Source: Arthrobacter wenxiniae
Lineage (GTDB): Bacteria > Actinomycetota > Actinomycetes > Actinomycetales > Micrococcaceae
Reading direction: 5' to 3'
DNA length: 64,000 nucleotides
Assembly: GCF_013376105.1 (NCBI RefSeq)
Contig: NZ_JAAMFM010000004.1
Coordinates: 124,001 to 188,000, forward strand
Under the pieces are notes generated by a model. It was not told where the DNA came from, made no database searches, and saw nothing but the letters and a program-made list of their open reading frames with translations. Positions 1 through 64,000 of this stretch are shown here, piece after piece (the first letter of the stretch is position 1; each line of letters opens with the position of its first letter). The translations under genes were made by a program, and so were the position numbers.

Positions 1-273
1 CTGATGCTCGCGCTCTTGGTGGGCCATCGAGCGGGCCAGCGATATGCTCCGAATCGCAGGTTCAACCTCCCACGCCGTGAACGGAGGCGGAGACATCCAG
101 CTGTTGGGAGGGCCGCATCCCGGCCCGCCGTGGACAATCGGCATGGCGGACCCGCATCGGCGCGGCGTGCCGGCCACCACACTCACCGGCACGGACATGG
201 CCGTCGCCACTTCCGGCGCGGCCGAACGGCGACTGCACTTCATCGACCCCAAACTTTCCGGCCGCTGCCGGCC
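1..273. other. Left edge without a confident gene
   Basis: No gene can be assigned here with confidence. On the minus strand a frame stays open from an ATG at 243 to the window edge (81 codons). It contains a HGGPGCG string that recalls alpha/beta-hydrolase oxyanion loops, and a helical-looking end. It has no clear ribosome binding site and no family I can name. It may be the beginning of a gene downstream of the NCS1 permease, or noise. Confidence 0.2.
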
Positions 274-1728
274 CTACGGCAGGATGTGTTCGTGCGCGGC
301 CACCTCCAGTTCCGCGGCCTGGGCCTTGGCCAGCTCCGTCTCGCCCTGAACATCCACCCCTCGGGTGAGCAGCCAGTAAAGCACCGCCGAGACCGGCAGC
401 CCGATGAACAGTGAGATGTCGGCGCCTTTCATGGCCGCGGCCACCGGCCCAACGAAGAGCGCACCGGCGGAAAAGAACGGAATCATGACGATGAAGCCAA
501 CCAGGTACGCAATGATCCCCGGCCAGCCCCACCTGCCGTAGATGCCGTCAGCCTTGAAGATCTCGGCGATCGCATAGTGGCCCCTGCGGACGATGAAGTA
601 GTCCGTCAGGTTTACCGCCGTCCAGGGGATGAAGAAATACAGCACCAGCAGCAGGAAATCGTTGAAGCTGGCCAGGAAGTCGGCCGACGCGAGATTCGCA
701 AAGACCAGCGAGATCGCGGCCGTGATCGCAATGGTGGTCACCCGCAGGCGCAGCGTGGGGCGGATTTGGCGCACGCTGTCGATCGAGGAAATCAGCGTCA
801 GGGACCCGCCATACATGTTCAGCGCCGTGACGGACACCAGGCCGAGGGCTGCAATAAAGAGCGCAATGGAACCGAACCCGGGGAAGAGTTTGCCGGCAGT
901 GGCCTCGATGGAGCTGATGGTGTCGAAATTCTTGCCCGCTGCCGCTGCGATAAACGCCCCAAGGAACATGACCCAGATGCCGCCCAGCGCACTGCCCCAG
1001 AATGTCCACCGGAATGTGCCCCGGGCGGACGTGGGCGGCAGGTAGCGGGAGTAGTCGGAAACATAAATGGCCCATGAAATCTGGTACCCGGCAGCCACAC
1101 CCAATTGGCCCAGGAATGGCACCAGATGGAAGTGTCCCATGTTGTAGGCACCGGCCGGCATGGAAAGGTGGGTCAAAACCGCCACCGTCAGCAGAGCCAG
1201 CATGGCGATGGTCAAGTACGTCAGGTAGCGCTCGAAGCCATGGATGAGGTCATAGCCGAACAGGGCCACGACGACGGCGATGATGGTCACCACCCAGAAC
1301 CAGAGGGCCCCCGATCCAACATGCACCGACGCAGAGAGCGCCTGGCCAGCCAGCACGGTATTGAAAATGTTGAAGCCCGCGTACTGCAAATAGGCAAAAA
1401 GCCACACCAGCAAGGCGCCGATATATCCGAACTGCGGCCGGGACTGAATCATTTGCGGAAGGCCGAGCTGGGGCCCCTGCGACGAGTGCGCGGCCATGAA
1501 CAGGGTCCCCAGAAGAGTTCCGAGGGCGATGGCAATCAGTGACCAGATCAGGTTGCCACCAGTGGTGATGCTGATGAGTCCGACAGCCAACGTGGCGATC
1601 TGGGCATTGCTCATGAACCACAACGGCCCGATGTGGGAGACCTTGCCGTGCCGCTCATTGAGCGGTACGTAGTCGATGGACCGTACTTCCAGCCCCCGGC
1701 CCTGGGCTTGACCCGTGCCTGTATTCAT
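274..1728 (-). CDS. NCS1-family nucleobase/cation symporter
   Basis: This 484-residue inner-membrane protein belongs to the NCS1 (cytosine/purine/uracil/allantoin/thiamine) permease family. These carriers import nucleobases or related heterocycles with Na+ or H+. About twelve hydrophobic segments are visible. The N-terminus carries the NCS1-type RSIDYVPLNERHGK stretch, and the first membrane segment has the small-residue and asparagine pattern SNAQIATLAVG. The length matches the family. The ATG at 1728 is preceded by GAGGGGATGAACG, a good ribosome binding site. The charged C-terminus (VQGETELAKAQ) is cytoplasmic. It is divergent from the large membrane protein that follows, with a 340-bp spacer. 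The substrate cannot be read from the sequence; cytosine, allantoin or hydantoin are all possible. Confidence 0.9.
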   Translation of the reverse strand: MNTGTGQAQGRGLEVRSIDYVPLNERHGKVSHIGPLWFMSNAQIATLAVGLISITTGGNLIWSLIAIALGTLLGTLFMAAHSSQGPQLGLPQMIQSRPQFGYIGALLVWLFAYLQYAGFNIFNTVLAGQALSASVHVGSGALWFWVVTIIAVVVALFGYDLIHGFERYLTYLTIAMLALLTVAVLTHLSMPAGAYNMGHFHLVPFLGQLGVAAGYQISWAIYVSDYSRYLPPTSARGTFRWTFWGSALGGIWVMFLGAFIAAAAGKNFDTISSIEATAGKLFPGFGSIALFIAALGLVSVTALNMYGGSLTLISSIDSVRQIRPTLRLRVTTIAITAAISLVFANLASADFLASFNDFLLLVLYFFIPWTAVNLTDYFIVRRGHYAIAEIFKADGIYGRWGWPGIIAYLVGFIVMIPFFSAGALFVGPVAAAMKGADISLFIGLPVSAVLYWLLTRGVDVQGETELAKAQAAELEVAAHEHILP

Positions 1729-2067
1729 CGTTCATCCCCTCTTCAGTGGACTGCCGGTGCCCGGCTGGGCCAGGTTCCGGCGGACCCGGCTTCTCCATGG
1801 TGGGCTCCCGCATCGGCTGCCTCTCCGCATCGTCCGTACGGATTATGAGTCAGAACACAGAAGGATCATCGATAAGCCTAATCCCGAAACACTGTTGCGG
1901 CATAGCTGCGGAGCCCGGTTCTTGAAACCTGAGGCCTCCCCTTCACGGCGGCGCCGTTCCGGTTCTCGTCAGGGGAACCGGCTGCGAAGTAATCCTGTTC
2001 TTGGCATTCGATTTGTTGTAGCATCAGCTACTCCCTGCCGGAGCTGGTCGCGCAGATGGGAACTGCC
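1729..2067. promoter_or_regulatory. Divergent promoter region with palindrome
   Basis: This 339-bp spacer separates the divergent NCS1 permease and the large hydrolase-like protein, so it should hold both promoters. It contains a perfect 10-bp palindrome, TCCGTACGGA at 1833-1842, next to an AT-richer stretch (ATTATGAGTCAG). That is a plausible operator position. No coding frame here looks real. Confidence 0.4.
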
Positions 2068-5016
2068 ATGAGCATCGAATCGAATGGTCCATCAGTACCC
2101 CGGGATGAGCCGCCAGCCACTCCCCACATCCTCGAATTGAGGATTCACGGTGTCAGGGACACCCCTCCGTGGGACATTTTGGGCGTACCCCACGGCGACG
2201 CCGTAATGGTGTCGGGAGATGACTTGGGCTCGTTCTGGATCCCGAAAACGCCATCGAAGGACGCCGGGCTTCCGCCACAATTTGGCAGCGAGGTGCCCGC
2301 CAATGTGCGCCGGGAGGCCTATTCCTGGGGCGCCATGGCCAGGTATGCCCCGGTGCCGGGGGCCAACCTCCTGGGCAAGGGTGCGGCGGTCATCCGAAGG
2401 GTTGGCTGGCTCATGATGCTGCCATTTGCCCTGTGCAACGCAGCATATTGGATGCGCCCGCTGACGCGGAAACCCAAGCCCGGGGACGGTGACGGTGACG
2501 CCGGCCTGGCTGGTGGCAGGGGGTGGCGGGATGCCAATGGTGGCGGAATCGTGCGCGTCTTTGGACTTTTTCTGACGCTGCTCCTGGTTGCCTCTGCCAC
2601 TGCCGCAAGCGTGGACCTGATCGGCACTCAATGCGTCCGTTCAGGAGAAATTTGCTCCACGCTTCCAGGCCTGTTCAATGGGCTGGCGGCACTTGACCAA
2701 CCGAGGCGCAACGTCGTGCTGGCCATTCTGCCCCTGGCGATGCTGGCGGTCATTTATGCTCTTTCAGTCCTGGGGCGGGTCAGGTACGCCGCCAATGTCG
2801 CCGCCCACCCCGAAAGCGGTTCCCTGCCCGCCGGGCCAACGACATCCGCCGATTCCGCCAGCCCCGGCCGTCCGATTCTCCAAACAAAGGGATTCTGGTA
2901 CAGCCCGATGATGCCGCGGGCAACGGAGCTGCTTCATCTTTCCGGCGCAGGCGCCCTTGTTGTCGCCATGCTTGCCTGGGATGCCCTGTATTCTCCGGTT
3001 CCTGGCTGCCGGGATGCCTCGACATTCTTCGCTCCGGCGTGCGGCGCCGGCTTGAGCAAGGTGCTGGTTGACGGCCGCAACCCTGCACGCACCGTTTCCG
3101 CGATCGCCGCGGGACGCGGCTCCTTTATCGTCCTGCTCGTGGCTGTGGCGATCTTGATTGCCGTTACCTGTCGAATCCTGGTCAGCGTCACCGGCAATGC
3201 CGACGTCGCGGGCTCCGGGAAGCCCACCGGCAGGACGGCCGGTCCGGTCTGGCGCCGCGAACTCAGGTGGGCTGCGAGCCTGCTTGGGCTGGTCGTGGCC
3301 TTGGGTCTGGTCAATGCCGGACTGCTGTGGTTTCCTCCGGAATCCTCGGCCGTCGCGTCAGCTTCGGCGCAGCAGGGTTCACATTTTCTTGGCGTCTTCT
3401 GGACGCCGGGCCTACTGACCCTGGCGATGCTCGGGATGTCCATTACCGGACTCGGCTGGCGGCGGGGCGCCGGAACCGCTGCCTCCCTTGTGTTGTTTGC
3501 AGGTTCTGCCGCATGCTTCATCGCAGGGTGCCTGGTCATGAAGATGACCCCACACCGCCCGGGGCCCGCGGGGCTGCCCGCCGGACTGTTTGTCGTGGCC
3601 GCCCTGCTGCTTGCCTGTTTGGCGTGGCGTGTCCTTCGAAAGGGGGATGAGGGGTCCCGTAACCGGGAAGGCTGGCGCGGCATGGGCCCCGGCATCATCA
3701 TGACTATTTCCCTGGGCGTTGCCCTGGCGTTGAGCAGTGTCCTGGTGGTGGGCACCGCCAACTTCCTCAATGGAAAGTTGTCGCTGACAGGCGGGACCGC
3801 AGATCCGGTGGTGTGGCGAATAGTGACGGATGGGAGCGCGGCTGCAAACGGAGCTGCCCCCATGGTCACGGAAGTCCCGGTTTATGACCAGTACGGCCTT
3901 GCCCTTTTCATCACGGTCATAGTGGTGGTTTTCATACTCGCCTGGGTACTGTGCAGCCAGTTATTTGGCAAGCTGTTTGTGCTCAGCACCCCGGACCCCA
4001 ACTCAATGCCCACGGAAGGCGTCACGGCCGGCAGGTATCCGGACGGCCGCCCCCAGCCGTCAGTTCCGCCGATTGGCAGTGTGGCGCGCCGGGTGTTGGA
4101 AGGGCGGCGAACGGCGGCGCTGCTCCACCGCGTCGAACACAGCCTAAGTTGGTTGGCCGGAACCTTTTTGGTCGGTCTGATGGGCTCACTGGGCTGGAGC
4201 CTTGTCCAGCCCTCCATAGCAGAGGACGGGGCACCAACCCGGTCTTTGCTGACACAGGGGATGTCAAGTGCGGTGCTGGGAATTGTAGCGCTGGCATTGG
4301 TGGGTGGGATTGTTGTGAGTGCCGCGTCGAGCACGTTCCGCCCGGCCGGGGTCCTGTGGGACTTGATGTGTTTTCTGCCCAATGCCGCCCACCCCTTTGG
4401 CCCGCCGTGCTATGCCGAACGTGTGGTCCCTGAACTGTGTGCCCGGATCGAGGAGTGGCTTGACTTCGACGATGCTCCCGAACCGCATCGCAAGGTGATC
4501 CTTTCGGCCCACAGCTTGGGCGGGGTGTTGGCTGTAGCCTGTTTGTTTGCCCGGCATGCGGATGGAAAGGACCTAGGCAATATCGGGTTGCTGACCTACG
4601 GCTGCCAGCTGAGAGCCTATTTTGGCCGCTTTTTCCCGGAACTTTTCGGACCAACAGTTCTGGGCACCCCCGGGAGCCTGGGCGCCTCCCTGTGGGCTCC
4701 GGATCCATGGCAAAGGCAGGTGGCAAAGGACTACGACACGACGCACCCGCACCAAAGCCATCCCCAGTCACTTTCGCAGCTGCTCACAACCCCCGGGGAC
4801 AGCCTGCCTCGCTGGATCAACCTCTGGCGCCGCACCGACTTCTTGGGATTCCCGGTGAAATCGTATGCAGGGAACGAGATTGACCGCGGGGCCGACGAAC
4901 TGGACACGTCCTCGTACATGTTGACGCTGGCCACGCACAGCAATTATCCATCCAGCCGCGCCTATCCATCCGCGATGGCCGAGCTGCTGAAACGAATGGG
5001 CGAGCCCGAGGTTTAG
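2068..5016 (+). CDS. Large membrane protein with split alpha/beta-hydrolase signature
   Basis: This roughly 982-residue protein has an N-terminal soluble part with ELRIHGVRDTPPW, which resembles the HG oxyanion strand of alpha/beta hydrolases. About ten or more hydrophobic membrane segments follow between residues 110 and 780. The soluble C-terminal part carries a nucleophile elbow, SAHSLGG. Counting from the ATG at 2068, the candidate triad is Ser816, Asp924 (WRRTDFLG) and His957 (ATHSNY). The hydrolase fold would therefore be interrupted by a membrane domain of some 650 residues. I prefer the ATG at 2068 because GGGA lies six bases upstream; an in-frame ATG at 2056 is the alternative. The substrate is unknown; a lipase or esterase acting at the membrane is a guess. 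Similar hypothetical proteins occur in actinobacteria. Confidence 0.85.
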   Translation: MSIESNGPSVPRDEPPATPHILELRIHGVRDTPPWDILGVPHGDAVMVSGDDLGSFWIPKTPSKDAGLPPQFGSEVPANVRREAYSWGAMARYAPVPGANLLGKGAAVIRRVGWLMMLPFALCNAAYWMRPLTRKPKPGDGDGDAGLAGGRGWRDANGGGIVRVFGLFLTLLLVASATAASVDLIGTQCVRSGEICSTLPGLFNGLAALDQPRRNVVLAILPLAMLAVIYALSVLGRVRYAANVAAHPESGSLPAGPTTSADSASPGRPILQTKGFWYSPMMPRATELLHLSGAGALVVAMLAWDALYSPVPGCRDASTFFAPACGAGLSKVLVDGRNPARTVSAIAAGRGSFIVLLVAVAILIAVTCRILVSVTGNADVAGSGKPTGRTAGPVWRRELRWAASLLGLVVALGLVNAGLLWFPPESSAVASASAQQGSHFLGVFWTPGLLTLAMLGMSITGLGWRRGAGTAASLVLFAGSAACFIAGCLVMKMTPHRPGPAGLPAGLFVVAALLLACLAWRVLRKGDEGSRNREGWRGMGPGIIMTISLGVALALSSVLVVGTANFLNGKLSLTGGTADPVVWRIVTDGSAAANGAAPMVTEVPVYDQYGLALFITVIVVVFILAWVLCSQLFGKLFVLSTPDPNSMPTEGVTAGRYPDGRPQPSVPPIGSVARRVLEGRRTAALLHRVEHSLSWLAGTFLVGLMGSLGWSLVQPSIAEDGAPTRSLLTQGMSSAVLGIVALALVGGIVVSAASSTFRPAGVLWDLMCFLPNAAHPFGPPCYAERVVPELCARIEEWLDFDDAPEPHRKVILSAHSLGGVLAVACLFARHADGKDLGNIGLLTYGCQLRAYFGRFFPELFGPTVLGTPGSLGASLWAPDPWQRQVAKDYDTTHPHQSHPQSLSQLLTTPGDSLPRWINLWRRTDFLGFPVKSYAGNEIDRGADELDTSSYMLTLATHSNYPSSRAYPSAMAELLKRMGEPEV

Positions 5017-5189
5017 GGCGAAAGGAACCCGCCGGGACACCCGCGTGGCCCATCGTCTTGGGTGTGATCGAGCTGGAAGACCGATCAAAGAGGGGCTCCG
5101 CCCCCACCAGGATCCTCGGCTGCCGGTCGACCGGCGCGGCCAACCCGCCAGCCCTCGGCAAAACGGCCGCCGTGCAGGTGGCATTGGAG

Positions 5190-6656
5190 CTAGGCCCCCT
5201 GGATCTGCCGCATCCAGGCCTCAATGCCGGCGGCGTCCAGCGGCAGGGCCTCGGAGATGACGTCCGAGCCGGCGTCGGTGACCACGATGTCGTCCTCCAG
5301 GCGCACGCCGATCCCCCTCAACTCCGGCGGCAGGGTGAGGTCGTGTTCGTGGAAGTACAGGCCGGGCTCCACGGTCAGCGCCATGCCGGGAACCAGCGGC
5401 GAGCCCTGATAGCTTTCGTAGCTGGACTGGGCGCAGTCGTGCACGTCCAGGCCCAGGTGGTGCCCCACCCCGCACACCAGGTACCGGCGGTGGTGCTGGC
5501 CCCTCGGCGACAGCGCCTCATCCACCGAGACCGGCAGCAGGCCCCAGTCGTTGAGTCCGTTGGCGATGACCTCCATGCAGGCGTCGTGAAAATCGGCAAA
5601 GTGCTTTCCCGGCCCCACCTGGGCCAGGCCGGCCCGGTGCGACTTCTCCACCAGGTCGTGGACCTGGCGCTGGACGGGGCTGAAGGTGCCACTGGCAGGG
5701 AACGTGCGCGTGACATCTGCGGTGTAAAGGCTGTTCGCCTCCACCCCCATGTCCAGCAGCAGCACCTCGTCCTCCAGGACGGGGCCGTCGCAGCGCACCC
5801 AGTGCAGCGTCGGGGCGTGCTTGCCGCTGCCCACAATGGTGGCGTAGCCCGCGCCGTTGCCGACGGTACGGGCGTGCCTGTCAAATGTGCCCTGAAGCCA
5901 GCGCTCCCCTCCACCTTGGATGGCGGCGGGGATTTCCCGCACGACGGCGGCGAACCCGTCCACCGTGTGGCCGACGGCCGCGCGCAGCTGGGCGATCTCC
6001 CAGTCGTCCTTGACCATCCGCAGGGTGGAGAGGACCCGTCCCAGCGCGCCGCCGGCACCAATCCCGTGGCGGCGCCGCACGTCGGCCTGGACGGGGCCGG
6101 CCGCAAGCGTCCCCGAGCTGGCGCGCATGGCGGCGCCGATGCCGGCGTCGAGCTCCGTGAGGGCCTTCACCGGCAGGGACAGCGCCGCAGCCCAGTCGGA
6201 AAAGTCCGCGGCCGAACCGACCCACATCTCCCCGTGCGCGGCATTGGTGAAGAACCGGGGGTCGCCGGCGTAGAACGGCGCCGGGATGAAGAGCGTGGCC
6301 TCGTGCGAGGCCCCGGACGGTGTCATGACCAAAACCGCTCCTTCTAGAGCGGCGCCGGTAAGCCAGTAAAAGTCCGAATCCGGGCGGAAATCATAGTATG
6401 TGTCGTTGCTGCGCACGGGGGCGGTGCCGGCGCCGACGATCAAGGCCTGGCCGGCAAATTCCGCGGAGAGGCGAGAACGGTGCTGCGCCGCGGCGGCCGC
6501 GGCACCCGCCACCACGGGCGGCGTCCTGTCCGGCGTGCCCCAGCCCTGGGCCATGTACTCGGTGAATGCCGCAACGTCGGCCAACCGCGGGAGGCGCGGG
6601 TCCGGCGTCGTCGGGGCAGGCATGGAACGGGCGGCCACTTCTTCACTTGCGGTCAT
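5190..6656 (-). CDS. pepP: Xaa-Pro aminopeptidase (M24B family)
   Basis: This 488-residue cytosolic metallopeptidase removes N-terminal residues that precede proline. An N-terminal creatinase-like domain is followed by the pita-bread M24 domain. The dinuclear metal ligands are visible in order: Asp in LLLDMGVEAN, Asp in YTADVTRTFP, His in VCGVGHHLGLDVHD, Glu in LTVEPGLYFHE and Glu in VRLEDDIVVTDAG. The frame is open 85 codons upstream, but the ATG at 6656 has GGAGGAATATCAAGA just before it and starts with the family-like MTASEEVAARSM. It converges with the upstream membrane protein, with 173 bp between them. Confidence 0.93.
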   Translation of the reverse strand: MTASEEVAARSMPAPTTPDPRLPRLADVAAFTEYMAQGWGTPDRTPPVVAGAAAAAAQHRSRLSAEFAGQALIVGAGTAPVRSNDTYYDFRPDSDFYWLTGAALEGAVLVMTPSGASHEATLFIPAPFYAGDPRFFTNAAHGEMWVGSAADFSDWAAALSLPVKALTELDAGIGAAMRASSGTLAAGPVQADVRRRHGIGAGGALGRVLSTLRMVKDDWEIAQLRAAVGHTVDGFAAVVREIPAAIQGGGERWLQGTFDRHARTVGNGAGYATIVGSGKHAPTLHWVRCDGPVLEDEVLLLDMGVEANSLYTADVTRTFPASGTFSPVQRQVHDLVEKSHRAGLAQVGPGKHFADFHDACMEVIANGLNDWGLLPVSVDEALSPRGQHHRRYLVCGVGHHLGLDVHDCAQSSYESYQGSPLVPGMALTVEPGLYFHEHDLTLPPELRGIGVRLEDDIVVTDAGSDVISEALPLDAAGIEAWMRQIQGA

Positions 6657-7026
6657 TCTTGATATTCCTCCGCCCGTCCGGGCAATTGTGAGGCGACTGG
6701 GGGGTGGACCGCCGTGCGGGGCACGCGGCTCGTCCCGTGGCTGCGGGGACCGGCGCCGCCACGGATTCCATCCCCCATCCTTCCCCATGGACCCGACCGC
6801 GCGCCAGTTGGAACCCGGCGTGGCGGTCCGGGGCCGCATCACCGCCGGCGGGCTGAAACGGCCGGGCCGTACGGCGGATTCCCACCATGGACTGCATTCG
6901 CAGCATTGCATTCGGACGCGATTGGATCCTTACTTGTTTGAGGGGCGCAATCCGCCTTGGGACCGGCCGCCCCACGATTTCACCGTCCGGCGGCGGCCGG
7001 CCCGCCACGCAAAATTGGAGGAATTC
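6657..7026. other. Intergenic, divergent promoters
   Basis: This 370-bp spacer lies between divergent pepP and the small barrel-like gene. No convincing coding frame, repeat or RNA was seen. Promoters for both genes are expected here. Confidence 0.4.
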
Positions 7027-7311
7027 ATGTTCGCCAGAGTCAGCACATACCGTCCCGGCCCCGGGAGCACCGGCGCGCCCACGGCGGCCACCGTCGAGCA
7101 GGTGCTGGAAATGCCGGGTTGCCGGGGGATCTATTACCTTCTGGGCAAGGACAGCAAGTCCCTCTCCATCACCCTGTGGGACGACGAAGACGCGCTTTCG
7201 GCCAGCCAGAAGGCCGCGGCCCGGCTTCGAACGGAAACCAGTGCCGCACAGGACATGCAGATCCTGGACGTGGAGGCATTTGAAGTTCTGACAGCGGACG
7301 TCAGGCACTGA
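7027..7311 (+). CDS. Small ABM-like (dimeric alpha/beta barrel) protein
   Basis: This 94-residue protein starts at the ATG at 7027, directly behind GGAGGAATTC, a strong ribosome binding site. The frame extends far upstream but has no signal there. The sequence begins MFARVSTYRPGPGS and continues with IYYLLGKDSKSLSITLWDDEDAL. This matches the beta-alpha-beta pattern of antibiotic-biosynthesis-monooxygenase-like domains, in which a strand with a conserved tryptophan precedes a helix. Members can be heme- or quinone-modifying enzymes or have no known activity. It is a single domain of usual length, likely a cytosolic homodimer. No substrate can be assigned. Confidence 0.75.
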   Translation: MFARVSTYRPGPGSTGAPTAATVEQVLEMPGCRGIYYLLGKDSKSLSITLWDDEDALSASQKAAARLRTETSAAQDMQILDVEAFEVLTADVRH

Positions 7312-7334
7312 TTCCCCGGCCGGCCGGGCCGCCT

Positions 7335-8312
7335 CTACTCCGTCATCTCGACCGGCACGGCGATGACGTCCACCATCGCGCCGTTTCGGAGCACGGTCAC
7401 CGGCAGCGGGATGCCGATGGCCTCGGCGAACAGCTGTTTTTGCAGGCTCTCGGCGCTTGAGACGGGGCGCTGCCCGGCGGTGAGCACCAGGTCGCCGGGC
7501 TTCAACCCGGCCCTGTCCGCCGGCGACCCTGCGATGACGTCCGCCACGCGCAGCCCCTCCCGCTGGCCGGTGCGCAGGGCGAGGGTGTCGTTGAGCGCCA
7601 TCGGGGAGCTGACCAGGCCCAGGTAGGCGCGCCGGACCCGCCCGTCGGCCATCAGCGCGGAAATGATCCGCCGGGTGGTCGCGTTGATCGGAACGGCCAG
7701 ACCCAGGCCGGCGCCCGCCACGGCCGTGTTGATGCCGACCACCCGGCCGCGTGCATCGGCCAGCGCGCCTCCGGAACTGCCCGGGTTGAGCGCGGCATCG
7801 GTTTGGATCACGTCCTCGATCACCCGGCGGGTGCGGCCCAGCGCCGTGGGCATGGACCGCCCCAGCCCACTGACCACCCCGGCCGTCACCGATCCGGCCA
7901 GGCCCAGCGGGTTGCCCACGGCAATGACCAGCTGCCCCACCTGCAACCCCTCGGCGTCACCGAGTCTGGCCGGGGCATGCAGGTGCGACGCGCCGCGGAT
8001 GACGGCGAGGTCGGACAGGACGTCCGCGCCCCTGATCTCGATGTCCGTTCCCGTGCCATCGGCAAAGGCCGCCCACCCTGCGCTGGCCCCGGCAACCACA
8101 TGGGCGTTGGTCAGCATGTAGCCGTCCTCGGTAAAGACGACGGCGGAGCCCGCACCCAGGCGTACGCTCCCGTTGCGGCCGCTGCCCGTCATCTCCACGG
8201 CGGCCACATGCGGCGCGACCTCTTCGGCCACCGCGATGACGGTCCGGGAATAGGCATCCATGGCATCTTCGGCCCCAAGCCCTGACTGGGGAACGTTGGG
8301 AGACTCTTTCAC
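7335..8312 (-). CDS. HtrA/DegP-like S1C serine protease with PDZ domain
   Basis: The protein has 325 residues. A trypsin-like domain carries the full triad: His71 (LTNAHVV), Asp101 (LSDLAVI) and Ser180 (NPGSSGGAL). A C-terminal PDZ domain follows at about residues 225-315 (GLRVADVIAGSPADRAGLKPGD). Unlike most HtrA proteins it has no signal peptide or membrane anchor, so it is probably cytosolic. The start is GTG at 8312, preceded by GGAGGTGTGCG. It converges with the small ABM-like gene, only 23 bp away. The likely role is quality control of misfolded proteins. Confidence 0.93.
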   Translation of the reverse strand: MKESPNVPQSGLGAEDAMDAYSRTVIAVAEEVAPHVAAVEMTGSGRNGSVRLGAGSAVVFTEDGYMLTNAHVVAGASAGWAAFADGTGTDIEIRGADVLSDLAVIRGASHLHAPARLGDAEGLQVGQLVIAVGNPLGLAGSVTAGVVSGLGRSMPTALGRTRRVIEDVIQTDAALNPGSSGGALADARGRVVGINTAVAGAGLGLAVPINATTRRIISALMADGRVRRAYLGLVSSPMALNDTLALRTGQREGLRVADVIAGSPADRAGLKPGDLVLTAGQRPVSSAESLQKQLFAEAIGIPLPVTVLRNGAMVDVIAVPVEMTE

Positions 8313-8750
8313 CGCACACCTCCACAGGCGGTCGTGGCCGGTTGGTGGCGGCGCGGCCTGCCCACGAACGGGCGGCGCCTCATGCCAGTAAAACGATCGT
8401 GAAGCCAGCCATAGTCCTGCCGCCGGTACGCCCTCGGTGAACGCCGCCGGCTTGACCCGCCCCGGCCGCCAGCACCGGCCCGCCGCGCTGGTCGAGGGCG
8501 CTCGCGTTCAGGGCCATGCACGGTTTGCCCCGGCGCTGACTGCCGGTACCCGGGGGAACCTCGGTGGGAAGATGCCGTTCTGGCGATATCCCGCGACCTA
8601 TGCGGGACGAACAATGGCGAACATGCTGCAGCCTCCGCCACCGACGAATGGTCCGGAGCGCCTGCCGGGAGGCCGGCACCCCTGCATCCCCGTCGTGAAC
8701 GTCCTGCATTCGAGGAACCCCAGCCGTAGTCCGCGCACTTCGGCCGCCCC
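8313..8750. other. Intergenic with no recognisable gene
   Basis: This 438-bp stretch lies upstream of the htrA-like gene. Open frames exist on both strands but none looks like a known protein. Part of it may be decayed sequence that once belonged to the Stealth-like relic just downstream. Confidence 0.3.
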
Positions 8751-9011
8751 GTGAGCCGGGCCACCGTGCAAACCGGCGCCAAGGTGCGTTACGTCGACAC
8801 GACGGCCCGGGCGGGCTTGAACTACCTGCCCAAACTGCTCGCCAAACGCAACATGGACTTTTTCTGCCTCAACGACGGCAGCTTCCCCGAGGTGCCCGCC
8901 GCGGAACGCGCCGAACTGGTCACGGACTTCCTGCAGAAGTATTTCCCGATCACGGCCCCCTGGGAAAATCAGCCCGCCACCGGCGACCACCGCCACGATG
9001 GGCAAGGCTAG
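8751..9011 (+). pseudogene. 3' remnant of a Stealth-type exopolysaccharide phosphotransferase
   Basis: The frame encodes about 86 residues with the stretches NYLPKLLAKRNMDFFCLND and EVPAAERAELVTDFLQKYFP. These resemble the last conserved region (CR4) of Stealth family sugar-phosphate transferases, which add capsule or wall sugar-phosphates. The full family protein is several hundred residues, and the catalytic regions are absent upstream. It is therefore probably a 5'-deleted gene. It ends four bases inside the convergent phosphodiesterase gene. The family call rests on memory of the motif and is moderate. Confidence 0.5.
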
Positions 9012-9949
9012 CGCGGCGCCAGCCCGCGCCGTCGGGCCTGGACCGGGATGCCCGTGGTGCGCGCGGCATGGTCGGGAATGCGCACCCCGGCCGCGTCAAG
9101 GCGGGCCCGCGTCTCCTCCGCACTGACCAGCTCCCCGACCGTCGGGCCGGAACCCAGCGGAACGGTGGAGTGGACAATGGTGTGCTCATAGACGTGGACC
9201 AGGTTGAACGCCTGCCCGCCGTCGCGGCCCCGGGTGCCGCCCCCAGGGACGTTCAGGTCCTGGGTGTAGCACGTGGCCGAGGCGACCGACACCGGGATCC
9301 CGGCAAACAGGGCGCTGGTCGAGTAGTGCAGGTGCCCGGCCAGGATGGCGCGCACGTCCGAGCCCCGCACCACGGCCGCCAGCCCGGACTGGCCGCGCAG
9401 CTCGACCAGCACGGCCAGGTCCAGCACGCTGGGCACCGGCGGGTGGTGCAGGGCCAGGATGGTCCCGTCCGGGGCAGGCGTGGCCAACTCCCCGGCCAGC
9501 CACTCCAGCTGGTCCGCGCCCAGCTCCCCATGATGGAAGCCCGGCACCGACGTATCCACGGTGATGACCCGCAACCCGTTCAGGAAGTACGTGCGGTCCA
9601 CGGGCGCGCCGTCAGCCGGTTCCCCCAACAGGCCCGCGCGGAAGTTCCCGCGATCATCATGGTTCCCCATCGCCCAGATCACCTCCGCGCCCATCTCCGC
9701 GCACGCCGGCTCCACAATCCCGCGCAGCTTGGCATACGCCCCGGGCTCGCCCTTGTCGGTGAGGTCGCCGGTAAAAATGACAGCTTCCGGCCGGGCACCC
9801 GACGTGGCGATCTCGGCGAAGATTTGACGCAGCCGCTCCTCACTGTCCACCGCGCCGTACAGGGGACCCGGACCCCCCAGCAGGTGGGTGTCGCTCAGGT
9901 GAAGCAGGAAGTGGCGCGGCCGGGGATGCTCGGCCTCAAAATGGTCCAT
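9008..9949 (-). CDS. cpdA: Calcineurin-like phosphodiesterase (CpdA type)
   Basis: This 313-residue cytosolic metallophosphoesterase shows the metal-binding motifs in order: LSDTHL, FTGDLTD, AMGNHDD, ALHHPP and [10 protein letters not shown]. This is the class III cyclic-nucleotide phosphodiesterase layout, to which 3',5'-cAMP hydrolase CpdA belongs. The length fits the actinobacterial members. The ATG at 9949 follows an AAGGCAG ribosome binding site. Its 3' end overlaps the Stealth-like relic by four bases, head to head. The activity on cAMP is a family inference; related enzymes hydrolyse other phosphodiesters. Confidence 0.88.
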
Positions 9950-10053
9950 GACTGCCTTAATGGTCCGGTGGAAGCGGCGGGCGCCACATCCCTCTCATCT
10001 ACCCCCATCCAACCACCACCCCAGTGAACCGCACCCCAACACACCCCACAATC

Positions 10054-10078
10054 TGCAACAACATCAGGTTGCAACAAC
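10054..10078. repeat. Direct repeat TGCAACAAC, 16-bp period
   Basis: TGCAACAAC occurs at 10054-10062 and again at 10070-10078, and the second copy is part of the palindrome GTTGCAAC. It lies in the spacer between the divergent phosphodiesterase and CDF genes, where an operator would be expected. No regulator is known. Confidence 0.3.
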
Positions 10079-10191
10079 GACACCGGCGACGGGCCGTGCG
10101 AAATCTGGCACTTCCAAGTCCTGGCGCTTCAGGGCAGAATGAAATGGCGGTCCGCACCGCTGGACTGTCCCACATCCCCCAGGAGGCCTCC

Positions 10192-11154
10192 GTGATCTCG
10201 GCCCGCAGTGCCAGCGCCCCGTGAAGGGGCCGGCGTCGATGTCGTTCACGGTGGTCCTTGCCTTCAGTGTCAATCTTTTGGTTGCGCTGGCGAAGACGGC
10301 CGCGGCGTTGATCACGGGCTCCGCGTCGATGTTGGCGGAGGCCGCGCACTCGTGGGCGGACACGGGCAACCAGGCTTTTCTCTTCGTCGCCGAGCGAAAA
10401 TCGGCGAAACCCCGGGACGCCGCTCACCCCATGGGATATGGCCGCGAAGCCTACGTTTGGTCGATGTTTGCCGCCTTCGGACTTTTCACCGCCGGATCCG
10501 TGGTTTCCATCACGCATGGCGCCCAACAGCTCCTGGCCCCGGAGCCGGCAACGAACTTTGCCCTCGCCTACATGGTGCTCGGCGCCGCATTCATCCTGGA
10601 GGGCGTCTCCTTCGCCCAGGCCCTGCGCCAGGCCCGCGCGGAGGCGCGCAAACAGGACCGCCCGGTCCTGGACCAGGTGCTCAACAGCTCAGACACCACC
10701 ACCCGGGCCGTCTTCGCCGAGGACGGCGCGGCACTGGCCGGCGTCGTGCTGGCGTCCGCGGGCATCCTCCTGCACCAGCTCACCGGATCCGCCGCGCCCG
10801 ACGCCGTCGGATCCATTCTGGTCGGCATCCTCCTTGGCATCGTTGCCGTGGTCTTGATCCAAAAAAAACCGGCAGTTCCTCGTTGGACAGGCCGTCACCC
10901 CCGCACTGAGGAAGGCCGCAGCCCTGCGACTGATGGACTACAAGGAAGTGGCAAGGCTCACCTACCTCCACCTCGAGTACGTCGGCCCGCGCAAGCTCTA
11001 CCTGGTCGCGGCCGTCGACCTTGCCGGCAACCTGCCCGAATCCGACGTGGCGCGCCGCCTCCGCACCATCGAAGGGCGCCTGGAGGAACACGAGGCCGTG
11101 GAAGAAGCGGTCCTGACCCTGTCCACCGCCGACGCCCCGTCCCTCGCGTTCTAG
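10192..11154 (+). pseudogene. CDF-family cation exporter, frameshifted twice
   Basis: This is a cation diffusion facilitator gene (Zn2+, Fe2+ or Co2+ efflux; six membrane helices plus a cytosolic domain). The core frame runs from 10221 and contains MLAEAAHSWADTGNQ, the metal-site helix. The best start is the GTG at 10192, five bases behind AGGAGG. That frame hits TGA after ten codons, and restoring one base near 10220 joins it to the core. A second break lies in the run of eight A at 10861-10868; with seven A the frame continues NRQFLVGQAVTP and then YKEVARLTYLHLEYVGP to the stop at 11154. The two indels have opposite sign. They could be assembly errors at homopolymers, slippage or real decay. 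If they are errors the gene is intact. Confidence 0.8.
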
Positions 11155-11744
11155 AAATATGAGGTGTGGATGGTTGGGTTTGCTGCCCGTCCGGGCGGCC
11201 ACTGCCGCCCGGCGGTCCCGCGGAGCCAGCCTGGTGATAGTGGGTTCCGCCGCATGGGCGGTAGCGCCGCTGGGCCGGCGAGACTCCCCAGCCGTCGCCG
11301 GACACCTTCAAAAACTGCACGTCGTCCCGACCGTGGAAGTCGTCCTGACCGAAACACCCGCGCACCTTCGCAAACGGGTCGAGCCGCACACCGGGCCGGC
11401 GCTGATCGACCTGGCTGCCGGCCGCCCGCGCCCGGCACAGGCTTCCTTATTCAAAGTGCCCTCCGTGGTCCGGGCCCATTTCCCGATTGTGCGAATGGCG
11501 GGTCCTCCCCCGATACCGGTGGTCGAGCCGGCGAACAATTGAATCCGATTGGTTCAAGACCTGTGCGGTTCACCGGTATATGGTGTGGGTGACCGCAAGA
11601 ATGACGTCGAACCGACAAGGGCAGCGAGCTGCCACGCATTTGTTTTGTAAATTCTTCGCCCCCTCCGCGCGAGAGAGGGCTGGAGGGCAATCCCATGGGG
11701 AGAGGCCTCCTTCCGAGAGTTCCCACCCGTCAGGAGAACAAGCC
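11155..11744. other. Intergenic, degenerate
   Basis: This 590-bp spacer holds a GC-rich hairpin near its start. On the plus strand a frame contains SRGASLVIVGSAAW, loosely like the C-terminal glycine loop of universal stress proteins, but the surrounding sequence does not support a gene. The last 100 bp should contain the promoter of the diacylglycerol-kinase-like gene. Confidence 0.3.
11191..11212 (+). terminator. Candidate hairpin terminator after the CDF gene
   Basis: CCGGGCGGC (11191-11199) and GCCGCCCGG (11204-11212) form a perfect 9-bp GC stem with a four-base loop CACT, 37 bp behind the CDF stop codon. There is no T tail, which is common among actinobacterial terminators. Confidence 0.5.
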
Positions 11745-12671
11745 ATGAACCAATCCGCAGACTCCCTGCCCCCGCGTGCTGCTGTAATCATCAATCCAGC
11801 CAAGGGCGAGGCCGCCGATGTGCGGGCGATGATGACCACGGTGTCGTCCAATAACGGTTGGGCGGCGCCCCTTTTCCTGGAAACAACGCCAGAGGATGGT
11901 GGAACAAGCCAAGCCAGGCAGGCGTTGGCCGAAAACGTTGACGTGGTCATCGCCGCCGGCGGAGACGGCACAGTCCGCTGCGTGGCAGCGGTGCTGTCCG
12001 GTACGGGCACGGCCCTGGGAATCATTCCGCTGGGAACGGGAAACCTGCTGGCCAGAAACCTCGGGCTTGACATCAATGACCCGGCTGCCGCTGCCAGGGA
12101 GGCGCTTACTGGCGCCAACCGCCCCATCGACGTCATTCTGGCGACGGTGGACCATGCCCGGGACCAACAGCTGTTCCTGGTCATGGCCGGCTTGGGATTC
12201 GACGCGGCCGTCATGGCGGACACGAAGGATGGACTCAAGGATACCGTGGGCTGGCTCGCCTACGTCGATGCGGGCATCCGCAAGCTCCCTGGCCGGCCGG
12301 TCAAGGCAACCATCACCATCGATGCCGGGCACTCAACGGTCCATCGGCTGCGAGGCGTCACGTGCGGCAATTGCGGGAAGCTTCAGGGCGGGGTGGAGCT
12401 CTTCCCGGGCGCCCGGTTCGACGACGGCGAACTGGACCTCATGGTTGTCGCGCCCCGTGGAAGACTTGGTTGGCTCGGCGTGCTTGCCGGACTGTTCAGC
12501 CGCGGACGCAGCAAGGACCCGTCAGTCGAATATTTTCACGGCAAGACGGCAGAAATCTCCGTGGCAACGCCCCAAGCCTTCCAACTGGACGGCGACCCCC
12601 TCGGGGAGGCATCCCATCTGACCCTAACTGTCGATGCCGGCGCCCTGTTGGTCCGGCAGGCCGGATCATGA
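11745..12671 (+). CDS. Diacylglycerol kinase/sphingosine-kinase-like lipid kinase
   Basis: This 308-residue cytosolic or membrane-associated enzyme has the DAGK catalytic domain. It shows INPAKG at the start, the nucleotide-binding AAGGDGTVRC motif, and IIPLGTGNLLARNLGLD. The C-terminal beta-sandwich domain includes AGLGFDAAVM and ends with QLDGDPLGEA, which is usual for the YegS/BmrU/DagK group. These proteins phosphorylate diacylglycerol or related lipids with ATP. The frame is open from 11487, but the ATG at 11745 with CAGGAGAACAAGCC before it gives the correct family N-terminus. It stands alone. Confidence 0.92.
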   Translation: MNQSADSLPPRAAVIINPAKGEAADVRAMMTTVSSNNGWAAPLFLETTPEDGGTSQARQALAENVDVVIAAGGDGTVRCVAAVLSGTGTALGIIPLGTGNLLARNLGLDINDPAAAAREALTGANRPIDVILATVDHARDQQLFLVMAGLGFDAAVMADTKDGLKDTVGWLAYVDAGIRKLPGRPVKATITIDAGHSTVHRLRGVTCGNCGKLQGGVELFPGARFDDGELDLMVVAPRGRLGWLGVLAGLFSRGRSKDPSVEYFHGKTAEISVATPQAFQLDGDPLGEASHLTLTVDAGALLVRQAGS

Positions 12672-13504
12672 GACTTTAACAAGCACGTCATCGGACCGCC
12701 GCGGCAGGTGTGGGCCTGTTGCCTGTCTCGTGGCAGTGCACCGACAACGGCTGCGTCGCGGTCGGACAGCCGGCGGTCACATACGCGCCACTCCCTGTTT
12801 GCTGAGACCAGGGGTTGTCAAGAGGCATGGCGGCACTTCAGGCCGAACAGTGCCTGCGGCCTCCGATGAACCGCGCCAACCACACGGTGACCGCGATGAT
12901 CAGCAGCACAATGCCGGCCCAGTGAAGCCGGCTGAGGGAACTCCCACACCATCGGCGAACGCTCCCTGACGAAATGGCAGTCGTTCATTCTTCGGGGACC
13001 TGAACCGTGAGCATTGGTCACGGGGCCGGCCCTGCTCCGCCGGAGGCGGCGGACTGCGTGGGCGGTCCCTTCGGCCTTTTTCCGATGCAATTGCGGTCAG
13101 CGAATGGGCAAGGGCTTCCGGTCCGGGGTGACTGGGGCCAGTTCCCAGGTATTGACGAAAAACGGCTGTGGTGTCAAGGACAACTTCGCGGGCATTTTGA
13201 CACGGTTCATCGAAGGCAATTCAGCCACTGGGCGCTTTCCGTGCGTCGCGTGGATCGCCTCCCCTTTCCGGTTACCCAACTGCGGCGTAGTCTTAATTTG
13301 AAGCCCCAGACCCCGGCAGACCGCATGATGCAGCGCCAACCGGGGGTATTTCGTGATCGTCTCCAACACCGAAAAGACAGCGCAACCAGGCCCCGCGTCG
13401 TGGTGGGCCCTGGCAGCGCCGCTGGCCACGCCGGCATCGAGCGCACGCAGTCATCAGTTGCCTGCCTGGCAAGACCCGAACCCTGTGCGGGGAGGGGAAG
13501 ACGC
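12672..13504. other. Long spacer with possible relics
   Basis: This 833-bp stretch has no confident gene. On the minus strand, 12838-12975 reads WAGIVLLIIAVTVWLARFIG followed by a short tail and a stop. That is a plausible single membrane helix, but there is no usable start, so it may be a dead small membrane protein. A 110-codon minus frame at 13097-13429 (with PFFVNTWELAPVTPDRKPLP) is open and looks protein-like, but I recognise nothing in it and see no good ribosome binding site. Confidence 0.3.
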
Positions 13505-14011
13505 ATGAACGGGCACCAGCGCGGTTGGCTGTGGGTGTGGGGGTCCGCCGCGGCTTTGGGGGCCTGCGTGGCGGTCGCCGGACTCGCCGTCCTCCTGCAT
13601 GTTCGGCTCTGGCCACTCGTCATGCTGGCCGCAGCCACGTCCCCGTGGGCCGTCAACCGGTTGCTGCGGCTCACAGCACCCCACGTCCCCACCCCGCCCG
13701 CCGCGGCCACGTCCGTCGTCTCCGTTTCTCGTCCCCACCTGGACATGCCCGTCGGGGCCGACATCTTCACCGCGGCCGTCCGAACCCTTGACGATGGGGA
13801 CCTCTGCCGGGCTTGGCGCGGCAGCTATCAATCGCTCGAGGGCGCCTATTCCCCGGCCATCCACGCTTATGTCGTCACGCTTCGCCAGGCCTACATGGAT
13901 GAAATGGACCGTCGCGACCACGCCGGTTTGCAGGCTTGGCTTGTTTCCTCCCCGCAGCCCCATGGGGGCCCGGAGAAATTCCTCCTCCACGGCGACGACG
14001 ACCGCCGCTGA
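13505..14011 (+). CDS. Hypothetical membrane protein with two N-terminal helices
   Basis: This 168-residue protein starts at the ATG at 13505 behind GGGGAGGGGAAGACGC. Two hydrophobic segments fill residues 8-55 (WVWGSAAALGACVAVAGLAV, then LWPLVMLAAATSPWAV). A proline-rich linker leads to a soluble domain of about 90 residues that begins DIFTAAVRTLDDGDLCRAWR and contains VVTLRQAYMDEMDRRD. The soluble part looks folded and helical. No family can be named. The 167 codons open upstream of this start lack signals and are ignored. It stands alone, followed by decayed genes. Confidence 0.7.
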   Translation: MNGHQRGWLWVWGSAAALGACVAVAGLAVLLHVRLWPLVMLAAATSPWAVNRLLRLTAPHVPTPPAAATSVVSVSRPHLDMPVGADIFTAAVRTLDDGDLCRAWRGSYQSLEGAYSPAIHAYVVTLRQAYMDEMDRRDHAGLQAWLVSSPQPHGGPEKFLLHGDDDRR

Positions 14012-14129
14012 GCACGTGGACCTTGGAACCGCAGCCCGGGCCGTCCAGAAGCTGCTGCCGCCTTCGCGACGTTCGAGGCCGGCCGCCTGCTCCCGCGCTT
14101 CAGCGCTGATTCCTCCTCCCCTGTCCGCG

Positions 14130-14366
14130 AGGGCGGCATGATCATCACAGGGCACTTCGCGTTGTAGACCAGGCGGTGTTCCAGAAGCGAAGAGCCGGAG
14201 GCGGACCATGTTCGCGGGGCATCCACGCCCAGGAGGGAGGCGCCGGCGGACGCCATGCCTGGACCGCCACCGAATCCGTGCCCCGCCACCGCGCTTCGGC
14301 CGCTGCGCACCGGAGCGCTTCCGGGGATCCGCTCGAGGCACTGGCCCCGACCACAACGTGTTTCAC
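14130..14366 (-). pseudogene. Universal stress protein, internally deleted
   Basis: A GTG at 14366 behind GAGGGAGAG opens a frame beginning VKHVVVGASASSGSPEALRC and continuing AAAEARWRGTDSVAVQAW. This is the typical first half of a UspA domain. After about 45 residues the similarity jumps to LLEHRLVYNAKCPVMIMPPS in another frame, the usual end of a UspA domain. The middle, including the glycine-rich nucleotide loop, is missing. It is therefore a dead gene with an internal deletion and a frameshift. Confidence 0.65.
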
Positions 14367-14413
14367 GCGCTGGTCCTCTCCCTCGTCAGCCAGCGCACTG
14401 CGCCGACGGGGCA

Positions 14414-15479
14414 TCACTCCCCGGTGGGCTGTTTCCCGGTTCCGCGGGTGTAGCCATCGCCGATCAGGGCACCGTCCAGGGCGGGGGCGACGGAACCAAC
14501 AATCTGCCCGATGGCAAAGAAGGAGGAAATCGCCTGGCCGCGCAGTACCAGGGGCAAGATCTCGCTGACTGTCAGGTACGCCGAAGAGGCCCCGGCGCAG
14601 GCGAAGCAGAAGGAGAGGCACCAGAACATTGTTGGCGTGACGGCGGTCAGCGCCCCCGCCTCGAACAGCGCGGCGGAGACGGCCAGCACGATTCCCGACA
14701 ACACGTAGCTGGCAAAGATCATCTTGCGCCGTCCCATGCTGTCAAACAAGGGGCCCAGGACCAGCGGCGCCGCCAGGTTTCCTGGGGCAAAAGGGAAGAA
14801 TGGGACCGTGATGCCACTGGGGGAAATGTGATAAGAACTCTGCAACACCAGTGCATAGGTAATGAAGATCGCGTTGTACAGGAACAACTGCGTAATCATC
14901 ATGCTCACCCCCGGAATGTTTTCTGGGGATCCTTCCGGAGGACGGTGTGGGCCATCCGGTGGAACGGGATGTTCTTGATGGGGGTGACTTCCAGGAGCCA
15001 GATCGTCATCGATCTCGCTGAGTTCGTGCCCGTCGGCCACGATGCCGCCCTCGATCTTGTCAATGGTGTCCTCAGCTTCCTTCTCATTCCCGTGCGTCCT
15101 CAGCCACCGCGGGCTTTCCGGGATGTGGCGGCGCAGGTAGGTGATGATCAGGCCGAGGAAGGGGCCGATGAAGAATCCGATGCGCCATCCCCGCAATCCC
15201 ACCGCCGAGAAGGTGGATCGCCAAAGTCGGGATGAACAATCCCTTCCGCCCCGGTTTGTCGGCGAGCCGCCCAAACTGCAGGGTTCCAACAACTTCGCCG
15301 ACGGGGTTGACCGTCCCGGTGAACCCGACTTGGGCGGTCGAGATGTTGAGGGCGTGCTGGCAGCCGTCGGTGGCAACGATTTGGATTTCCAGGCCGTCAA
15401 GAATCCACGAAACGCCACGACCGACAATCACCGACCCGTGGAATTTGGTCCATGGCAGCCGGTCCACGCGGGTGGGCAC
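14414..15479 (-). pseudogene. MFS sugar/acid transporter, deleted and frameshifted
   Basis: The N-terminal part in one frame has TKFHGSVIVGRGVSWILDGL, QVGFTGTVNPVGEVVG and the MFS loop GRLADKPGRKGLF. It then breaks after LGGGIAGM. Another frame continues with GWRIGFFIGPFLGLIITYLR, RHIPESPRWLRTHG and later LFDSMGRRKMIF and AYLTVSEILPLVLRGQAISS. Roughly 60-80 residues between helices 3 and 6 are absent and the last two or three helices are cut off. The two retained halves clearly belong to one MFS transporter of the metabolite:H+ symporter type. It is divergent from the GH15 gene. Confidence 0.75.
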
Positions 15480-15563
15480 CGGTGGCGGTGCCTCGCCCCC
15501 CTCATGCCTCCGCCGCAGCTCAAGCTATTGCGTCGGCGCAATCATTGCGTCTAGTGTCAAGTT

Positions 15564-17333
15564 ATGCCGGCTATCGTCCAGGAGCCCCAATCACCCCACG
15601 TGCTGCGCGAGTACGCCATGCTGGCCGACGGCGAGCGTGCGGCACTGCTGGGTCCGCGCGGGGATGTGGCCTGGATGTGCGTGCCGCACTGGGACAGTGA
15701 GGCTGTCTTTTCCTCCCTGATTGGCGGAGGCGGCACCTTCGCGGTGACACCGGAGAACCCCCGCTATGTTTGGGGAGGCAGCTATCTGGACGGGACGCTG
15801 ATCTGGCAGAGCCGCTGGGTCACCACCGACGGAATCATCGAATGCCGCGAGGCGCTGGCCCTGCCCGCGGACCCGCACCGCGCAGTCCTCTTGCGCCGCT
15901 TGCGCGCCGTCTCCGGCCCGGCCGCGGTGACTGTGGTACTCGATGCCGGTGCGGGCTTCGGCAAACACGGGATGACCAGGCTTAAATGTACGGACGGTGT
16001 TTGGACGGGCCGCAGCGGACGCGTGTACCTGCGGCTTTCCGGTGCCCCGGAGGCCACGGTGCACGACGGCGCGCTGCGGCTGCGCTTGGAGGTTCCCGCC
16101 GGCGGTGGCCACGACCTCGTCTTGGAACTGGCCGAGCAGCCCTTCCCGTCGGCTCCCGTGGACGTGGACGCGGCGTGGGCCGCAACGGAGCGCAGCTGGG
16201 ACGACGCCGTCCCGCAGCTGCTGGACACGATAGCCCCCGACGATGCCAGGCAGTCCTATGCCGTGCTGCGCGGAATGACCGGCGCCGGCGGCGCCATGGT
16301 CGCGGCGGCCACGTTGGGCATGCCGGAACGAGCACTCGAGAAGCGTAACTACGACTACCGCTACGCCTGGATCCGGGACCAATGCTATGCGGGCCAGTCG
16401 GTCGCAGCCTGCGGTCCATACCCGCTGCTCGATGACGCCGTCCGGTTTGTCACCGCCAGGCTTCTGGAGGACGGGCCGGACCTGAAACCTGCATACACGG
16501 CAAGCGGCGGCCGGGTTCCCGACGAATCCGACCTCGGCCTGCCGGGGTACCCCGGGGGTACCGCGAAGCTGGGGAACTGGGTCAATGAACAATTCCAGCT
16601 GGATGCCTTCGGCGAGACGTTGCTGCTCTTGGCCGCCGCGGCCACCCACGACCGATTGGACCTGGAGAACTGGCGGGCGGCCGAGGCGGCGGTACAAGCC
16701 ATCACGGACCGCTGGCAGGAACCGGATGCCGGCATTTGGGAGCTCGCCAACGACAAGTGGGCCCATTCGCGGCTGATCTGTGCGGCAGGCCTGCGTGCGG
16801 TGGCCGTCCATGCCCCTGCGGCGCAAGGCGCCCCCTGGACGTCACTGGCGGACACCATAGTTGCCGACACGGCCAGGGATTGCCTGAACCCCAGCGGCCG
16901 ATGGCAGCGCAGCCCCACTGATGGCCGGGTGGATGCGGCACTGCTCCTGCCCGCCCTGCGGGGCGCGGTCCTGGCAAATGACCCCCGCAGCCTGGCAACG
17001 CTGGCAGCCGTCCGCGCCGAGCTGGGGCGCGAGGGGTATGTGTACCGTTTCAGCCAGGACGCCCGCGCCCTGGGACAGGCGGAAGGGGCGTTTCTGCTGT
17101 GTGGCTTCGACATGGCCATGGCCGTCCACCAGCAGGGCCATGAGGTTGAGGCGATGCACTGGTTCGAACGCAACCGCGCCGCGTGCGCCACGACGGGCCT
17201 GTTTACCGAGGAATACGATGTCGAACAGCGCCAGCTCCGCGGCAATTTCCCGCAGGCATTTGTCCATGCCGCGATGCTCGAGACCGCCAGCCGCCTCGCC
17301 ACGACGCCGAAACTTGAGCGGGAATATCCCTAA
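15564..17333 (+). CDS. Glycoside hydrolase family 15 (glucoamylase or trehalase type)
   Basis: This 589-residue cytosolic enzyme has no signal peptide. The N-terminal beta-sandwich (about residues 1-230) has GPRGDVAWMCVPHWDSEAVF. The (alpha/alpha)6 barrel follows with RNYDYRYAWIRDQCYAG. The general acid is the Glu in EPDAGIWELAND, followed by KWAHSR. The general base region is FTEEYDVEQRQLRGNFPQAF. This layout is shared by bacterial glucoamylases and actinobacterial GH15 trehalases. The treXYZ operon seven kilobases away makes glycogen or trehalose turnover plausible, but the substrate cannot be decided. The ATG at 15564 has a weak ribosome binding site. Confidence 0.9.
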   Translation: MPAIVQEPQSPHVLREYAMLADGERAALLGPRGDVAWMCVPHWDSEAVFSSLIGGGGTFAVTPENPRYVWGGSYLDGTLIWQSRWVTTDGIIECREALALPADPHRAVLLRRLRAVSGPAAVTVVLDAGAGFGKHGMTRLKCTDGVWTGRSGRVYLRLSGAPEATVHDGALRLRLEVPAGGGHDLVLELAEQPFPSAPVDVDAAWAATERSWDDAVPQLLDTIAPDDARQSYAVLRGMTGAGGAMVAAATLGMPERALEKRNYDYRYAWIRDQCYAGQSVAACGPYPLLDDAVRFVTARLLEDGPDLKPAYTASGGRVPDESDLGLPGYPGGTAKLGNWVNEQFQLDAFGETLLLLAAAATHDRLDLENWRAAEAAVQAITDRWQEPDAGIWELANDKWAHSRLICAAGLRAVAVHAPAAQGAPWTSLADTIVADTARDCLNPSGRWQRSPTDGRVDAALLLPALRGAVLANDPRSLATLAAVRAELGREGYVYRFSQDARALGQAEGAFLLCGFDMAMAVHQQGHEVEAMHWFERNRAACATTGLFTEEYDVEQRQLRGNFPQAFVHAAMLETASRLATTPKLEREYP

Positions 17334-17342
17334 GGAGCAGCG

Positions 17343-18077
17343 ATGGAAACAGTTCACCAGGTCGTAGTCGTCACCGGCGCCAGCGGTGGGATTGGCCGCG
17401 CCACCGCCATCGCGTTCGGCCGCCGGGGCGCCTGGGTTGCACTCTTGGCCCGCGGGCGGGCGGGGCTCGACGGCGCCGCCGCGGAGGTGGAGGCGGCCGG
17501 CGGAACCGCGCTGACAGTGCCGGTGGACACCTCGAGCCATGCGGCCCTGCGCAGGATGCGGAGCCGCACCCGGGGAACCATGGTCAAGGTGGGATCCCCA
17601 CTGGCCTACCGCGGCATTCCACTGCAGAGCGCCTGCGGCGGAGCCAAACATGCCATTCAGGGCTTCAACGAGTCCCTGCGGTGTGAACTGCTCCACGAGC
17701 ACAGCGGAGCGCACAACACGATGGTGCAGATGCCTGCCGTAAACACTCCCCAGTTTTCCCGGGTCCTTTCACGGCTGCCCAAAAAGGCACAGCCGGTGCC
17801 ACCCATCCACCAGCCCGAGGTGGCCGCCCGCACCGGTTTTGCCGCACAACAGACCAGCGAACGGCGGCCTGCGGACCAGCCGGCCAATGTGTGGGAACCG
17901 GCAGACTCCGACAAGGACTTCGGCACCCACGGCGCCTTCGACCACCGTTCCAAAGCACGGAGCACCCAGCCATGGGCATCCCAACACCACGGGCCAGTGG
18001 CTGTGGGGGCCGCCGCGGGCGCCCCCGGGCTTGCAGCCGTCACTGGCTCCCCGCTCGGGCGCTGGGTGCGGCGATGA
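17343..18077 (+). pseudogene. SDR oxidoreductase with in-frame deletions and lost catalytic Tyr
   Basis: The frame (244 residues) begins with a normal SDR cofactor motif, VVVVTGASGGIGRATA. The segment that should carry the NAG motif and the catalytic Ser is missing: DTSSHAALRRM runs straight into RSRTRGTMVKVGSPLAYRGI. The YxxxK element expected in the following segment reads SACGGAKHA, so the Tyr is lost. A second gap lies after QPEVAARTGF. All deletions keep the frame. The relatives I remember are about 330 residues. Without Tyr and NAG it cannot work as a normal SDR, so I call it a pseudogene although it still has an open frame. Its TGA overlaps the next ATG (ATGA). Confidence 0.7.
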
Positions 18078-18391
18078 GGACGGTCGAGCAGGTACGGGCC
18101 CTGGTGGGACTGTGCCAGCTGCTCCGGCCCCAGCCCCTCTACCGGGCCGTTACCGGCGCCCCGCCGTCCAGGGACGCCGTTGTGGTCATGCGGGTGCTCG
18201 GTGCCCGGCACCTCGTGCAGGCGTTGTTGCTGGCACGGGCGGGACGGACCTGGCATCGTTGCGGTGCGCTCGTGGACCTGGCCCATGCCGCGACGATGGT
18301 GGCCGTGGCCTGTGGCGGCCCGCGTTGGCGCAAGCCGGCCGGATTTGATGCGGCGCTGGCGACGGCCTTCGCCGCGATGGAAGCCCGATGA
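18074..18391 (+). CDS. Hypothetical small protein, coupled to the SDR gene
   Basis: This 105-residue protein overlaps the SDR stop codon (ATGA), so translation is probably coupled. It contains VVVMRVLGARHLVQALLLAR and GALVDLAHAATMVAVACGGP, two moderately hydrophobic stretches that may be membrane helices. I know it only as a type of hypothetical protein found in actinobacteria. It ends one base before the stop codon of the convergent MarR gene. Confidence 0.6.
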   Translation: MRTVEQVRALVGLCQLLRPQPLYRAVTGAPPSRDAVVVMRVLGARHLVQALLLARAGRTWHRCGALVDLAHAATMVAVACGGPRWRKPAGFDAALATAFAAMEAR

Positions 18392-18392
18392 A

Positions 18393-18959
18393 TCAGTTCC
18401 CGGGCCCGGCCGGGTAAGGCCCGTCCGTCAGTCCCGGGCCATTCAAGCCCAGCGCGACGCGCTCATCCTCAACGGCCTCCCCCGCAGCCTGCGCGAAGGC
18501 GTCCAAAGCCGGACCCATGCTGCGGCGCAATTCAGCGGGCATTCGGTTCATCACGGCGGCGATGGCCGTACGGCGGTGCGCCATCACCTGGTCCACCAGG
18601 GCACGTCCCGTTCCGCTGAGGGCAAGGAGCAGATACCGCCGGTCCGCCGGATTGTCGCTGCGGTCCAGAAGGCCGGCGGCCACCAGCCGCTCGCAGGTCC
18701 GGGTGGCGTTGGAGGGATGCACGCCCAGGTCTGCGGCCACGGCTCCCAGGTTTTGCGGCCCGTGGGTGGCGATGAAGACCAGCACCCTCAATTGCGGGGA
18801 GGTGACGCGGTGTTCAACCTCGGCCACCGATTGGGCGATGACGGCCAGAAAAACCCGCGCGGCGCGCATCGCTGCCTCAATTTCGTCCACCGGGCCGGCA
18901 GGGCTTACCGCGGCCGCCGGGACAACACTTGCGGGCTCATGTTCACTAGCAGGGTTCAC
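18393..18959 (-). CDS. MarR-family transcriptional regulator
   Basis: This 188-residue DNA-binding protein has a winged helix-turn-helix at about residues 50-125. The pattern is SPQLRVLVFIATHGPQNLG, then DLGVHPSNATRTCERLVAAG and LLDRSDNPADRRYLLLALSG, including the DRR wing. It should act as a dimeric repressor that responds to a small ligand. I place the start at the GTG at 18959, behind CGGAAGC; an ATG at 19013 would add eighteen cysteine-containing residues that do not look like the family. It is divergent from the dead thiamine-diphosphate enzyme gene, which may have been its target. Confidence 0.88.
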   Translation of the reverse strand: MNPASEHEPASVVPAAAVSPAGPVDEIEAAMRAARVFLAVIAQSVAEVEHRVTSPQLRVLVFIATHGPQNLGAVAADLGVHPSNATRTCERLVAAGLLDRSDNPADRRYLLLALSGTGRALVDQVMAHRRTAIAAVMNRMPAELRRSMGPALDAFAQAAGEAVEDERVALGLNGPGLTDGPYPAGPGN

Positions 18960-19046
18960 GCTTCCGAGTATCCATCCTTTCGTTGCGCAGTTGCAATGTT
19001 TGCGTATGTTCAATTATTTGGCTGTCGCGCGGCGCGGCCGCAGGGG

Positions 19047-20200
19047 ATGGACTGGCCATGGCGAATCCATTCCATCGGCACCCTGGCCGCGTTCCGGCCG
19101 CGCCGGGAACCAGCCGAAGTTCATTCAGTCCCGGCATGAGGAAATGTCCGCTCTTGAGGCCGTGGGATACGCTAAATCCTCCGGCAGGCCGGGTGTCTGC
19201 ATGGCCGCCTCCGGCCCCGGCGCCATCCACCCGCTCGAGGGCCTCTACGAGGCGAAGCCGGACCCTGTCCCGGTGGTTGTGATCGTGGGTCAGACGGCAC
19301 AGTCCGCCATCGGCGGCTCCTACCGGCAGGAAGTTGACCTGGCGACCCTGTTCAAGGACGTCGCCGGGGACTACGTGCAGCTCGTGACCGTCCCGGAACA
19401 ACTCCCAAACGTCTTGGACCGCGCCATCCGGATTGCGCTGGCCGAACGGGCGCCCCCGCCGTCATGATCCCCCTCGGATGGGCAGGAAATGAAATATTCT
19501 GCCCCGACCCAGGCATTCAAGACGGTGCCTTCCAGCCTCGGCGCGCAGTGGCCCACCACCACTCCCGCCGGTGGAGGAATCCGCGCGGCGGCGGCCTTGC
19601 TCAATGCGGGCACCAAGGTGGCACTGCCCGTGGGGTCCTGGGCAGGGACGTCCTCGCCGACGATCTCCGCTGCGTGACGGGCTCCTTCAGGTCGTTGGGC
19701 GCCAGGCCCGGCCAGGAACCCATGATGGGCTGCGACACCTTGCTCACCGTCGGTTCCAGTTTCCCCTGCACCCAGTTCATGCCGAACCCGGCCAGGCACG
19801 CGGAGTGCAGATCGACATCGACGCAAGAATGATCGGCATGCGCTACGCGTATGAGACCAACATCGGGGGGGATGCAAAGACCACGCTCCAGGCACGCATC
19901 CCGCTCCGTGAACGCCAGGAGGACCGTGGCTGGCGCGAAACCGTCGAAGCGAACGTTGCCCGCTGGTGGGAGACCATGCGATGGAGGCTGCCGTGGAGGC
20001 GAATCCCATCAATCCGGTGCGGCTGTTCTCAGAGCTTTCGTCCCGGCTCCCGGACAATGCCATCGTCACCGCGGATTCCGGCTCATCGGCCAGCCGGTAC
20101 GCCCGCCAACTGAAGTTCCGCGGCGCCATGCGAGGCTCCCTCCCGGGAACCCTCGCCACCATGGGCCCCGGCGTCCCTTACGGCATCGTTCACCGAGTCC
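19047..20200 (+). pseudogene. Thiamine-diphosphate enzyme (pyruvate-oxidase-like), badly decayed
   Basis: Pieces of one protein follow each other in changing frames. They include QSRHEEMSALEAVGYAKSSG and CMAASGPGAIHPLEGLYEAK (to about 19467), TQAFKTVPSSLGAQWPTTTP (19500-19670), VQIDIDARMIGMRYAYETN and EANVARWWETM (19800-19980), and FSELSSRLPDNAIVTADSGS followed by GTLATMGPGVPYGI (to about 20190). This is the order of a ThDP-dependent acetolactate-synthase/pyruvate-oxidase family enzyme. The start, several internal segments and the whole ThDP-binding C-terminus are missing, and at least three frameshifts are needed. It cannot make a functional enzyme. Confidence 0.8.
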
Positions 20201-20312
20201 CAAACCCTCCCCCCACTACTGCCAGCGACTGTGCGCAGCGCCGGCATGGCCTCCCACCGGATGGGATGGGAATGATCACGGCAGGCGGGCGTCTCATGTG
20301 TCAAAATGAGCC

Positions 20313-20963
20313 ATGACCAGCCCGCAGTATGACAGACGCATCCACCGTTCGCGGTTTCGGGTGGCGGTGATGTTCGCGGTCGGCATTGTCACGGCCGCGC
20401 TGGTGGGGTCCCTCGGTTCGTGGAACTACGCCCCGGCCCTGGGCTGGGATGCGTCATGCCTGACTTTTCTCGGCTGGGTCTGGGCCGTCATTGGACGGCT
20501 GGACCCCGTCGCGACGGCCGCCCACGCCAGCCGCGAAGACCCCGGCCTCGCCGTCTCGGACATACTTGTCATTGCCGCGACATTGGCGAGCTTTGGAGGC
20601 GTGGTTCTCATCCTGTTGGACGCTGCCAACGCCCAAGGCGGGACGAAGGCTGCCATCCTGGGAGTGTCGCTGGGCAGCGTGGCCCTGTCCTGGTTCCTTG
20701 TCCACACCTTGTTCACGCTCCGCTATGCCAGGCTCTTTTACCGCCGCCGCGCCGGGGTGGACTTCAACGAGGACACCCCGCCCCACTATCGCGACTTCGC
20801 GTACCTGTCCTTCACGGTGGGAATGACATTCCAGGTATCCGATACCGACCTGACAACCGATGCCATCCGCTCAACGGCATTGCGCCATGCCCTGCTGTCC
20901 TACCTGCTCGGAGCCATAGTCCTCGCAACCACCATCAATTTGGTGGCCGGCCTCGCCAAATAG
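20313..20963 (+). CDS. DUF1345 membrane protein
   Basis: This 216-residue inner-membrane protein has five or six helices. The signature stretch HTLFTLRYARLFYRR is followed by VDFNEDTPPHYRDFAYLSFT and VGMTFQVSDTDLTTDAIRST, which are diagnostic of DUF1345. No function has been established for the family. The ATG at 20313 directly follows the decayed ThDP-enzyme region. It stands alone. Confidence 0.9.
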   Translation: MTSPQYDRRIHRSRFRVAVMFAVGIVTAALVGSLGSWNYAPALGWDASCLTFLGWVWAVIGRLDPVATAAHASREDPGLAVSDILVIAATLASFGGVVLILLDAANAQGGTKAAILGVSLGSVALSWFLVHTLFTLRYARLFYRRRAGVDFNEDTPPHYRDFAYLSFTVGMTFQVSDTDLTTDAIRSTALRHALLSYLLGAIVLATTINLVAGLAK

Positions 20964-21029
20964 ACACCGCGACGGCTCTCGTGCCCCCTGCCGGCCGCGA
21001 CCACCCCGATCATTTGTACGTGGTGTTGT

Positions 21030-21433
21030 TCATCGCTCGGAATCGCTGCGTCCCTCCAACCAGGTGGTGCCCGCGTCGTCGGTGTACATGATGACTTTTT
21101 CGTCGCTCAGCCCTGGTGTCGGAGGCTGTCCAGGCTCCAACCCAAACGGCTGATTGACAACCGGACCACCAGAATTTCCCAGGGGGATCCCATCCAATCC
21201 GTGCGAATTCCCGGGCCCCGCAGCACCGGTGTCTTGGACAATGGCCGGGACGGCACGGTGCCTGTCCCAGCGGACACTGACGGCAATGGAACCGTTGCCC
21301 GCCCGGTCCACGGTCGTAATCAGGCTGTCGGCCGAGGCCCCATCTCGATGAGTTTGTCTCGATAGCCGTCGAGGACGTGTGGCAGCGTTTCCTCCGACCA
21401 CTCACCGGGGCCACGGCTGGTTGAAATTTCCAC
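21030..21433 (-). pseudogene. Hypothetical ORF with probable frameshift
   Basis: On the minus strand a GTG at 21433 opens a frame with EWSEETLPHVLDGYRDKLIE that stops near 21355. A neighbouring frame continues with ADSLITTVDRAGNGSIAVSV and later DEKVIMYTDDAGTTWLEGRS to the stop at 21030. The two halves read like one small protein broken by a single frameshift, but I do not recognise a family. It could be a dead gene or chance. It lies between DUF1345 and DUF1206. Confidence 0.35.
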
Positions 21434-21601
21434 TGGTTCAGATTCCGGTCCGGCAGGGCGTCTCCTTTGCCTTCAATGAAGTGCCTGTCATTTAGTTCTG
21501 CTCCCCCACGGGAAAAAGATGAACAGCCCCGGCGCGGCAGATATTGGCATGGTTTCCGCGCGCCAACAAGAGGCTGTTCCGGGGCTGGCTGCGGTGGCAA
21601 G

Positions 21602-22477
21602 ATGGTGGTACGCCCTGCACAATTGTGCCTGGTCCGCCGGTGGACGGAAGGCAAGACCATCAGTAACGAGTTGAAGGGCGCCGCGGATGCGGCCGAAGGC
21701 GCATCGAACTCCCGGGCCTTTGTCATCACGGCCCGTGCGGGGTTCGCCGTCAGCGGGGGCCTCCATATTCTGATCGGGGCAATCGCCATGCGGCTGGCCT
21801 TCGGGAAGAGCGGGGAGGCGGACCAGGGCGGCGCCATGTCCCAGCTGGCCGGCCAGCCGGCCGGCGTGTTCCTTTTGTGGATCGCCTTCACAGCGTGCCT
21901 GGCCCTGGCGCTTTGGCAGCTGAGTGAGACCGCCTTTGGCCATCGCCAGTTGCAGGGGAAAACGAGGCTGGGCAAGAAACTTTCCGCTGCCGTGCAGGGT
22001 GCCGTGTACCTTGTGCTGGCCTTGGCCTTCGCCTCGTTTGCCGTGGGGAGCGGGAAGAACAGCGGACAGTCCACCAGCGACGCGACGGCCAAGATCATGC
22101 AGGCGCCTCTGGGCCCGCTGCTGCTGGTGGCCGTTGGGGCTGCTGTCGCAGTGGTTGGAATCGCTTTTGTGGTGCGCGGGATCAAGAGGTCGTTCACCAA
22201 GAAGCTGGCCCTGCCGGCAGCGGGCACGGGACGGTCCATTGTCGTGGCCGCCGGAGTCGTCGGCTACATCGCGAAAGGCATCGTACTGGTTCTCGTGGGA
22301 CTCCTTTTTATCATCGCCACCGTCCAAGCACGTCCCAAGGAATCCACCGGAGTCGATGGCGCGCTGAAAGCCGTGCGTGAACAGCCCTACGGTCTCTACC
22401 TGCTGTCGCTCCTGGGTGTGGGTCTGATTTGCTACGGCATCTACCAAATCATAAAGGCCAGGTTTGCCCGAATGTGA
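21602..22477 (+). CDS. DUF1206 membrane protein
   Basis: This protein of about 291 residues has six membrane helices arranged as three repeats of the two-helix DUF1206 unit. The repeat starts are ARAGFAVSGGLHILIGAIAM, AVQGAVYLVLALAFASFAVG and AAGVVGYIAKGIVLVLVGLL. The function is unknown. The start is uncertain. The ATG at 21602 has a poor ribosome binding site, whereas GGAAGGCAAGACC stands just before an in-frame ATC AGT AAC, exactly where an ATG would give a typical N-terminus (SNELKGAADAAEGASNS). A mutated start codon or a sequencing error is possible. Confidence 0.85.
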   Translation: MVVRPAQLCLVRRWTEGKTISNELKGAADAAEGASNSRAFVITARAGFAVSGGLHILIGAIAMRLAFGKSGEADQGGAMSQLAGQPAGVFLLWIAFTACLALALWQLSETAFGHRQLQGKTRLGKKLSAAVQGAVYLVLALAFASFAVGSGKNSGQSTSDATAKIMQAPLGPLLLVAVGAAVAVVGIAFVVRGIKRSFTKKLALPAAGTGRSIVVAAGVVGYIAKGIVLVLVGLLFIIATVQARPKESTGVDGALKAVREQPYGLYLLSLLGVGLICYGIYQIIKARFARM

Positions 22478-22503
22478 CAGTCGAGCGCACGACTGGGCAG
22501 GGA

Positions 22504-22519
22504 CCTGCGGTTACGCAGG
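22504..22519. terminator. Weak hairpin between convergent genes
   Basis: CCTGCG and CGCAGG with the loop GTTA form a 6-bp stem in the 180-bp convergent spacer between DUF1206 and DUF7218. A second GC-rich palindrome (CGGGCGCGCCCG) follows. It could serve both genes. Evidence is weak. Confidence 0.3.
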
Positions 22520-22657
22520 GACCCGGGCGCGCCCGCCCGCGGGCTGTTCCGAAAGTTCCCGCTTCCCTCCGCATTGCACGTCGCATTCTCGCACTGTTGA
22601 CGTCCACACCATTCCTGACCGCACGCTGCAGCATTGGTGCATGGGAAGTCATGCCCG

Positions 22658-22924
22658 TTATGAATTCCGCAGAGCGTCGATCAATTCCTGCTTTCGCTTG
22701 CGCGAATAGCCGCTGAGGCCAATTTCCTTCGACTTGGCACGCAGCTGGTCGACTGTCCACTCATCGTAGGCGGCCGACTTGCCGCCCTTCCGGCTCACGG
22801 CGGAGCGCCCCTTCCTGGCGGCTGCATTGGAGATTCGGGCCGCCTTTTGTTGGGAGGCGCCGTCCTCTCTCAGCGTCTCATACAGAGCGGGGTCCTTGAG
22901 GCTTGGGTTCTGTTTTTCGGGCAT
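22658..22924 (-). CDS. DUF7218 protein with Rho_N/SAP-like tail
   Basis: This is an 88-residue basic protein. The N-terminal half has the conserved pattern SLKDPALYETLREDGASQQK followed by AARISNAAARKGRS. The C-terminal half, EWTVDQLRAKSKEIGLSGYS followed by RKRKQELIDALRNS, is a helix-extended-helix motif like the Rho N-terminal or SAP domain, which binds nucleic acid. I choose the ATG at 22924 because GGAG lies seven bases upstream; the GTG two codons earlier sits on top of that site. A nucleic-acid-binding role is likely but unproven. Confidence 0.85.
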   Translation of the reverse strand: MPEKQNPSLKDPALYETLREDGASQQKAARISNAAARKGRSAVSRKGGKSAAYDEWTVDQLRAKSKEIGLSGYSRKRKQELIDALRNS

Positions 22925-23129
22925 TTCCACACTCCTTTACCGAAGGCGCCCAAAGGGCATTCTTCCGGCCCGGTACTTCTCCCGCTGACCTTTCAACGCT
23001 AGATCCCCAGAACCCGGGACGCAAGGGCCCGACGAACCCTGTGAGGTGATTCGGCCTGCCCCGGCACGGCGGCCTGTCGGTCAAGACCACGGCGGGATCG
23101 CCCTTGACCGCCACGGGTCCAAGGATTGG

Positions 23130-24236
23130 TCAGTCCGTCCCGTCGTCGTGAAGTAGCCGGCGCCGCAATGCCAGGAGAATGCGCTGCACATCGAAGGCGA
23201 CGGCGGCGCCAGGGCTGAGCCGGGCCCCGTCGGATTCTTCTTGTTCAGCGATCGCCAGAGCCAGTGCGCCAAAGGCGTCGTGCGCGGCCTTGAACATGTC
23301 CTTGTCAATTGAGCCGTCATCCCAGGCCGTCAATATGTCCGCGACCGACTGCAGGCTTTTGCCCATGGGAGCACAAAGCTCGGCTCGCAGGTGGCCCTCG
23401 AGGGGCCCTTCCCAGATGACGGCCGCAAGCACCTCCGTGAGGTCACGGACATAAAACGTGATGTCTTCCAGAACTGCCAAATCTTCGAAACCTTCGGCAA
23501 CCAGGCGGTGTCGGGAGCGGCGGTAGGCCCGCGGGTTGCCCTTGTGGCTCTCATGGGCACCATGGACGGCACCGCGAATGTCATTGACGGCCCCGGCCAG
23601 AACCTCCTGGCGCCCAGCCCAGTCCTCGTGCCGCGGGGGCCATTGCTCGGTGAGGGCCGTGGCAACGTCTTCGAGCTGGCTGATCAGGATCGTTCGCCCC
23701 CGTGTTATCCGCTGGCGCGCTGCGTCCAGATTCAACGGGGGAAAAATCGTGACATTGACGACCAGCCCGACCGCGACGCCCAATCCCATCTCCAGCGCGT
23801 ACCCGAAGGAAAAGACGTCCGCGTTCCGCCCACCGATGATCAACACCAGCAAAGTGGCGACCGGGACGTACTCACGGCCGGCCCCCAGACGGCGCTGTCC
23901 GGCAAGCAGCACTCCCAAGCCCACCGCGAGTGAGATCGTAACGATGTTGGGGGTCCCCAGCAAGAGCACGCCGGCGGCGAGCACAATTCCCAGCGACAAT
24001 CCCACGAGTGTCTGCAGACCTACGCGGACGGAGCCCATGAACGTCGGGTACATGCCGACCAGGGCGCCCAAAGGGGCATAGTACGCGTATTTTTCGGCCT
24101 CTCCCGGCAGATGCGAGGCTAGAAACCACGAAAGGCCCACCGCCAGCGCAGTCTTGGCGGCGAGCAGCAGCCGCTGGCCGGCCACTGAGGCCTTCACCCG
24201 GCCGGTCCATGGGTGCGACAACGGCTTAGCGTCCAT
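23130..24236 (-). CDS. FUSC-family (fusaric-acid-resistance-like) membrane protein
   Basis: This is a 368-residue inner-membrane protein. The N-terminal half has about six helices (LLLAAKTALAVGLSWFLASH, YAYYAPLGALVGMYPTFMGS, LVGLSLGIVLAAGVLLLGTP) with the typical YAPLGALVG turn. The C-terminal half is a cytosolic helical domain. Such proteins are proposed exporters of aromatic acids or amphiphiles. The frame opens 29 codons earlier, but the ATG at 24236 follows AGAGGTGGAAGC and gives a family-like start. It lies 239 bp behind treZ on the same strand and is probably a separate unit. Confidence 0.85.
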   Translation of the reverse strand: MDAKPLSHPWTGRVKASVAGQRLLLAAKTALAVGLSWFLASHLPGEAEKYAYYAPLGALVGMYPTFMGSVRVGLQTLVGLSLGIVLAAGVLLLGTPNIVTISLAVGLGVLLAGQRRLGAGREYVPVATLLVLIIGGRNADVFSFGYALEMGLGVAVGLVVNVTIFPPLNLDAARQRITRGRTILISQLEDVATALTEQWPPRHEDWAGRQEVLAGAVNDIRGAVHGAHESHKGNPRAYRRSRHRLVAEGFEDLAVLEDITFYVRDLTEVLAAVIWEGPLEGHLRAELCAPMGKSLQSVADILTAWDDGSIDKDMFKAAHDAFGALALAIAEQEESDGARLSPGAAVAFDVQRILLALRRRLLHDDGTD

Positions 24237-24475
24237 CGTTGCTTCCACCTCTCCCGAAGCTGGTGCCAAGAGTCTGCCATGACAGCCGTCTGCCGGCCAT
24301 GCCAGAAACAGCGCGGCCATCATGGTGCCCTGTCATCCTGGCCGCGTGGGCTTCATGTCCCGGTCCGGCATGGACACGTAATTCCTTGATGGATTATTGG
24401 GTGGCCGCGCGGCCGCGCGTGGCCAGATGCGGCCGGACTCCACTCACGTGCCCCTTGCCGTTCCATGGCGGGAGA

Positions 24476-26257
24476 TCACGCGACGACGGCCGCGCTGTAA
24501 GGGGGCAGTTGGAACCCTTCGGCGCCATTACCGGGCGTGGGAATTATGCCGTCGTCCGTGGCCAGCAGCAGGGTGGACCCAGCGACGGGGACGGGGCGCG
24601 CAACCGCCGAGAAGTTGAACGCGATGCAGAGTCCGCCACGATGGAGAACAAGCCATTTGTCCCGTTCACTGAACTCGACCGTCGTGTCGGCAAAACCGGC
24701 GCGGACCAGCTGAGGGTTCGCCCGGCGCAGGGCGATCAAGCGCCGGTAAAGCTCCAACAATCGCGCGTGGTCGCCGTCGTCCGCCTCCGGCCAGTTCAGT
24801 TTGGACCGCGTGAAGGTGCGGGGGTCCTGGGGGTCGGGCACCGTTGCCGGATCCCACCCCATCTGTTCGAATTCCTTCACCCTGCCCAGGGCGGTGGCCT
24901 GCCCGAGTTTCACGTCAGCGTAGGAGGTGAAGAACTGCCATGGGGTGCTCGCGCCGAATTCCTCGCCCATGAACAGCATTGGCGTGAAGGGACACATCAG
25001 CGTGGCGGTGGCGGCAAGCGCAAGCTGCCCGTAGCCCAACGTCTGCGACGGCCTGTCTCCGGCGGCACGGTTGCCGATCTGGTCGTGGTTTTGGTTGCAC
25101 ACCACCAGGGCTGCCGGCCCAACCAGGGCGGGGTCGATCGGGCGGCCGTGGTGGCGGCCGCGGAAGCTGGAGTAGGTGCCGTCGTGGAAGAACCCGCGCT
25201 GCAGGACCTTGGCCAGGGCCCCCAGGGCCGTGAAATCCTTGTAATATCCGTCGGACTCGCCGCTGACGTTGGCGTGCACGGCATGGTGGAAGTCGTCGCT
25301 CCACTGGCCGGCAAGTCCATAACCATTGACGTTCCGCGGGTAGAGCAGCCGCGGGTCGTTGAGGTCGGATTCGGCGATCATTGACACCGGACGGCCGGTT
25401 TCGGCCGAAACGGTGTCGGCGAGGGCTCCAAGTTCCTCGAGCAGGTGCACTGCCCGGGCATCCTTGAACGCGTGGACGGCGTCAAGCCGAAGGCCGTCCA
25501 CATGGTAGTCGCGCAACCACATGCCGGCGTTGTCCAGGATGTACCCGCGCACGGTGTCCGAGCCGGGACCATCAAGATTGACCGACTCGCCCCAGGTGTT
25601 GCCCTCCCCCGGCAGGAGGTACGGTCCGAAACGGGGCAGGTAGTTTCCGCTCGGGCCCAAGTGGTTGTAAACCACGTCCTGGATGACGCCGATGCCCGCC
25701 GCATGTGCGGCGTCGACGAACGTCTGGTAGGCCGCCGGTCCGCCGTAGGCTTCGTGCACCGCATACCACAGGACGCCGTCGTACCCCCAGTTGTGCGTGC
25801 CGTCGAAACCATTGACCGGAAGCAGCTCCACGAAATCGATGCCAAGCCCGGACAGGTAGCCCAACTTTTCACTGGCGGCCTCGAGCGTTCCTTCGGACGT
25901 GAAGGTGCCCAGATGCAGTTCGTAGATGACAGCCCCGGCCAACTGGCGGCCCCGCCACTGCGCGTCCTTCCAGTGGTGGACGGACGGGTCGAAGGTCCGT
26001 GAGAGGTCGTGGACGCCTCCGGGCTGACGCCGGGACCGGGGATCCGGCAGGGGGGTCGTGTCCGCATCCAGCAGGTAGCCGTAGTCGACTTCTCCCCCAG
26101 CCGGCGCACCGGCTGCCGTCCACCATCCCTCGTGGCCGGCCGCATCGCCCACGCGGCGGCTCATGGAATGCTTCCGGCCGGCAGCCACCAGCGTGACCGT
26201 TTCCGCTTCGGGCGCCCATAGGTCAAAGCGGCCGCTTCCCTGTCCATGCAAAGTCAT
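24476..26257 (-). CDS. treZ: Malto-oligosyltrehalose trehalohydrolase
   Basis: This 593-residue cytosolic GH13 enzyme releases trehalose from maltooligosyl-trehalose, the product of TreY. An N-terminal CBM48-like domain ([15 protein letters not shown]) precedes the barrel. Catalytic regions are [14 protein letters not shown], the nucleophile Asp in [10 protein letters not shown], the acid/base Glu in [12 protein letters not shown], and the transition-state Asp in NQNHDQIGN. It is the last gene of treX-treY-treZ, 46 bp behind treY. The pathway converts glycogen or maltodextrin to trehalose, an osmo- and desiccation protectant. The length is normal and the gene looks intact. Confidence 0.96.
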
Positions 26258-26303
26258 TTCACCCTTCCCTCGCCTTCCGTGGTTCGCAGTTCAACACTTC
26301 CCG

Positions 26304-28658
26304 CTATTCTGTCCGTCCCCCGTCTTCACGCTTCCCTGCAGGCGCGAGGAGAACTACGGGGTAGTCGTTCATGATGTCAGCCACTGCTGCCTCGCCCGGA
26401 CCAAAGGTCCTGCCGGTCAACTCATCCGTCATTTCCGCGTCGAGGGTGATGACGGTGTCCTGCCAGCCGCCGTCTTGATCCAGGCGTCGCGGCAGCCGGG
26501 TCACCAGCGTCAACGCCCCCCGGCCCGGTCCGCTGCCACGATCGAACCCGAGCAGGTGCACCGCGGCCGCACCCTTCGCCGCAACAGGCGCGTAGCCGGC
26601 GAACAGCCCGGGACGGTCGCGGCGCAGCCGCAGCGCCCGTGAGGTGACCAGCAATTTTGCCGCATCGGACCTGGGCGACCCAGGATGCCCACCCGAGTCG
26701 AGTGCCTGAAGTGCGCGCCGGCGGGCGGCAAAATCGACGGGCCTGCGGTTGTCCGGATCCGTCAGCGACCGGTCCCAGAATTCGGTGCCCTGATACACAT
26801 CCGGCACCCCTGGCATGGTCAGCTGCACAAGCTTCGCCGCGAGGGCGTTGGATGCCCCGTAGGGCTCCAGCAGTGAAACCAGGGAATCCAGTTCCCGACG
26901 CACGTCGTCGTCGTCGAAGGCGGCGTCGACGGCGGCGGCAACTTTCGCCTCAAAGCCGGCGTCCGGGTCGGTCCAGTTCGTCGAGTTGCCCGCTTCCCGT
27001 GCCGCCTTCTGCGCGTAGGACTGCAGCCGTTCCCGGGCCGCCGGCCAGACACCCGCGACGGACTGCCACAGCAGGTTGGCAAACGGGCCGTCCGGCAACG
27101 GCGCCAGCTCCTGCAGCCTGTCCAAGCTGCGCTGCCACTCCGGCGCCAGCTCGGCCAGCACCGAGATCCTGGCCCGGACATCCTCGCTGCGCTTGGTGTC
27201 GTGGGTGCTCAGCGTCGTCATGGACAGCGGAATGGCGGCCAGCCGGCGGCTCATCCGTGCGTGGAATTCTTCCGGCTCGAGGGCGAACTCGGTCGGATCG
27301 GCCCCCACTTCGGTGAGACTCCCCAGCCGGGTGTACCGGAAAAACGCGGTGTCCTCCACGCCCTTGGCCATGACCATGCCGGAGGTCTGCTGAAAGCGCC
27401 GGCCGAGCTCGCCGCCGTCGTCCGGCCCTGCGTGCAGCAGGAGCGGGAGCAGCACGTTCACCGCAGCCTCCAGTGCGGGGCGACGGCGGGCCGCGGCCGT
27501 GCACGCTTCCCTCAGGATGTCCCGTCCGTGCGGCAGATAGGTGCGGTAGACAGGCATCGCGGCAATGATTTCAGAAAGTGCCTCGGCCGAGTCCTCCAGG
27601 CTCAGGCCGGCACCGGAAGGCACCAGGCGGGCCAGCCGCAGCACTTCCGAGTGCAGGATGCCGTCGGTGACCCGGCGCTTGGTGCCGTGGATCATCTGCC
27701 CATAGTTGGCCGGTGCGCCGCCGCGCAGCCTGGCGTCCAGGGCGTCGAGCCCGGCCTGGCCGCGGGCGTCGACCAGGACCCGGTCCACGTCCGCGAGGGC
27801 GTCGTAGCCGGTGGTTCCCTCGCACTCGAAGGCAGCCGGGAGGGACTCCCCCGACTCGAGAATCTTCTCGATCAGCAGGTAGCGCCCGCCCGTGGCCTCG
27901 CGCAGCCTGCGAAGGTAGCCCTCCGGGCAGGCCAGGCCGTCCGGATGGTCAATCCGCAATCCGTCGACGAGCCCTTCCCGGAACCAGCGGAGGATCTCCA
28001 CGTGCGCGCCGTCGAACACCTCGGGGATTTCCACGCGGATGCCGGCAAGCGAATTGACGGCGAAGAAGCGCCGGTAGTTCAGCTCGTTGTCGGCACGGCG
28101 CCAGCCGATCAGTTCGTAGTGCTGGCGTCCGTGCACTGTGCGCGGGTCGTCGCCGCTTGTGTAACTGCCCGCGGCGAGCGGGAAGCTGTGCTCGTGGTAC
28201 TTCAGCTCTCCGTCCTTGACCTCCAGGGCATCCACGTCGGGGTCGCTGCCCAGGATCGGGATCCGGACGCGGCCGTTGCCGGCGTCCCAGTCGACGTCGA
28301 AGGCCTGGGCGTGGGGCGAGGCCCTGCCTTCCCTCAGGAGGGACCACCACCACGGGTTTTGCGACGGGGTGGCCACGCCCACATGGTTGGGGACGATGTC
28401 CACGAGAATCCCCATTCCCGCCTCGCGGGCCGCCCTGGAAACAGCCAGCAGTCCCTCGGGCCCGCCACGCTCGGGATCGACGGCGGAAGGGTCCGTGACG
28501 TCGTAGCCGTGGGTGGAGCCCCTTTCGGCCGTCAGGATGGGCGAAAGGTAGAGCCAGTCCACGCCGAGGGACTTCAAGTAGGGGACCGCCCCGGCGGCGT
28601 CCCAAAGAGTGAAGTCCGCGCTGACCTGCAGCCGGTAAGTGGAAACAGGGGTCCTCAC
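26304..28658 (-). CDS. treY: Malto-oligosyltrehalose synthase
   Basis: This 784-residue cytosolic GH13 isomerase turns the reducing-end alpha-1,4 bond of maltodextrin into an alpha,alpha-1,1 bond. It has [16 protein letters not shown] at the start, [19 protein letters not shown], the nucleophile in [11 protein letters not shown], Glu in [14 protein letters not shown], and Asp in [17 protein letters not shown]. The [11 protein letters not shown] and [14 protein letters not shown] blocks are also typical of TreY. The start is GTG at 28658, which overlaps the treX TGA (GTGA), so the two are translationally coupled. Confidence 0.96.
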
Positions 28659-30907
28659 GGCGACGTGGCCCCGGCCGTTCCGGCTGCCGCGTCCGACGGC
28701 TGGGCCGCCCCGGTCTCGTCGGGGGCCCCGCCGTCGGCGGTGTCCTCGTCGGAAGCCATGGCGGCCATGGACGCGGCGGCGGAGTAGTCCACCTGGGTCT
28801 CCGGACCCGAGGACGCGCGCAGCACGACGAGGGACTTCGCCGCCAACGTGAGCACGGATCCAGCCTTGAGCAGTCCGGCGTCGTCGCCGTCGGCGGTGTC
28901 CACCAGAATCTCCCAGAACGGCGAATATTCCTCCCCCGGGAGCTGGAAGTCCACGCCGTCAACGTGGGCGTTGAAGCCCATGAGGAAGCTGTCGTCGGTC
29001 ATCCGCCGGCCGCGGGAATCCTGTTCCCGGATGCCGTCCCCGTTGTAGAACACGCCGATGGTCCGGCCGAACCCGCTGTCCCAGTCGTCGGGACGCATTT
29101 CCGTTCCGTCGGGCTTGAGCCAGACGATGTCCTGAAGCTCTTCGCCCTCGCCCCGGAGTACGGGACGGCCGTCGAAGAAGCGGCTGCGCCGGAACGTGGG
29201 GTGGTCGCGACGGATCTTGTTGACCATGGCGGTGAATTCCACCAGCGGCTGGTCCATGGCGTCCCAGTGCACCCAGCTGAGCTCGGAGTCCTGGCAGTAA
29301 GAGTTGTTGTTGCCTTGCTGTGTACGGCTGAGCTCGTCGCCGTGCAGAAGCATCGGGACTCCCTGCGAGAGCAGGAGCGTGGCGATGAAATTGCGCTGTT
29401 GGCGGGCACGCAGCGCGAGGACGGCGTCGTCGTCGGAGTCCCCTTCCACGCCGCAGTTCCAGGAACGGTTGTGGGACTCGCCGTCGTTGTTGTCCTCACC
29501 GTTGGCTTCATTGTGCTTGTCGTTGTAGGACACGAGGTCGCGCAGCGTGAACCCGTCGTGGGCGGTGACGAAGTTGATGGACGCCACGGGCCGCCGGCTG
29601 GAACTTTCGTAGAGGTCCGCCGAACCCGTCAGACGGGAGGCGAACTCGCCGAGGGTGGCCGGTTCGCCACGCCAAAAGTCACGGACGGTGTCACGGTACT
29701 TGCCGTTCCATTCGCTCCACTGCGGCGGGAAGTTGCCCACCTGGTAGCCGCCCGGTCCAACGTCCCACGGCTCGGCAATGAGCTTGACCTGGGAGACGAC
29801 CGGGTCCTGCTGGATCAGTTCGAAGAAGGTCGAGAGCTTGTCGACGTCGTAGAACTCGCGGGCCAGAGTGGAGGCGAGGTCAAACCGGAATCCGTCCACA
29901 TGCATCTCCGTCACCCAGTACCGCAGCGAGTCCATGAGCAGTTGCAGGGAATGGGGGTGCCGGACGTTGAGTGAATTCCCGGTTCCGGTGTAGTCCATGT
30001 AGTGCTTCAGGTCGTCGTCGACCAGGCGGTAGTAGGCTGCGTTGTCGATGCCCTTGAACGACAAGGTGGGGCCCAGGTGGTTGCCTTCGGCCGTGTGGTT
30101 GTACACCACGTCTAGGATGACTTCGATGCCCGCCCGGTGCAGGTCCCTGACCATGGCCTTGAATTCCTGGACCTGGTGCCCGGCGTCGCCATCCGAGCTG
30201 TAGGTGTTCTGGGGTGCGAAGAAGCCAATGGTGTTGTACCCCCAGTAGTTGTTCAAACCCTTCTCCACGAGAGTGCCGTCGTTGACGAACTGGTGAACGG
30301 GCATGAGCTCCACCGCCGTGATTCCGAGCTTTTTGAAGTGCTCGATCACGGCAGGGTGGGCGACGCCGGCATACGTTCCGCGCTGCTCCTCCGGGACCTC
30401 CGGGTGCAGCTCGGTCAGCCCCTTGACGTGGGCCTCGTAGATGACGGTTTCGTGGTAGGGAATGTGCAGTTGGCGGTCGCCGTCCCAGTCAAAGAAGGGG
30501 CTGATGACCTCGCTGTACATCGTGTGCGGCGCCGAGTCGGTGTCATTGCGGGAGTCCGGATCGCCGAATTCATAGGAGAAGAGCGCAGGGTCCCAGTCAA
30601 TTTGTCCGTGAATGGACTTGGCATACGGGTCAAGGAGAAGCTTGTTGGCATTGAACCGTTGGCCATGTTCAGGCTCGTAGGCTCCGTGCACACGGTAGCC
30701 GTATTTCTGCCCCGGCTGGACCTGCGGCAGATAGCAGTGCCAGATGTACCCGTCCACTTCAGTCACTTCGATGCGCGTTTCCGAAAGGTCGTCCGCCAGG
30801 AGGCACAGCTCCACCCTTTCGGCCTGCTCGCTGAACAAGGAAAAGTTGGTGCCGGTGCCGTCAAACGAGGCTCCCAGCGGGTATGCGTTTCCGGGCCAAA
30901 CTTCCAT
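28655..30907 (-). CDS. treX: Glycogen debranching enzyme GlgX/TreX
   Basis: This 750-residue cytosolic GH13 isoamylase-type enzyme hydrolyses alpha-1,6 branches of glycogen and supplies linear dextrin to TreY. A CBM48 domain opens the protein ([20 protein letters not shown]). The barrel carries [15 protein letters not shown], the nucleophile Asp in [10 protein letters not shown], the acid/base Glu in [20 protein letters not shown], and Asp in [13 protein letters not shown]. The frame begins at 30991, but the ATG at 30907 sits behind CAGGAGGACCC and matches the family start. It is the first gene of the operon. Confidence 0.95.
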
Positions 30908-31364
30908 GGGTCCTCCTGAGGCTGCTGCTGTTGAGGTCGCGTCGCGGGCACCGGGGCGACCGACACCCAACACCACGAACGTTGATACCAACCCTACTCA
31001 CCCGGGCCGGAGCTTGGTGCGATTGCCGTGAGTCGGTGGGCGTGGCGTCCTTTCGCGGAAGGCCTGTCCTGGGGAATTTGTCCGGGGTGAGCGGCAGGTC
31101 CCGGCCCCTGATCCCCGTCGCGTCGATGGGACGCGTTCTCAGTCGCCGCCGGGCGTCCCAGCGACCCGGGCCCCGCCGGTGTCCGGATCCACCCCGGCCT
31201 CGGCGAACTGGGCGCCTGTCCTGCCACGACACGAACCCCGGTTTCACCACCAGCCGCGATGTCCCGGATCGAGAAGACAATGTTCACGTAGGCGCCTCGG
31301 CGGCACAGGTTTCCGCTCATGCGTTTTGGCTTGCACCGATCCCACAAGGTTGTTATCCAGCGCC
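30908..31364. other. Intergenic upstream of treX
   Basis: This 457-bp spacer should contain the treXYZ promoter. Open frames are present on both strands but none resembles a protein. No repeats or RNA structures stood out. Confidence 0.35.
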
Positions 31365-31913
31365 TCATGCCTGGGCATCGGTGGTTGAGTCTTCGGGTGG
31401 GTAGGTGACGGTCGTGCCGTGAACGCGTGCGAAGGATCGCAACACGTGCGGTGTCGCCTTCTTCTCGGTCATGATGTCCAGCACCTTGATGCCTCGTACC
31501 GTCAGGGCATCCGCAATCATGGACCGGTGGCAGCGCCATGGCACGGCTTCCGCGCACATGATCGCCACATCGTTGTGTTGTGCCCGCTCCACCAAGTCAT
31601 CGATGGCCTCGGCGAACTCACTTGTCTGCATGTAATCGGCGTAGCCCTGAAACGATTTGTTGCGCCAACCTCCGTTCGGGCTGTCCTTGCGCACGTGACG
31701 CAGGCCGCCCAGCGCCTTCGACCGGCGGTAGGTAAGGCCTGCGGCCCGCAGACTGGCAGCCACCGCATCCTCCATGAATTGAGGATTGTGCGCCGACTTC
31801 GGAATCGTGCGCACGTCCACCAGTTTTTTCACCCCGTGCGACTTCAGAAGGGCGATGAATTCGTCGATCGGATGCGTCGAATGTCCAACGGTGTAAATCG
31901 TGGTGTCGTTCAT
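31365..31913 (-). CDS. DUF488 domain protein
   Basis: This 182-residue cytosolic protein shows the family pattern: IYTVGHSTHPIDEFIALLKS, LVDVRTIPKSAHNPQF, YRRSKALGGLRHVRKDSPN, FQGYADYMQT and AIMCAEAVPWRCHRSMIADA with its conserved cysteines. DUF488 proteins have no firmly established activity. The length is normal and the gene appears intact and monocistronic. Confidence 0.92.
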   Translation of the reverse strand: MNDTTIYTVGHSTHPIDEFIALLKSHGVKKLVDVRTIPKSAHNPQFMEDAVAASLRAAGLTYRRSKALGGLRHVRKDSPNGGWRNKSFQGYADYMQTSEFAEAIDDLVERAQHNDVAIMCAEAVPWRCHRSMIADALTVRGIKVLDIMTEKKATPHVLRSFARVHGTTVTYPPEDSTTDAQA

Positions 31914-32019
31914 CCAGCAACAGTACCGAACCCAAAATCGACAACCAACAATGGCAGAAAAGGGGTGTGACTTGCAGCAGCAAATGGCGGTGTTTTAGCA
32001 GCGCTAAATGTCATTCTTC

Positions 32020-32330
32020 TGCTGCTGGGCCGCTGGAGCTCTCGGTAGGCGGTGGCAGGGGAAACGTCGAACAGTTCTGCCAACTCGTTTTAGGTGTGGG
32101 TGCGGCCCGCGTGAGCGGCGCGTAGGTGCCGCTGCTTGGCGGGTCTGAGATGGGGTTGGTTCCGCGGAGCCTGCCTTTTGCTTGTCGCAATTGCCGACCC
32201 TTCAAGGGTTCGCAACCGGATAGGGTCCGCTTCGAGTTCTGCAACCATGCCGAGGGGCGTTGGACAGGAGCCGGCGCACCGGGCGGCAATATCATAGATC
32301 GATCCACCCTCGTTGACCGGCCAGTGACTG
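32020..32330 (-). pseudogene. Serine recombinase (resolvase/invertase) remnant
   Basis: Read on the minus strand, one frame gives EGGSIYDIA, then MVAELEADPIRLRTLEGSAI, KQRHLRAAHAGRTHT, a stop, and NELAELFDVSPATAYRELQR. This is the second half of a small serine recombinase: the end of the catalytic domain, the long E-helix and the C-terminal helix-turn-helix. The N-terminal catalytic serine region is absent, a TAA interrupts the HTH linker, and conserved residues have drifted. It is the relic of a mobile or DNA-inversion element. Confidence 0.65.
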
Positions 32331-32350
32331 AACTTTTCGGACTTCTTCGG

Positions 32351-32935
32351 CTATGAGGGCTTGGGTCGTGCGCGGACGTGCATCCGCTCGCCCTGCTGTC
32401 CAAACAGGCTGATGAACTCGACGGGTTTCCCGTCGGCGCTGGCGAACCAGTGGGGTGTGTGGGTGTCGAATTCCGCGGCTTCACCGGCGCGGAGTTCAAA
32501 GTCTTTGTCGCCCAGCACCAGACGCAATCGGCCGTTGAGGATGTACAGCCATTCGTAACCCTCGTGAACGCGCGGGTCGGGCTCCGCCCCGCGGGCATCA
32601 CCGGTGAGCACCATCTTGAAGGCCTGCAATCCGCCAGGGCGGCGCGTGAGAGGAACAGCGGTCATGCCGGCATGCGTGATGGGCCGGAGATGGATTCTGG
32701 GATCCCCGGTGGGCGGGGCGCCGACCAGATCATCGAGGGGAACGCCATACAGCCTCGCGAGGGGAAGCAGGATTTCCAGGTTTGGCTTGCGTTGACCCGA
32801 TTCGAGGCGGGACAGGGTGCTCACTGACACCCCGGATGCGGAGGACACATCCCCGAGGGTGAGGTCCCGTTCCGCGCGGAGTGCCCGAAGCCGGGGGCCA
32901 ACCGCTCCGAGGACGTCATCAAGCTCATTTGCCAT
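32351..32935 (-). CDS. XRE-family regulator with cupin sensor domain
   Basis: The protein has 194 residues. An N-terminal helix-turn-helix (residues 15-70: LTLGDVSSASGVSVSTLSRL, ESGQRKPNLEILLPLARLYG) is joined to a C-terminal cupin barrel (VHEGYEWLYILNGRLRLVLG and later AAEFDTHTPHWFAS). Such proteins are usually local repressors or activators with small ligands. The frame starts at 33049, but the ATG at 32935 gives the family start MANELDDVLGAVG. It is divergent from the thioredoxin-reductase-like gene and probably controls it through the repeats between them. Confidence 0.9.
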   Translation of the reverse strand: MANELDDVLGAVGPRLRALRAERDLTLGDVSSASGVSVSTLSRLESGQRKPNLEILLPLARLYGVPLDDLVGAPPTGDPRIHLRPITHAGMTAVPLTRRPGGLQAFKMVLTGDARGAEPDPRVHEGYEWLYILNGRLRLVLGDKDFELRAGEAAEFDTHTPHWFASADGKPVEFISLFGQQGERMHVRARPKPS

Positions 32936-32971
32936 ACCCACAGTTTGCCATAACAGCAATAGAGTTTGCCA
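32928..32971. promoter_or_regulatory. Three TTTGCCA repeats between divergent genes
   Basis: TTTGCCAT occurs at 32928-32935 (covering the regulator start codon) and 32944-32951, and TTTGCCA at 32965-32971. The spacings of 16 and 21 bp put two copies on the same face of the helix. They are good candidates for binding sites of the XRE-cupin protein, controlling itself and the divergent oxidoreductase. Only the sequence pattern supports this. Confidence 0.5.
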
Positions 32972-33055
32972 ATTCCCCTTTTTGCGGTGGAAGGTGGTGG
33001 AACCGCCGAATGTTGCTGGCGGCAAACTTCCAGACGCAACGAAGGACAAATCAGT

Positions 33056-34117
33056 ATGGACGCCACTCGGTATGACGTTGTAATTATTGGGGGCGGCGCT
33101 GCGGGACTCAGCGCCGCCACGACGCTGGGCCGGGCGCTACGCTCGGTGCTGGTCATCGATTCCGGGACACCCCGCAACGCGCCAGCGGCGGGTGTCCACG
33201 GTTATCTTTCGAGGGACGGTATAAGCCCCGGAGAACTCCTGTCCATCGGGCGCGGCGAAGTGCTCTCCTACGGAGGAACGCTCACCGAGGGTGAAGCCGT
33301 TTCGGCACGGCGGACCCCCGAGGGATTTGAGGTGCTTCTCGGAGATGGCCGCCGGTTCTCCTGCCGACGGCTCCTCGTCACCACCGGCTTGACCGACGAA
33401 CTGCCGCCGATCGACGGGCTGCACCAGCAGTGGGGAAGGGGGGTTGTGCACTGCCCCTACTGCCATGGCTGGGAGATCCGCGGGCAACGGATTGGAGTGC
33501 TGGGCACCGGCCCCCTCTCGGTCCATCAGGCACTGCTGTTCAGGCAATGGTCCCCGGACATCACCCTGTTCCTCAACGACACGGTGGAACCCACCGACGA
33601 GGAGTGGGGCAAGCTGGCAGCCCGCTCTGTCACGGTCGTTGACGGTGCCGTGGCTACTGTGGACGCCGTCGATGGTGACCTCACCGGGCTCACACTTCGC
33701 CAGGGGCGTTCGTTCGAGCTGCAAGCGCTGGCTGTCGGGACACGGATGGCGGCCAGATCCGCGTTACTGGAATCACTCGGACTAACGTCCCAACTGCATC
33801 CGTCCGGAGCCGGACGGTTCATCGAGACCGACGCGACGGGTGCGACCGCCTTATCTGGAGTTTATGCGGCGGGCAACGTCTCCAACCTAATGGCCCAAGT
33901 GATCACCGCGGCGGCCGAGGGTGTCATGGCCGGCGCAAGGATCAACGCCGACCTCATCGAAGAGGAAACCCGGTGGGCCGTTGAGGGGCGCTTCGGGGTC
34001 TTTTCGGCCGCCTCGGAAGCAACGGTCTCTAAAATCGTGCTGGGTCAGCGACGCCATGGCCTCGACCTTGGGCCGAGCGCCGCCGGCCTGGGCTCTGCGG
34101 CCACGGCGGAAAGGTGA
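33056..34117 (+). CDS. Thioredoxin-reductase-like FAD oxidoreductase
   Basis: This 353-residue cytosolic flavoprotein has an N-terminal FAD motif ([20 protein letters not shown]), the active-site CPYC in HCPYCHGWEIRGQR, an NADPH-binding segment (RIGVLGTGPLSVHQALLF), and the C-terminal FAD motif SGVYAAGNVSNLMAQVITAA. It resembles the thioredoxin reductase fold but belongs to the lone type found next to XRE-cupin regulators. The tail beyond residue 305 (FSAASEATVSKIVLG) is typical. The ATG at 33056 follows GAAGGA; the 30 codons upstream lie in the promoter. A methyltransferase remnant begins five bases after the stop. Confidence 0.9.
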   Translation: MDATRYDVVIIGGGAAGLSAATTLGRALRSVLVIDSGTPRNAPAAGVHGYLSRDGISPGELLSIGRGEVLSYGGTLTEGEAVSARRTPEGFEVLLGDGRRFSCRRLLVTTGLTDELPPIDGLHQQWGRGVVHCPYCHGWEIRGQRIGVLGTGPLSVHQALLFRQWSPDITLFLNDTVEPTDEEWGKLAARSVTVVDGAVATVDAVDGDLTGLTLRQGRSFELQALAVGTRMAARSALLESLGLTSQLHPSGAGRFIETDATGATALSGVYAAGNVSNLMAQVITAAAEGVMAGARINADLIEEETRWAVEGRFGVFSAASEATVSKIVLGQRRHGLDLGPSAAGLGSAATAER

Positions 34118-34122
34118 GGGGC

Positions 34123-34672
34123 ATGGATCACCAGCACCCCACGATGCGGGACCACGACCACCGAACCCACCAGCGATAGGACGGCCAGGACCAGCACCGC
34201 GTCCTCGATCTCGACGCCGAGGTGTTCGGCGACCTCGCAGCCGTTCTGGACCTGGCCGGAGTGACAGCTGCGCGCAGCGTCGCCGACCCCGCCCTGCTCC
34301 TGTCGGGGGTGCGCCGGGCGGGGTGCTGCTGGAGCAGCGCTGTCACGCCGCTGCCGCGGCCGAGGGGTGGAACTACCACCCGGACTGGGCGCCGGTCATC
34401 GAGGCCGCCGGGTTCAGCGTCACCCAATCCGAAGTAACAACGATCACACCCGCAACCCCGGCTGCACGGGAATACGCCCAGGAATGGTTCGCGCGCTTCT
34501 CGCACCTGGCGGCCCTGACCGCCGACGACCGCGACGCCGTGAAAGAACTACTGAAACGGTTCCCGGACCACCCGGAGCTGGCCCCCGCACCACCCGGACC
34601 GTCTGGGTTGCCACCCCCGACCAGAACCAGCAGCGCCCCTGAGTCAACTCTTCCCCACGCAAAACCCGCATG
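34123..34672 (+). pseudogene. Class I SAM methyltransferase, core deleted
   Basis: An ATG at 34123 behind AAGGTGAGGGGC starts MDHQHPTMRDHDHRTHQR and then hits a stop. The next frame continues HRVLDLDAEVFGDLAAVLDL, AGVTAARSVADPALLLSGVR. A third frame ends with QRCHAAAAAEGWNYHPDWAP and VIEAAGFSVTQ to the stop near 34672. The GxGxG SAM-binding core that should follow AARSVAD is missing: the sequence jumps to a later VADPALLLSGVRRA motif. Deletion between two similar GTCGCCGAC-like sequences is a possible cause, but the lost copy cannot be seen. The gene is dead. Confidence 0.7.
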
Positions 34673-34712
34673 AAGAGTTCAACTCCGACACGTCCCAGAA
34701 ATCAACAGTTTT

Positions 34713-36488
34713 TCAAGACACGGCCATCGTGTCGATGAGGGTGCCGTCATCTTCGTAGTGTGTCGCGTTGGCGATGTCGCGGCCGGCAATGTAGCCGAAC
34801 GTCAGCGCCGGCCCCAGATTGATTCCCCCGGCGGGGTAGTGCCCGCCCATGACCGAGGCCTGATCGTTGCCCGCGACGTAAAGACCCTTGATGGGCTGGC
34901 CATCGTTGTCCAGGACACGGGAGCGTGAATCGGCCGCGAGGCCCGCGAAGGTGCCGAACGATCCCGGGACAATCCTGACGGCGTAGAAGGGTCCCTTTTG
35001 CAGGGGCCGCAGCGAGGGGTTGGGGGTGTTCTTGGGATCGCCCCCGTAGCGGTTGAATTCGCTGGCCCCCCGATCGAAGACGGGGTCGATGCCCTTCCGC
35101 GCGTTGCGATTGAATTCAGCGACCGTCGCGGCGAGCCCCTGCGGATCAATCCCGCAGGCTGCTGCCAATTCCTCAAGGGTCTTGCCCTTCTTGAGGTACC
35201 CGGAGCGCAGGTACGGGTAAAGCGGCACGGGCAGCGGCTTGGCCATCCCCAAAGGGAACTTACGGACGAACTCCGCGTCGGCGATCTGCCAGGCCTCCAC
35301 CGGTTCGCCCTCAGGGGTGGCGTTGAGCAGGCCTTCGACGTAGTCGTAGTAGCCATTGGCCTCGTTGACGAAGCGCTTGCCGTCCCGGCGGACGCCGATG
35401 CTGCCGGGCTTGGCCCGGTCCATGATGTGCGGGAAGGTTCCGGTGCGTCCGTTGCGGTACGGCACCAGGGAGACCGGGCACCAGGCGGCCGGGGACTCGA
35501 CATCGGACTCGAAGCGGGCTCCTACGGCTTGGGCCATGGTGATGCCGTCACCGGTGGTTTCCTTCGGCGCAAGTGTCCAGTGCTCAGTGCCGGTGGGGGT
35601 TTTGGGGAACAGCGCCTTGCGGCGGGAGACGTCGTTGGGGAAGCCGCCGGCGGCCAGGACGACGCCGCGGGATGCGTTGATCTGCAGCTCGCCTTCCGGG
35701 GAACTTACGACTGCGCCCGTCACCTTCCCGGACGCGTCCGTCAGCAGGTGCTTGGCTGGCGTGGAGACGCGGATCTCCACGCCCAGGTCATCGGCGGATT
35801 TCAGCAGCCGGCCCGTGAGCGCGGTGCCGTTGACCAGCTGCATGTTCCGCCGGTGGGTGAGGAGGTCCAGCACATGGAATGCAACCCGCCAGCCAGCGTG
35901 GAAGATGCCCCGGATGTTTCCTTGGGAGGCGGAGAGGAATTTTGTCAGGTCCGGTCCTGCCATAATGCCCATCCCCAGGAACGAGGTTTCGTAGAGCTGG
36001 TGCCGCATCTTGGCCCGGAGTTCAGGCTTGATCTTGCGTGCGTTGAACGGCTTGGGCCCCACGGACCGGTGTCCGGTGCCTGCGCCGGGAGTGCTGCCGT
36101 AGATGTCCTTGATCTTGGTTCCCGGCACAAACTGAAGGCTGGTTTTGTCCTGGAAGAAGCCGACCATATGCGGGACCGCCTCGAGGAATGCCTCCACCCT
36201 GTCTGCCTGGTAGTTCGGGCCGAGCCGGTGGCGCAGGTAGGTGCGGAACAGCTCGCGGTCCTCGTTGACGCCGTCGGCTTTGGCCAGCGGGTTGCCAGGG
36301 GTCCAGGCCCACCCGCCGGACCAGGACGTGGCGCCGCCGCAGACGTCGGCCTTGTCAACAACCACTACTTTCAGTCCGTGATAGGCGGCGGCCACGGCGG
36401 CAGACAGACCACCCGCGCCGGAGCCGACTACCAGGACATCGCAGTCCAGGCTCGGGAGGGCAGATGAAGGATTTGCTGGTGCAGTCAT
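34713..36488 (-). CDS. KstD-like FAD-dependent dehydrogenase
   Basis: This 591-residue flavoprotein belongs to the fumarate-reductase/3-ketosteroid-dehydrogenase superfamily. The FAD site is CDVLVVGSGAGGLSAAVAAA with GGATSWSGGWAW after it, and the C-terminal FAD-capping region is GGHYPAGGINLGPALTFGYI. Members introduce double bonds next to a ketone in cyclic substrates. It is the last gene of the operon that begins with the MFS carrier, 13 bp behind the aldo/keto reductase. In this setting I infer desaturation of an oxocyclohexane or cyclohexene carboxylate on the way to an aromatic acid. The ATG at 36488 gives a normal N-terminus (MTAPANPSSALP). Confidence 0.9.
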   Translation of the reverse strand: MTAPANPSSALPSLDCDVLVVGSGAGGLSAAVAAAYHGLKVVVVDKADVCGGATSWSGGWAWTPGNPLAKADGVNEDRELFRTYLRHRLGPNYQADRVEAFLEAVPHMVGFFQDKTSLQFVPGTKIKDIYGSTPGAGTGHRSVGPKPFNARKIKPELRAKMRHQLYETSFLGMGIMAGPDLTKFLSASQGNIRGIFHAGWRVAFHVLDLLTHRRNMQLVNGTALTGRLLKSADDLGVEIRVSTPAKHLLTDASGKVTGAVVSSPEGELQINASRGVVLAAGGFPNDVSRRKALFPKTPTGTEHWTLAPKETTGDGITMAQAVGARFESDVESPAAWCPVSLVPYRNGRTGTFPHIMDRAKPGSIGVRRDGKRFVNEANGYYDYVEGLLNATPEGEPVEAWQIADAEFVRKFPLGMAKPLPVPLYPYLRSGYLKKGKTLEELAAACGIDPQGLAATVAEFNRNARKGIDPVFDRGASEFNRYGGDPKNTPNPSLRPLQKGPFYAVRIVPGSFGTFAGLAADSRSRVLDNDGQPIKGLYVAGNDQASVMGGHYPAGGINLGPALTFGYIAGRDIANATHYEDDGTLIDTMAVS

Positions 36489-36501
36489 GTTCAGTGCTTT
36501 C

Positions 36502-37341
36502 TCAGTGGAAGTAGGTGTCGGAGTCCAGGCGCGGCGGCGCACCGGTTTCGAGTGCATCAATCGCGGCCATTTGCTGCCGGGTCAGGGCGAAACTGAAGAC
36601 GTCCAGGTTCTCGCGTTGGCGTTGGCTGTTCGCGGACTTCGGCACCGCCACGCGGCCGTGCTGCACGTGCCAGCGCAGGACGATCTGGGCCGGTGTCATG
36701 CCAAGCTCCCTGGCAGGGCCGCGCACAGCCGCCTGCTCCAGGAAACTCCCGTTGCGGCCCAAAGGGCTGTAGGCGGCAGTGACTATTCCGTGCTCGCGGT
36801 GGTAGGCCAGTTGGGCCGGTTGGCCGTGCTCGGGATCAACCTGTACCTGGTTCAGCGGGACGGGCAAGCAGGCCTCCTGAACGGCCTGCAGGTGCGCCGG
36901 TTTGAAATTTGAGACTCCCCAGGCCCTAATGGAGCCATCGTCGACGAGGTCCTGCAGGCCTTCGCAGGCTTCAACGAATCTCCCCTGGGCGGGGTTGGGC
37001 CAGTGAACCAGGAGCAGGTCCAGATACTCGGTTCCGAGCCGGTGCACCGACTTGCGGAAGGCCTCGCGCACACCGGTCCGGCTGTGCCACTGGGTGTTGA
37101 ACTTGGTGGTGAGGAACAGGTCCCCGCGGTCGATGCCGCTGCGGCGAATGCCCTCCCCCACGGCAGCCTCGTTGGCGTAGTTCTCGGCTGTGTCGATGTG
37201 CCGGTAGCCGTTGTTTATGGCTTGGCTCACCGTCGCGGCGGCGTCCTCACCCGTCAGGGGCCAGGTGCCCAGGCCGATGAGCGGTATGCGCACGTCCGGC
37301 GCGAGCTGCGCCGTCGTTAACTCTGCAGTGGTGCCGCTCAT
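36502..37341 (-). CDS. Aldo/keto reductase
   Basis: This 279-residue cytosolic NADPH-dependent TIM-barrel oxidoreductase shows the AKR tetrad: Asp and Tyr in HIDTAENYANEAAVG, Lys in LFLTTKFNTQ and His in LLLVHWPNPAQGR. The C-terminal cofactor motif is VAVPKSANSQRQRENLDVF. It belongs to the 2,5-diketo-gluconate-reductase-like group. Its ATG overlaps the stop of the TIM-barrel gene (ATGA), so translation is coupled. In this operon it may interconvert a keto and hydroxy group on a hydroaromatic intermediate; that role is inference. Confidence 0.93.
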   Translation of the reverse strand: MSGTTAELTTAQLAPDVRIPLIGLGTWPLTGEDAAATVSQAINNGYRHIDTAENYANEAAVGEGIRRSGIDRGDLFLTTKFNTQWHSRTGVREAFRKSVHRLGTEYLDLLLVHWPNPAQGRFVEACEGLQDLVDDGSIRAWGVSNFKPAHLQAVQEACLPVPLNQVQVDPEHGQPAQLAYHREHGIVTAAYSPLGRNGSFLEQAAVRGPARELGMTPAQIVLRWHVQHGRVAVPKSANSQRQRENLDVFSFALTRQQMAAIDALETGAPPRLDSDTYFH

Positions 37342-38207
37342 TTCACACCTGCCGCGTCAAGAGTTCCGGTCAGCCGCGCGCTGCCTGCCTGGGCCAGCAC
37401 GGCGTCCACACCTGATTTGAGCAGGCGCGCCCAGCCGAGCTCGCCGAGTTCCGCCACCCGCCGGTCCGAAGGTGTCTCCGCACTGACCGGAAGGCTGGCC
37501 GGAAGTGCGGCAACCGCCGCCACGAGGCCGAACTCGCCCTCGCCGGGAACGCCCCGCTCCGAGCGGGATTCGATGACGAGCTCCTCGCGGCTGCCTGGCC
37601 GTTCCGCCGGGCCGTCGCACAACTGCAGGAGCGGCACGAGGTCTGTGTTGGCGCGCAGCTCCTCCCACTGGGCAGCGGCGCCCTGACCGTTATAGCGGTT
37701 GAAGTGCAGGGTGTCCACCACGATCCGGCAGCCGGCCTGGCGGGCGATGTCCGCGGCCTGGGCGATCGAGGCGACGGGCTGGTAGGAGATCGCTTCCAGG
37801 GTGGGGGTGATCCCGAATCCGCGGCCGTCCTCGGTCATCCGGGCCAGCGTGCCGATCAGCCGGGCGCTGTCGGGGTCGGCACCGGCCACGGTGAGGGAGC
37901 TTGCCCTCAGGGCCTGGCCCGCTTCCATCATGCGCAGCCATGCTTCGCGCTGGTCGCTGCCGTCGAGCAGCAGGAATTCGATATCCCGGACGGTCACTCC
38001 GGTGTCCTGCATCCTGGACAATGTGTCGCGGAGCATCGGTGAGCCTGGCTGGAGGTTGTAGGGGCGTTCCGTGGGCGTCACTGGGCGCACCCGGGCGCCG
38101 ATGAAATCAAAGCCTGCCTGGGCGGCGATTCCCACCAATTCAGGCGGGGCGGTGTTCAGCAGGGACAGCTGGGCCAGGCCGATCGGCCTGTGCGCGTTTT
38201 CGGTCAT
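37338..38207 (-). CDS. TIM-barrel sugar-isomerase/dehydroshikimate-dehydratase-like protein
   Basis: This 289-residue protein belongs to the AP-endonuclease-2/xylose-isomerase-like TIM-barrel family. Metal-binding positions are plausible in TLEAISYQPV (Glu), IVVDTLHFNRYNG (Asp, His), LLQLCDGPAE (Asp) and the late Glu in PVSAETPSDRR. The family includes sugar epimerases, hydroxypyruvate isomerase and the metal-dependent 3-dehydroshikimate dehydratases that make protocatechuate. Its place beside an AroE-like dehydrogenase and a shikimate-type carrier makes the last function attractive but unproven. The start at 38207 overlaps the stop of the 53-residue ORF (ATGA), and it is coupled to the next gene in the same way. 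Confidence 0.85.
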   Translation of the reverse strand: MTENAHRPIGLAQLSLLNTAPPELVGIAAQAGFDFIGARVRPVTPTERPYNLQPGSPMLRDTLSRMQDTGVTVRDIEFLLLDGSDQREAWLRMMEAGQALRASSLTVAGADPDSARLIGTLARMTEDGRGFGITPTLEAISYQPVASIAQAADIARQAGCRIVVDTLHFNRYNGQGAAAQWEELRANTDLVPLLQLCDGPAERPGSREELVIESRSERGVPGEGEFGLVAAVAALPASLPVSAETPSDRRVAELGELGWARLLKSGVDAVLAQAGSARLTGTLDAAGVK

Positions 38208-38365
38208 GATTGCGCTCCGTCCAGGCACCGTTCGGTGTGTGGGGTGGCGCCTGACGTCAGGAGAGAGGCGATCCGCCGTGCTGCGTCGTAGCGGGGAGTC
38301 TTTGGGGCACGGCCGTGGCGGCCCAGTGTCTGGGGGCGGGCGGCGTGGCGTGTGTTCTGTTCCAT
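38204..38365 (-). CDS. Unannotated 53-residue ORF inside the operon
   Basis: The 167-bp gap between the Gfo/Idh gene and the TIM-barrel gene is filled by a 53-codon frame. It starts at the ATG at 38365 behind AAGGAACAGTA, which overlaps the stop codon of the upstream gene. It ends with TGA overlapping the ATG of the TIM-barrel gene (ATGA). The product starts MEQNTRHAARPQTLGRHGRA and ends SGATPHTERCLDGAQS. It is basic, soluble and has one cysteine. The precise fit and coupling on both sides argue for a real translated gene or a leader that couples translation. I recognise no family. Confidence 0.5.
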   Translation of the reverse strand: MEQNTRHAARPQTLGRHGRAPKTPRYDAARRIASLLTSGATPHTERCLDGAQS

Positions 38366-38374
38366 TACTGTTCC

Positions 38375-39502
38375 TTAGCCCGCAACCTGTGCGAGGGATC
38401 GTGTGCTTTCAGGCAGCCGGTCAAAGCGGACCGGGAGACCCGTGCGGGATGATTCGTAGACCGCCAGCAGTATGCGCAGGGCCTTCGTCGCGTCCTGGCC
38501 GGTGACCGCCGGTTCCCCGCCGTTCCTGAGGGAATGGACAAAATCGCGGACCTGCGCGGTGTGGTGTGGGATGAGCTGGCCGTTGATCGCGGTGAGGCTG
38601 ACGTTCGGGTCAGTTCCTTCGGGATAAGCAGGTTCGGTGCTGATGGCTCCGTCAACGGCCCACAGGTCCACGCGTCCGTCGCTGCCTTCCGGGAATTCGG
38701 TCAGGGAAGCGGAGGCCCCGCTCTCCCCCGTGACCCGGATCTGCACGCCCAGGCTGGGAGACACCGCCGTCGACGCTTCCAGGGTGGCCATGGCACCGGA
38801 GGTGAAGGTGATGACGGCGGTCGCTGAGTCTTCGACCTCGATGTTCGCGCCGTGCTTGTAGGTGTTGATCTTCCCGTAGAGCTCGGCCACGTCCCCCATG
38901 AACCACTGCAGCAGGTCGATGTAGTGGATGGCCTGGGTCATCAGCACCCCGCCACCGTCGCCGGCCCAGGTCCCGCGGCAGGCGTCGCGGGAATAGTACT
39001 CCGATTCGCGGTGCAACATCACCGAGCACTGGCCCATGATGGGCCGGCCCAGGGTGCCATCGTCGATCGCTGCGCGGATCCGCTGGGCTGCCGGCCAGAA
39101 CCGCCGCTGGAAGAGGACGCCCAGCTTCACGCCGGCGTCGTCGCAAGCTTTTAGCATGCGCTCTGCGGACGCCAGTTCAGTGGAGATGGGCTTCTCGCAG
39201 AGCACGTGGACTCCTGCGGCAGCGGCTTGGAGCACCACATCCTCGTGGGTGGGGTGTGGGGTGCAGACCGAGATGATGTCCAGGCCCAGGCCCAGGAGTT
39301 CCTGGACGGTGGTGACTGCTGCAGGGATTCCCCAGGCTTGGGCGGTTTCCTGGGCGCGTTGGAGGTCGATGTCGCAGACCCCCACGATGACGGCGTCGGT
39401 AAGGGCGCGGAACGCCTCCAGGTGGTTGCGGGAGATCGCCCCGCACCCAGCGATTCCGATGCGAAGGGGGCGTGAGGTGACAAGTGACGGGGTGATCATC
39501 AA
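38375..39502 (-). CDS. Gfo/Idh/MocA-family oxidoreductase
   Basis: This 375-residue cytosolic NAD(P)-dependent dehydrogenase has a Rossmann domain starting LRIGIAGCGAISRNHLEAF, the conserved EKPIS motif (HVLCEKPISTELASA), and a C-terminal alpha/beta domain with GGVLMTQAIHYIDLLQWFMG. The family oxidises ring hydroxyls of sugars, inositols and related polyols. Here it is the fourth gene of the hydroaromatic operon and could act on a ring hydroxyl of a quinate-like compound, which is inference. Length and motifs are normal. Confidence 0.92.
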   Translation of the reverse strand: MMITPSLVTSRPLRIGIAGCGAISRNHLEAFRALTDAVIVGVCDIDLQRAQETAQAWGIPAAVTTVQELLGLGLDIISVCTPHPTHEDVVLQAAAAGVHVLCEKPISTELASAERMLKACDDAGVKLGVLFQRRFWPAAQRIRAAIDDGTLGRPIMGQCSVMLHRESEYYSRDACRGTWAGDGGGVLMTQAIHYIDLLQWFMGDVAELYGKINTYKHGANIEVEDSATAVITFTSGAMATLEASTAVSPSLGVQIRVTGESGASASLTEFPEGSDGRVDLWAVDGAISTEPAYPEGTDPNVSLTAINGQLIPHHTAQVRDFVHSLRNGGEPAVTGQDATKALRILLAVYESSRTGLPVRFDRLPESTRSLAQVAG

Positions 39503-39565
39503 CGGGTGCCATCTTTCTGGTGCTGGTAGGAAATTGTGCTGCGGTCCGGCGGAGGCTGGTGCGGG

Positions 39566-40306
39566 CTAGTAGGTGGCCCGGCCGCCGGACAGGTCGAAGA
39601 CGGAGCCGGTGGTGTAGGAGGCCGCCGGCGAAACGATGAATTCGATGAGGGCGGCCGCTTCGGCGGGTGTGCCGAACCTGCCCATCGGGATCTTGGCGGC
39701 CTGGGCCGCCTGCTGTTCTTTCGGCACTTCGGCGAAGAGCGGGGTCACCACATTGCCAGGGGCGAGGGCATTGACGGTGACTCCGGACAATGCGAACTCC
39801 TTGGCCAGTGACTTGACCAGGCCCAGGATCCCGGCCTTGCTGGCAGAGTAGGCGGGCATATTGACCACGCCTTCCTTGCCCGCCGTCGAGGAGATATGGA
39901 GCAGCCGTCCATAGCCTGCCTTGGCCATCCCCGGCAGGACGGCCTGCGAGACAATGAACGCCCCTGTCAGGTTGATCTTCATGATGCGTTCGAAGTCTTC
40001 AACCGATGTGGCGGCTGCCGGGGCGACGGGGCCCAGGATGCCGGCGCAGTTCACCACGGCGTCGAGCCCTCCCATCTCCAGGGCCGCTGCAGAGACGGCC
40101 GCCGCAACCGATGCCGGGTCGGTGACGTCCATGGCAAGCGATGAGCTGCCCGGTGCTTTGGGCCAGGTGCCCGGGCGCAGGTCAGCGCCTACCACCGTGG
40201 CGCCGGACGTCCTGAGGCGTGCCGCCGTCGCGCGCCCGATGCCGCTGGCTGCTCCGACCACCAGGCAGCGGGACTCGGCGATGGTGCTCGGTGCCTGGGA
40301 ACCCAT
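39566..40306 (-). CDS. SDR-family oxidoreductase
   Basis: This classical 246-residue short-chain dehydrogenase has the cofactor motif CLVVGAASGIGRATAARL, NCAGILGP, catalytic Ser in LLHISSTAGKEG, and YSASK (MPAYSASKAGILGLVKSL), with PGNVVTPLF and the usual C-terminal GSVFDLSGG. It is intact, unlike the other SDR genes in the window. Its ATG follows immediately on the TAG stop of the AroE-like gene, so the two are coupled. It probably oxidises a hydroxyl of the hydroaromatic substrate handled by this operon. Confidence 0.93.
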   Translation of the reverse strand: MGSQAPSTIAESRCLVVGAASGIGRATAARLRTSGATVVGADLRPGTWPKAPGSSSLAMDVTDPASVAAAVSAAALEMGGLDAVVNCAGILGPVAPAAATSVEDFERIMKINLTGAFIVSQAVLPGMAKAGYGRLLHISSTAGKEGVVNMPAYSASKAGILGLVKSLAKEFALSGVTVNALAPGNVVTPLFAEVPKEQQAAQAAKIPMGRFGTPAEAAALIEFIVSPAASYTTGSVFDLSGGRATY

Positions 40307-41215
40307 CTAGCCGACTGCCTTTCGAAACGTGGCCAGCATGCGCTCGGCATCGGCGGGGATGCCCGTGAAGAGCTCGAAGGCGGCGGCTGCCTGCCCCACG
40401 ACCATGCGTCCGCCGTCGAGGACGGCGCAGCCCTTGCCGCGGGCGGCCTTGATTAGCCCGGTTTCGAGCGGCCGGTAGATCACGTCCGCTACCCACAGCC
40501 CGGAGTGGATCAGGTCGGGATCCACTGGCATACCGGGGTGACCTGTCATGCCGATCGGCGTTGAGTTCACCAACCCGTCGGCTTCCCGGATGCTTCCGGC
40601 GAGAGCATCCGCCCGGGTCACCGACAGTCGGCTGTCCGGAAAGTGCGGGGCCAGCCGGGCGGCCAGGGCCTCGGCTCGGGCCGGCTCGATGTCGGCGATG
40701 ACCAGGTGCCGGGTTCCGGTGCTGAGGAGCCCGAAGGCCACCGCCGCACCGGCTCCTCCCGCGCCGATCTGCACCACGGAGTCAGTCGCGGCCGATGGGA
40801 GGCCGGCCTTGAGGCCGCTGATGAAACCGGTGTGGTCCGTGTTGTGCCCCACTGCCTTGCGGTCGTGAAAGGTGATGGTGTTGACGGCCCCGAGGATCCG
40901 GGCTTCGGGTGAAAGCTCGTCCAGGCCGTCCTGGACCAGTTGCTTGCTCGGGTGGGTGACGTTCAGTCCGTCGAATCCGAGATCGGCTGCGTACCGAACC
41001 AGCGCCGCGGACCTTTCGGCAGGTTGTCCGATGGCGTCCAGATCGATGACGCGGTAGGTGTAGGCCAGGCCCAGTCTGTCGGCTTCCGCTTCGTGCAGGC
41101 CCGGGGTGAGGGATCCGCCGATACCGGAACCGAGCAGGCCCACCACGAACCGGTGGTTGATATCGGCTTCACGCGGCCGGAACATCTGGGTGCCTGCCAG
41201 GGTTTGCTGACTCAT
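40307..41215 (-). CDS. Shikimate/quinate dehydrogenase (AroE-like)
   Basis: This 302-residue cytosolic enzyme has the shikimate dehydrogenase fold. It shows GLLGSGIGGSLTPGLHEAEA at the substrate site, the catalytic Lys in NVTHPSKQ, Asp in GHNTDHTGF, and the NAD(P)-binding QIGAGGAGAAVAFGLLSTG. The GGSLTP variant and the catabolic context suggest the YdiB/QuiB/QsuD type, which oxidises quinate or shikimate with NAD+, rather than biosynthetic AroE. The gene overlaps the MFS gene stop (ATGA) and is followed directly by the SDR gene. Direction and substrate are inferred from the neighbours. Confidence 0.9.
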   Translation of the reverse strand: MSQQTLAGTQMFRPREADINHRFVVGLLGSGIGGSLTPGLHEAEADRLGLAYTYRVIDLDAIGQPAERSAALVRYAADLGFDGLNVTHPSKQLVQDGLDELSPEARILGAVNTITFHDRKAVGHNTDHTGFISGLKAGLPSAATDSVVQIGAGGAGAAVAFGLLSTGTRHLVIADIEPARAEALAARLAPHFPDSRLSVTRADALAGSIREADGLVNSTPIGMTGHPGMPVDPDLIHSGLWVADVIYRPLETGLIKAARGKGCAVLDGGRMVVGQAAAAFELFTGIPADAERMLATFRKAVG

Positions 41216-42627
41216 GCCCGTGCCTTATCGGCAACTGCGCGGGAAGCGTCGTCGGCCGTGCTGGACTGCCGTGTTGCCGGCTCCGGGGTAACGGACGACG
41301 GCGCGTGGTGACGTGGGTCGGATTTTTTCAGTCCCAGCAGGGCCGTCGGGGTCTTGAACGACTCGGGTGCAAGCAGGGCTGCGACGGCGGAGATGACGCA
41401 GGCCACGGCCGCGAATGTTGCGACAGGAACCCAGTTGGATTTGTCGCCACCGATCAGCAGCTCGGAAATGACCGGTGCGAATCCTGCCAGCAGGAGTCCG
41501 AACATGAGGCTGATGGCCATGCCGGAGTAGCGGACCTTGACCGGGAACTGCTCCGGGAAGAATGCGGGGTAGATGGCGTTCGACCCGCTGTAGGCAACGC
41601 CGATCAGAAGGATGCCGGTCACAAAGATCAGCGGAACATTCGCCGCCGACAGGGCCGAGAAGAACACGAAGATCATCGCCATCTGCAGCACCAGACCGGT
41701 GACGAAGACTGGTTTACGCCCGATCCGGTCCGCGAGGATGCCGGCCAATGGACCCATGGCCACCGCGGCGAGGTTGGCGACGGCGATGACTGTCAGCATG
41801 AGGCCCTTTTCAACGCCGACGACGGACGTGGCGTAGGACAGGGCGAAGACGTTGATGATGGTGTTGATGATGGTAAACAGCGACATGGCGGTGACGCGGA
41901 GAACGGTGACCCAGTGGTGTCGGAACAGGGTGACGAGGGGAACCTTGACCACTTCGTCGTGCTCCTTGACTTCGGCGAAGACCGGGGGCTCTTCCAGGAG
42001 GCGGCGGAGCACGACGGCGATGATTGTCACCACGGCGCTGGCGAGGAACGGGATGCGCCAGCCCCAGGCCAGCAGCTGGTCCTCGGGCATGGATGCCACG
42101 GGAATGAACACCAGCGTGGAGAGCACGATGCCGAACATGATGCCGCTCATGGTCCAGCTGGTGTAGAAGGCGCGCTTCCTCTCCGGTGCGTGCTCGAGCG
42201 TGAGGGAACTTGACCCCGGAGATTCGCCGCCGGCGGAGAGGCCCTGCACAAGCCGGAGGGCCACAATGAGCATCGGCGCTGCCATTCCAATGTCGTTGTA
42301 CGTGGGAAGGCATCCGATCAGGAAGGTGGATGAGCCCATGAGCAGCAGGGTGAGGAGCAGCACCCGCTTCCGGCCGAATTTGTCGCCAAGGTGTCCGCAG
42401 ATCACTGCGCCGAGCGGGCGGGCAATGTAAGCGACACCGACGGTTGCGAAGGACAGCAGCATCGCGGAAGGACCGGGAGCGAAGAACAGCTTGCCAAAGA
42501 TCAGCGCCGCCGCCGAGCCGAAGATAAAGAAGTCGTAATACTCAAGTGCGCTGCCCACAAACCCTGAAACTGCTGCGATCTTCGCATTGTTCTTGGGGCG
42601 TGCTGGCGCTGATGTCGACACTGACAT
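41212..42627 (-). CDS. MFS transporter, metabolite:H+ symporter type (ShiA-like)
   Basis: This 471-residue inner-membrane protein has twelve helices. Family marks are SGFVGSALEYYDFFIFGSAA, the loop GHLGDKFGRKRVLL, RLVQGLSAGGESPGSSSLTL, and the second-half loop GILADRIGRKPVFV. This is the MHS group that includes the shikimate carrier ShiA and dicarboxylate carriers. It is the first gene of the operon, behind AAGGGAACACC. With AroE-like and TIM-barrel genes following, uptake of shikimate, quinate or a related acid is the natural prediction. The charged tail of about 45 residues is cytosolic. Confidence 0.92.
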   Translation of the reverse strand: MSVSTSAPARPKNNAKIAAVSGFVGSALEYYDFFIFGSAAALIFGKLFFAPGPSAMLLSFATVGVAYIARPLGAVICGHLGDKFGRKRVLLLTLLLMGSSTFLIGCLPTYNDIGMAAPMLIVALRLVQGLSAGGESPGSSSLTLEHAPERKRAFYTSWTMSGIMFGIVLSTLVFIPVASMPEDQLLAWGWRIPFLASAVVTIIAVVLRRLLEEPPVFAEVKEHDEVVKVPLVTLFRHHWVTVLRVTAMSLFTIINTIINVFALSYATSVVGVEKGLMLTVIAVANLAAVAMGPLAGILADRIGRKPVFVTGLVLQMAMIFVFFSALSAANVPLIFVTGILLIGVAYSGSNAIYPAFFPEQFPVKVRYSGMAISLMFGLLLAGFAPVISELLIGGDKSNWVPVATFAAVACVISAVAALLAPESFKTPTALLGLKKSDPRHHAPSSVTPEPATRQSSTADDASRAVADKARA

Positions 42628-42799
42628 GGTGTTCCCTTCAGGTAACGGGACCGTCCCGGGGCTCTTGGGGTGGGCCGGGCTGCGAAACGGCTTGCCGCGC
42701 TATGCGGCTTCTCCCTCCAGTGTGGCTGCGATCACTTAGCTTGTCCACGACTAAAATGATCTATCACTATGCTGCAATTCGACTATATCGAGTGGATGA
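42628..42799 (-). promoter_or_regulatory. Probable LysR-controlled promoter of the hydroaromatic operon
   Basis: This 172-bp spacer lies between the LysR gene and the MFS gene and is AT-rich in its upstream half. On the minus strand ATAGTGATAGATCAT fits the loose T-N11-A pattern of LysR operators. TTGCAG followed 17 bp later by TTAGTC could be a promoter. No experiment supports this. Confidence 0.35.
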
Positions 42800-43702
42800 T
42801 TAGTTGGGGATCTTGGGAAAGATCTCCTCGACAACGGCCAGCACCGCCGCCAGCACAGCGGAGTCGTTTTCCTCGGACCACGCGATGGCGTGGTTCATGA
42901 AGTGCTGCGGGGGATCAAGGGCAACGTACGTTGCGCCGGAGGGTATGATCCCGGCTATCCCGCTGCTCATGAGGGTCACGCCCACGCCTGCGGCCACGAA
43001 GGTCAGCACCATGTAGGGATCGGAAAGCTCCTGGACGACGCGCGGCCGGAACCCGGCGGCCATGCAAGACGCGAGCAAGACTTCCGTCATGGAGGACGAG
43101 CCGTCCAGCGGCGGGGCAATGAAGTCGTCCCCCGCCAGGCTCTGCAGCGGTATTGACGACTCCCGGGCCAGCCGATGATCCAGTGGGAGCAGCGCCCCGA
43201 TTTCCTCCCGGGCAATCAGCCGGGCCGCAACGGAGGGCACCGGGGATTCCGGCATGCCGACGAAGGCGAGATCAAGGGTGCCTTTAGCAACGCTTGCCAG
43301 CCCATCCGCGGTGCGTACCCTGCTGGTGAGGTCCAGTTCGATGTCCGGGTGCTTGCGCCGCAAGGCGCGGGTGAGGGGCGGGAGGGTCAAGTGGTTCACC
43401 GCTCCGGAAAATCCAATTCTAATCTTGCCCCGGATGCCCGCTACGTCCGCCTGTGCTGCCTCCCGGGCCAGGCGCATCTCCTGGAGCACGCGGTAGGCCC
43501 GCGGCAGGAGGGCGTGGCCGGCGGGCGTCAATGCCACGCTTCGCGTGTTCCGCTCAAAGAGCCGCGTTCCCAGGTCGGACTCAAGCTTCCGGATCGTCTG
43601 GCTCAGCGGGGACTGTGAAGTGTGCAGGCGCTGAGCAGCACGGCCGAAGTGCAGTTCTTCGGCCACCGCAACGAAGGCTTCCAGCCAACGGATCTCTGTC
43701 AT
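42800..43702 (-). CDS. LysR-family regulator of the hydroaromatic operon
   Basis: This 300-residue transcription regulator has an N-terminal winged HTH: IRWLEAFVAVAEELHFGRAA, RLHTSQSPLSQTIRKLESDL, FERNTRSVALTPAG. A two-lobed ligand-binding domain follows. It lies directly upstream of the MFS-led operon on the same strand and is its probable activator, with a hydroaromatic or aromatic acid as effector. The frame begins at 43732, but the ATG at 43702 gives MTEIRWLEAF, the normal family start. A decayed close relative lies divergently 84 bp away. Confidence 0.92.
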   Translation of the reverse strand: MTEIRWLEAFVAVAEELHFGRAAQRLHTSQSPLSQTIRKLESDLGTRLFERNTRSVALTPAGHALLPRAYRVLQEMRLAREAAQADVAGIRGKIRIGFSGAVNHLTLPPLTRALRRKHPDIELDLTSRVRTADGLASVAKGTLDLAFVGMPESPVPSVAARLIAREEIGALLPLDHRLARESSIPLQSLAGDDFIAPPLDGSSSMTEVLLASCMAAGFRPRVVQELSDPYMVLTFVAAGVGVTLMSSGIAGIIPSGATYVALDPPQHFMNHAIAWSEENDSAVLAAVLAVVEEIFPKIPN

Positions 43703-43785
43703 GTCTTCAGAATGTACCCTGTACCTGAACATCGAACCGACAGGGGCTCTGGATTTCAGGGATTACCCCACCGGACCGGCACAGG

Positions 43786-44210
43786 GATCTTGCGTCAATC
43801 GAGGCATTTCGTGCCGTCGCGGAGGAACTCCACTCCGGCGGGGCCGCCAGCCGCCTGCGCATGGCAAAGTCCCCACTGAGACAGACCATCAAGAAGCTGG
43901 CAAATACCTCGGCGCTGACCCGTTCGAGCGCAATACCCGGGCCGTTTCACTGACGGCCGCCAGATTGTCATTCCTGCCGCATGCCCGGAACACCCTCGAG
44001 GAACTGGACCTTGCCCGCCGCGCGGCCACGACCGAGAGTGGCACGTCTTACGGACGCCTGGGCGTTGGTTTCTCGGGCGCGCTGAACCTCCTTCACAACG
44101 GCTCCCTCGCACTGTCCTTCGCAGGCCTACCGGTGGGCGTGCCCTCCCTGGCAGCGAGCCGTATCGGAATTCAACCCAGCGTGGCTTCCAGCGCCGAACG
44201 ATTCCGGTGA
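43786..44210 (+). pseudogene. LysR-family regulator, deleted and frameshifted
   Basis: One frame from 43786 reads DLASIEAFRAVAEELHSGGA and RMAKSPLRQTIKKLA, a LysR HTH. A second frame continues DPFERNTRAVSLTAARLSFL, PHARNTLEELDLARRAATTE and YGRLGVGFSGALNLL, then jumps to GSLALSFAGLPVGVPSLAAS. The recognition segment has lost bases, most of the effector domain is deleted and the end is missing. It closely resembles the intact LysR gene beside it, so it may be a former paralogue that controlled the flavoprotein gene downstream. Confidence 0.7.
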
Positions 44211-44630
44211 TGCCAGGCACTCCCCCGCCTCAAATTGGCGAAAGTCCATTATCGGCGTCCGAAGATATGCAGGGGAGCGCCTTCAAATGCGCCTGGGCCG
44301 GACCTCCTCCGCGGGTCGGCTCGGCCAAAGCCCACGGTTTGGAAATGGCCACAGGGCACCGTCCTCGGACGCGGGCGTCGGCGGTCCAACGACCGATGCG
44401 CCGCTCGGGACTTACCTCGTCAAAAACCAACGGCCCCGAAATGATCTGCTGGCGCCAGGTTCCCCGTCCCGGTACGACCGCGGCATGTCGGTCCAGCGCG
44501 CCAGACCCGGACTATTCTTGTTTTGCACATAATCAGTAACCTAATTAGTCATAGACTCTACATTGTATGGCGCCCATAATGAGATGTACATACAGCACGG
44601 GACGCACACGGATGTGCGCGAAGGAGAAAC
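44211..44630. other. Spacer with AT-rich promoter
   Basis: The first 300 bp hold no recognisable gene and may be decayed sequence. The last 110 bp (from about 44520) are clearly AT-richer (TTTTGCACATAATC and CCTAATTAGTCATAG) and should contain the promoter of the flavoprotein gene at 44631. Confidence 0.4.
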
Positions 44631-46394
44631 ATGAAAACGCCCCTGTCGGACAATTGGGATCAGGAAGTGGACCTTTTGGTGCTCGGTACTGGAGCGGCGG
44701 GGCTTTCAGCGGCGTTGACCGCCGCGGCCCAGGGCACGGAAGTCCTGGTCTTGGAAAAAACCGAATTCCTCGGGGGAACCACCGCCTACTCGGCCGGGAC
44801 GTGTTGGGTGCCCAACAACCGGTTCCAGCGTGAAGACGGAATCCTGGACGATTACGACCGCGCCGCACGCTATCTGGATGCCGTGGTGAGCGGCAACGCC
44901 CCGCGTGAAGGCTGGCTCGCCTATCTGGACGCCGCGCCGAAGATGCTGGACGCGATGCATGACCTCGGCGTCACCTTCCGCCGCTCCCCTGCCGTGGTCG
45001 ACTACCACTCCGAACTGCCCGAGACTGGTAAGACCGGACGCGCATTGGAACCGGACCCCTTCGACGGGCGCCTGCTGGACAAGGCCGACTTCGGCCGTGT
45101 CCGTCCGCCGGTACCCGAGTTCGCTCTTCTGGGCGGGACCCTGATGTTGCGCCGCGCGGACGTGTCCGTCTTGCTCAAGCTCTACAACGGCTCGCTGGCT
45201 GAGCGTGGCAAGGCCGTGGCCCTGGCTGCGCAACTCGGCCTGCGGTGGGCCCTTGACCGGCTCACCCGTCCGCGAGGCACGCGTCTGGTGATGGGCAACG
45301 GGCTTGTGGCCCGCATGTTCCACGAATCGCGCAAGCGCGGGGTGGAGTTCCTTTTCGGTGCGCAAACCACCGAACTGCTTAAGGACGGGGACCGTGTTGT
45401 CGGTGCGGTGGTTGTGCACAACGGCAGGCGCCTGCGCATCCGCTCCCGCCAAGGCGTGGTGCTCGCCGGCGGCGGCTTCGCCCAAAACGCTGAAATGCGA
45501 AAGAAATTGCTGCCTTCCCCCACGCCGCTCTACTCGCGGGCCGGGGAAGGGTCCACCGGAGACACGCTGGCCCTGGCCAGGGAGGCCGGTGCCACGCTGG
45601 CCAGGGATGACGGGGAAAACGCACTGTGGTTCCCCAGCTCCATCGGACGACGAAGGGACGGTTCTCGCGTGGTCTTCCCGCACATCTGGGACCGCGCCCG
45701 TCCCGGCGTGATCGCCGTGGACTCTAACGGCTTGCGCTTCGTGGACGAATCCTGTTCCTACCACCGATTTGTGCGGGCCATGTTCGCCTCCCCGGACGCC
45801 GCCGCGGTGCCGGCCTGGCTGGTCGTGGACTCGCGGACCTTGGCAAAGTACGGGCTGGGCATGATCACGATGCCCCACCTGCCGCGTGCGGCGCTGCGGC
45901 GCTACATCAAGGACGGTTATCTCTACGACGCCAAGACCCTCACCGGCTTGGCGGCCCAAATCGGCGTGGACGCGGCGGGCTTGGAGTCGACCGTGCAGCG
46001 CTACAACGGATTTGCCGCCACCGGCGTGGATGAGGACTTCCACAAGGGCGAGCTGCTCTTCGGTCAGGTGGCCGGGGATCCGGACCATGGGCCGAACCCG
46101 AACATCGGGCCGCTGCTGAAGGCGCCCTTTTATGCGATGGCCGTCGTGCCCACACCGCTGGCCACCGCCTACGGGGTGCTGACCGACGGAAATGGGCAGG
46201 CACTTGATGCCGAGGGCAAACCGGTGGCCGGACTCTATGCCGCTGGAAACGACGCCGCGTCGGTCATGGGCTCGGAATACCCCGGCGCAGGCGTGCAGGT
46301 CGGCTCCGGCATGACCTTCGGCTGGCAGGCGGCCCGCCACGCGGCCGCCACAGCCCAGGCCGCGGCCAGTCTGGAGGAATCTAAGGCAATCTAG
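44631..46394 (+). CDS. Second KstD-like FAD-dependent dehydrogenase
   Basis: This 587-residue flavoprotein is of the same type as the one at 34713-36488 but clearly diverged. The FAD motif is [20 protein letters not shown] with [16 protein letters not shown], and the C-terminal region is [29 protein letters not shown] precedes the ATG at 44631. Family members desaturate cyclic ketones; related desaturases aromatise oxocyclohexane carboxylates in some actinobacteria. It has its own AT-rich promoter and stands divergent from the hydroaromatic operon. Two such enzymes near one operon suggest sequential dehydrogenation steps, which is inference. Confidence 0.9.
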
Positions 46395-46519
46395 TGCTCG
46401 GGAGCGGGAGTAACGGGAATCCGGTTGCTGGAGGCCGTTGTTGCGGCGTCAGGAAGTGCCCTCCGCCGATTCCGTGACCCGGTTGTGCACGGCAGGGCAG
46501 CTGCTCAGCCTGACAACCC

Positions 46520-46660
46520 GCAAGCCGCAAGCCGGAACACTCTACGGGTGTCGGACTGTTCCACGCAGCAGCCGCCCGGTGGAACTGACGGCCGCCGGAG
46601 ATGCCCTGCTCCCGGCCGCTGGAGGAATCCACTCACGGGTAGGCAGGAGCGCCGGCAGCC
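46520..46660 (+). pseudogene. Short LysR HTH-region remnant
   Basis: The frame reads RSSRPVELTAAGDALLPAAG, which matches the end of a LysR DNA-binding domain (usually LFxRSSRPVELTxAGExLLPxA). The neighbouring frame upstream gives GLFHA, so a one-base loss breaks the gene. No ligand-binding domain follows. It is probably a third decayed LysR gene in this block. Confidence 0.35.
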
Positions 46661-46700
46661 TCCCCGCGCTCTGGTACCAAGCGCCTGGTTTCCCTATTAG

Positions 46701-46751
46701 CCCCAGGAACGCCCGGGGGCGGGACACTCCCGCCGTCGGGCGTTCCTGGGG
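46701..46751. terminator. 51-bp near-perfect stem-loop
   Basis: CCCCAGGAACGCCCG (46701-46715) is the exact reverse complement of CGGGCGTTCCTGGGG (46737-46751). Inside it GGCGGGA and TCCCGCC form a further 7-bp stem around CAC. With a 2-by-2 interior mismatch, this is a 22-bp hairpin about 300 bp behind the flavoprotein gene. It could be a bidirectional terminator or a copy of an interspersed palindromic repeat. Confidence 0.6.
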
Positions 46752-47051
46752 TGGCGGAGTTAAAGAGCGGATCCCTCCCGGCCGGATTCGCCGCTGTCTG
46801 TTTGCTTGGCCCTCGATGGCTTGACGGAGGGTCGCTCATCGGTGTCGAAAGTGCGGGCGTGCAAGTATTTGACGACTCCCGTCCCATGAACCAATTCCAC
46901 ATTTTGGCAGGACAGGGGGGCCTTTGGGGCGGTGACTGCGTTCACACGCTGGAGCCAGAATTCCTTTTTGGATGGTTTGCTCCCGCAGGTTTCCTGTTCG
47001 ATGCCCCTGCCATTTCGACAAACCACCGCCGCCCACGGGTAACCTTGAGCC

Positions 47052-47702
47052 ATGGCCTCATCCACACCCACCGTCGCGACGCGATGGGAACCCCTGCCCC
47101 TGCGAGTCGTGGCGGAGCTGCTCGGGCCGTCATCGGCGCGTTGGTGGTTGTCCGGAGGGGTGGCGCTCGACCACTGGCTCGGCACTGACACTCGCGGGCA
47201 CGACAATATCGATGTCAGCACGACGATCGCCGACCTGCGTCAAGTGGTGCAGGACTTGCCGGCGCCGTTTAGCGCGTGGGCTCCGTCGGGCGACGGCGTT
47301 CTCCGTTGGGCAGAGGCTGATATGGATGCCGATCTGCAGCCAATCCGTATCCATGATGACGCAACGGGCGCATGGGTACTACAGGTCAACATCGAGGACG
47401 GCACGGATAGCGCCTGGGTTTATCGACGAGATCCCCGACTGCAGCTGCCGTGGGATCGTGCAGTGATCGACGTCGACGGCATTCCGACCGGAGCTCCCGA
47501 GGTGCAGCTGGTCTGGAAGGCGCTGCGTCCCCGTCTGGAGGACGACGCCGACAAGGATGCGGTTCTACCGGAGCTCTCCAACGAAGCCCGCGCCTGGTGG
47601 GAGCACGCGATTCTGACGATCCACCCGCACTCGTCATGGTCGATCCATGTGCGTAGCCCGTTCGCTCCGGGCAAGGCCAGCTGGAACAGGACGAAACGCT
47701 AG
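47052..47702 (+). CDS. Nucleotidyltransferase-fold protein, aminoglycoside-2''-adenylyltransferase-like
   Basis: This 216-residue cytosolic protein has the stretch WWLSGGVALDHWLGTDTRGH followed by DNIDVSTTIADLRQVVQDLP. It is the pattern of the LinA/ANT(2'')-like nucleotidyltransferase fold (GG..D...G...R.H.DID). Family members are often annotated only as hypothetical; some inactivate lincosamides or aminoglycosides by adenylylation. The second acidic residue of the usual DxD reads as NID, close to canonical. A later PEVQLVWKALRPRLEDDADK segment is also typical. Substrate unknown, and resistance should not be assumed. Confidence 0.75.
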   Translation: MASSTPTVATRWEPLPLRVVAELLGPSSARWWLSGGVALDHWLGTDTRGHDNIDVSTTIADLRQVVQDLPAPFSAWAPSGDGVLRWAEADMDADLQPIRIHDDATGAWVLQVNIEDGTDSAWVYRRDPRLQLPWDRAVIDVDGIPTGAPEVQLVWKALRPRLEDDADKDAVLPELSNEARAWWEHAILTIHPHSSWSIHVRSPFAPGKASWNRTKR

Positions 47703-47834
47703 CGCTCCGCTTGGGCCCGCCGGCGATAGGTCCACTGGCTACGCCGGGTCCCACCGTCCCCACCGACCTCTTCAGTCACGCCGATGCAGCGTGCGCGGCC
47801 CGTCCGATTTTGAGACGCCCGCAGACGCTGATGA

Positions 47835-48740
47835 CTACGACTTGTATTCATCCGCCGCAACCGCATCAAGCACCAGCGAGCGGAACCATCGCTGCGCCTG
47901 CGAGAGGCTGGCCTCGCGCCGCGTGTACAACTCCACTGGTGTGCTCTGCCCGGGCCAGGGCAGCTCGGCGATGCGAAGGCGGGGAAACCAGCCGCAGAAC
48001 ACCCCCGCTACATGCCGGGGCAGCAGGACGACCAGATCCGTCGCCTCGAGCACGGCGGGCACGGTGCCGTATTCCTCCATGGTCAGCACGACCTGGGACA
48101 TCAAGTCGTGTTCGGTCAGCGCCTGCAAAGGATAGACGTGCCCGCCACGGGCGGAGACCCGCACAAAGCGCCTCCCCTCGAACATGTCAGGCCCGGTCGC
48201 GGGCAGTGGATGCGACCCGGACGACAGAGCCACGTATTCGACCGAACGCACGTGCGTCCTCCACAGCCGCGGTGTGGCGATCCGCGACACGGTCAACGCC
48301 AGATCGATGGTGCCGCGGATCAGCCCGCTCTCGACCTCGTCCGAATCGAGCCGTTCCACCTGTATTCGCGGATCGGCGCCGACCCGGCCGAGGGCGGTCA
48401 TGATCGGTGGGAGGAACGTCTGCTCGCCGATCGAGGTGAGTCCGACGACGAGTTCGCCGCTGAATCCGGTCGGTTCGAACACGTCCGATCCCATGACGGT
48501 CGCGTCTATTTGTGCCAAGGCGTTGTGTAGGGGCCCAAACAGTTGCGTCGCCTTCGCGGTCGGCACCATGTCGTTCCCCTCGCGACGGAACAGCTCGTCG
48601 CCGAACCGCTCCCTGAGCCGCTTCAGGGAATAACTGACCGTGGGCTGTGTCACGTGCAGTCGCCTGGCGGCGCCCGTGACACTGCGCAGCTCGTAGAGCG
48701 TGACGAATGTCCGGAGCAGGTTGAGGTCTGTGAACGTCAT
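47835..48740 (-). CDS. LysR-family regulator of the protocatechuate 4,5-cleavage operon
   Basis: This 301-residue regulator has the HTH LRTFVTLYELRSVTGAARRL, HVTQPTVSYSLKRLRERFGD, ELFRREGNDMVPT. The ligand-binding domain shows GELVVGLTSIGEQTFLPPIM and later LPRHVAGVFCGWFPRLRI. It belongs to the NodD/PcaQ-like side of the family. It is divergent from ligJ with 145 bp between start codons, the classic arrangement for an activator responding to a pathway intermediate. The effector is not readable from sequence; protocatechuate, gallate or their ring-cleavage products are the candidates. Confidence 0.92.
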   Translation of the reverse strand: MTFTDLNLLRTFVTLYELRSVTGAARRLHVTQPTVSYSLKRLRERFGDELFRREGNDMVPTAKATQLFGPLHNALAQIDATVMGSDVFEPTGFSGELVVGLTSIGEQTFLPPIMTALGRVGADPRIQVERLDSDEVESGLIRGTIDLALTVSRIATPRLWRTHVRSVEYVALSSGSHPLPATGPDMFEGRRFVRVSARGGHVYPLQALTEHDLMSQVVLTMEEYGTVPAVLEATDLVVLLPRHVAGVFCGWFPRLRIAELPWPGQSTPVELYTRREASLSQAQRWFRSLVLDAVAADEYKS

Positions 48741-48743
48741 GAC

Positions 48744-48780
48744 ATAGATCCTATCGATGGCTCTGTCTTTGCATATCTAT
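48744..48780. promoter_or_regulatory. Candidate LysR binding region upstream of ligJ
   Basis: The AT-rich spacer carries ATAGAT at 48744-48749 and its inverse ATCTAT at 48775-48780, 25 bp apart. ATAGATCCTATCGAT within it also fits the LysR-type T-N11-A pattern. The first element lies just upstream of the regulator start codon, so autorepression and activation of ligJ from one site are plausible. Confidence 0.4.
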
Positions 48781-48885
48781 TGGACCACAGTGGCGAACAC
48801 GCCTAAAGTCAGTTTGGGGCAGCACTGAACCAACGAAGTGCAGCTGCTCTCACACCGCTTACACTCAGTGACAAGGACGACACGC

Positions 48886-49914
48886 GTGATTATCGACATC
48901 CACGGCCACTACACCACAGCTCCAACACAGCTCGGAGCCTGGCGTGACCTGCAGATCGCATTCACTGAAGGACGCGCGGACGCTCCTGACCCTTCGACCC
49001 TGCGCATCGGCGATGACGACATCCGTGAGACCATCGAGGCCAACCAGCTCAAGCTCATGAACGAGCGCGGCAGCGACGTCACCGTATTCAGCCCTCGTGC
49101 CTCGTTCATGGCGCACCACATCGGAGACCTCGCTGTGAGCGAGACCTGGGCCCGGATCTGCAACGACCTGTGCGCCCGCGTCAGCGAGCTCTACCCCGAA
49201 CGCTTCCTCATGGGGGCGATGCTCCCCCAGTCCCCCGGTACGGATCCCGCGACGAGCGTCGCCGAGCTTACTCGTGCCGTCGAGGAACTCGGCGCCGTCA
49301 CCGTGAACCTCAACCCCGACCCGTCCGGCGGCAACTGGACGTCCCCGCCGCTGACCGATCGCTCGTGGTACCCGATCTACGAGAAGCTCGTCGAATACGA
49401 GATCCCGGCGATGGTGCACGTCAGCACGTCGTGCAACCCGGCCTTCCACACGACCGGAGCGCACTACCTCAACGCCGACACCACCGCGTTCATGCAGTTG
49501 CTCCAGGGCGATCTGTTCCGAGACTTCCCCGAGTTGAAGCTCGTAATCCCCCACGGCGGCGGCGCCGTTCCCTACCACTGGGGGCGCTTCCGTGGTCTCG
49601 CAATGGCGCTGGGCAAGCCCGTAATCGAGGAGCACCTGCTGAACAACGTGTTCTTCGACACCTGCGTGTACCACCAGCCGGGCATCGACCTGCTCACCAA
49701 GGTCGTCCCGACCGAGAACATCCTCTTCGCGAGCGAGATGATCGGCGCCGTGCGCGACGTCGACCCGCGCAGCGGACACTACTTCGACGACACCAAGCGG
49801 TACGTCGACGCCACCACGAACCTGAACGACGCGCAGCGCGCGCAGGTGTTCGAAGCCAACGCCCGCCGTGTCTACCCAAGGCTTGACCGCGCCCTTACTG
49901 CGCGCGGACTCTGA
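48886..49914 (+). CDS. ligJ: 4-oxalomesaconate hydratase
   Basis: This 342-residue cytosolic amidohydrolase-superfamily enzyme adds water to 4-oxalomesaconate to give 4-carboxy-4-hydroxy-2-oxoadipate. The sequence follows LigJ closely: IIDIHGHYTTAP with the metal-binding HxH, TVFSPRASFMAHHIGD, NLNPDPSGGNWTSPPLTDRS, MVHVSTSCN, FHTTGAHYLNADTTAFMQ, LVIPHGGGAVPYHWGRFRGL and VFFDTCVYHQPGIDLL. The GTG at 48886 with AAGGACGACACGC before it matches the family start; the ATG at 48838 lacks one. It is the first gene of the operon, 12 bp before ligK. Confidence 0.95.
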   Translation: MIIDIHGHYTTAPTQLGAWRDLQIAFTEGRADAPDPSTLRIGDDDIRETIEANQLKLMNERGSDVTVFSPRASFMAHHIGDLAVSETWARICNDLCARVSELYPERFLMGAMLPQSPGTDPATSVAELTRAVEELGAVTVNLNPDPSGGNWTSPPLTDRSWYPIYEKLVEYEIPAMVHVSTSCNPAFHTTGAHYLNADTTAFMQLLQGDLFRDFPELKLVIPHGGGAVPYHWGRFRGLAMALGKPVIEEHLLNNVFFDTCVYHQPGIDLLTKVVPTENILFASEMIGAVRDVDPRSGHYFDDTKRYVDATTNLNDAQRAQVFEANARRVYPRLDRALTARGL

Positions 49915-49926
49915 GAGGACCATCAA

Positions 49927-50619
49927 ATGCGACTGAACACCCTCGGCATCGTGCGCACCAACATCGAACGTCCGGATCCCACGGACGTCAAACGGCTTTC
50001 GCAGTTCGGCGTCGCCACTATCCACGAGGCGATGGGGCGGGTCGGGCTCCTGCGCCCCTACATCAGGCCGGCCTACACCGGCGCCAAGCTCTGTGGTCCG
50101 GCAGTGACCGTGCTGCTACAGCCTGGTGACAACTGGATGTTCCACGTCGCCGCCGAGCAGGTGCAGGAAGGCGATGTGATCGTCGCCGGCTGCACCACCG
50201 AAAGCGAGGACGGCTTCTTCGGTGAGCTGCTTGCCACCTCGCTGACCGCCCGCGGCTGCAAGGGCCTGGTGATCGACGGTGGTGTCCGCGACGTCGCCGA
50301 TCTGGAGAATATGGATTTCCCGGTGTTCTCCCGCGCTGTCAACGCCAAGGGCACGGTCAAGGCCACCCTCGGATCGGTGAACGTCCCCGTAGTGGTCGCG
50401 AACGCCGTGGTGAACCCTGGCGACGTGGTCGTGGCCGACGTCGACGGCGTCGTGGTTGTCCCGCGCGAGCTTGTCGGAGCGGTGGCAGACGCCAGCCAGA
50501 AGCGCGAGGATAACGAGGAAGCCAAACGCGTGAAGTTCCGTGAGGGCGTCTTGGGCCTGGATATCTACGGCATGCGAGGGCCGCTCGCCGCCGCCGGCCT
50601 CGAGTACGTGGAGAAGTGA
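49927..50619 (+). CDS. ligK: 4-carboxy-4-hydroxy-2-oxoadipate aldolase (RraA-like)
   Basis: This 230-residue cytosolic class II aldolase of the RraA/HMG-aldolase fold cleaves 4-carboxy-4-hydroxy-2-oxoadipate to pyruvate and oxaloacetate, and usually also decarboxylates oxaloacetate. It shows GVATIHEAMGRVGLLRPYIR, LLQPGDNWMFHVAAEQVQEG, the metal/substrate loop GFFGELLATSLTARGCKGLV and DGGVRDVADLENMDFPVF with the catalytic Arg-Asp. GAGGACCATCAA precedes the ATG. It lies between ligJ and ligI and completes the lower pathway. Confidence 0.95.
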   Translation: MRLNTLGIVRTNIERPDPTDVKRLSQFGVATIHEAMGRVGLLRPYIRPAYTGAKLCGPAVTVLLQPGDNWMFHVAAEQVQEGDVIVAGCTTESEDGFFGELLATSLTARGCKGLVIDGGVRDVADLENMDFPVFSRAVNAKGTVKATLGSVNVPVVVANAVVNPGDVVVADVDGVVVVPRELVGAVADASQKREDNEEAKRVKFREGVLGLDIYGMRGPLAAAGLEYVEK

Positions 50620-50621
50620 CC

Positions 50622-51557
50622 ATGGCGCACGGAGACACCACGGGAGGCTTCGAGAAGTCCGCCGGCTGGCTCGACTGGTACGACGGCCCCACCAAGCCCA
50701 CGTTCCGCCTGCCGGCCGGCGCGGTCGACGCGCACTGCCACGTGTTCGGGCCCGGGGAGCGGTTCCCTTACGCCCCCGAGCGGAAGTACACCCCGTGCGA
50801 TGCCTCGGCGGAGCAGCTCTTCGCGCTGCGCGACCACCTCGGCTTCGACCGCAACGTGATCGTCCAGGCGACCTGCCACGGCGCCGACAACCGGGCACTG
50901 GTCGATGCGCTGCAGCGCAGCGGCGGCCGCGCCCGCGGCGTCGCCACGGTCCGCCGCGACGTGACCGAGGAGCAGCTGGCCGGGCTGGACGCGGCCGGCG
51001 TCCGCGGGGTCCGGTTCAACTTCGTCAAGCGCCTCGTCGACCGGGTGCCCACCGACTCGCTCGAGGAGATCGTCGGGAAGATCGCGCCGCTCGGCTGGCA
51101 CGTGGTCATCTACTTCGAGGCCGAGGACCTGCCGGAGCTCTACGACTTCTTCTCCGCGATCCCGACCGACGTCGTCGTCGACCATATGGGCCGACCCGAC
51201 GTGTCCAAGGACCCGGACGGCCCTGAGTTCGCACTGTTCCTGCGCTTCATGCGCGAGAACACCAATGTGTGGACCAAGGTCTCCTGCCCAGAGCGCCTGT
51301 CCGTCACCGGCCCGCACGCTCTCGACGGCCAACAGCACGCCTACACCGACGTGGTGCCGTTCGCCCGACGCGTGGTCGAGGAGTTCCCCGACCGCGTGCT
51401 GTGGGGAACCGATTGGCCCCACCCCAACCTCAAGGACCACATGCCCGACGACGGGCTGCTGGTCGACTACATCCCACGGATCGCGACGACGCCCGAGCTC
51501 CAGCAGAAGCTGCTCGTGGACAACCCGCGCCGCCTCTACTGGCAAGAAGGAGCATGA
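50622..51557 (+). CDS. ligI: 2-pyrone-4,6-dicarboxylate hydrolase
   Basis: This 311-residue cytosolic amidohydrolase-superfamily lactonase opens 2-pyrone-4,6-dicarboxylate to 4-oxalomesaconate. The HxH motif is in AVDAHCHVFGPGERFPYAPE, with RGVRFNFVKRLVD, VVDHMGRPDV, VWTKVSCPERLS and the metal-binding Asp in VLWGTDWPHPNLKDH. These are LigI features. I choose the ATG at 50622 behind GGAGAAGTGACC; a GTG at 50616 overlaps the ligK stop and is less likely. The following dioxygenase gene starts one base after the stop codon. Confidence 0.94.
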   Translation: MAHGDTTGGFEKSAGWLDWYDGPTKPTFRLPAGAVDAHCHVFGPGERFPYAPERKYTPCDASAEQLFALRDHLGFDRNVIVQATCHGADNRALVDALQRSGGRARGVATVRRDVTEEQLAGLDAAGVRGVRFNFVKRLVDRVPTDSLEEIVGKIAPLGWHVVIYFEAEDLPELYDFFSAIPTDVVVDHMGRPDVSKDPDGPEFALFLRFMRENTNVWTKVSCPERLSVTGPHALDGQQHAYTDVVPFARRVVEEFPDRVLWGTDWPHPNLKDHMPDDGLLVDYIPRIATTPELQQKLLVDNPRRLYWQEGA

Positions 51558-51558
51558 C

Positions 51559-52860
51559 ATGGCACTCGACAAGCCGTACAAGGACGTTCCCGGCACGATC
51601 ATCTTCGACGCGGAGATGGCCCGCAAGGGATACCACCTCAACCAGTTCTCGATGTCGCTGATGAAGCCCGAGAACCGCAGGCGATACCTGGCCGACCGCG
51701 AGGCGTACCTCGATGAGTGGCCCCTTTCACCCAAGCAGCGCCAGGCTGTGCTGGACATGGACCTCAACGCCATGATGGCCGAGGGTGGCAACATCTACTT
51801 CCTGAGCAAGATCGGCGCCACGCACGGCCTGAGCTTCCAGCAGATGGCCGGCTCCATGACTGGCATGTCCGAGGCCGCCTACCGCGACATGATGATCGGC
51901 GGCGGACGCCGCCCCGAGGGCAACCGCCTCAAGGACCTCGACGGCTGGGTCCCGCCGGGGCCGCGCGAGAAGTCCGCGACCATGCGCGGGAACGCCCCGG
52001 CGAAGTACACGTCGGCGCTGTTCACCTCGCATGTCCCGGCCATCGGTGCCGCGATGGACCTCGGCAAAACCGAGGAGCCGTACTGGAAGAAGGTGTTCTG
52101 CGGGTACGAGTGGACCCGAAAGTGGGCCAGGGAGAATACGCCCGACGTCGTCATCCTCGTCTACAACGACCACGCCACGGCCTTCGACGCCTCGATCATC
52201 CCCACCTTCGTGCTCGGCACCGGGGCAGAGTACCCGGTCGCGGACGAGGGCTACGGCCCCCGCCCTGTGCCCGACGTGAAGGGCTACCCGGAGTTCGCCG
52301 CGCACATCGCGCAGTCGGTCATCCAGGATGACTTCGACCTCACCCTGGTCAACGAGATGGTCGTGGACCACGGGCTCACCGTGCCGCTCTCGCTCGTCTT
52401 CGGCGACGTCGAGGAATGGCCATGCAGGGTCATCCCGCTGGCCGTCAACGTGGTGCAGTACCCGGTGCCTTCCGGCCGCCGCTGCTACGAGCTCGGCAGG
52501 GCCCTTCGCCGCGCCCTCGACAAGTGGGACGGCCCGGAGCTCAACGTGCAGATCTGGGGCACCGGCGGCATGAGCCACCAGCTCCAGGGTCCGCGCGCCG
52601 GCCTCATCAATGAGGAGTGGGACAACGCGTTCCTCGACCACCTCATCGCCGACCCGCTTGGCCTGACCGAGTGGGATCACATGGAGTACGTCGATGAGGC
52701 GGGCTCCGAGGGCATCGAGCTCGTCGACTGGCTGATCGCGCGCGGCGCGATGGACGACCAGTTCGGCGGCGAGGCGCCTTCTGTTGACCACCGGTTCTAC
52801 CACGTGCCCGCGTCGAACACCGCCGTCGGCCACCTTGTTCTCACGAACCCGACCGACTGA
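51559..52860 (+). CDS. ligAB: Fused protocatechuate/gallate 4,5-dioxygenase (LigA-LigB order)
   Basis: This 433-residue extradiol dioxygenase combines both subunits of the LigAB type. Residues about 18-115 are the small alpha domain (KGYHLNQFSMSLMKPENRRR, GGNIYFLSKIGATHGLSFQQ, MAGSMTGMSEAAYRDMMIGG). Residues about 130-430 are the catalytic beta domain, with iron ligands His in SALFTSHVPAIG, His in VYNDHATAFDAS and Glu in LINEEWDNAF, and the catalytic His in EMVVDHGLTVPL. It opens the ring of protocatechuate, and possibly gallate, at the 4,5 bond. In gallate dioxygenases of the DesB/GalA type I recall the catalytic domain first, so the order here is reversed. The start at 51559 follows AAGAAGGAGCATGAC. 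Confidence 0.93.
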   Translation: MALDKPYKDVPGTIIFDAEMARKGYHLNQFSMSLMKPENRRRYLADREAYLDEWPLSPKQRQAVLDMDLNAMMAEGGNIYFLSKIGATHGLSFQQMAGSMTGMSEAAYRDMMIGGGRRPEGNRLKDLDGWVPPGPREKSATMRGNAPAKYTSALFTSHVPAIGAAMDLGKTEEPYWKKVFCGYEWTRKWARENTPDVVILVYNDHATAFDASIIPTFVLGTGAEYPVADEGYGPRPVPDVKGYPEFAAHIAQSVIQDDFDLTLVNEMVVDHGLTVPLSLVFGDVEEWPCRVIPLAVNVVQYPVPSGRRCYELGRALRRALDKWDGPELNVQIWGTGGMSHQLQGPRAGLINEEWDNAFLDHLIADPLGLTEWDHMEYVDEAGSEGIELVDWLIARGAMDDQFGGEAPSVDHRFYHVPASNTAVGHLVLTNPTD

Positions 52861-52885
52861 CCGCATCCGCAACAAAGGAGCCCCC

Positions 52886-53839
52886 ATGACTGACAAGATC
52901 CGTGTGGCCGTCGTCGGCGCCGCAGGCGCCTTCGGCATGAAACATCTCGACGGCCTGATCAACATCCCCGAGGCCGAGGTGACCGTCGTCAGCGGCACGC
53001 GGCTCGAACCGACCCAGGCAGTCGCGGCGAAGTACGGCGTAGCCAACGCCGTCGTCGGGCTCGACGCCGTGCTCGAGCGCGACGACGTCGATGCCGTCAT
53101 CCTCGCCACGCCCACGGGTCTGCACGCCTCGCAGACGCAGGAGGTCCTCAAGGCCGGCAAGCACGTGCAGGTCGAGATCCCGCTCGCCGACTCGCTCGCC
53201 GACGCCAAGGCGGCGCTCGCCGCGGCCGAGGCGTCCGACCGCGTCGCCATGGTGGGCCACACGCGGCGGTTCAACCCCTCGCACCAGCTCGTGCACAACC
53301 GGATCGCCGAGGGCTCGTTCAACGTGCAGCAGATGGACGTGCAGACGTACTTCTTCCGCCGCACGAACACGAATGCCAAGGGCGAGCCGCGCTCCTGGAC
53401 CGACCACCTGCTGTGGCACCACGCCGCGCACACTGTCGACCTGTTCGCCTACCAGGCGGGCAGGATCGTGCAGGCGAACGCGATCCAGGGCCCCGTCAAC
53501 CCGGAGCTGGGCATCGCGATGGACATGTCGATCCAGCTCAAGAGCGAGTCCGGGGCGATCTGCACCCTGTCCCTCTCGTTCAACAACAACGGCCCGTTCG
53601 GCACGTTCTTCCGCTACATCGGAGACACCGAGACGTACATCGCGCGCTACGACGACCTCTTCAACGGCCGCGAGGAGCCGATTGACGTCTCGAAGGTGGC
53701 GGTGAGCATGAACGGCATCGAGCTGCAGGACCGCGAGTTCGTCAGCGCGATCCGCGAGGGGCGCGAGCCGAACTCGTCGATCCGCCAGGTCATCGACTGC
53801 TACCGCGTGCTCGGCGCGCTTGAGAAGCAGCTGGCGTGA
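52886..53839 (+). CDS. ligC: 4-carboxy-2-hydroxymuconate-6-semialdehyde dehydrogenase
   Basis: This 317-residue Gfo/Idh/MocA-fold enzyme oxidises the ring-cleavage product (as its hemiacetal) to 2-pyrone-4,6-dicarboxylate with NAD(P)+. It starts IRVAVVGAAGAFGMKHLDGL, has VEIPLADSLADAKAALAAAE, the family TDHLLWHHAAHTVDLFAYQA, and ends near 317 residues like LigC. AAAGGAGCCCCC precedes the ATG at 52886. It is 25 bp behind the dioxygenase gene, and its stop overlaps the next start (GTGA). Confidence 0.92.
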   Translation: MTDKIRVAVVGAAGAFGMKHLDGLINIPEAEVTVVSGTRLEPTQAVAAKYGVANAVVGLDAVLERDDVDAVILATPTGLHASQTQEVLKAGKHVQVEIPLADSLADAKAALAAAEASDRVAMVGHTRRFNPSHQLVHNRIAEGSFNVQQMDVQTYFFRRTNTNAKGEPRSWTDHLLWHHAAHTVDLFAYQAGRIVQANAIQGPVNPELGIAMDMSIQLKSESGAICTLSLSFNNNGPFGTFFRYIGDTETYIARYDDLFNGREEPIDVSKVAVSMNGIELQDREFVSAIREGREPNSSIRQVIDCYRVLGALEKQLA

Positions 53840-54810
53840 GGCTGCCCCCCACCGGCCTGGGCTGCATGTCGCTGAGCCACGCGTACGGCGTCCCCCCGTC
53901 GCGTGACGAGGGGGTGGCGGTGCTGCGCGCAGCACTCGATGAAGGCATCGGGATGCTCGACACGGCAACACTGTACGGCGGCGGCCGCAACGAAGAGCTT
54001 GTAGGTGCTGCGATCGCGGGGCGCCGCGACGAGGTCTTCCTGGCGAGTAAGTGCGGGATGGCGTCCGTCGACGGCGTGAAAGTCATCGATGGACGCCCCG
54101 GCACGCTGCGCGCACAGGTCGATGCTTCGCTGAGCCGCCTTGGCGTCGATTACATCGACCTGTACTACCTTCACCGGTGGGACAAGAAAGTGCCGATCGG
54201 CGACAGCGTCGGCGCGCTGGCCGAGATGGTCGCCGCGGGCAAGATCGGCGCAATCGGCCTGTCCGAGGTGTCGGTCGCGCGACTGCGCGAGGCGCAGTCA
54301 ATCACCCCTATCGCGGCCGTGCAGAACGAATACTCGCTGTGGAGTCGCAATGCCGAGCTGGGCGTGCTCGACGCCACTCGCGAGGACGGCGTGACCCTGG
54401 TTGCGTTTTCGCCGGTCGCAAGGGGTTTCCTCGCCGATGCGATCAAGGACCCAGGTAAGCTGGCCCCAAACGACATCCGCCGCAGCATGCCGCGCTTCCA
54501 GCCCGAGCACTGGGGTGCGAATGCGACGCTGCTGGCCTCTTGGCGCGAGCTGGCCGCGGAGGCCGGCTGCACCCCAGCACAGCTCGCGCTGGTCTGGCTG
54601 CTCTCCCGCGGCGATCACGTTCTGCCGATCCCGGGAACAACGAGCGTCGCGCACCTGCGTGAGAACATGGCGGCGGCCGACCTCCCTGTCGACGGCGCGC
54701 TGCTGACGCGGGCCGGCGAGCTGATTGGCACGGCCACCATCTCTGGCGCGCGCTATGCGCCAGCATCTGCTGCCGAAGTGGACGCCGAGACTTTCGAGGA
54801 TGCCGCATGA
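53836..54810 (+). CDS. Aldo/keto reductase in the lig operon
   Basis: This 324-residue cytosolic AKR, of the YajO/Tas-like group, has the tetrad in MLDTATLYGGGRNEELVG (Asp, Tyr), VFLASKCGMAS (Lys) and LYYLHRWDKKVPIGD (His). The C-terminal cofactor motif is VLPIPGTTSVAHLRENMAAA. The GTG start at 53836 overlaps the ligC stop, and its own stop overlaps the next ATG (ATGA), so it is fully embedded in the operon. No aldo/keto reductase belongs to the textbook 4,5-cleavage pathway. It may feed an upstream aldehyde or ketone, or remove a toxic semialdehyde. Confidence 0.92.
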   Translation: MRLPPTGLGCMSLSHAYGVPPSRDEGVAVLRAALDEGIGMLDTATLYGGGRNEELVGAAIAGRRDEVFLASKCGMASVDGVKVIDGRPGTLRAQVDASLSRLGVDYIDLYYLHRWDKKVPIGDSVGALAEMVAAGKIGAIGLSEVSVARLREAQSITPIAAVQNEYSLWSRNAELGVLDATREDGVTLVAFSPVARGFLADAIKDPGKLAPNDIRRSMPRFQPEHWGANATLLASWRELAAEAGCTPAQLALVWLLSRGDHVLPIPGTTSVAHLRENMAAADLPVDGALLTRAGELIGTATISGARYAPASAAEVDAETFEDAA

Positions 54811-55526
54811 GGGCGATCTCGTCGATGGCCACCCGCCACGTTCTCGCCGACCTCGCTGAAGCTGCCGCCCGTGCCGGGCTACCGCTTCTGCAGCTCGAAT
54901 CCGTAGGCGGAGTGAACGCCGCCCAGCGGGTGGCCGCCGGCGAGCCGTTCGACCTTGTGTTCCTCGCCGAGTACGCCCTCCAACGCCTCGCTGCCGAGGG
55001 GCACGTCGATCCGGCATCCATCGCCCCGATCGTACTGTCGGAGGTCGCCGTAGGCGTTGCAGCACGCAGCGCCGATGCAGCCACATGTTCCGAAGGCACG
55101 GCCTTTGCGAATGCCGACGAGCTTCGCGGCGCCCTGCGCGCGGCATTCCGCATCGGATATTCCACCGGGCCGAGCGGCACAGAGCTGTTGCGAATGATGG
55201 ACCAGTGGGGCATGACCGATGAGATCAGCGATCGGCTGGTGCAGGCCCGTCCAGGCGTACCCGTGGCGCGCCTGCTCGCCGAGGGAGAGGTCGATCTCGG
55301 CCTGCAGCAGCTCAGCGAACTGGTCGGACAACCCGGCGTGTGCATCCTCGGCGTTCTCCCGGCCGACTGCGCGATTATCACGGTCTTCGCGGGTGCTGTC
55401 GCGGCATCCTCCAACAACGCGGCTCGTGCTGCGGAGGTGTTGGCCTTCTTCCGCTCGGATCTCTCGGCATCGATCAAGTCGTCGCACAGTTTTCGCGCGC
55501 CCCGAGGCCCTGCCCCGTCGGATTGA
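54807..55526 (+). CDS. Signal-less ModA/PBP-like protein ending the lig operon
   Basis: This 239-residue protein resembles type II periplasmic binding proteins of the molybdate-binding kind: SMATRHVLADLAEAAARAGL, AGEPFDLVFLAEYALQRLAA, VGYSTGPSG-like IGYSTGPSGTELLRMMDQWG, and EGEVDLGLQQLSELVGQPGV followed by ILGVLPAD. It has no signal peptide or lipobox, so it should stay in the cytosol. It is coupled to the preceding gene by an ATGA overlap. A cytosolic protein of this fold in a ring-cleavage operon may bind or isomerise a pathway acid. The pathway otherwise lacks a visible 4-oxalomesaconate tautomerase (LigU/GalD), so this is one candidate. Confidence 0.8.
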   Translation: MRAISSMATRHVLADLAEAAARAGLPLLQLESVGGVNAAQRVAAGEPFDLVFLAEYALQRLAAEGHVDPASIAPIVLSEVAVGVAARSADAATCSEGTAFANADELRGALRAAFRIGYSTGPSGTELLRMMDQWGMTDEISDRLVQARPGVPVARLLAEGEVDLGLQQLSELVGQPGVCILGVLPADCAIITVFAGAVAASSNNAARAAEVLAFFRSDLSASIKSSHSFRAPRGPAPSD

Positions 55527-55995
55527 CTGATACGGGTCCTGCAGACGCGGAGGAACCCGCCTTCGGCGACACCGCCGCCGTAGACCTTGGCGTTCGCGGC
55601 CGGCCAAATTATCCGCATGTTCGCCTCACCCCACAGCCCGACGCCCTGGCACCAGGACTGCAGGATCGCCATCATGATCAGGCCCTCCTGACAGTCCACT
55701 CACAGATCCGCTCGTTCCGGCAGCAGGATTCGGCCGGCCCCAGGATTGCGGAAGACGCTGTCCGGTGGAGGTCGGGCAACAGCGCCACCAGGGCAGGCAG
55801 GAAATGCCGCTCAGGGGCCGATCTGAGGCTGTTTCATGTGCGGAAGGCCCTGGTGGCGGCTTCCGCACACCCGGCACCAGGAATCCCCCTTATGCCCGGC
55901 TGAACAGCCCAGTCATTCTGCGACCCACACCCGCCAACAAAAGTAGGTGCGTTGCGTAAGCCTAGGTCCGGGCGCAGCAACCGACCGATTGGATT
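55527..55995. other. Spacer with an unrecognised minus-strand fragment
   Basis: This 469-bp stretch lies between the convergent lig operon and the truncated SDR gene. On the minus strand a protein-like stretch reads LIMMAILQSWCQGVGLWGEA then NMRIIWPAANAKVYGGGVAE (around 55560-55680), preceded by a stop and by no good start. It looks like a genuine gene fragment but I cannot name its family. Confidence 0.35.
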
Positions 55996-56649
55996 TCAGC
56001 CGGACGTGTATCCGCCGTCGGCGTTGACAACGGATCCCGTCAGTGCGCAAGATGCATCACTGGACAGGAACGGAACGGCATTCGCGCTCTCATTGAAGCG
56101 GATCCCCTCCCGGGCATAGGTCAGCGCCGCGGACCGGGTGAAGTTTGCTGCGGCTGCCTTCGCTGCAGAGTATGGATTGCTGTTCGCCTGGTCCACGTGG
56201 GCAAGAATCGAGGCCGTGTTGATCATCGACGCGGTCCGGGGATCCGCGACTTCCCTGCGGCATGCCAGGATCGTTCCGGCAGCCCATGTGTTGCAGATGG
56301 CGACACCCGTGAGGTCGACGTCGATGACGCGTTGCGAATTCAACATGTCGAACTCGTGTAGCGGTGTCTCGACCCCGGGAATGCCGGCGTTGGCTACCAG
56401 GATGTCCAAGCCTCCAAAGGTGCGCGCTGTCCCTTCCATCAGGCCGCGCACTGAAGGTTCATCGGTGAGATCCGTGCGAATGAATTCGACTCTGACCCCA
56501 CGGGCCAATATTTCATCGACAATCCTCGGGACCCTGCGTCCGATTTCGCCGATGGTGACCGCAGCCCCGTCATCGGCAAGCTTGCGGGCTATGGCTTCGC
56601 CGATTCCGGAAGCCCCACCCGCCACGGCAGCGGATCCACCATGGAGCAT
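55996..56649 (-). pseudogene. SDR oxidoreductase with internal deletion
   Basis: The frame codes 217 residues. The cofactor motif (AAVAGGASGIGEAIARKLAD), the NAG motif (DILVANAGIPG), catalytic Ser in SMINTASILAH and YSAAK in NPYSAAKAAAANF are present. After AREGIRFN the usual PG loop and about 30 following residues are missing, and the sequence resumes at ESANAVPFLSSDASCALTGS to the normal end GGYTSG. The substrate loop is therefore gone. The open frame is intact, so it may be made, but activity is doubtful. Confidence 0.65.
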
Positions 56650-56710
56650 TTGCTGTTTCCTGACTCCTTCGAATCTTCGGCCGGGCGTCCCGTCAGGACC
56701 GATAGGGGCC

Positions 56711-57190
56711 TCAGACGCGGGCCACTCGCGGTACGCCGCGGCTGGCTGCGAGCTTGGTTATGTCCCTTCCGGCCCGGTAGCCGAATACCAGGGCGGGGCC
56801 GATGTGGGAGCCATATCCGGGGTAGCCGCTGCCGAAGACGCTGACGGCGCCGACGGCGATGAGGCCGGAGATAGCGGTTCCCTCTTCGGTGGTGACTTCG
56901 GAGGGTTTGTTAACGCCGAGGCCTGCCAAGGTGCCCAGATCGCCCAGCTGGATCTTGGCCGTACAGTAGGGGCCCGTGCCGACCGGGGCAAGGCTGGGGT
57001 TCGGTTGGTGTTCCACTGGTGTTCCACGTCGCCGCGGAAGTGGTTGCATAGAGTGAAGCCGCGGCCAAGCGCCGGGTCCTCTCCGCGTTCTGCGGCGGGG
57101 GTTGAATTCGGCCACTGTTCCCTTGCGCCGTGCGGCGTCGATGCCGAGCTTGTCGGCCAGCTCCGCTCAGAGGCCCTCAAGCCCCTGAAC
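56711..57190 (-). pseudogene. C-terminal remnant of a third KstD-like flavoprotein
   Basis: The minus strand encodes NPSLAPVGTGPYCTAKIQLG, GDLGTLAGLGVNKPSEVTTE, and SVFGSGYPGYGSHIGPALVF then GYRAGRD, the typical end of a KstD/fumarate-reductase-like flavoprotein. Upstream the similarity (GEDPALGRGFTLCNHFRGDV) continues in another frame, so a frameshift lies near 57015. The N-terminal two thirds, with the main FAD motif, are absent. The break falls close to the tRNA-like sequence at 57203. Confidence 0.7.
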
Positions 57191-57202
57191 AGGGAAAACA
57201 CG

Positions 57203-57224
57203 TGCCCGAGGTGGGACTCGAACC
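57203..57224 (-). other. tRNA 3'-end-like sequence (possible att site)
   Basis: On the minus strand GGTTCGAGTCCCACCTCGGG then CA matches a tRNA from the T loop to the discriminator base. The 5' strand of the T stem and the rest of the tRNA are absent. Integrated elements leave such 3' tRNA copies as attachment sites. A similar sequence occurs at 59725. Confidence 0.45.
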
Positions 57225-57810
57225 AGCCGACAGCCCTTACAAACACTGGGAAGTACAGAAAAGATACAGAATCCACAGCAAACCGAACCAGTACGGCCCA
57301 GTCCGAGGCACCGGGGTGTGTACGTTGTACACACCCTCATTTTCGCCGGCACCGCCCTGAGCCTCAGCAAACCCAACCGTCTGTTATTGGCTCAGTCCAG
57401 CCTGTCATCTAAACCTTGGGCAGACCCGAAAAAATGTTCCCGGCGGGAACAGCTCTTCAAGCGATCAATTAAGTCCGTCCGAACTGTCCAGCTTCAGGCT
57501 GTCACATGCACCCTCTGCGCTTAAAGCCAGCCCTCTAATCGCGTGCAGCGTCACGTCCGAATTGGCGCCGGTCGAATATCCCGAAAGAGCTAACGCTTTC
57601 GCCAAACGGTGCAATAGGCTGCCCCTGCAATCTGCTCGCCTCACTGACGGCCGGCCAAAAATAACAGGACTGGATGAGATCTCCAGACTAGAACAACTTA
57701 TACGGACATAGTGCCCATTCCTGTGACGTGAGTCTCACAATATGGTGGGACAGAGACCCCGGAACCCCGCCGGTCAAAGCCATGCCGTCGCCGCAAAGGA
57801 CTAGCGCAGA
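57225..57810. other. Spacer upstream of the glcD-like gene
   Basis: This 586-bp stretch is AT-richer than the surroundings and has no coding frame I trust. It holds a perfect hairpin at 57314 and, near the gene, an 11-bp palindrome GTGAGTCTCAC at 57728-57738 that could be an operator. The promoter of the glcD-like gene should lie between 57660 and 57790. Confidence 0.4.
57314..57342 (+). terminator. Perfect 10-bp hairpin followed by T-rich tail
   Basis: GGGTGTGTAC (57314-57323) and GTACACACCC (57327-57336) pair perfectly around the loop GTT, and TCATTTT follows. This fits a factor-independent terminator reading rightward. Because no rightward gene ends here, it may belong to lost sequence, or the palindrome may be a protein-binding site. 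Confidence 0.5.
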
Positions 57811-59214
57811 ATGAACTCAACAGTGACCGCAAAGGACTTGGTAGGCGAGCTTGCCGGGTGTGTGCCTCAAGGGCAGGTGCTCAGCGATACGGATTCCGTA
57901 CGGAAATACAGCCACGATGACGCCGAATGGGCGCCCTTCACCACCCCGCTGGCTGTGGTGTTGGCGCAGACCACCGCGGAAGTCGCCGCCGTGGTCAGTT
58001 ATGCCTCAAGTCATGGCTTGCGCGTGGTACCCCGAGGCGCCGGGACGGGGCTTTCCGGCGGCGCCAACAGTGTTACCAATTGCATCGTCGTCTCCCTGGA
58101 ACTCATGACGAGAATTCTTGAGATCAATACTGATGAGAGCCTTGCCGTGGCTGAGGCCGGGGTCATCAACGATGACCTGAGGGAGGCCGTCGCCGCAAAG
58201 GGCTTGTGGTATCCGCCAGATCCGGCCAGCTACAAGATTTCCACCCTTGGCGGCAACGCAGCCACGAATGCAGGCGGTATTTGCTGCGTCAAGTACGGAG
58301 TGACCGGAGATTACGTCCTCGGTTTGACTGTTGTCCTGCCGGACGGGGAAATCGTCCATCTCGGCCGCCGAACCGCAAAAGGTGTCACAGGATACGACCT
58401 TACCTCCCTCCTCGTCGGCTCGGAAGGAACGCTGGGAATCATCACGGAGGTCACGGTCAAATTGCTCCCGATGTCCGGGCGCGAGGACCGGGCAGTCATC
58501 GGATTCTTCCCTTCTCTTCAGTCGGCAGGACAAGCCGTCGCGACAGTTGCGGCGTCAGGAATAGTCCCCGCGGCACTTGAACTCATCGACTCCATGTGCC
58601 TGCGGGCCGTGGATGAATGGCTTGGCTTGGAACTGCCCCAGGACGTCCACGCGCTCCTCCTTGCCAAGGTTGACGAACCCGGAACCACCGGTGCCGAACT
58701 CGCCAATCGAGTTGCCACCATTTTCTCTGATAGCGGGGGGACCAATATTGAACAGGCCACCGACCCCAAAGAGATCGACCGGCTCTTCCTTGCCCGGCGC
58801 ATGGCCTACCCCGCCCTTGAGCGGCTAGGCCCAGTGCTGACCGAAGATGTTTGTGTGCCCCGGTCCGCCGTTCCGGAAATGCTCTCCCGCATCCAATCAT
58901 CAGCCGCCAAGAACCAGGTGGTCATCGCCAACATTGCCCACGCGGGCGATGGCAACCTCCACCCGCTCATCATTGCACCTGTCGGTGACGTGGCAGCTGT
59001 AGCCCGGGCCAAAACGGCCTTCGATGAGATCGTCGACGCCTGCCGCGAGCTGGGCGGCACAGTCACCGGCGAACACGGGGTCGGCCTTCTCAAGTTGCCG
59101 GGGGCAGCCGCGGAACTGGAACAGGGGGTCATTAACCTCCACCGGAGCATCAAGAAGGCCCTTGACCCGCGCGGCACCCTCAACCCAGGCAAAGCGTTCC
59201 CCCACCAGCCGTAA
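57811..59214 (+). CDS. FAD-linked oxidase, GlcD/D-lactate dehydrogenase type
   Basis: This 467-residue flavoprotein oxidises a D-2-hydroxy acid such as glycolate, D-lactate or D-2-hydroxyglutarate. The N-terminal FAD-binding type 4 domain has VVPRGAGTGLSGGANSVTNC, TLGGNAATNAGGICCVKYGV and LTSLLVGSEGTLGIITEVTV. The C-terminal domain has the metal and substrate histidines in NIAHAGDGNLHPL and VTGEHGVGLLK. The length is normal. The ATG at 57811 follows AAAGGACTAGCGCAGA. No GlcE or GlcF partner is present. A truncated carrier gene follows 46 bp later, so the pair was probably an uptake and oxidation unit for one hydroxy acid. Confidence 0.93.
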   Translation: MNSTVTAKDLVGELAGCVPQGQVLSDTDSVRKYSHDDAEWAPFTTPLAVVLAQTTAEVAAVVSYASSHGLRVVPRGAGTGLSGGANSVTNCIVVSLELMTRILEINTDESLAVAEAGVINDDLREAVAAKGLWYPPDPASYKISTLGGNAATNAGGICCVKYGVTGDYVLGLTVVLPDGEIVHLGRRTAKGVTGYDLTSLLVGSEGTLGIITEVTVKLLPMSGREDRAVIGFFPSLQSAGQAVATVAASGIVPAALELIDSMCLRAVDEWLGLELPQDVHALLLAKVDEPGTTGAELANRVATIFSDSGGTNIEQATDPKEIDRLFLARRMAYPALERLGPVLTEDVCVPRSAVPEMLSRIQSSAAKNQVVIANIAHAGDGNLHPLIIAPVGDVAAVARAKTAFDEIVDACRELGGTVTGEHGVGLLKLPGAAAELEQGVINLHRSIKKALDPRGTLNPGKAFPHQP

Positions 59215-59260
59215 GCTCCGGCAACTTATTATTACCGATCCCCTATCACCGAGGACCACG

Positions 59261-59605
59261 ATGACGACCACCAACCGACCAACCACATCCGATGCAGCCA
59301 TGCGCAAACTTGTTGTCCGAAAAGTGTCCCGCCGGCTGCTGCCATTTCTCGGCATCTTGTATCTCATCAACTACTTAGACCGAACAAACGTAGCCTTTGC
59401 CGCACCGCACGGAATGAATGCCGCCCTGGGATTGACGGTCGGCACATTTGGCCTGGCCTCAGGCTTGTTCTTCATTGGCTACCTGGGCAGTGGGCAGTTT
59501 CGTGGCCGCCTATGGGCAGAAGCTTTCATGGCCGCTAACAAACCTTCGGTATCCAAGAGGCGGTGGTCAGGAGGATCGGTCACTGGATCGATGGCGCTCA
59601 CCTAG
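59261..59605 (+). pseudogene. 5' stub of an ACS-type MFS transporter
   Basis: The frame begins MTTTNRPTTSDAAMRKLVVR and continues RRLLPFLGILYLINYLDRTN, VAFAAPHGMNAALGLTVGTF and GLASGLFFIGYLGS. This is the first one and a half helices of an anion:cation symporter family member (tartrate, glucarate, phthalate and similar acids). After residue 80 the sequence no longer resembles a transporter and stops at 59605. The remaining ten helices are gone. The break near 59500 may be tied to the tRNA-like sequence at 59725. Confidence 0.75.
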
Positions 59606-59724
59606 CTTAGACGGTTTGCCAGCATGGATAAGGGACCAGCGCAACATCCACACAGCAAACATAGCTAGGAGCTGTTGGCCCGCTGACAACAACTAGATAC
59701 CCTCTGTGAATAGGCAGACTTCCA

Positions 59725-59744
59725 TGCCCAAGTGGGATTCGAAG
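59725..59744 (-). other. Second tRNA 3'-end-like sequence
   Basis: On the minus strand CTTCGAATCCCACTTGGGCA is similar to the sequence at 57203 and in the same orientation, differing by three substitutions and one missing base. With it, it brackets the glcD-like gene and the carrier stub over 2.5 kb. It may be the other end of an integrated segment. Confidence 0.35.
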
Positions 59745-59825
59745 ACGGGAGCGGCTCTTTCAGATCAACCTTCAATCGTCGCTGAAGCAGCTGTCGGGCC
59801 GCGTCGTTTGCGGCCACGCCGCGCG

Positions 59826-60584
59826 TCAGCTGGCCGATTCTGAAGAAAGGTCTAGAAGAACCAAACGACGGCGCTCATCAACGCTGAGCGATGCACCATA
59901 TTCAGAAATGAGTGACCGTCGGGCAAGCCGAGCGGCTTCGATGCCGTCACCATCTGCAATGGCTTTGAGCACGGCGCGGTGAACACGGATGAACTCTTCG
60001 CGCGTCGCACGCGTTTCGGGCGTGTTCTCAATGGTAGTCGCCACCAGCTCTATGATGGCGGCATCGATCACCTCATTGATTAACTCCATCAACGCGTTAC
60101 CGGCAGCCACTCGGATGGCGGCGTGAAATTCTGCGTCTGCACGAGCAAATCCAGCACTGTCGTCTTTATCCGACTCGACCATTCGCTGAATGGCAGCGCC
60201 CATCTCAACAAGATCTTCGTCGGTTCGTAAGTGCGCGGCGAGGAAATTCGATGTCGATCCGGACATTATTCGGTACTGGATAAGGTCAACTAGTTCGATC
60301 TCCTCGACCCTCACGGCGCCATTGAGCATCCGTGAGATGCCCTGGGTGAGGGACGCTGAGACGCGTGGCCCCTTGTGGCTGCCTGGACTTGTCTTGATGA
60401 GCCCCATGCTCTCAAGGATCCGCAGTGCCTCGCGGACGGTGGAACGTCCAACATTAAACTCGTCGACCAGCGCACGCTCGGAGGGGAGATTGTCGCCAGC
60501 CTTTAATTCGCCGGCGTAGATGGCAGCCTCGATCTGGGCAACCACCGCCTCGAATGCTCGGCCCTTTTTGATCGGCGTAAACAT
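59826..60584 (-). CDS. GntR-family regulator, FadR subfamily
   Basis: This 252-residue repressor-type regulator has an N-terminal winged HTH (LPSERALVDEFNVGRSTVRE then ALRILESMGLIKTSPG) and an all-helical FCD ligand domain with the metal-site pattern FARADAEFHAAIRVAAGN and later EEFIRVHRAVLKAIADGD. It is divergent from the ABC importer operon. Two identical-type palindromes lie in the shared spacer, so it very probably controls itself and the importer. The effector is likely the imported compound or its catabolite. Confidence 0.93.
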   Translation of the reverse strand: MFTPIKKGRAFEAVVAQIEAAIYAGELKAGDNLPSERALVDEFNVGRSTVREALRILESMGLIKTSPGSHKGPRVSASLTQGISRMLNGAVRVEEIELVDLIQYRIMSGSTSNFLAAHLRTDEDLVEMGAAIQRMVESDKDDSAGFARADAEFHAAIRVAAGNALMELINEVIDAAIIELVATTIENTPETRATREEFIRVHRAVLKAIADGDGIEAARLARRSLISEYGASLSVDERRRLVLLDLSSESAS

Positions 60585-60628
60585 GGGACCCTTTCCAAAC
60601 GCACTAACTTATCGCCAATGCTAACAGC

Positions 60629-60639
60629 TGGTCTGACCA
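60629..60639. promoter_or_regulatory. GntR operator candidate 1
   Basis: TGGTCTGACCA is a perfect palindrome around a central T, 45 bp upstream of the GntR start codon. The sequence matches the TGGTNNGACCA style of FadR-subfamily operators. It should serve autoregulation. Confidence 0.7.
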
Positions 60640-60832
60640 ACCTATGCACTCCAGATGACACCGTTTCACTCCTCCAGATATTGATTTAACAGCGTGTTTG
60701 CTCCGGCGAATGACTCGCGCCTCCATGACGCCGTCAGTCCCCCGAGGCGTAGAAGAAACTTTTCGACAAAACCATTTCGGACCTTGACCCACACCGCGGA
60801 AGGCCGGATGATGAGACCTAAGTCATAGCATC

Positions 60833-60843
60833 TGGTCCGACCA
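60833..60843. promoter_or_regulatory. GntR operator candidate 2
   Basis: TGGTCCGACCA repeats the first operator with a central C instead of T and lies about 115 bp before the preferred start of the ABC ATPase gene. A further TTGGACCAA sequence follows at 60851. It should control the importer operon. Confidence 0.7.
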
Positions 60844-60958
60844 GACGACATTGGACCAATTTAGTCCACATCCACTCCAGGATGCCGCCATTATCCGAGA
60901 AAGACCGAGGTTCGGGATGATCACCGCCCTTCAGTCCGCACAGTCCAAAAGGACGGCG

Positions 60959-62053
60959 ATGCCAGTACCTACTGCCCGGGAAACAGTTCTTGAGTTGCGC
61001 GGGGTGTCTGTCGATTACGGCAGCCTACGTGTCCTTCAGGATGTGAATCTCTCGGTTGGCTCAGGAGAGCTAATCGCCTTGCTCGGCCCGAGCGGATCAG
61101 GCAAGACGACAATTATTCGGAGCATCGCCGGATTTATCCAACCTTCCGGTGGCGAGATCGTGTTACGGGGAAACGATCTCGCGGCGGTGGCAATCAACCG
61201 ACGCAACATTGGCATGGTCTTCCAGAGCTATGCCCTCTTCCCCCACCTGAGCGTGGCTGAGAACATTGCCTACCCGCTTCGGGTTCAAAAAAAGGGGCGG
61301 GCACAGATCCGCAGCCGCGTGGACGAGCTCGTCGACCTCGTCCAACTCAGTGGACATGCACACAAGCGCCCTTCCGGACTCTCAGGAGGACAGCAACAGC
61401 GGGTGGCTTTGGCAAGGGCCTTGGCAATGGATCCCGAGCTGTTACTGCTAGACGAGCCGCTATCGAACCTCGATGCAAACCTCCGTCGTGAAGTCGGCGA
61501 AGAAATCCGCCGTTTGCAACAGCGGACCGGCACGACTGCGATCATGGTCACGCACGACCGTCAGGAAGCATTTGGCATGGCCGACCGGATTGCTGTACTG
61601 CGAGGTGGTCGGATTGAGCAGTTGGATACACCGGATGCAATCTATCGCCGTCCTGCCACGAGCTTCATGGCGAGTTTTGTCGGCGATGCAAACCTGCTCT
61701 CCGGAAAAGTTTTGGCTGTCGACAGCAATGGATCAGTCGTCACGACGGACGCCGGACCGATCAGAACGAATGACATAGCAGCAGCAGGCGCAGAAGTAAC
61801 GCTGCTTGTCAGGCCCGAGGACATTCAACTCACACCCGTTGACGACAAAATCGGCGCACTCGTCGCAACGGTCAATGAGACCTTCTACTACGGGAGCTCG
61901 ACGGTCGTGCAGTTGACCGCCAATGGTGTTTCGCTGCAAGCGCTGGTAACCGGCTCCTTGGCAGATCGCGTCCACAGTGGGGATCAGGTCGCGCTCCAGA
62001 TGGCTTCTGCCGATGTAGTTGTAGTTGCCAACGACGTGGATGCAGCGTCGTGA
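60959..62053 (+). CDS. ABC importer ATPase, PotA/FbpC-like
   Basis: This roughly 364-residue cytosolic ATPase has Walker A in LLGPSGSGKTTIIRSIAGFI, Q-loop VFQSYALFPHLSVAENIAYP, signature LSGGQQQRVALARALA, Walker B LLLLDEPLSNLDANLRREVG and the H-loop VTHDRQEAFGMADRIAVLR. A C-terminal TOBE regulatory domain follows. The group serves spermidine/putrescine, iron(III) and related importers. I choose the ATG at 60959 behind AAAAGGACGGCG; an ATG at 60917 is possible, and the TTG at 60851 lies in the operator region. Its stop overlaps the permease start (GTGA). Confidence 0.93.
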   Translation: MPVPTARETVLELRGVSVDYGSLRVLQDVNLSVGSGELIALLGPSGSGKTTIIRSIAGFIQPSGGEIVLRGNDLAAVAINRRNIGMVFQSYALFPHLSVAENIAYPLRVQKKGRAQIRSRVDELVDLVQLSGHAHKRPSGLSGGQQQRVALARALAMDPELLLLDEPLSNLDANLRREVGEEIRRLQQRTGTTAIMVTHDRQEAFGMADRIAVLRGGRIEQLDTPDAIYRRPATSFMASFVGDANLLSGKVLAVDSNGSVVTTDAGPIRTNDIAAAGAEVTLLVRPEDIQLTPVDDKIGALVATVNETFYYGSSTVVQLTANGVSLQALVTGSLADRVHSGDQVALQMASADVVVVANDVDAAS

Positions 62054-62964
62054 CGGCCCCAGTGCTCGCTGCCGAGCCGCAGCTTAGACAGCAGCCCGGT
62101 GCGTCGCGCTCACCTCGTCGGGCTCCCGGCACACGAACCAGGCAGTCGCTAGTGCTCATGGCACCGATGATGTTGCTCTTCCTGGCTGGGTTCGTCGCAC
62201 CTCTGTTCTTCGTTCTCCGTTTCTCTTTCGATCACTTTGATGCAAGCGCGGGTCAGAGCGGAGCATTCACAGCAGAACAGTTCATTGCCGTCTTCACGAC
62301 GCCCCTCTACGGTGACCTGATCGTTCGAACCCTCGGGTTGGCTTTCGCGACCACTGCAATCTCCGCACTGATCGGCTATCCCCTCGCTCTCGCCATCACT
62401 CGTGGGCCCGGGTTCCTCCGCGGTGCATTGATGGCAATCGTCATGGTGCCGATGCTTACCAGTGTGGTCGTGAAGACGTTCGGTTGGTCGGTGCTCCTCT
62501 CGAGCGACGGATTTCTGCAGTCTTCCCTTGACGCCATCGGCCTGGCCTCGGTGAAGTTATTGTTCACACCGATAGGCATCGTGATCGGGCTGGTGCATAC
62601 ATACTTCCCTTTTATGGTGCTCAGCCTCGTGACCGCCGTCGGAGCGATCGATCGACGCACGGAGGAAGCAGCTGAATCGCTCGGGTCGACGCGCTCGCGC
62701 ATCTTTTTCCGGATTACCCTCCCTCAGTCACTGGACGGCTTAGCCGCAGGATCAGCACTTACATTCGTCACGAGCATGAGTGCACTAGTCACGCCGCAGA
62801 TCCTCGGTGGGGGCAAAGTGTCCACTATCGTGACAGTAATTTACCAACAAGCAACGAGCGCACAAAACTGGCCGTTGGCTTCCGCGCTCGGCGTCGTGCT
62901 TCTCGGTATCACCCTGGTGATTCTAGTTCTCCAAGCTTGGGCGGTGCGTCGTGCGACTCGTTAA
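62050..62964 (+). CDS. ABC importer permease 1 (PotB-like)
   Basis: This 304-residue inner-membrane permease has six helices. After a basic N-terminal tail the first helix is LVLMAPMMLLFLAGFVAPLF. The EAA coupling loop is TEEAAESLGSTRSRIFFRIT then LPQSLDGLAAG, which contacts the ATPase. The start is GTG at 62050, overlapping the ATPase stop, and the end overlaps the next permease by fourteen bases. It pairs with the next protein as a heterodimeric channel. Confidence 0.93.
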   Translation: MTAPVLAAEPQLRQQPGASRSPRRAPGTRTRQSLVLMAPMMLLFLAGFVAPLFFVLRFSFDHFDASAGQSGAFTAEQFIAVFTTPLYGDLIVRTLGLAFATTAISALIGYPLALAITRGPGFLRGALMAIVMVPMLTSVVVKTFGWSVLLSSDGFLQSSLDAIGLASVKLLFTPIGIVIGLVHTYFPFMVLSLVTAVGAIDRRTEEAAESLGSTRSRIFFRITLPQSLDGLAAGSALTFVTSMSALVTPQILGGGKVSTIVTVIYQQATSAQNWPLASALGVVLLGITLVILVLQAWAVRRATR

Positions 62965-63778
62965 GACTTCCGTCAGGTCAGCCGGGCGCAGACAATTTCG
63001 CATCGGCTCAGCCTTATTTTGGTTCGCAATAGTCGTGATTGTCGTATTCATCGTGGCACCACTCGCGGTGGTCGCTGCTTCGTCTTTCACCGCGACGGGC
63101 TACGTCACCTTTCCGCCGAAAGGCTTTTCGCTCGAGTGGTACGTCAAATCGGCCCAAGACGCGACCTTCGTTGACGCTTTATGGGTCAGTTTGCGCCTAG
63201 GAACGCTTACGACCTTTATAAGTGTCGTTGCCGGAGTGCTCGCAGCCTATGGAATTACCTATAACAACGGCCGCCTGGGTGCGTTTTTTGAGCAGATTTT
63301 CCTTTCTCCAATCATGCTTCCAGGTGTCGTGCTGGGGCTGGGTATCCTGTTCGTACTGTCGGCGTCGGGATGGCGGGGCACATTCGAGGGTGGCGTTCTG
63401 GCCCACGTCATCGTCGCGTGCCCTTTCGTAACAAGAGCCGTGCTGGCCGGGCTTCGGCAGCTGGATCCGAGGCTGGAAGAAGCCTCCCGTTCCCTCGGGG
63501 CCGGACCAGTCCACACCTTCCTCCGCATTGTCGTGCCCTCGGTACGTGGATCGATCATTGGGGGCGCCGTCTTCGCGTTCGTTATTTCCTTCGACGAGGC
63601 CGTTGTGACGCTTTTCCTGACTGGCCCAACGTTCTCCACCCTTCCCGTCACGATTTTCACTTACGTTCAGTATTCCAACGATCCGACCATCGCCGCTGTT
63701 TCCACCGTCATCGTGGTTTTCTGCGTCATTCTCGTTGGACTGGTCACCCGCAACCCCAAAGGACGACATGACCGTTGA
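62951..63778 (+). CDS. ABC importer permease 2 (PotC-like)
   Basis: This 275-residue inner-membrane permease has six helices, the first being ALFWFAIVVIVVFIVAPLAV. A conserved FPPKGFSLEWYVKSAQ periplasmic stretch, typical of PotC, follows. The EAA loop is LEEASRSLGAGPVHTFLRIV. The start is GTG at 62951 within the first permease gene. The gene overlaps the SDR start at 63768. No substrate-binding protein gene has appeared so far; it could lie beyond the right edge or elsewhere. Confidence 0.93.
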   Translation: MRLVKTSVRSAGRRQFRIGSALFWFAIVVIVVFIVAPLAVVAASSFTATGYVTFPPKGFSLEWYVKSAQDATFVDALWVSLRLGTLTTFISVVAGVLAAYGITYNNGRLGAFFEQIFLSPIMLPGVVLGLGILFVLSASGWRGTFEGGVLAHVIVACPFVTRAVLAGLRQLDPRLEEASRSLGAGPVHTFLRIVVPSVRGSIIGGAVFAFVISFDEAVVTLFLTGPTFSTLPVTIFTYVQYSNDPTIAAVSTVIVVFCVILVGLVTRNPKGRHDR

Positions 63779-64000
63779 TCCCATCACCCCATTCCGTCCC
63801 ACCGCCATCGTCACGGGGTCTTCATCCGGCATCGGCCGCGCGTGCGCGCTCGAGCTCGCCCGCACCGGATGGAACCTCATCGTCCACGGCCGCACGCAAG
63901 GCGAGGACCTCACCGAAACTGTCGCATTGTCCCAAGCCCAGGGGGCACACGCCGTCGCCGTGTTCGCCGACGTCCGCGACAGCAAGGCCGCCCAGACGCT
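63768..64000 (+). CDS. SDR-family oxidoreductase, 5' part (runs off the window)
   Basis: The ATG at 63768 behind AAAGGACGAC opens a frame that stays open to the window edge (77 codons). It has the classical SDR cofactor motif TAIVTGSSSGIGRACALELA, then TGWNLIVHGRTQGEDL and VAVFADVRDSKAAQT. It overlaps the second permease gene, so it is in the same operon and under the same GntR control. It probably oxidises the imported compound. The catalytic part lies outside the window. Confidence 0.9.
   Translation, partial: MTVDPITPFRPTAIVTGSSSGIGRACALELARTGWNLIVHGRTQGEDLTETVALSQAQGAHAVAVFADVRDSKAAQT

Follow-up and report, generated by a model that had tools for sequence, protein, structure and literature searches.

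Plants hold quinate and shikimate in abundance, and the catabolism of these acids is represented by the qsu system of Corynebacterium glutamicum and by quiC of Pseudomonas putida. The locus described here resembles these systems in having an AroE/QsuD-type dehydrogenase, a TIM-barrel protein (TIM) with a dehydroshikimate dehydratase active site and, in the pathway proposed below, protocatechuate as end point. It differs from them in that TIM comes without a fused domain of the HPPD type, forms a group separate from QuiC, has a flavin desaturase (FAD1) as its partner and usually coexists with QuiC in the same genome.

The aromatisation of cyclohexanecarboxylate by the chc system involves ChcB, ChcC1 and ChcC2. 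The scheme proposed here would follow the same logic, a ring-hydroxyl dehydrogenase preceding a KstD-like desaturase that acts on an oxocyclohexene carboxylate; the introduction of the first double bond, the task of ChcC1, would here probably fall to a dehydratase. The chc route leads to 4-hydroxybenzoate, whereas protocatechuate is the product proposed here, and FAD1 falls below the ChcC2 cut-off. In the front end of myo-inositol catabolism, IolG (Gfo/Idh) oxidises a ring hydroxyl and IolE (TIM barrel) dehydrates the ketone, and the same oxidise-then-dehydrate order is proposed for Gfo/Idh and TIM, although IolG and IolE are only poorly matched and a desaturase and AroE are added. Finally, pcm/lig operons hold LigJ, LigK, LigI, fused LigAB and LigC together; operon 2 of the locus is a member of this group, differing in that it ends with an aldo/keto reductase and a solute-binding-fold protein.

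Gene content and conservation of the locus

The window, i.e. the whole stretch of DNA analysed, spans 64,000 nucleotides of the soil bacterium Arthrobacter wenxiniae (Micrococcaceae; GCF_013376105.1, NZ_JAAMFM010000004.1), and both operons lie within its positions 34713-55526 (Table 1). Every gene named in a preliminary description of the window was recovered by family profile or structure matches, on the strand given there, and the spacing described as about 5 kb measures 5.1 kb between LigJ and the upstream end of LysR1 (43732).

Table 1. Features of the two operons and of the region between them, in window positions
Feature	Positions	Strand	Family evidence and remarks
FAD1, KstD/ChcC2-like flavin desaturase	34713..36560	-	NF009476 1066.7 bits, cut-off 940
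AKR, aldo/keto reductase	36502..37341	-	PF00248
TIM, TIM-barrel metal enzyme, proposed dehydratase	37338..38228	-	PF01261
Gfo/Idh/MocA dehydrogenase, candidate ring-hydroxyl dehydrogenase	38375..39502	-	PF01408/PF22725
SDR oxidoreductase, candidate ring-hydroxyl dehydrogenase	39566..40306	-	PF13561
AroE-like quinate/shikimate dehydrogenase homologue	40307..41215	-	NF009201 (PRK12549) 380 bits, cut-off 235
MHS-family metabolite/H+ symporter	41212..42627	-	TIGR00883 348 bits, cut-off 443
LysR1, LysR-type regulator	42800..43732	-	PF00126 + PF03466; upstream of operon 1, same direction
FAD2, second KstD-like flavoprotein	44631..46394	+	PF00890; divergent from operon 1, between LysR1 and LysR2
LysR2, regulator divergent from operon 2	47835..48740	-	PF00126 + PF03466
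LigJ, 4-oxalomesaconate hydratase	48838..49914	+	PF04909; PDB 2gwg 571 bits
LigK, 4-carboxy-4-hydroxy-2-oxoadipate aldolase	49927..50619	+	TIGR02798 412 bits, cut-off 304.5
LigI, 2-pyrone-4,6-dicarboxylate hydrolase	50616..51557	+	PDB 4d8l 363 bits
LigAB, fused protocatechuate 4,5-dioxygenase	51559..52860	+	NF009912 877 bits, cut-off 837
LigC, 4-carboxy-2-hydroxymuconate-6-semialdehyde dehydrogenase	52784..53839	+	PmdC 9azo 466 bits; PF19858
Second aldo/keto reductase	53836..54810	+	PF00248; operon 2
Solute-binding-fold protein	54807..55526	+	PF13531; last gene of operon 2

Within operon 1, MHS and AroE, as well as TIM and AKR, overlap by 4 bases, and AroE and SDR abut. The likely start of TIM is ATG 38207, where its relatives begin in an alignment of starts, and that of FAD1 an ATG near 36488. 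The MHS symporter, probably the carrier that takes up the acid, has as next named relative PRK09952, a transporter of shikimate (290 bits against a cut-off of 538). AroE scores above the cut-off of the AroE subfamily listed in Table 1, but reaches 244 bits with the quinate/shikimate dehydrogenase (NAD+) model NF010631, below its cut-off of 515. It aligns with the quinate/shikimate dehydrogenase structure 3jyo at 229 bits, and the Ser, Thr, Lys, Asn, Asp and Gln positions, which we take to be shikimate-binding, are identical. For SDR, FabG models score best (196 bits), followed by the cis-4-hydroxycyclohexanecarboxylate dehydrogenase ChcB2 (156 bits), both below cut-off; Gfo/Idh reaches 150 bits with the IolG model (cut-off 355). 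The closest named models for AKR, also below cut-off, are 2,5-didehydrogluconate reductases. An AKR homologue was not seen in several of the clusters described below.

Operon 2 is of the usual pcm/lig type, for 4,5-cleavage of protocatechuate, in which LigAB, LigC, LigI, LigJ and LigK were all found. A longer LigAB frame opens at 51265, and the NF009912 match covers residues 99-529 of that frame; the family match of LigC begins at about 52889. No LigU-type isomerase was recognised among the operon 2 genes by their family assignments, and no signal peptide was evident by eye in the solute-binding-fold protein. FAD2 scores 610 bits with NF009477, below the cut-off of 758. Promoter and terminator sites were no more numerous than in shuffles.

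A block of about 21 kb, containing both operons, is 88.6-96.5% identical to the genome of another genus, and TIM is absent from all 22 congeners compared. As family matches span most of the gene lengths, and the block is kept in other genomes, the gene set is more than a chance assembly. The presence of one syntenic block in two genera supports the view that the two operons belong together.

Active sites of TIM and FAD1

Besides Leu97 and Leu136, the QuiC active site (PMC7442255) comprises the polar residues R64, E134, D165, H168, Q191, S206, R210 and E239. All eight polar residues have equivalents in the window TIM by alignment (R81, E145, D172, H175, Q202, S221, R225 and E251, respectively). 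The suggestion, from a first alignment, that TIM has no counterpart of Arg64 was dropped, since the later alignment places R81 there. Among 106 TIM sequences (duplicate genomes included), the equivalents of E134, D165, H168, R210 and E239 are present in all; at the Q191 position 101 sequences have Q and 5 have H, at the R64 position 29 have R and 10 have K, and at the S206 position 64 have S and 38 have A.

The TIM family profile matches QuiC1 (5hmq) at E=1.3e-16; it also matches IolI, and the IolE structure only weakly (E=0.003). When TIM alone was searched by phmmer against solved structures, no match was obtained. In a tree, TIM is separated from six QuiC sequences by a branch supported at 100/100, with a length of 3.39, and R178, found in 106/106 TIM sequences, is missing from these six. 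The window TIM (296 aa) has no NCBIfam match, and shows neither the two-domain architecture of QuiC/QsuB nor a match to the curated model, with which a Gemmobacter TIM scores 22 bits (cut-off 1200).

FAD1 belongs to NF009476 (PRK12839), a family of FAD-dependent oxidoreductases without a named substrate. The best model with a named substrate is that of the enone desaturase ChcC2 (507 bits), followed by KstD models and ChcC1 (320 bits), all below cut-off. The identification of FAD1 as a true ChcC2 (4-oxocyclohex-2-ene-1-carboxylate 5-dehydrogenase, NF053677) was rejected, the cut-off being 900; ChcC2 above this value is a separate protein, present in 25 of 295 genomes and absent from the window genome. 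No paper on ChcC2 or 4-oxocyclohexanecarboxylate enzymes was among the matches listed from the open-access literature. The KstD set is Tyr119, Tyr318, Tyr487 and Gly491; with the residues that we take to correspond to these in 7P18, FAD1 keeps three of the four (Y404, Y575 and G579) and has I153 at the Tyr119 position. The three are invariant in 88/88 FAD1-type sequences, in an alignment which includes sequences from only two of six ChcC2 loci. They correspond to ketone-handling residues of KstD, the roles of which are described in PMC5348764.

Distribution of the cluster

FAD1 was found in 45 of the 295 genomes of a Micrococcaceae sample, and all 45 also carry TIM. Genomes were scored as TIM-positive at about 195 bits or more, including split matches in G240 and G265; a tally at E<=1e-15 gives 97, the remaining matches being near 60 bits, mostly in frames of 600-700 aa, and QuiC-like in look. 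TIM without FAD1 occurs in two genomes, G157, where the FAD1 frame appears split (L185), and G080, where TIM is divergent. PcaH or fused LigAB is present in 45/45 FAD1-positive genomes versus 149/250 of the others (Fisher p = 1.7e-9, on raw counts which ignore kinship and genome size); 40 of the 45 have PcaH, and the remaining five LigAB. TIM and a QuiC-type dehydratase coexist in 43 of the 45, only two FAD1-positive genomes being without QuiC, and in 35 of the 39 genomes that were traced from named TIM loci, a set that shares at least six genomes with the family sample and leaves out the genome of L032. Since QuiC is present in most FAD1-positive genomes, and protocatechuate genes in 160/160 QuiC-positive genomes of the sample, the association of FAD1 with protocatechuate at the genome level cannot, for the most part, be separated from that of QuiC.

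At the level of loci, 43 of 47 chosen on TIM alone have a FAD gene with 40% identity or more in the same stretch, and 37 have it within 2.5 kb. For all 101 TIM-bearing loci the corresponding figures are 95 and 86; 41 of these loci are stretches centred on FAD1 or TIM matches, six duplicate-genome loci were dropped (other duplicates may remain), and L025, L096 and L184, with no TIM row past the length filter, are omitted. Plasmid loci were represented by 14, picked by hand from 121 and 113 records. An AroE homologue accompanies TIM in 57 of the 101 loci, AroQ in 27 and QuiC in 10; as the window genome (4.33 Mb) has three AroE-like genes, chance would place one in about 1.4% of 20-kb stretches taken at random. 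TIM and QuiC share one cluster in L087, L089, L091, L093, L031, L144, L146, L158, L170 and L171. Among 60 Micrococcaceae loci, 51 have a Gfo/Idh of at least 40% identity in the stretch, and 14 a FAD2 homologue with 55% identity or more; LysR1 homologues adjoin the cluster in many loci of this family. Operon 1 is one member of a widespread cluster, with a core of TIM and FAD1, often joined by Gfo/Idh, AroE and the MHS carrier.

In other phyla, like clusters contain AroE, AroQ, QuiC, pcaGH or lig genes. Of 23 Bradyrhizobium-group loci, 6 have lig or pca genes close to TIM, as does Azospirillum. Loci with such genes close to TIM or to a FAD1-type gene are L048, L052, L036, L041-L044, L089 and L096. 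The preliminary description had joined the two operons into one route, a link to be given up if operon 1 never occurred with protocatechuate genes elsewhere. The neighbourhood comparison upholds the link, because of the shared block, the co-occurrence in 45/45 genomes and the AroE, AroQ, QuiC, pcaGH and lig genes of the like clusters.

Proposed pathway and competing readings

From the gene content, its conservation, the active-site residues and the shared block, we infer the following substrate, order of steps and product. The MHS carrier would import a polyhydroxycyclohexane carboxylate, one ring hydroxyl of which would be oxidised to a ketone by AroE, SDR or Gfo/Idh. TIM would then dehydrate the hydroxyketone, a reaction of the kind catalysed by 3-dehydroshikimate dehydratase and inosose dehydratase, and FAD1 would take two hydrogens from the resulting cyclohexenone, in the manner of KstD and ChcC2. 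The dienone would tautomerise to protocatechuate, to be converted by LigAB, LigC, LigI, LigJ and LigK to pyruvate and oxaloacetate. If TIM and FAD1 act in this order, they would form a branch beside the QuiC route, with no need for 3-dehydroshikimate.

That operon 1 and the pcm/lig operon form a single hydroaromatic-acid catabolic unit, with TIM and FAD1 as a protocatechuate-yielding branch parallel to QuiC, seems to us an evenly balanced proposition. It draws on the FAD1-TIM pairing, the protocatechuate genes, the AroE/AroQ/QuiC setting, the QuiC catalytic set, the FAD1 residues, the presence of TIM in addition to QuiC, and the shared block. More tentatively, TIM and FAD1 might constitute an undescribed, phylum-crossing aromatisation module, in which saturated hydroaromatic acids, once in their keto form, are turned into protocatechuate, bypassing 3-dehydroshikimate. 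The formulas balance for a saturated C7H12O5 acid, such as dihydroshikimate, which after oxidation, dehydration and desaturation gives C7H6O4; a substrate of precisely this type is conceivable, though rather doubtful. Dihydroshikimate can arise from quinate through reduction by lactic acid bacteria, and no description of the reclaiming of saturated ring acids of this kind by aerobic soil bacteria was among the matches listed from the open-access literature. If the proposal is right, TIM and FAD1 would provide an aerobic sink for reduced quinate derivatives, and a function for NF009476, named by NCBI only as FAD-dependent oxidoreductase.

The ordinary quinate/shikimate route, with TIM as a single-domain 3-dehydroshikimate dehydratase, AroE as quinate/shikimate dehydrogenase and FAD1 acting on a side substrate, is unlikely but deserves consideration. 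It would account for the eight QuiC residues and the QuiC1 profile match, and for the AroQ and, in some loci, AroE genes adjoining TIM in Bradyrhizobium; besides, a QuiC dehydratase-domain match is absent from the window genome and from those of L020, L042, L045 and L048, which could use TIM instead. Lig genes are nearby in three of these five loci (window, L020 and L048). Against this route, TIM tracks FAD1 and does not replace QuiC, with which it coexists in most genomes, sometimes in one cluster; it stands apart in the tree and in R178, and escapes the curated models. Because TIM coexists with a separate QuiC-type enzyme in 43/45 genomes, the idea of a simple replacement of QuiC was set aside, and it is unlikely that TIM is just "the" dehydroshikimate dehydratase. 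The suggestion that it might be one thus holds for the catalytic residues, and not for its grouping or its coexistence with QuiC; the doubt expressed early on about the usual quinate route is consistent with these results.

It is improbable that operon 1 serves cyclitol or sugar-acid catabolism, its proximity to the pcm genes being due to chance: Gfo/Idh, TIM and AKR do resemble inositol-type catabolism, as reflected by the IolG and IolI matches, and AroE was not seen alongside TIM and FAD1-type genes in the stretches from Bosea, Phyllobacterium and Rhodococcus, but the shared block, the 45/45 co-occurrence, and the lig/pca, AroE, AroQ and QuiC neighbours argue against it. A gallate route, in which FAD1 would dehydrogenate 3-dehydroshikimate at C4-C5, like KstD, to gallate, cleaved by LigAB-type enzymes, is very improbable: 3-dehydroshikimate is, on chemical reasoning, a cyclohexenone suitably arranged for a KstD/ChcC2-type enzyme, and the best substrate-named FAD1 model is an enone desaturase, but the paired TIM would be left without a role, LigC and LigI serve protocatechuate, not gallate, and gallate as general product was discarded, the LigAB model being matched (E<=1e-50) in only 8/45 FAD1-positive genomes, a count that a distant gallate dioxygenase could escape.

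Some loci are at odds with the preferred reading, a branch parallel to QuiC. AroQ is present in 22 of the 23 Bradyrhizobium-group loci, an indication that their route passes through 3-dehydroshikimate, and the FAD of these loci mostly resembles FAD2 more than FAD1. In the L096 stretch, pcaGH is close to a FAD1-type gene but no TIM was seen, and in L048 a catechol-type intradiol dioxygenase lies beside TIM.

Gene content and descent of the two operons

All genes named in the preliminary description were found in the window when checked gene by gene. Their positions, together with those of other features, are reported in the table. Within operon 1, MHS and AroE share 4 bases, as do TIM and AKR, and AroE and SDR abut, so that co-transcription is likely. 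A LysR gene (LysR1) lies upstream in the same direction, while the second KstD-like flavoprotein gene, FAD2, runs in the opposite one. In operon 2, LigJ, LigI and LigC match solved relatives at 571, 363 and 466 bits, respectively, and LigK and the fused LigAB exceed curated cut-offs.

The two operons had also been proposed to belong together, and this holds in that one block, with its order kept, is common to the window and to G162, a genome from another genus of the same family. A further locus, L020, contains operon 1, FAD2, LysR2 and the start of LigJ. The window flank matches congener G021, which lacks TIM (the TIM-barrel PF01261 protein). Among the 22 congeners, none showed TIM at E<=0.001 or a fused LigAB above cut-off, and partial LigB-type matches were seen in G012 and G014. 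Judged from these alignments, the G162 match, the G021 flank and the lack of TIM and fused LigAB in congeners indicate that both operons were gained, or retained, as a single unit of about 21 kb; the link between them is common descent of one block. Locus L010 carries operon 1 and FAD2, the pcm genes being absent from the fetched stretch.

Features located in the window and in other fetched loci
Sequence	Position	Strand	Feature
Window	24416-31151		Flank, 93% identical to G021
Window	34739-55657		Collinear with one G162 stretch; seven pieces, 88.6-96.5% identity
Window	42627-34713	-	Operon 1, MHS carrier start to flavoprotein end: MHS, AroE-like, SDR, Gfo/Idh, TIM, AKR, flavoprotein
Window	43777-44177	+	LysR gene remnant in two reading frames, between LysR1 and FAD2
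Window	47052-47702	+	216-aa ORF adjoining LysR2
Window	48838-55526	+	Operon 2, protocatechuate 4,5-cleavage
Window	54807-55526	+	Final pcm gene, solute-binding-fold protein
Window	56470-56648		Eighth, short G162 match, 89%
Window	56723-57166	-	Fragment about 55% identical to C-terminal 150 residues of ChcC2-type desaturases
L010	1608-2513	-	Intact LysR gene
L028	9272-9982		NIPSNAP-family protein
L047	9754-10722	+	Catechol-type intradiol dioxygenase
L048	10397-11290	+	Catechol-type intradiol dioxygenase
L086	11348-11959		NIPSNAP-family protein
L095	11381-12037	+	Protein of about 218 aa
L140	11661-13727	-	Flavoprotein

The LysR remnant resembles the intact LysR gene of L010. The DNA of the 216-aa ORF is kept beside the lig operons of genomes G144 and G173 (about 71%) and G222 (87%). 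DNA similarity in the lig loci of the same three genomes extends into the final pcm gene; its product, in which no signal peptide is evident by eye, may act in the pathway as an enzyme or helper instead of being part of a transporter. The ChcC2-type fragment lies just outside the shared block.

The TIM-barrel protein and the flavin desaturase

TIM gave family profile matches to Lmo2234 (6e-27), IolI (9e-17) and QuiC1 (5hmq, 1.3e-16). Of the QuiC active-site residues listed in PMC7442255, E134, D165, H168, R210 and E239 are kept in 106/106 TIM sequences and Q191 in 101/106; in the window protein all eight polar ones are conserved, R64 and S206 included. These residues lead us to expect that TIM is a metal-dependent dehydratase or isomerase acting on hydroxyketones. 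QuiC, the canonical two-domain 3-dehydroshikimate dehydratase, differs by a second domain that is missing in TIM; a tree separates TIM from six QuiC sequences (100/100), and R178, invariant in the 106 TIM sequences, is G, A or S in those six. The QuiC dehydratase domain was found alongside TIM in 35 of the 39 genomes reached via loci L007-L052; among the other four, two had no QuiC match and two matched the other QuiC domain only. This coexistence, above all, argues that TIM is not a standard QuiC. No QuiC-type dehydratase was found in the window genome, where TIM may thus need to serve both roles.

FAD1, the KstD/ChcC2-like desaturase of operon 1, is a member of NF009476 (1066.7 bits), a family without a named substrate. 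Its top substrate-named model is ChcC2, 4-oxocyclohex-2-ene-1-carboxylate 5-dehydrogenase, at 507 bits, below the cut-off of 900; 3-ketosteroid dehydrogenases reach 446 bits or less, and ChcC1, a saturated-ketone desaturase, 320. Four key residues of KstD and their roles are given in PMC5348764. The equivalents of Tyr318, Tyr487 and Gly491 are unchanged in 88/88 FAD1-type sequences, and the Tyr119 position is I153 in FAD1. K384, likewise present in 88/88, corresponds to Leu in two ChcC2 sequences and in 7p18, and 31 FAD2-type sequences have either K or R at this position; K384 is a candidate contact for a carboxylate or hydroxyl. The residues of 7p18 equated with the four of KstD are those which we take to correspond.

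Distribution in genomes and gene neighbourhoods

FAD1 (E<=1e-150) was found in 45 of the 295 Micrococcaceae genomes sampled, all 45 with TIM. PcaH, the protocatechuate ring-cleavage gene product, occurs in 40 of them, and the remaining five (the window genome G000, G144, G173, G240 and G265) have a fused LigAB above cut-off, which is rare in the family (10/295). The tight linkage of operon 1 and lig genes seen in the window is not general, since LigAB lies roughly 100-120 kb from FAD1 in G173, G240 and G265 and much farther away in G144. PcaH or LigAB is present in 45/45 FAD1-positive versus 149/250 FAD1-less genomes (Fisher p = 1.7e-9), and a QuiC-type dehydratase in 43/45 versus 117/250 (p = 6e-11), both values being uncorrected for ancestry and genome size. 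As nearly all FAD1-positive genomes have QuiC, and protocatechuate genes occur in 160/160 QuiC-positive family genomes, the association of FAD1 with protocatechuate could be carried largely by QuiC.

Neighbourhoods were compared in 101 TIM-bearing loci: 47 selected by TIM alone, 13 hand-chosen plasmid loci and 41 FAD1/TIM-centred family stretches. FAD genes sharing at least 40% identity are present in 95 of these stretches, 86 of which have one within 2.5 kb (43 and 37 for the loci selected by TIM alone). The 60 Micrococcaceae loci contain FAD (59), Gfo/Idh (51), AroE (40), FAD2 (14), QuiC (5) and AroQ (3); the filter found pcaH or lig in 0/60, a set with L020 holding part of LigJ only and the window not included. 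The 23 Bradyrhizobium-group loci contain AroQ (22), FAD (20), AroE (7) and pcaH or lig (6), and the other 18, FAD (16), AroE (10), Gfo (6), QuiC (5), AroQ (2) and pcaH or lig (2).

Third-party annotations point the same way: pcaGHCD, a QuiC-type gene, FAD and TIM stand together in a Paracoccus aminovorans record, and QuiC-type, AroE, tricarboxylate-type carrier, FAD and TIM genes in Gemmobacter, Antarctobacter and Marinovum records. A single 20-kb stretch of a Bradyrhizobium MAG (L048) holds FAD, AroQ, TIM and LigJ-K-I-AB-C; in Azospirillum (L052), TIM, cut by the stretch edge, is near lig genes. Other loci break this pattern: in Bosea, Phyllobacterium and Rhodococcus, FAD and TIM come with different carriers and AroE is missing, and on a Novosphingobium plasmid (L096) no TIM accompanies the FAD1-type gene, which lies close to pcaGH.

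The L140 flavoprotein scores highest, though below cut-off, with the mycofactocin-OYE and BaiCD models. In many clusters of the Micrococcaceae a gene of this kind separates Gfo/Idh from TIM; the window has none. In clusters from beta- and alphaproteobacteria (L086, L090, L092), a gene for a NIPSNAP-family protein separates FAD from TIM; in L028 such a gene comes immediately ahead of TIM. The protein of about 218 aa, kept between AroQ and TIM in L095 and Bradyrhizobium loci, had no Pfam or NCBIfam match.

A putative route to protocatechuate

The nearly constant pairing of an enone-preferring desaturase with a dehydratase points to the latter as the probable source of the enone. We infer a route in which one hydroxyl of a 3,4,5-trihydroxycyclohexane carboxylate (C7H12O5) would be oxidised, the dehydratase would remove water, and desaturation would yield C7H6O4, i.e. 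protocatechuate, to be broken down by the second operon. Such a TIM/FAD1 branch would explain why the pair is usually extra to QuiC, why it is found with AroE and carriers, and why the product genes are PcaH or LigAB (the LigAB model is matched in 8/45 FAD1-positive genomes) and not gallate dioxygenases. Dihydroshikimate is a real compound, according to Carr et al. Other saturated acids are possible substrates, and FAD2 may perform a second desaturation on those with fewer hydroxyls. Desaturase-based aromatisation would be a variant within hydroaromatic catabolism to protocatechuate; no description of the cluster or of the TIM/FAD1 pair was found among the open-access papers listed.

A catechol-type intradiol dioxygenase is encoded immediately 3' of TIM in L048 (identified by family scan) and L047 (by BLAST only). 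The L048 cluster also bears lig genes, and a dioxygenase of this type is at odds with a simple scheme in which protocatechuate is the only product.
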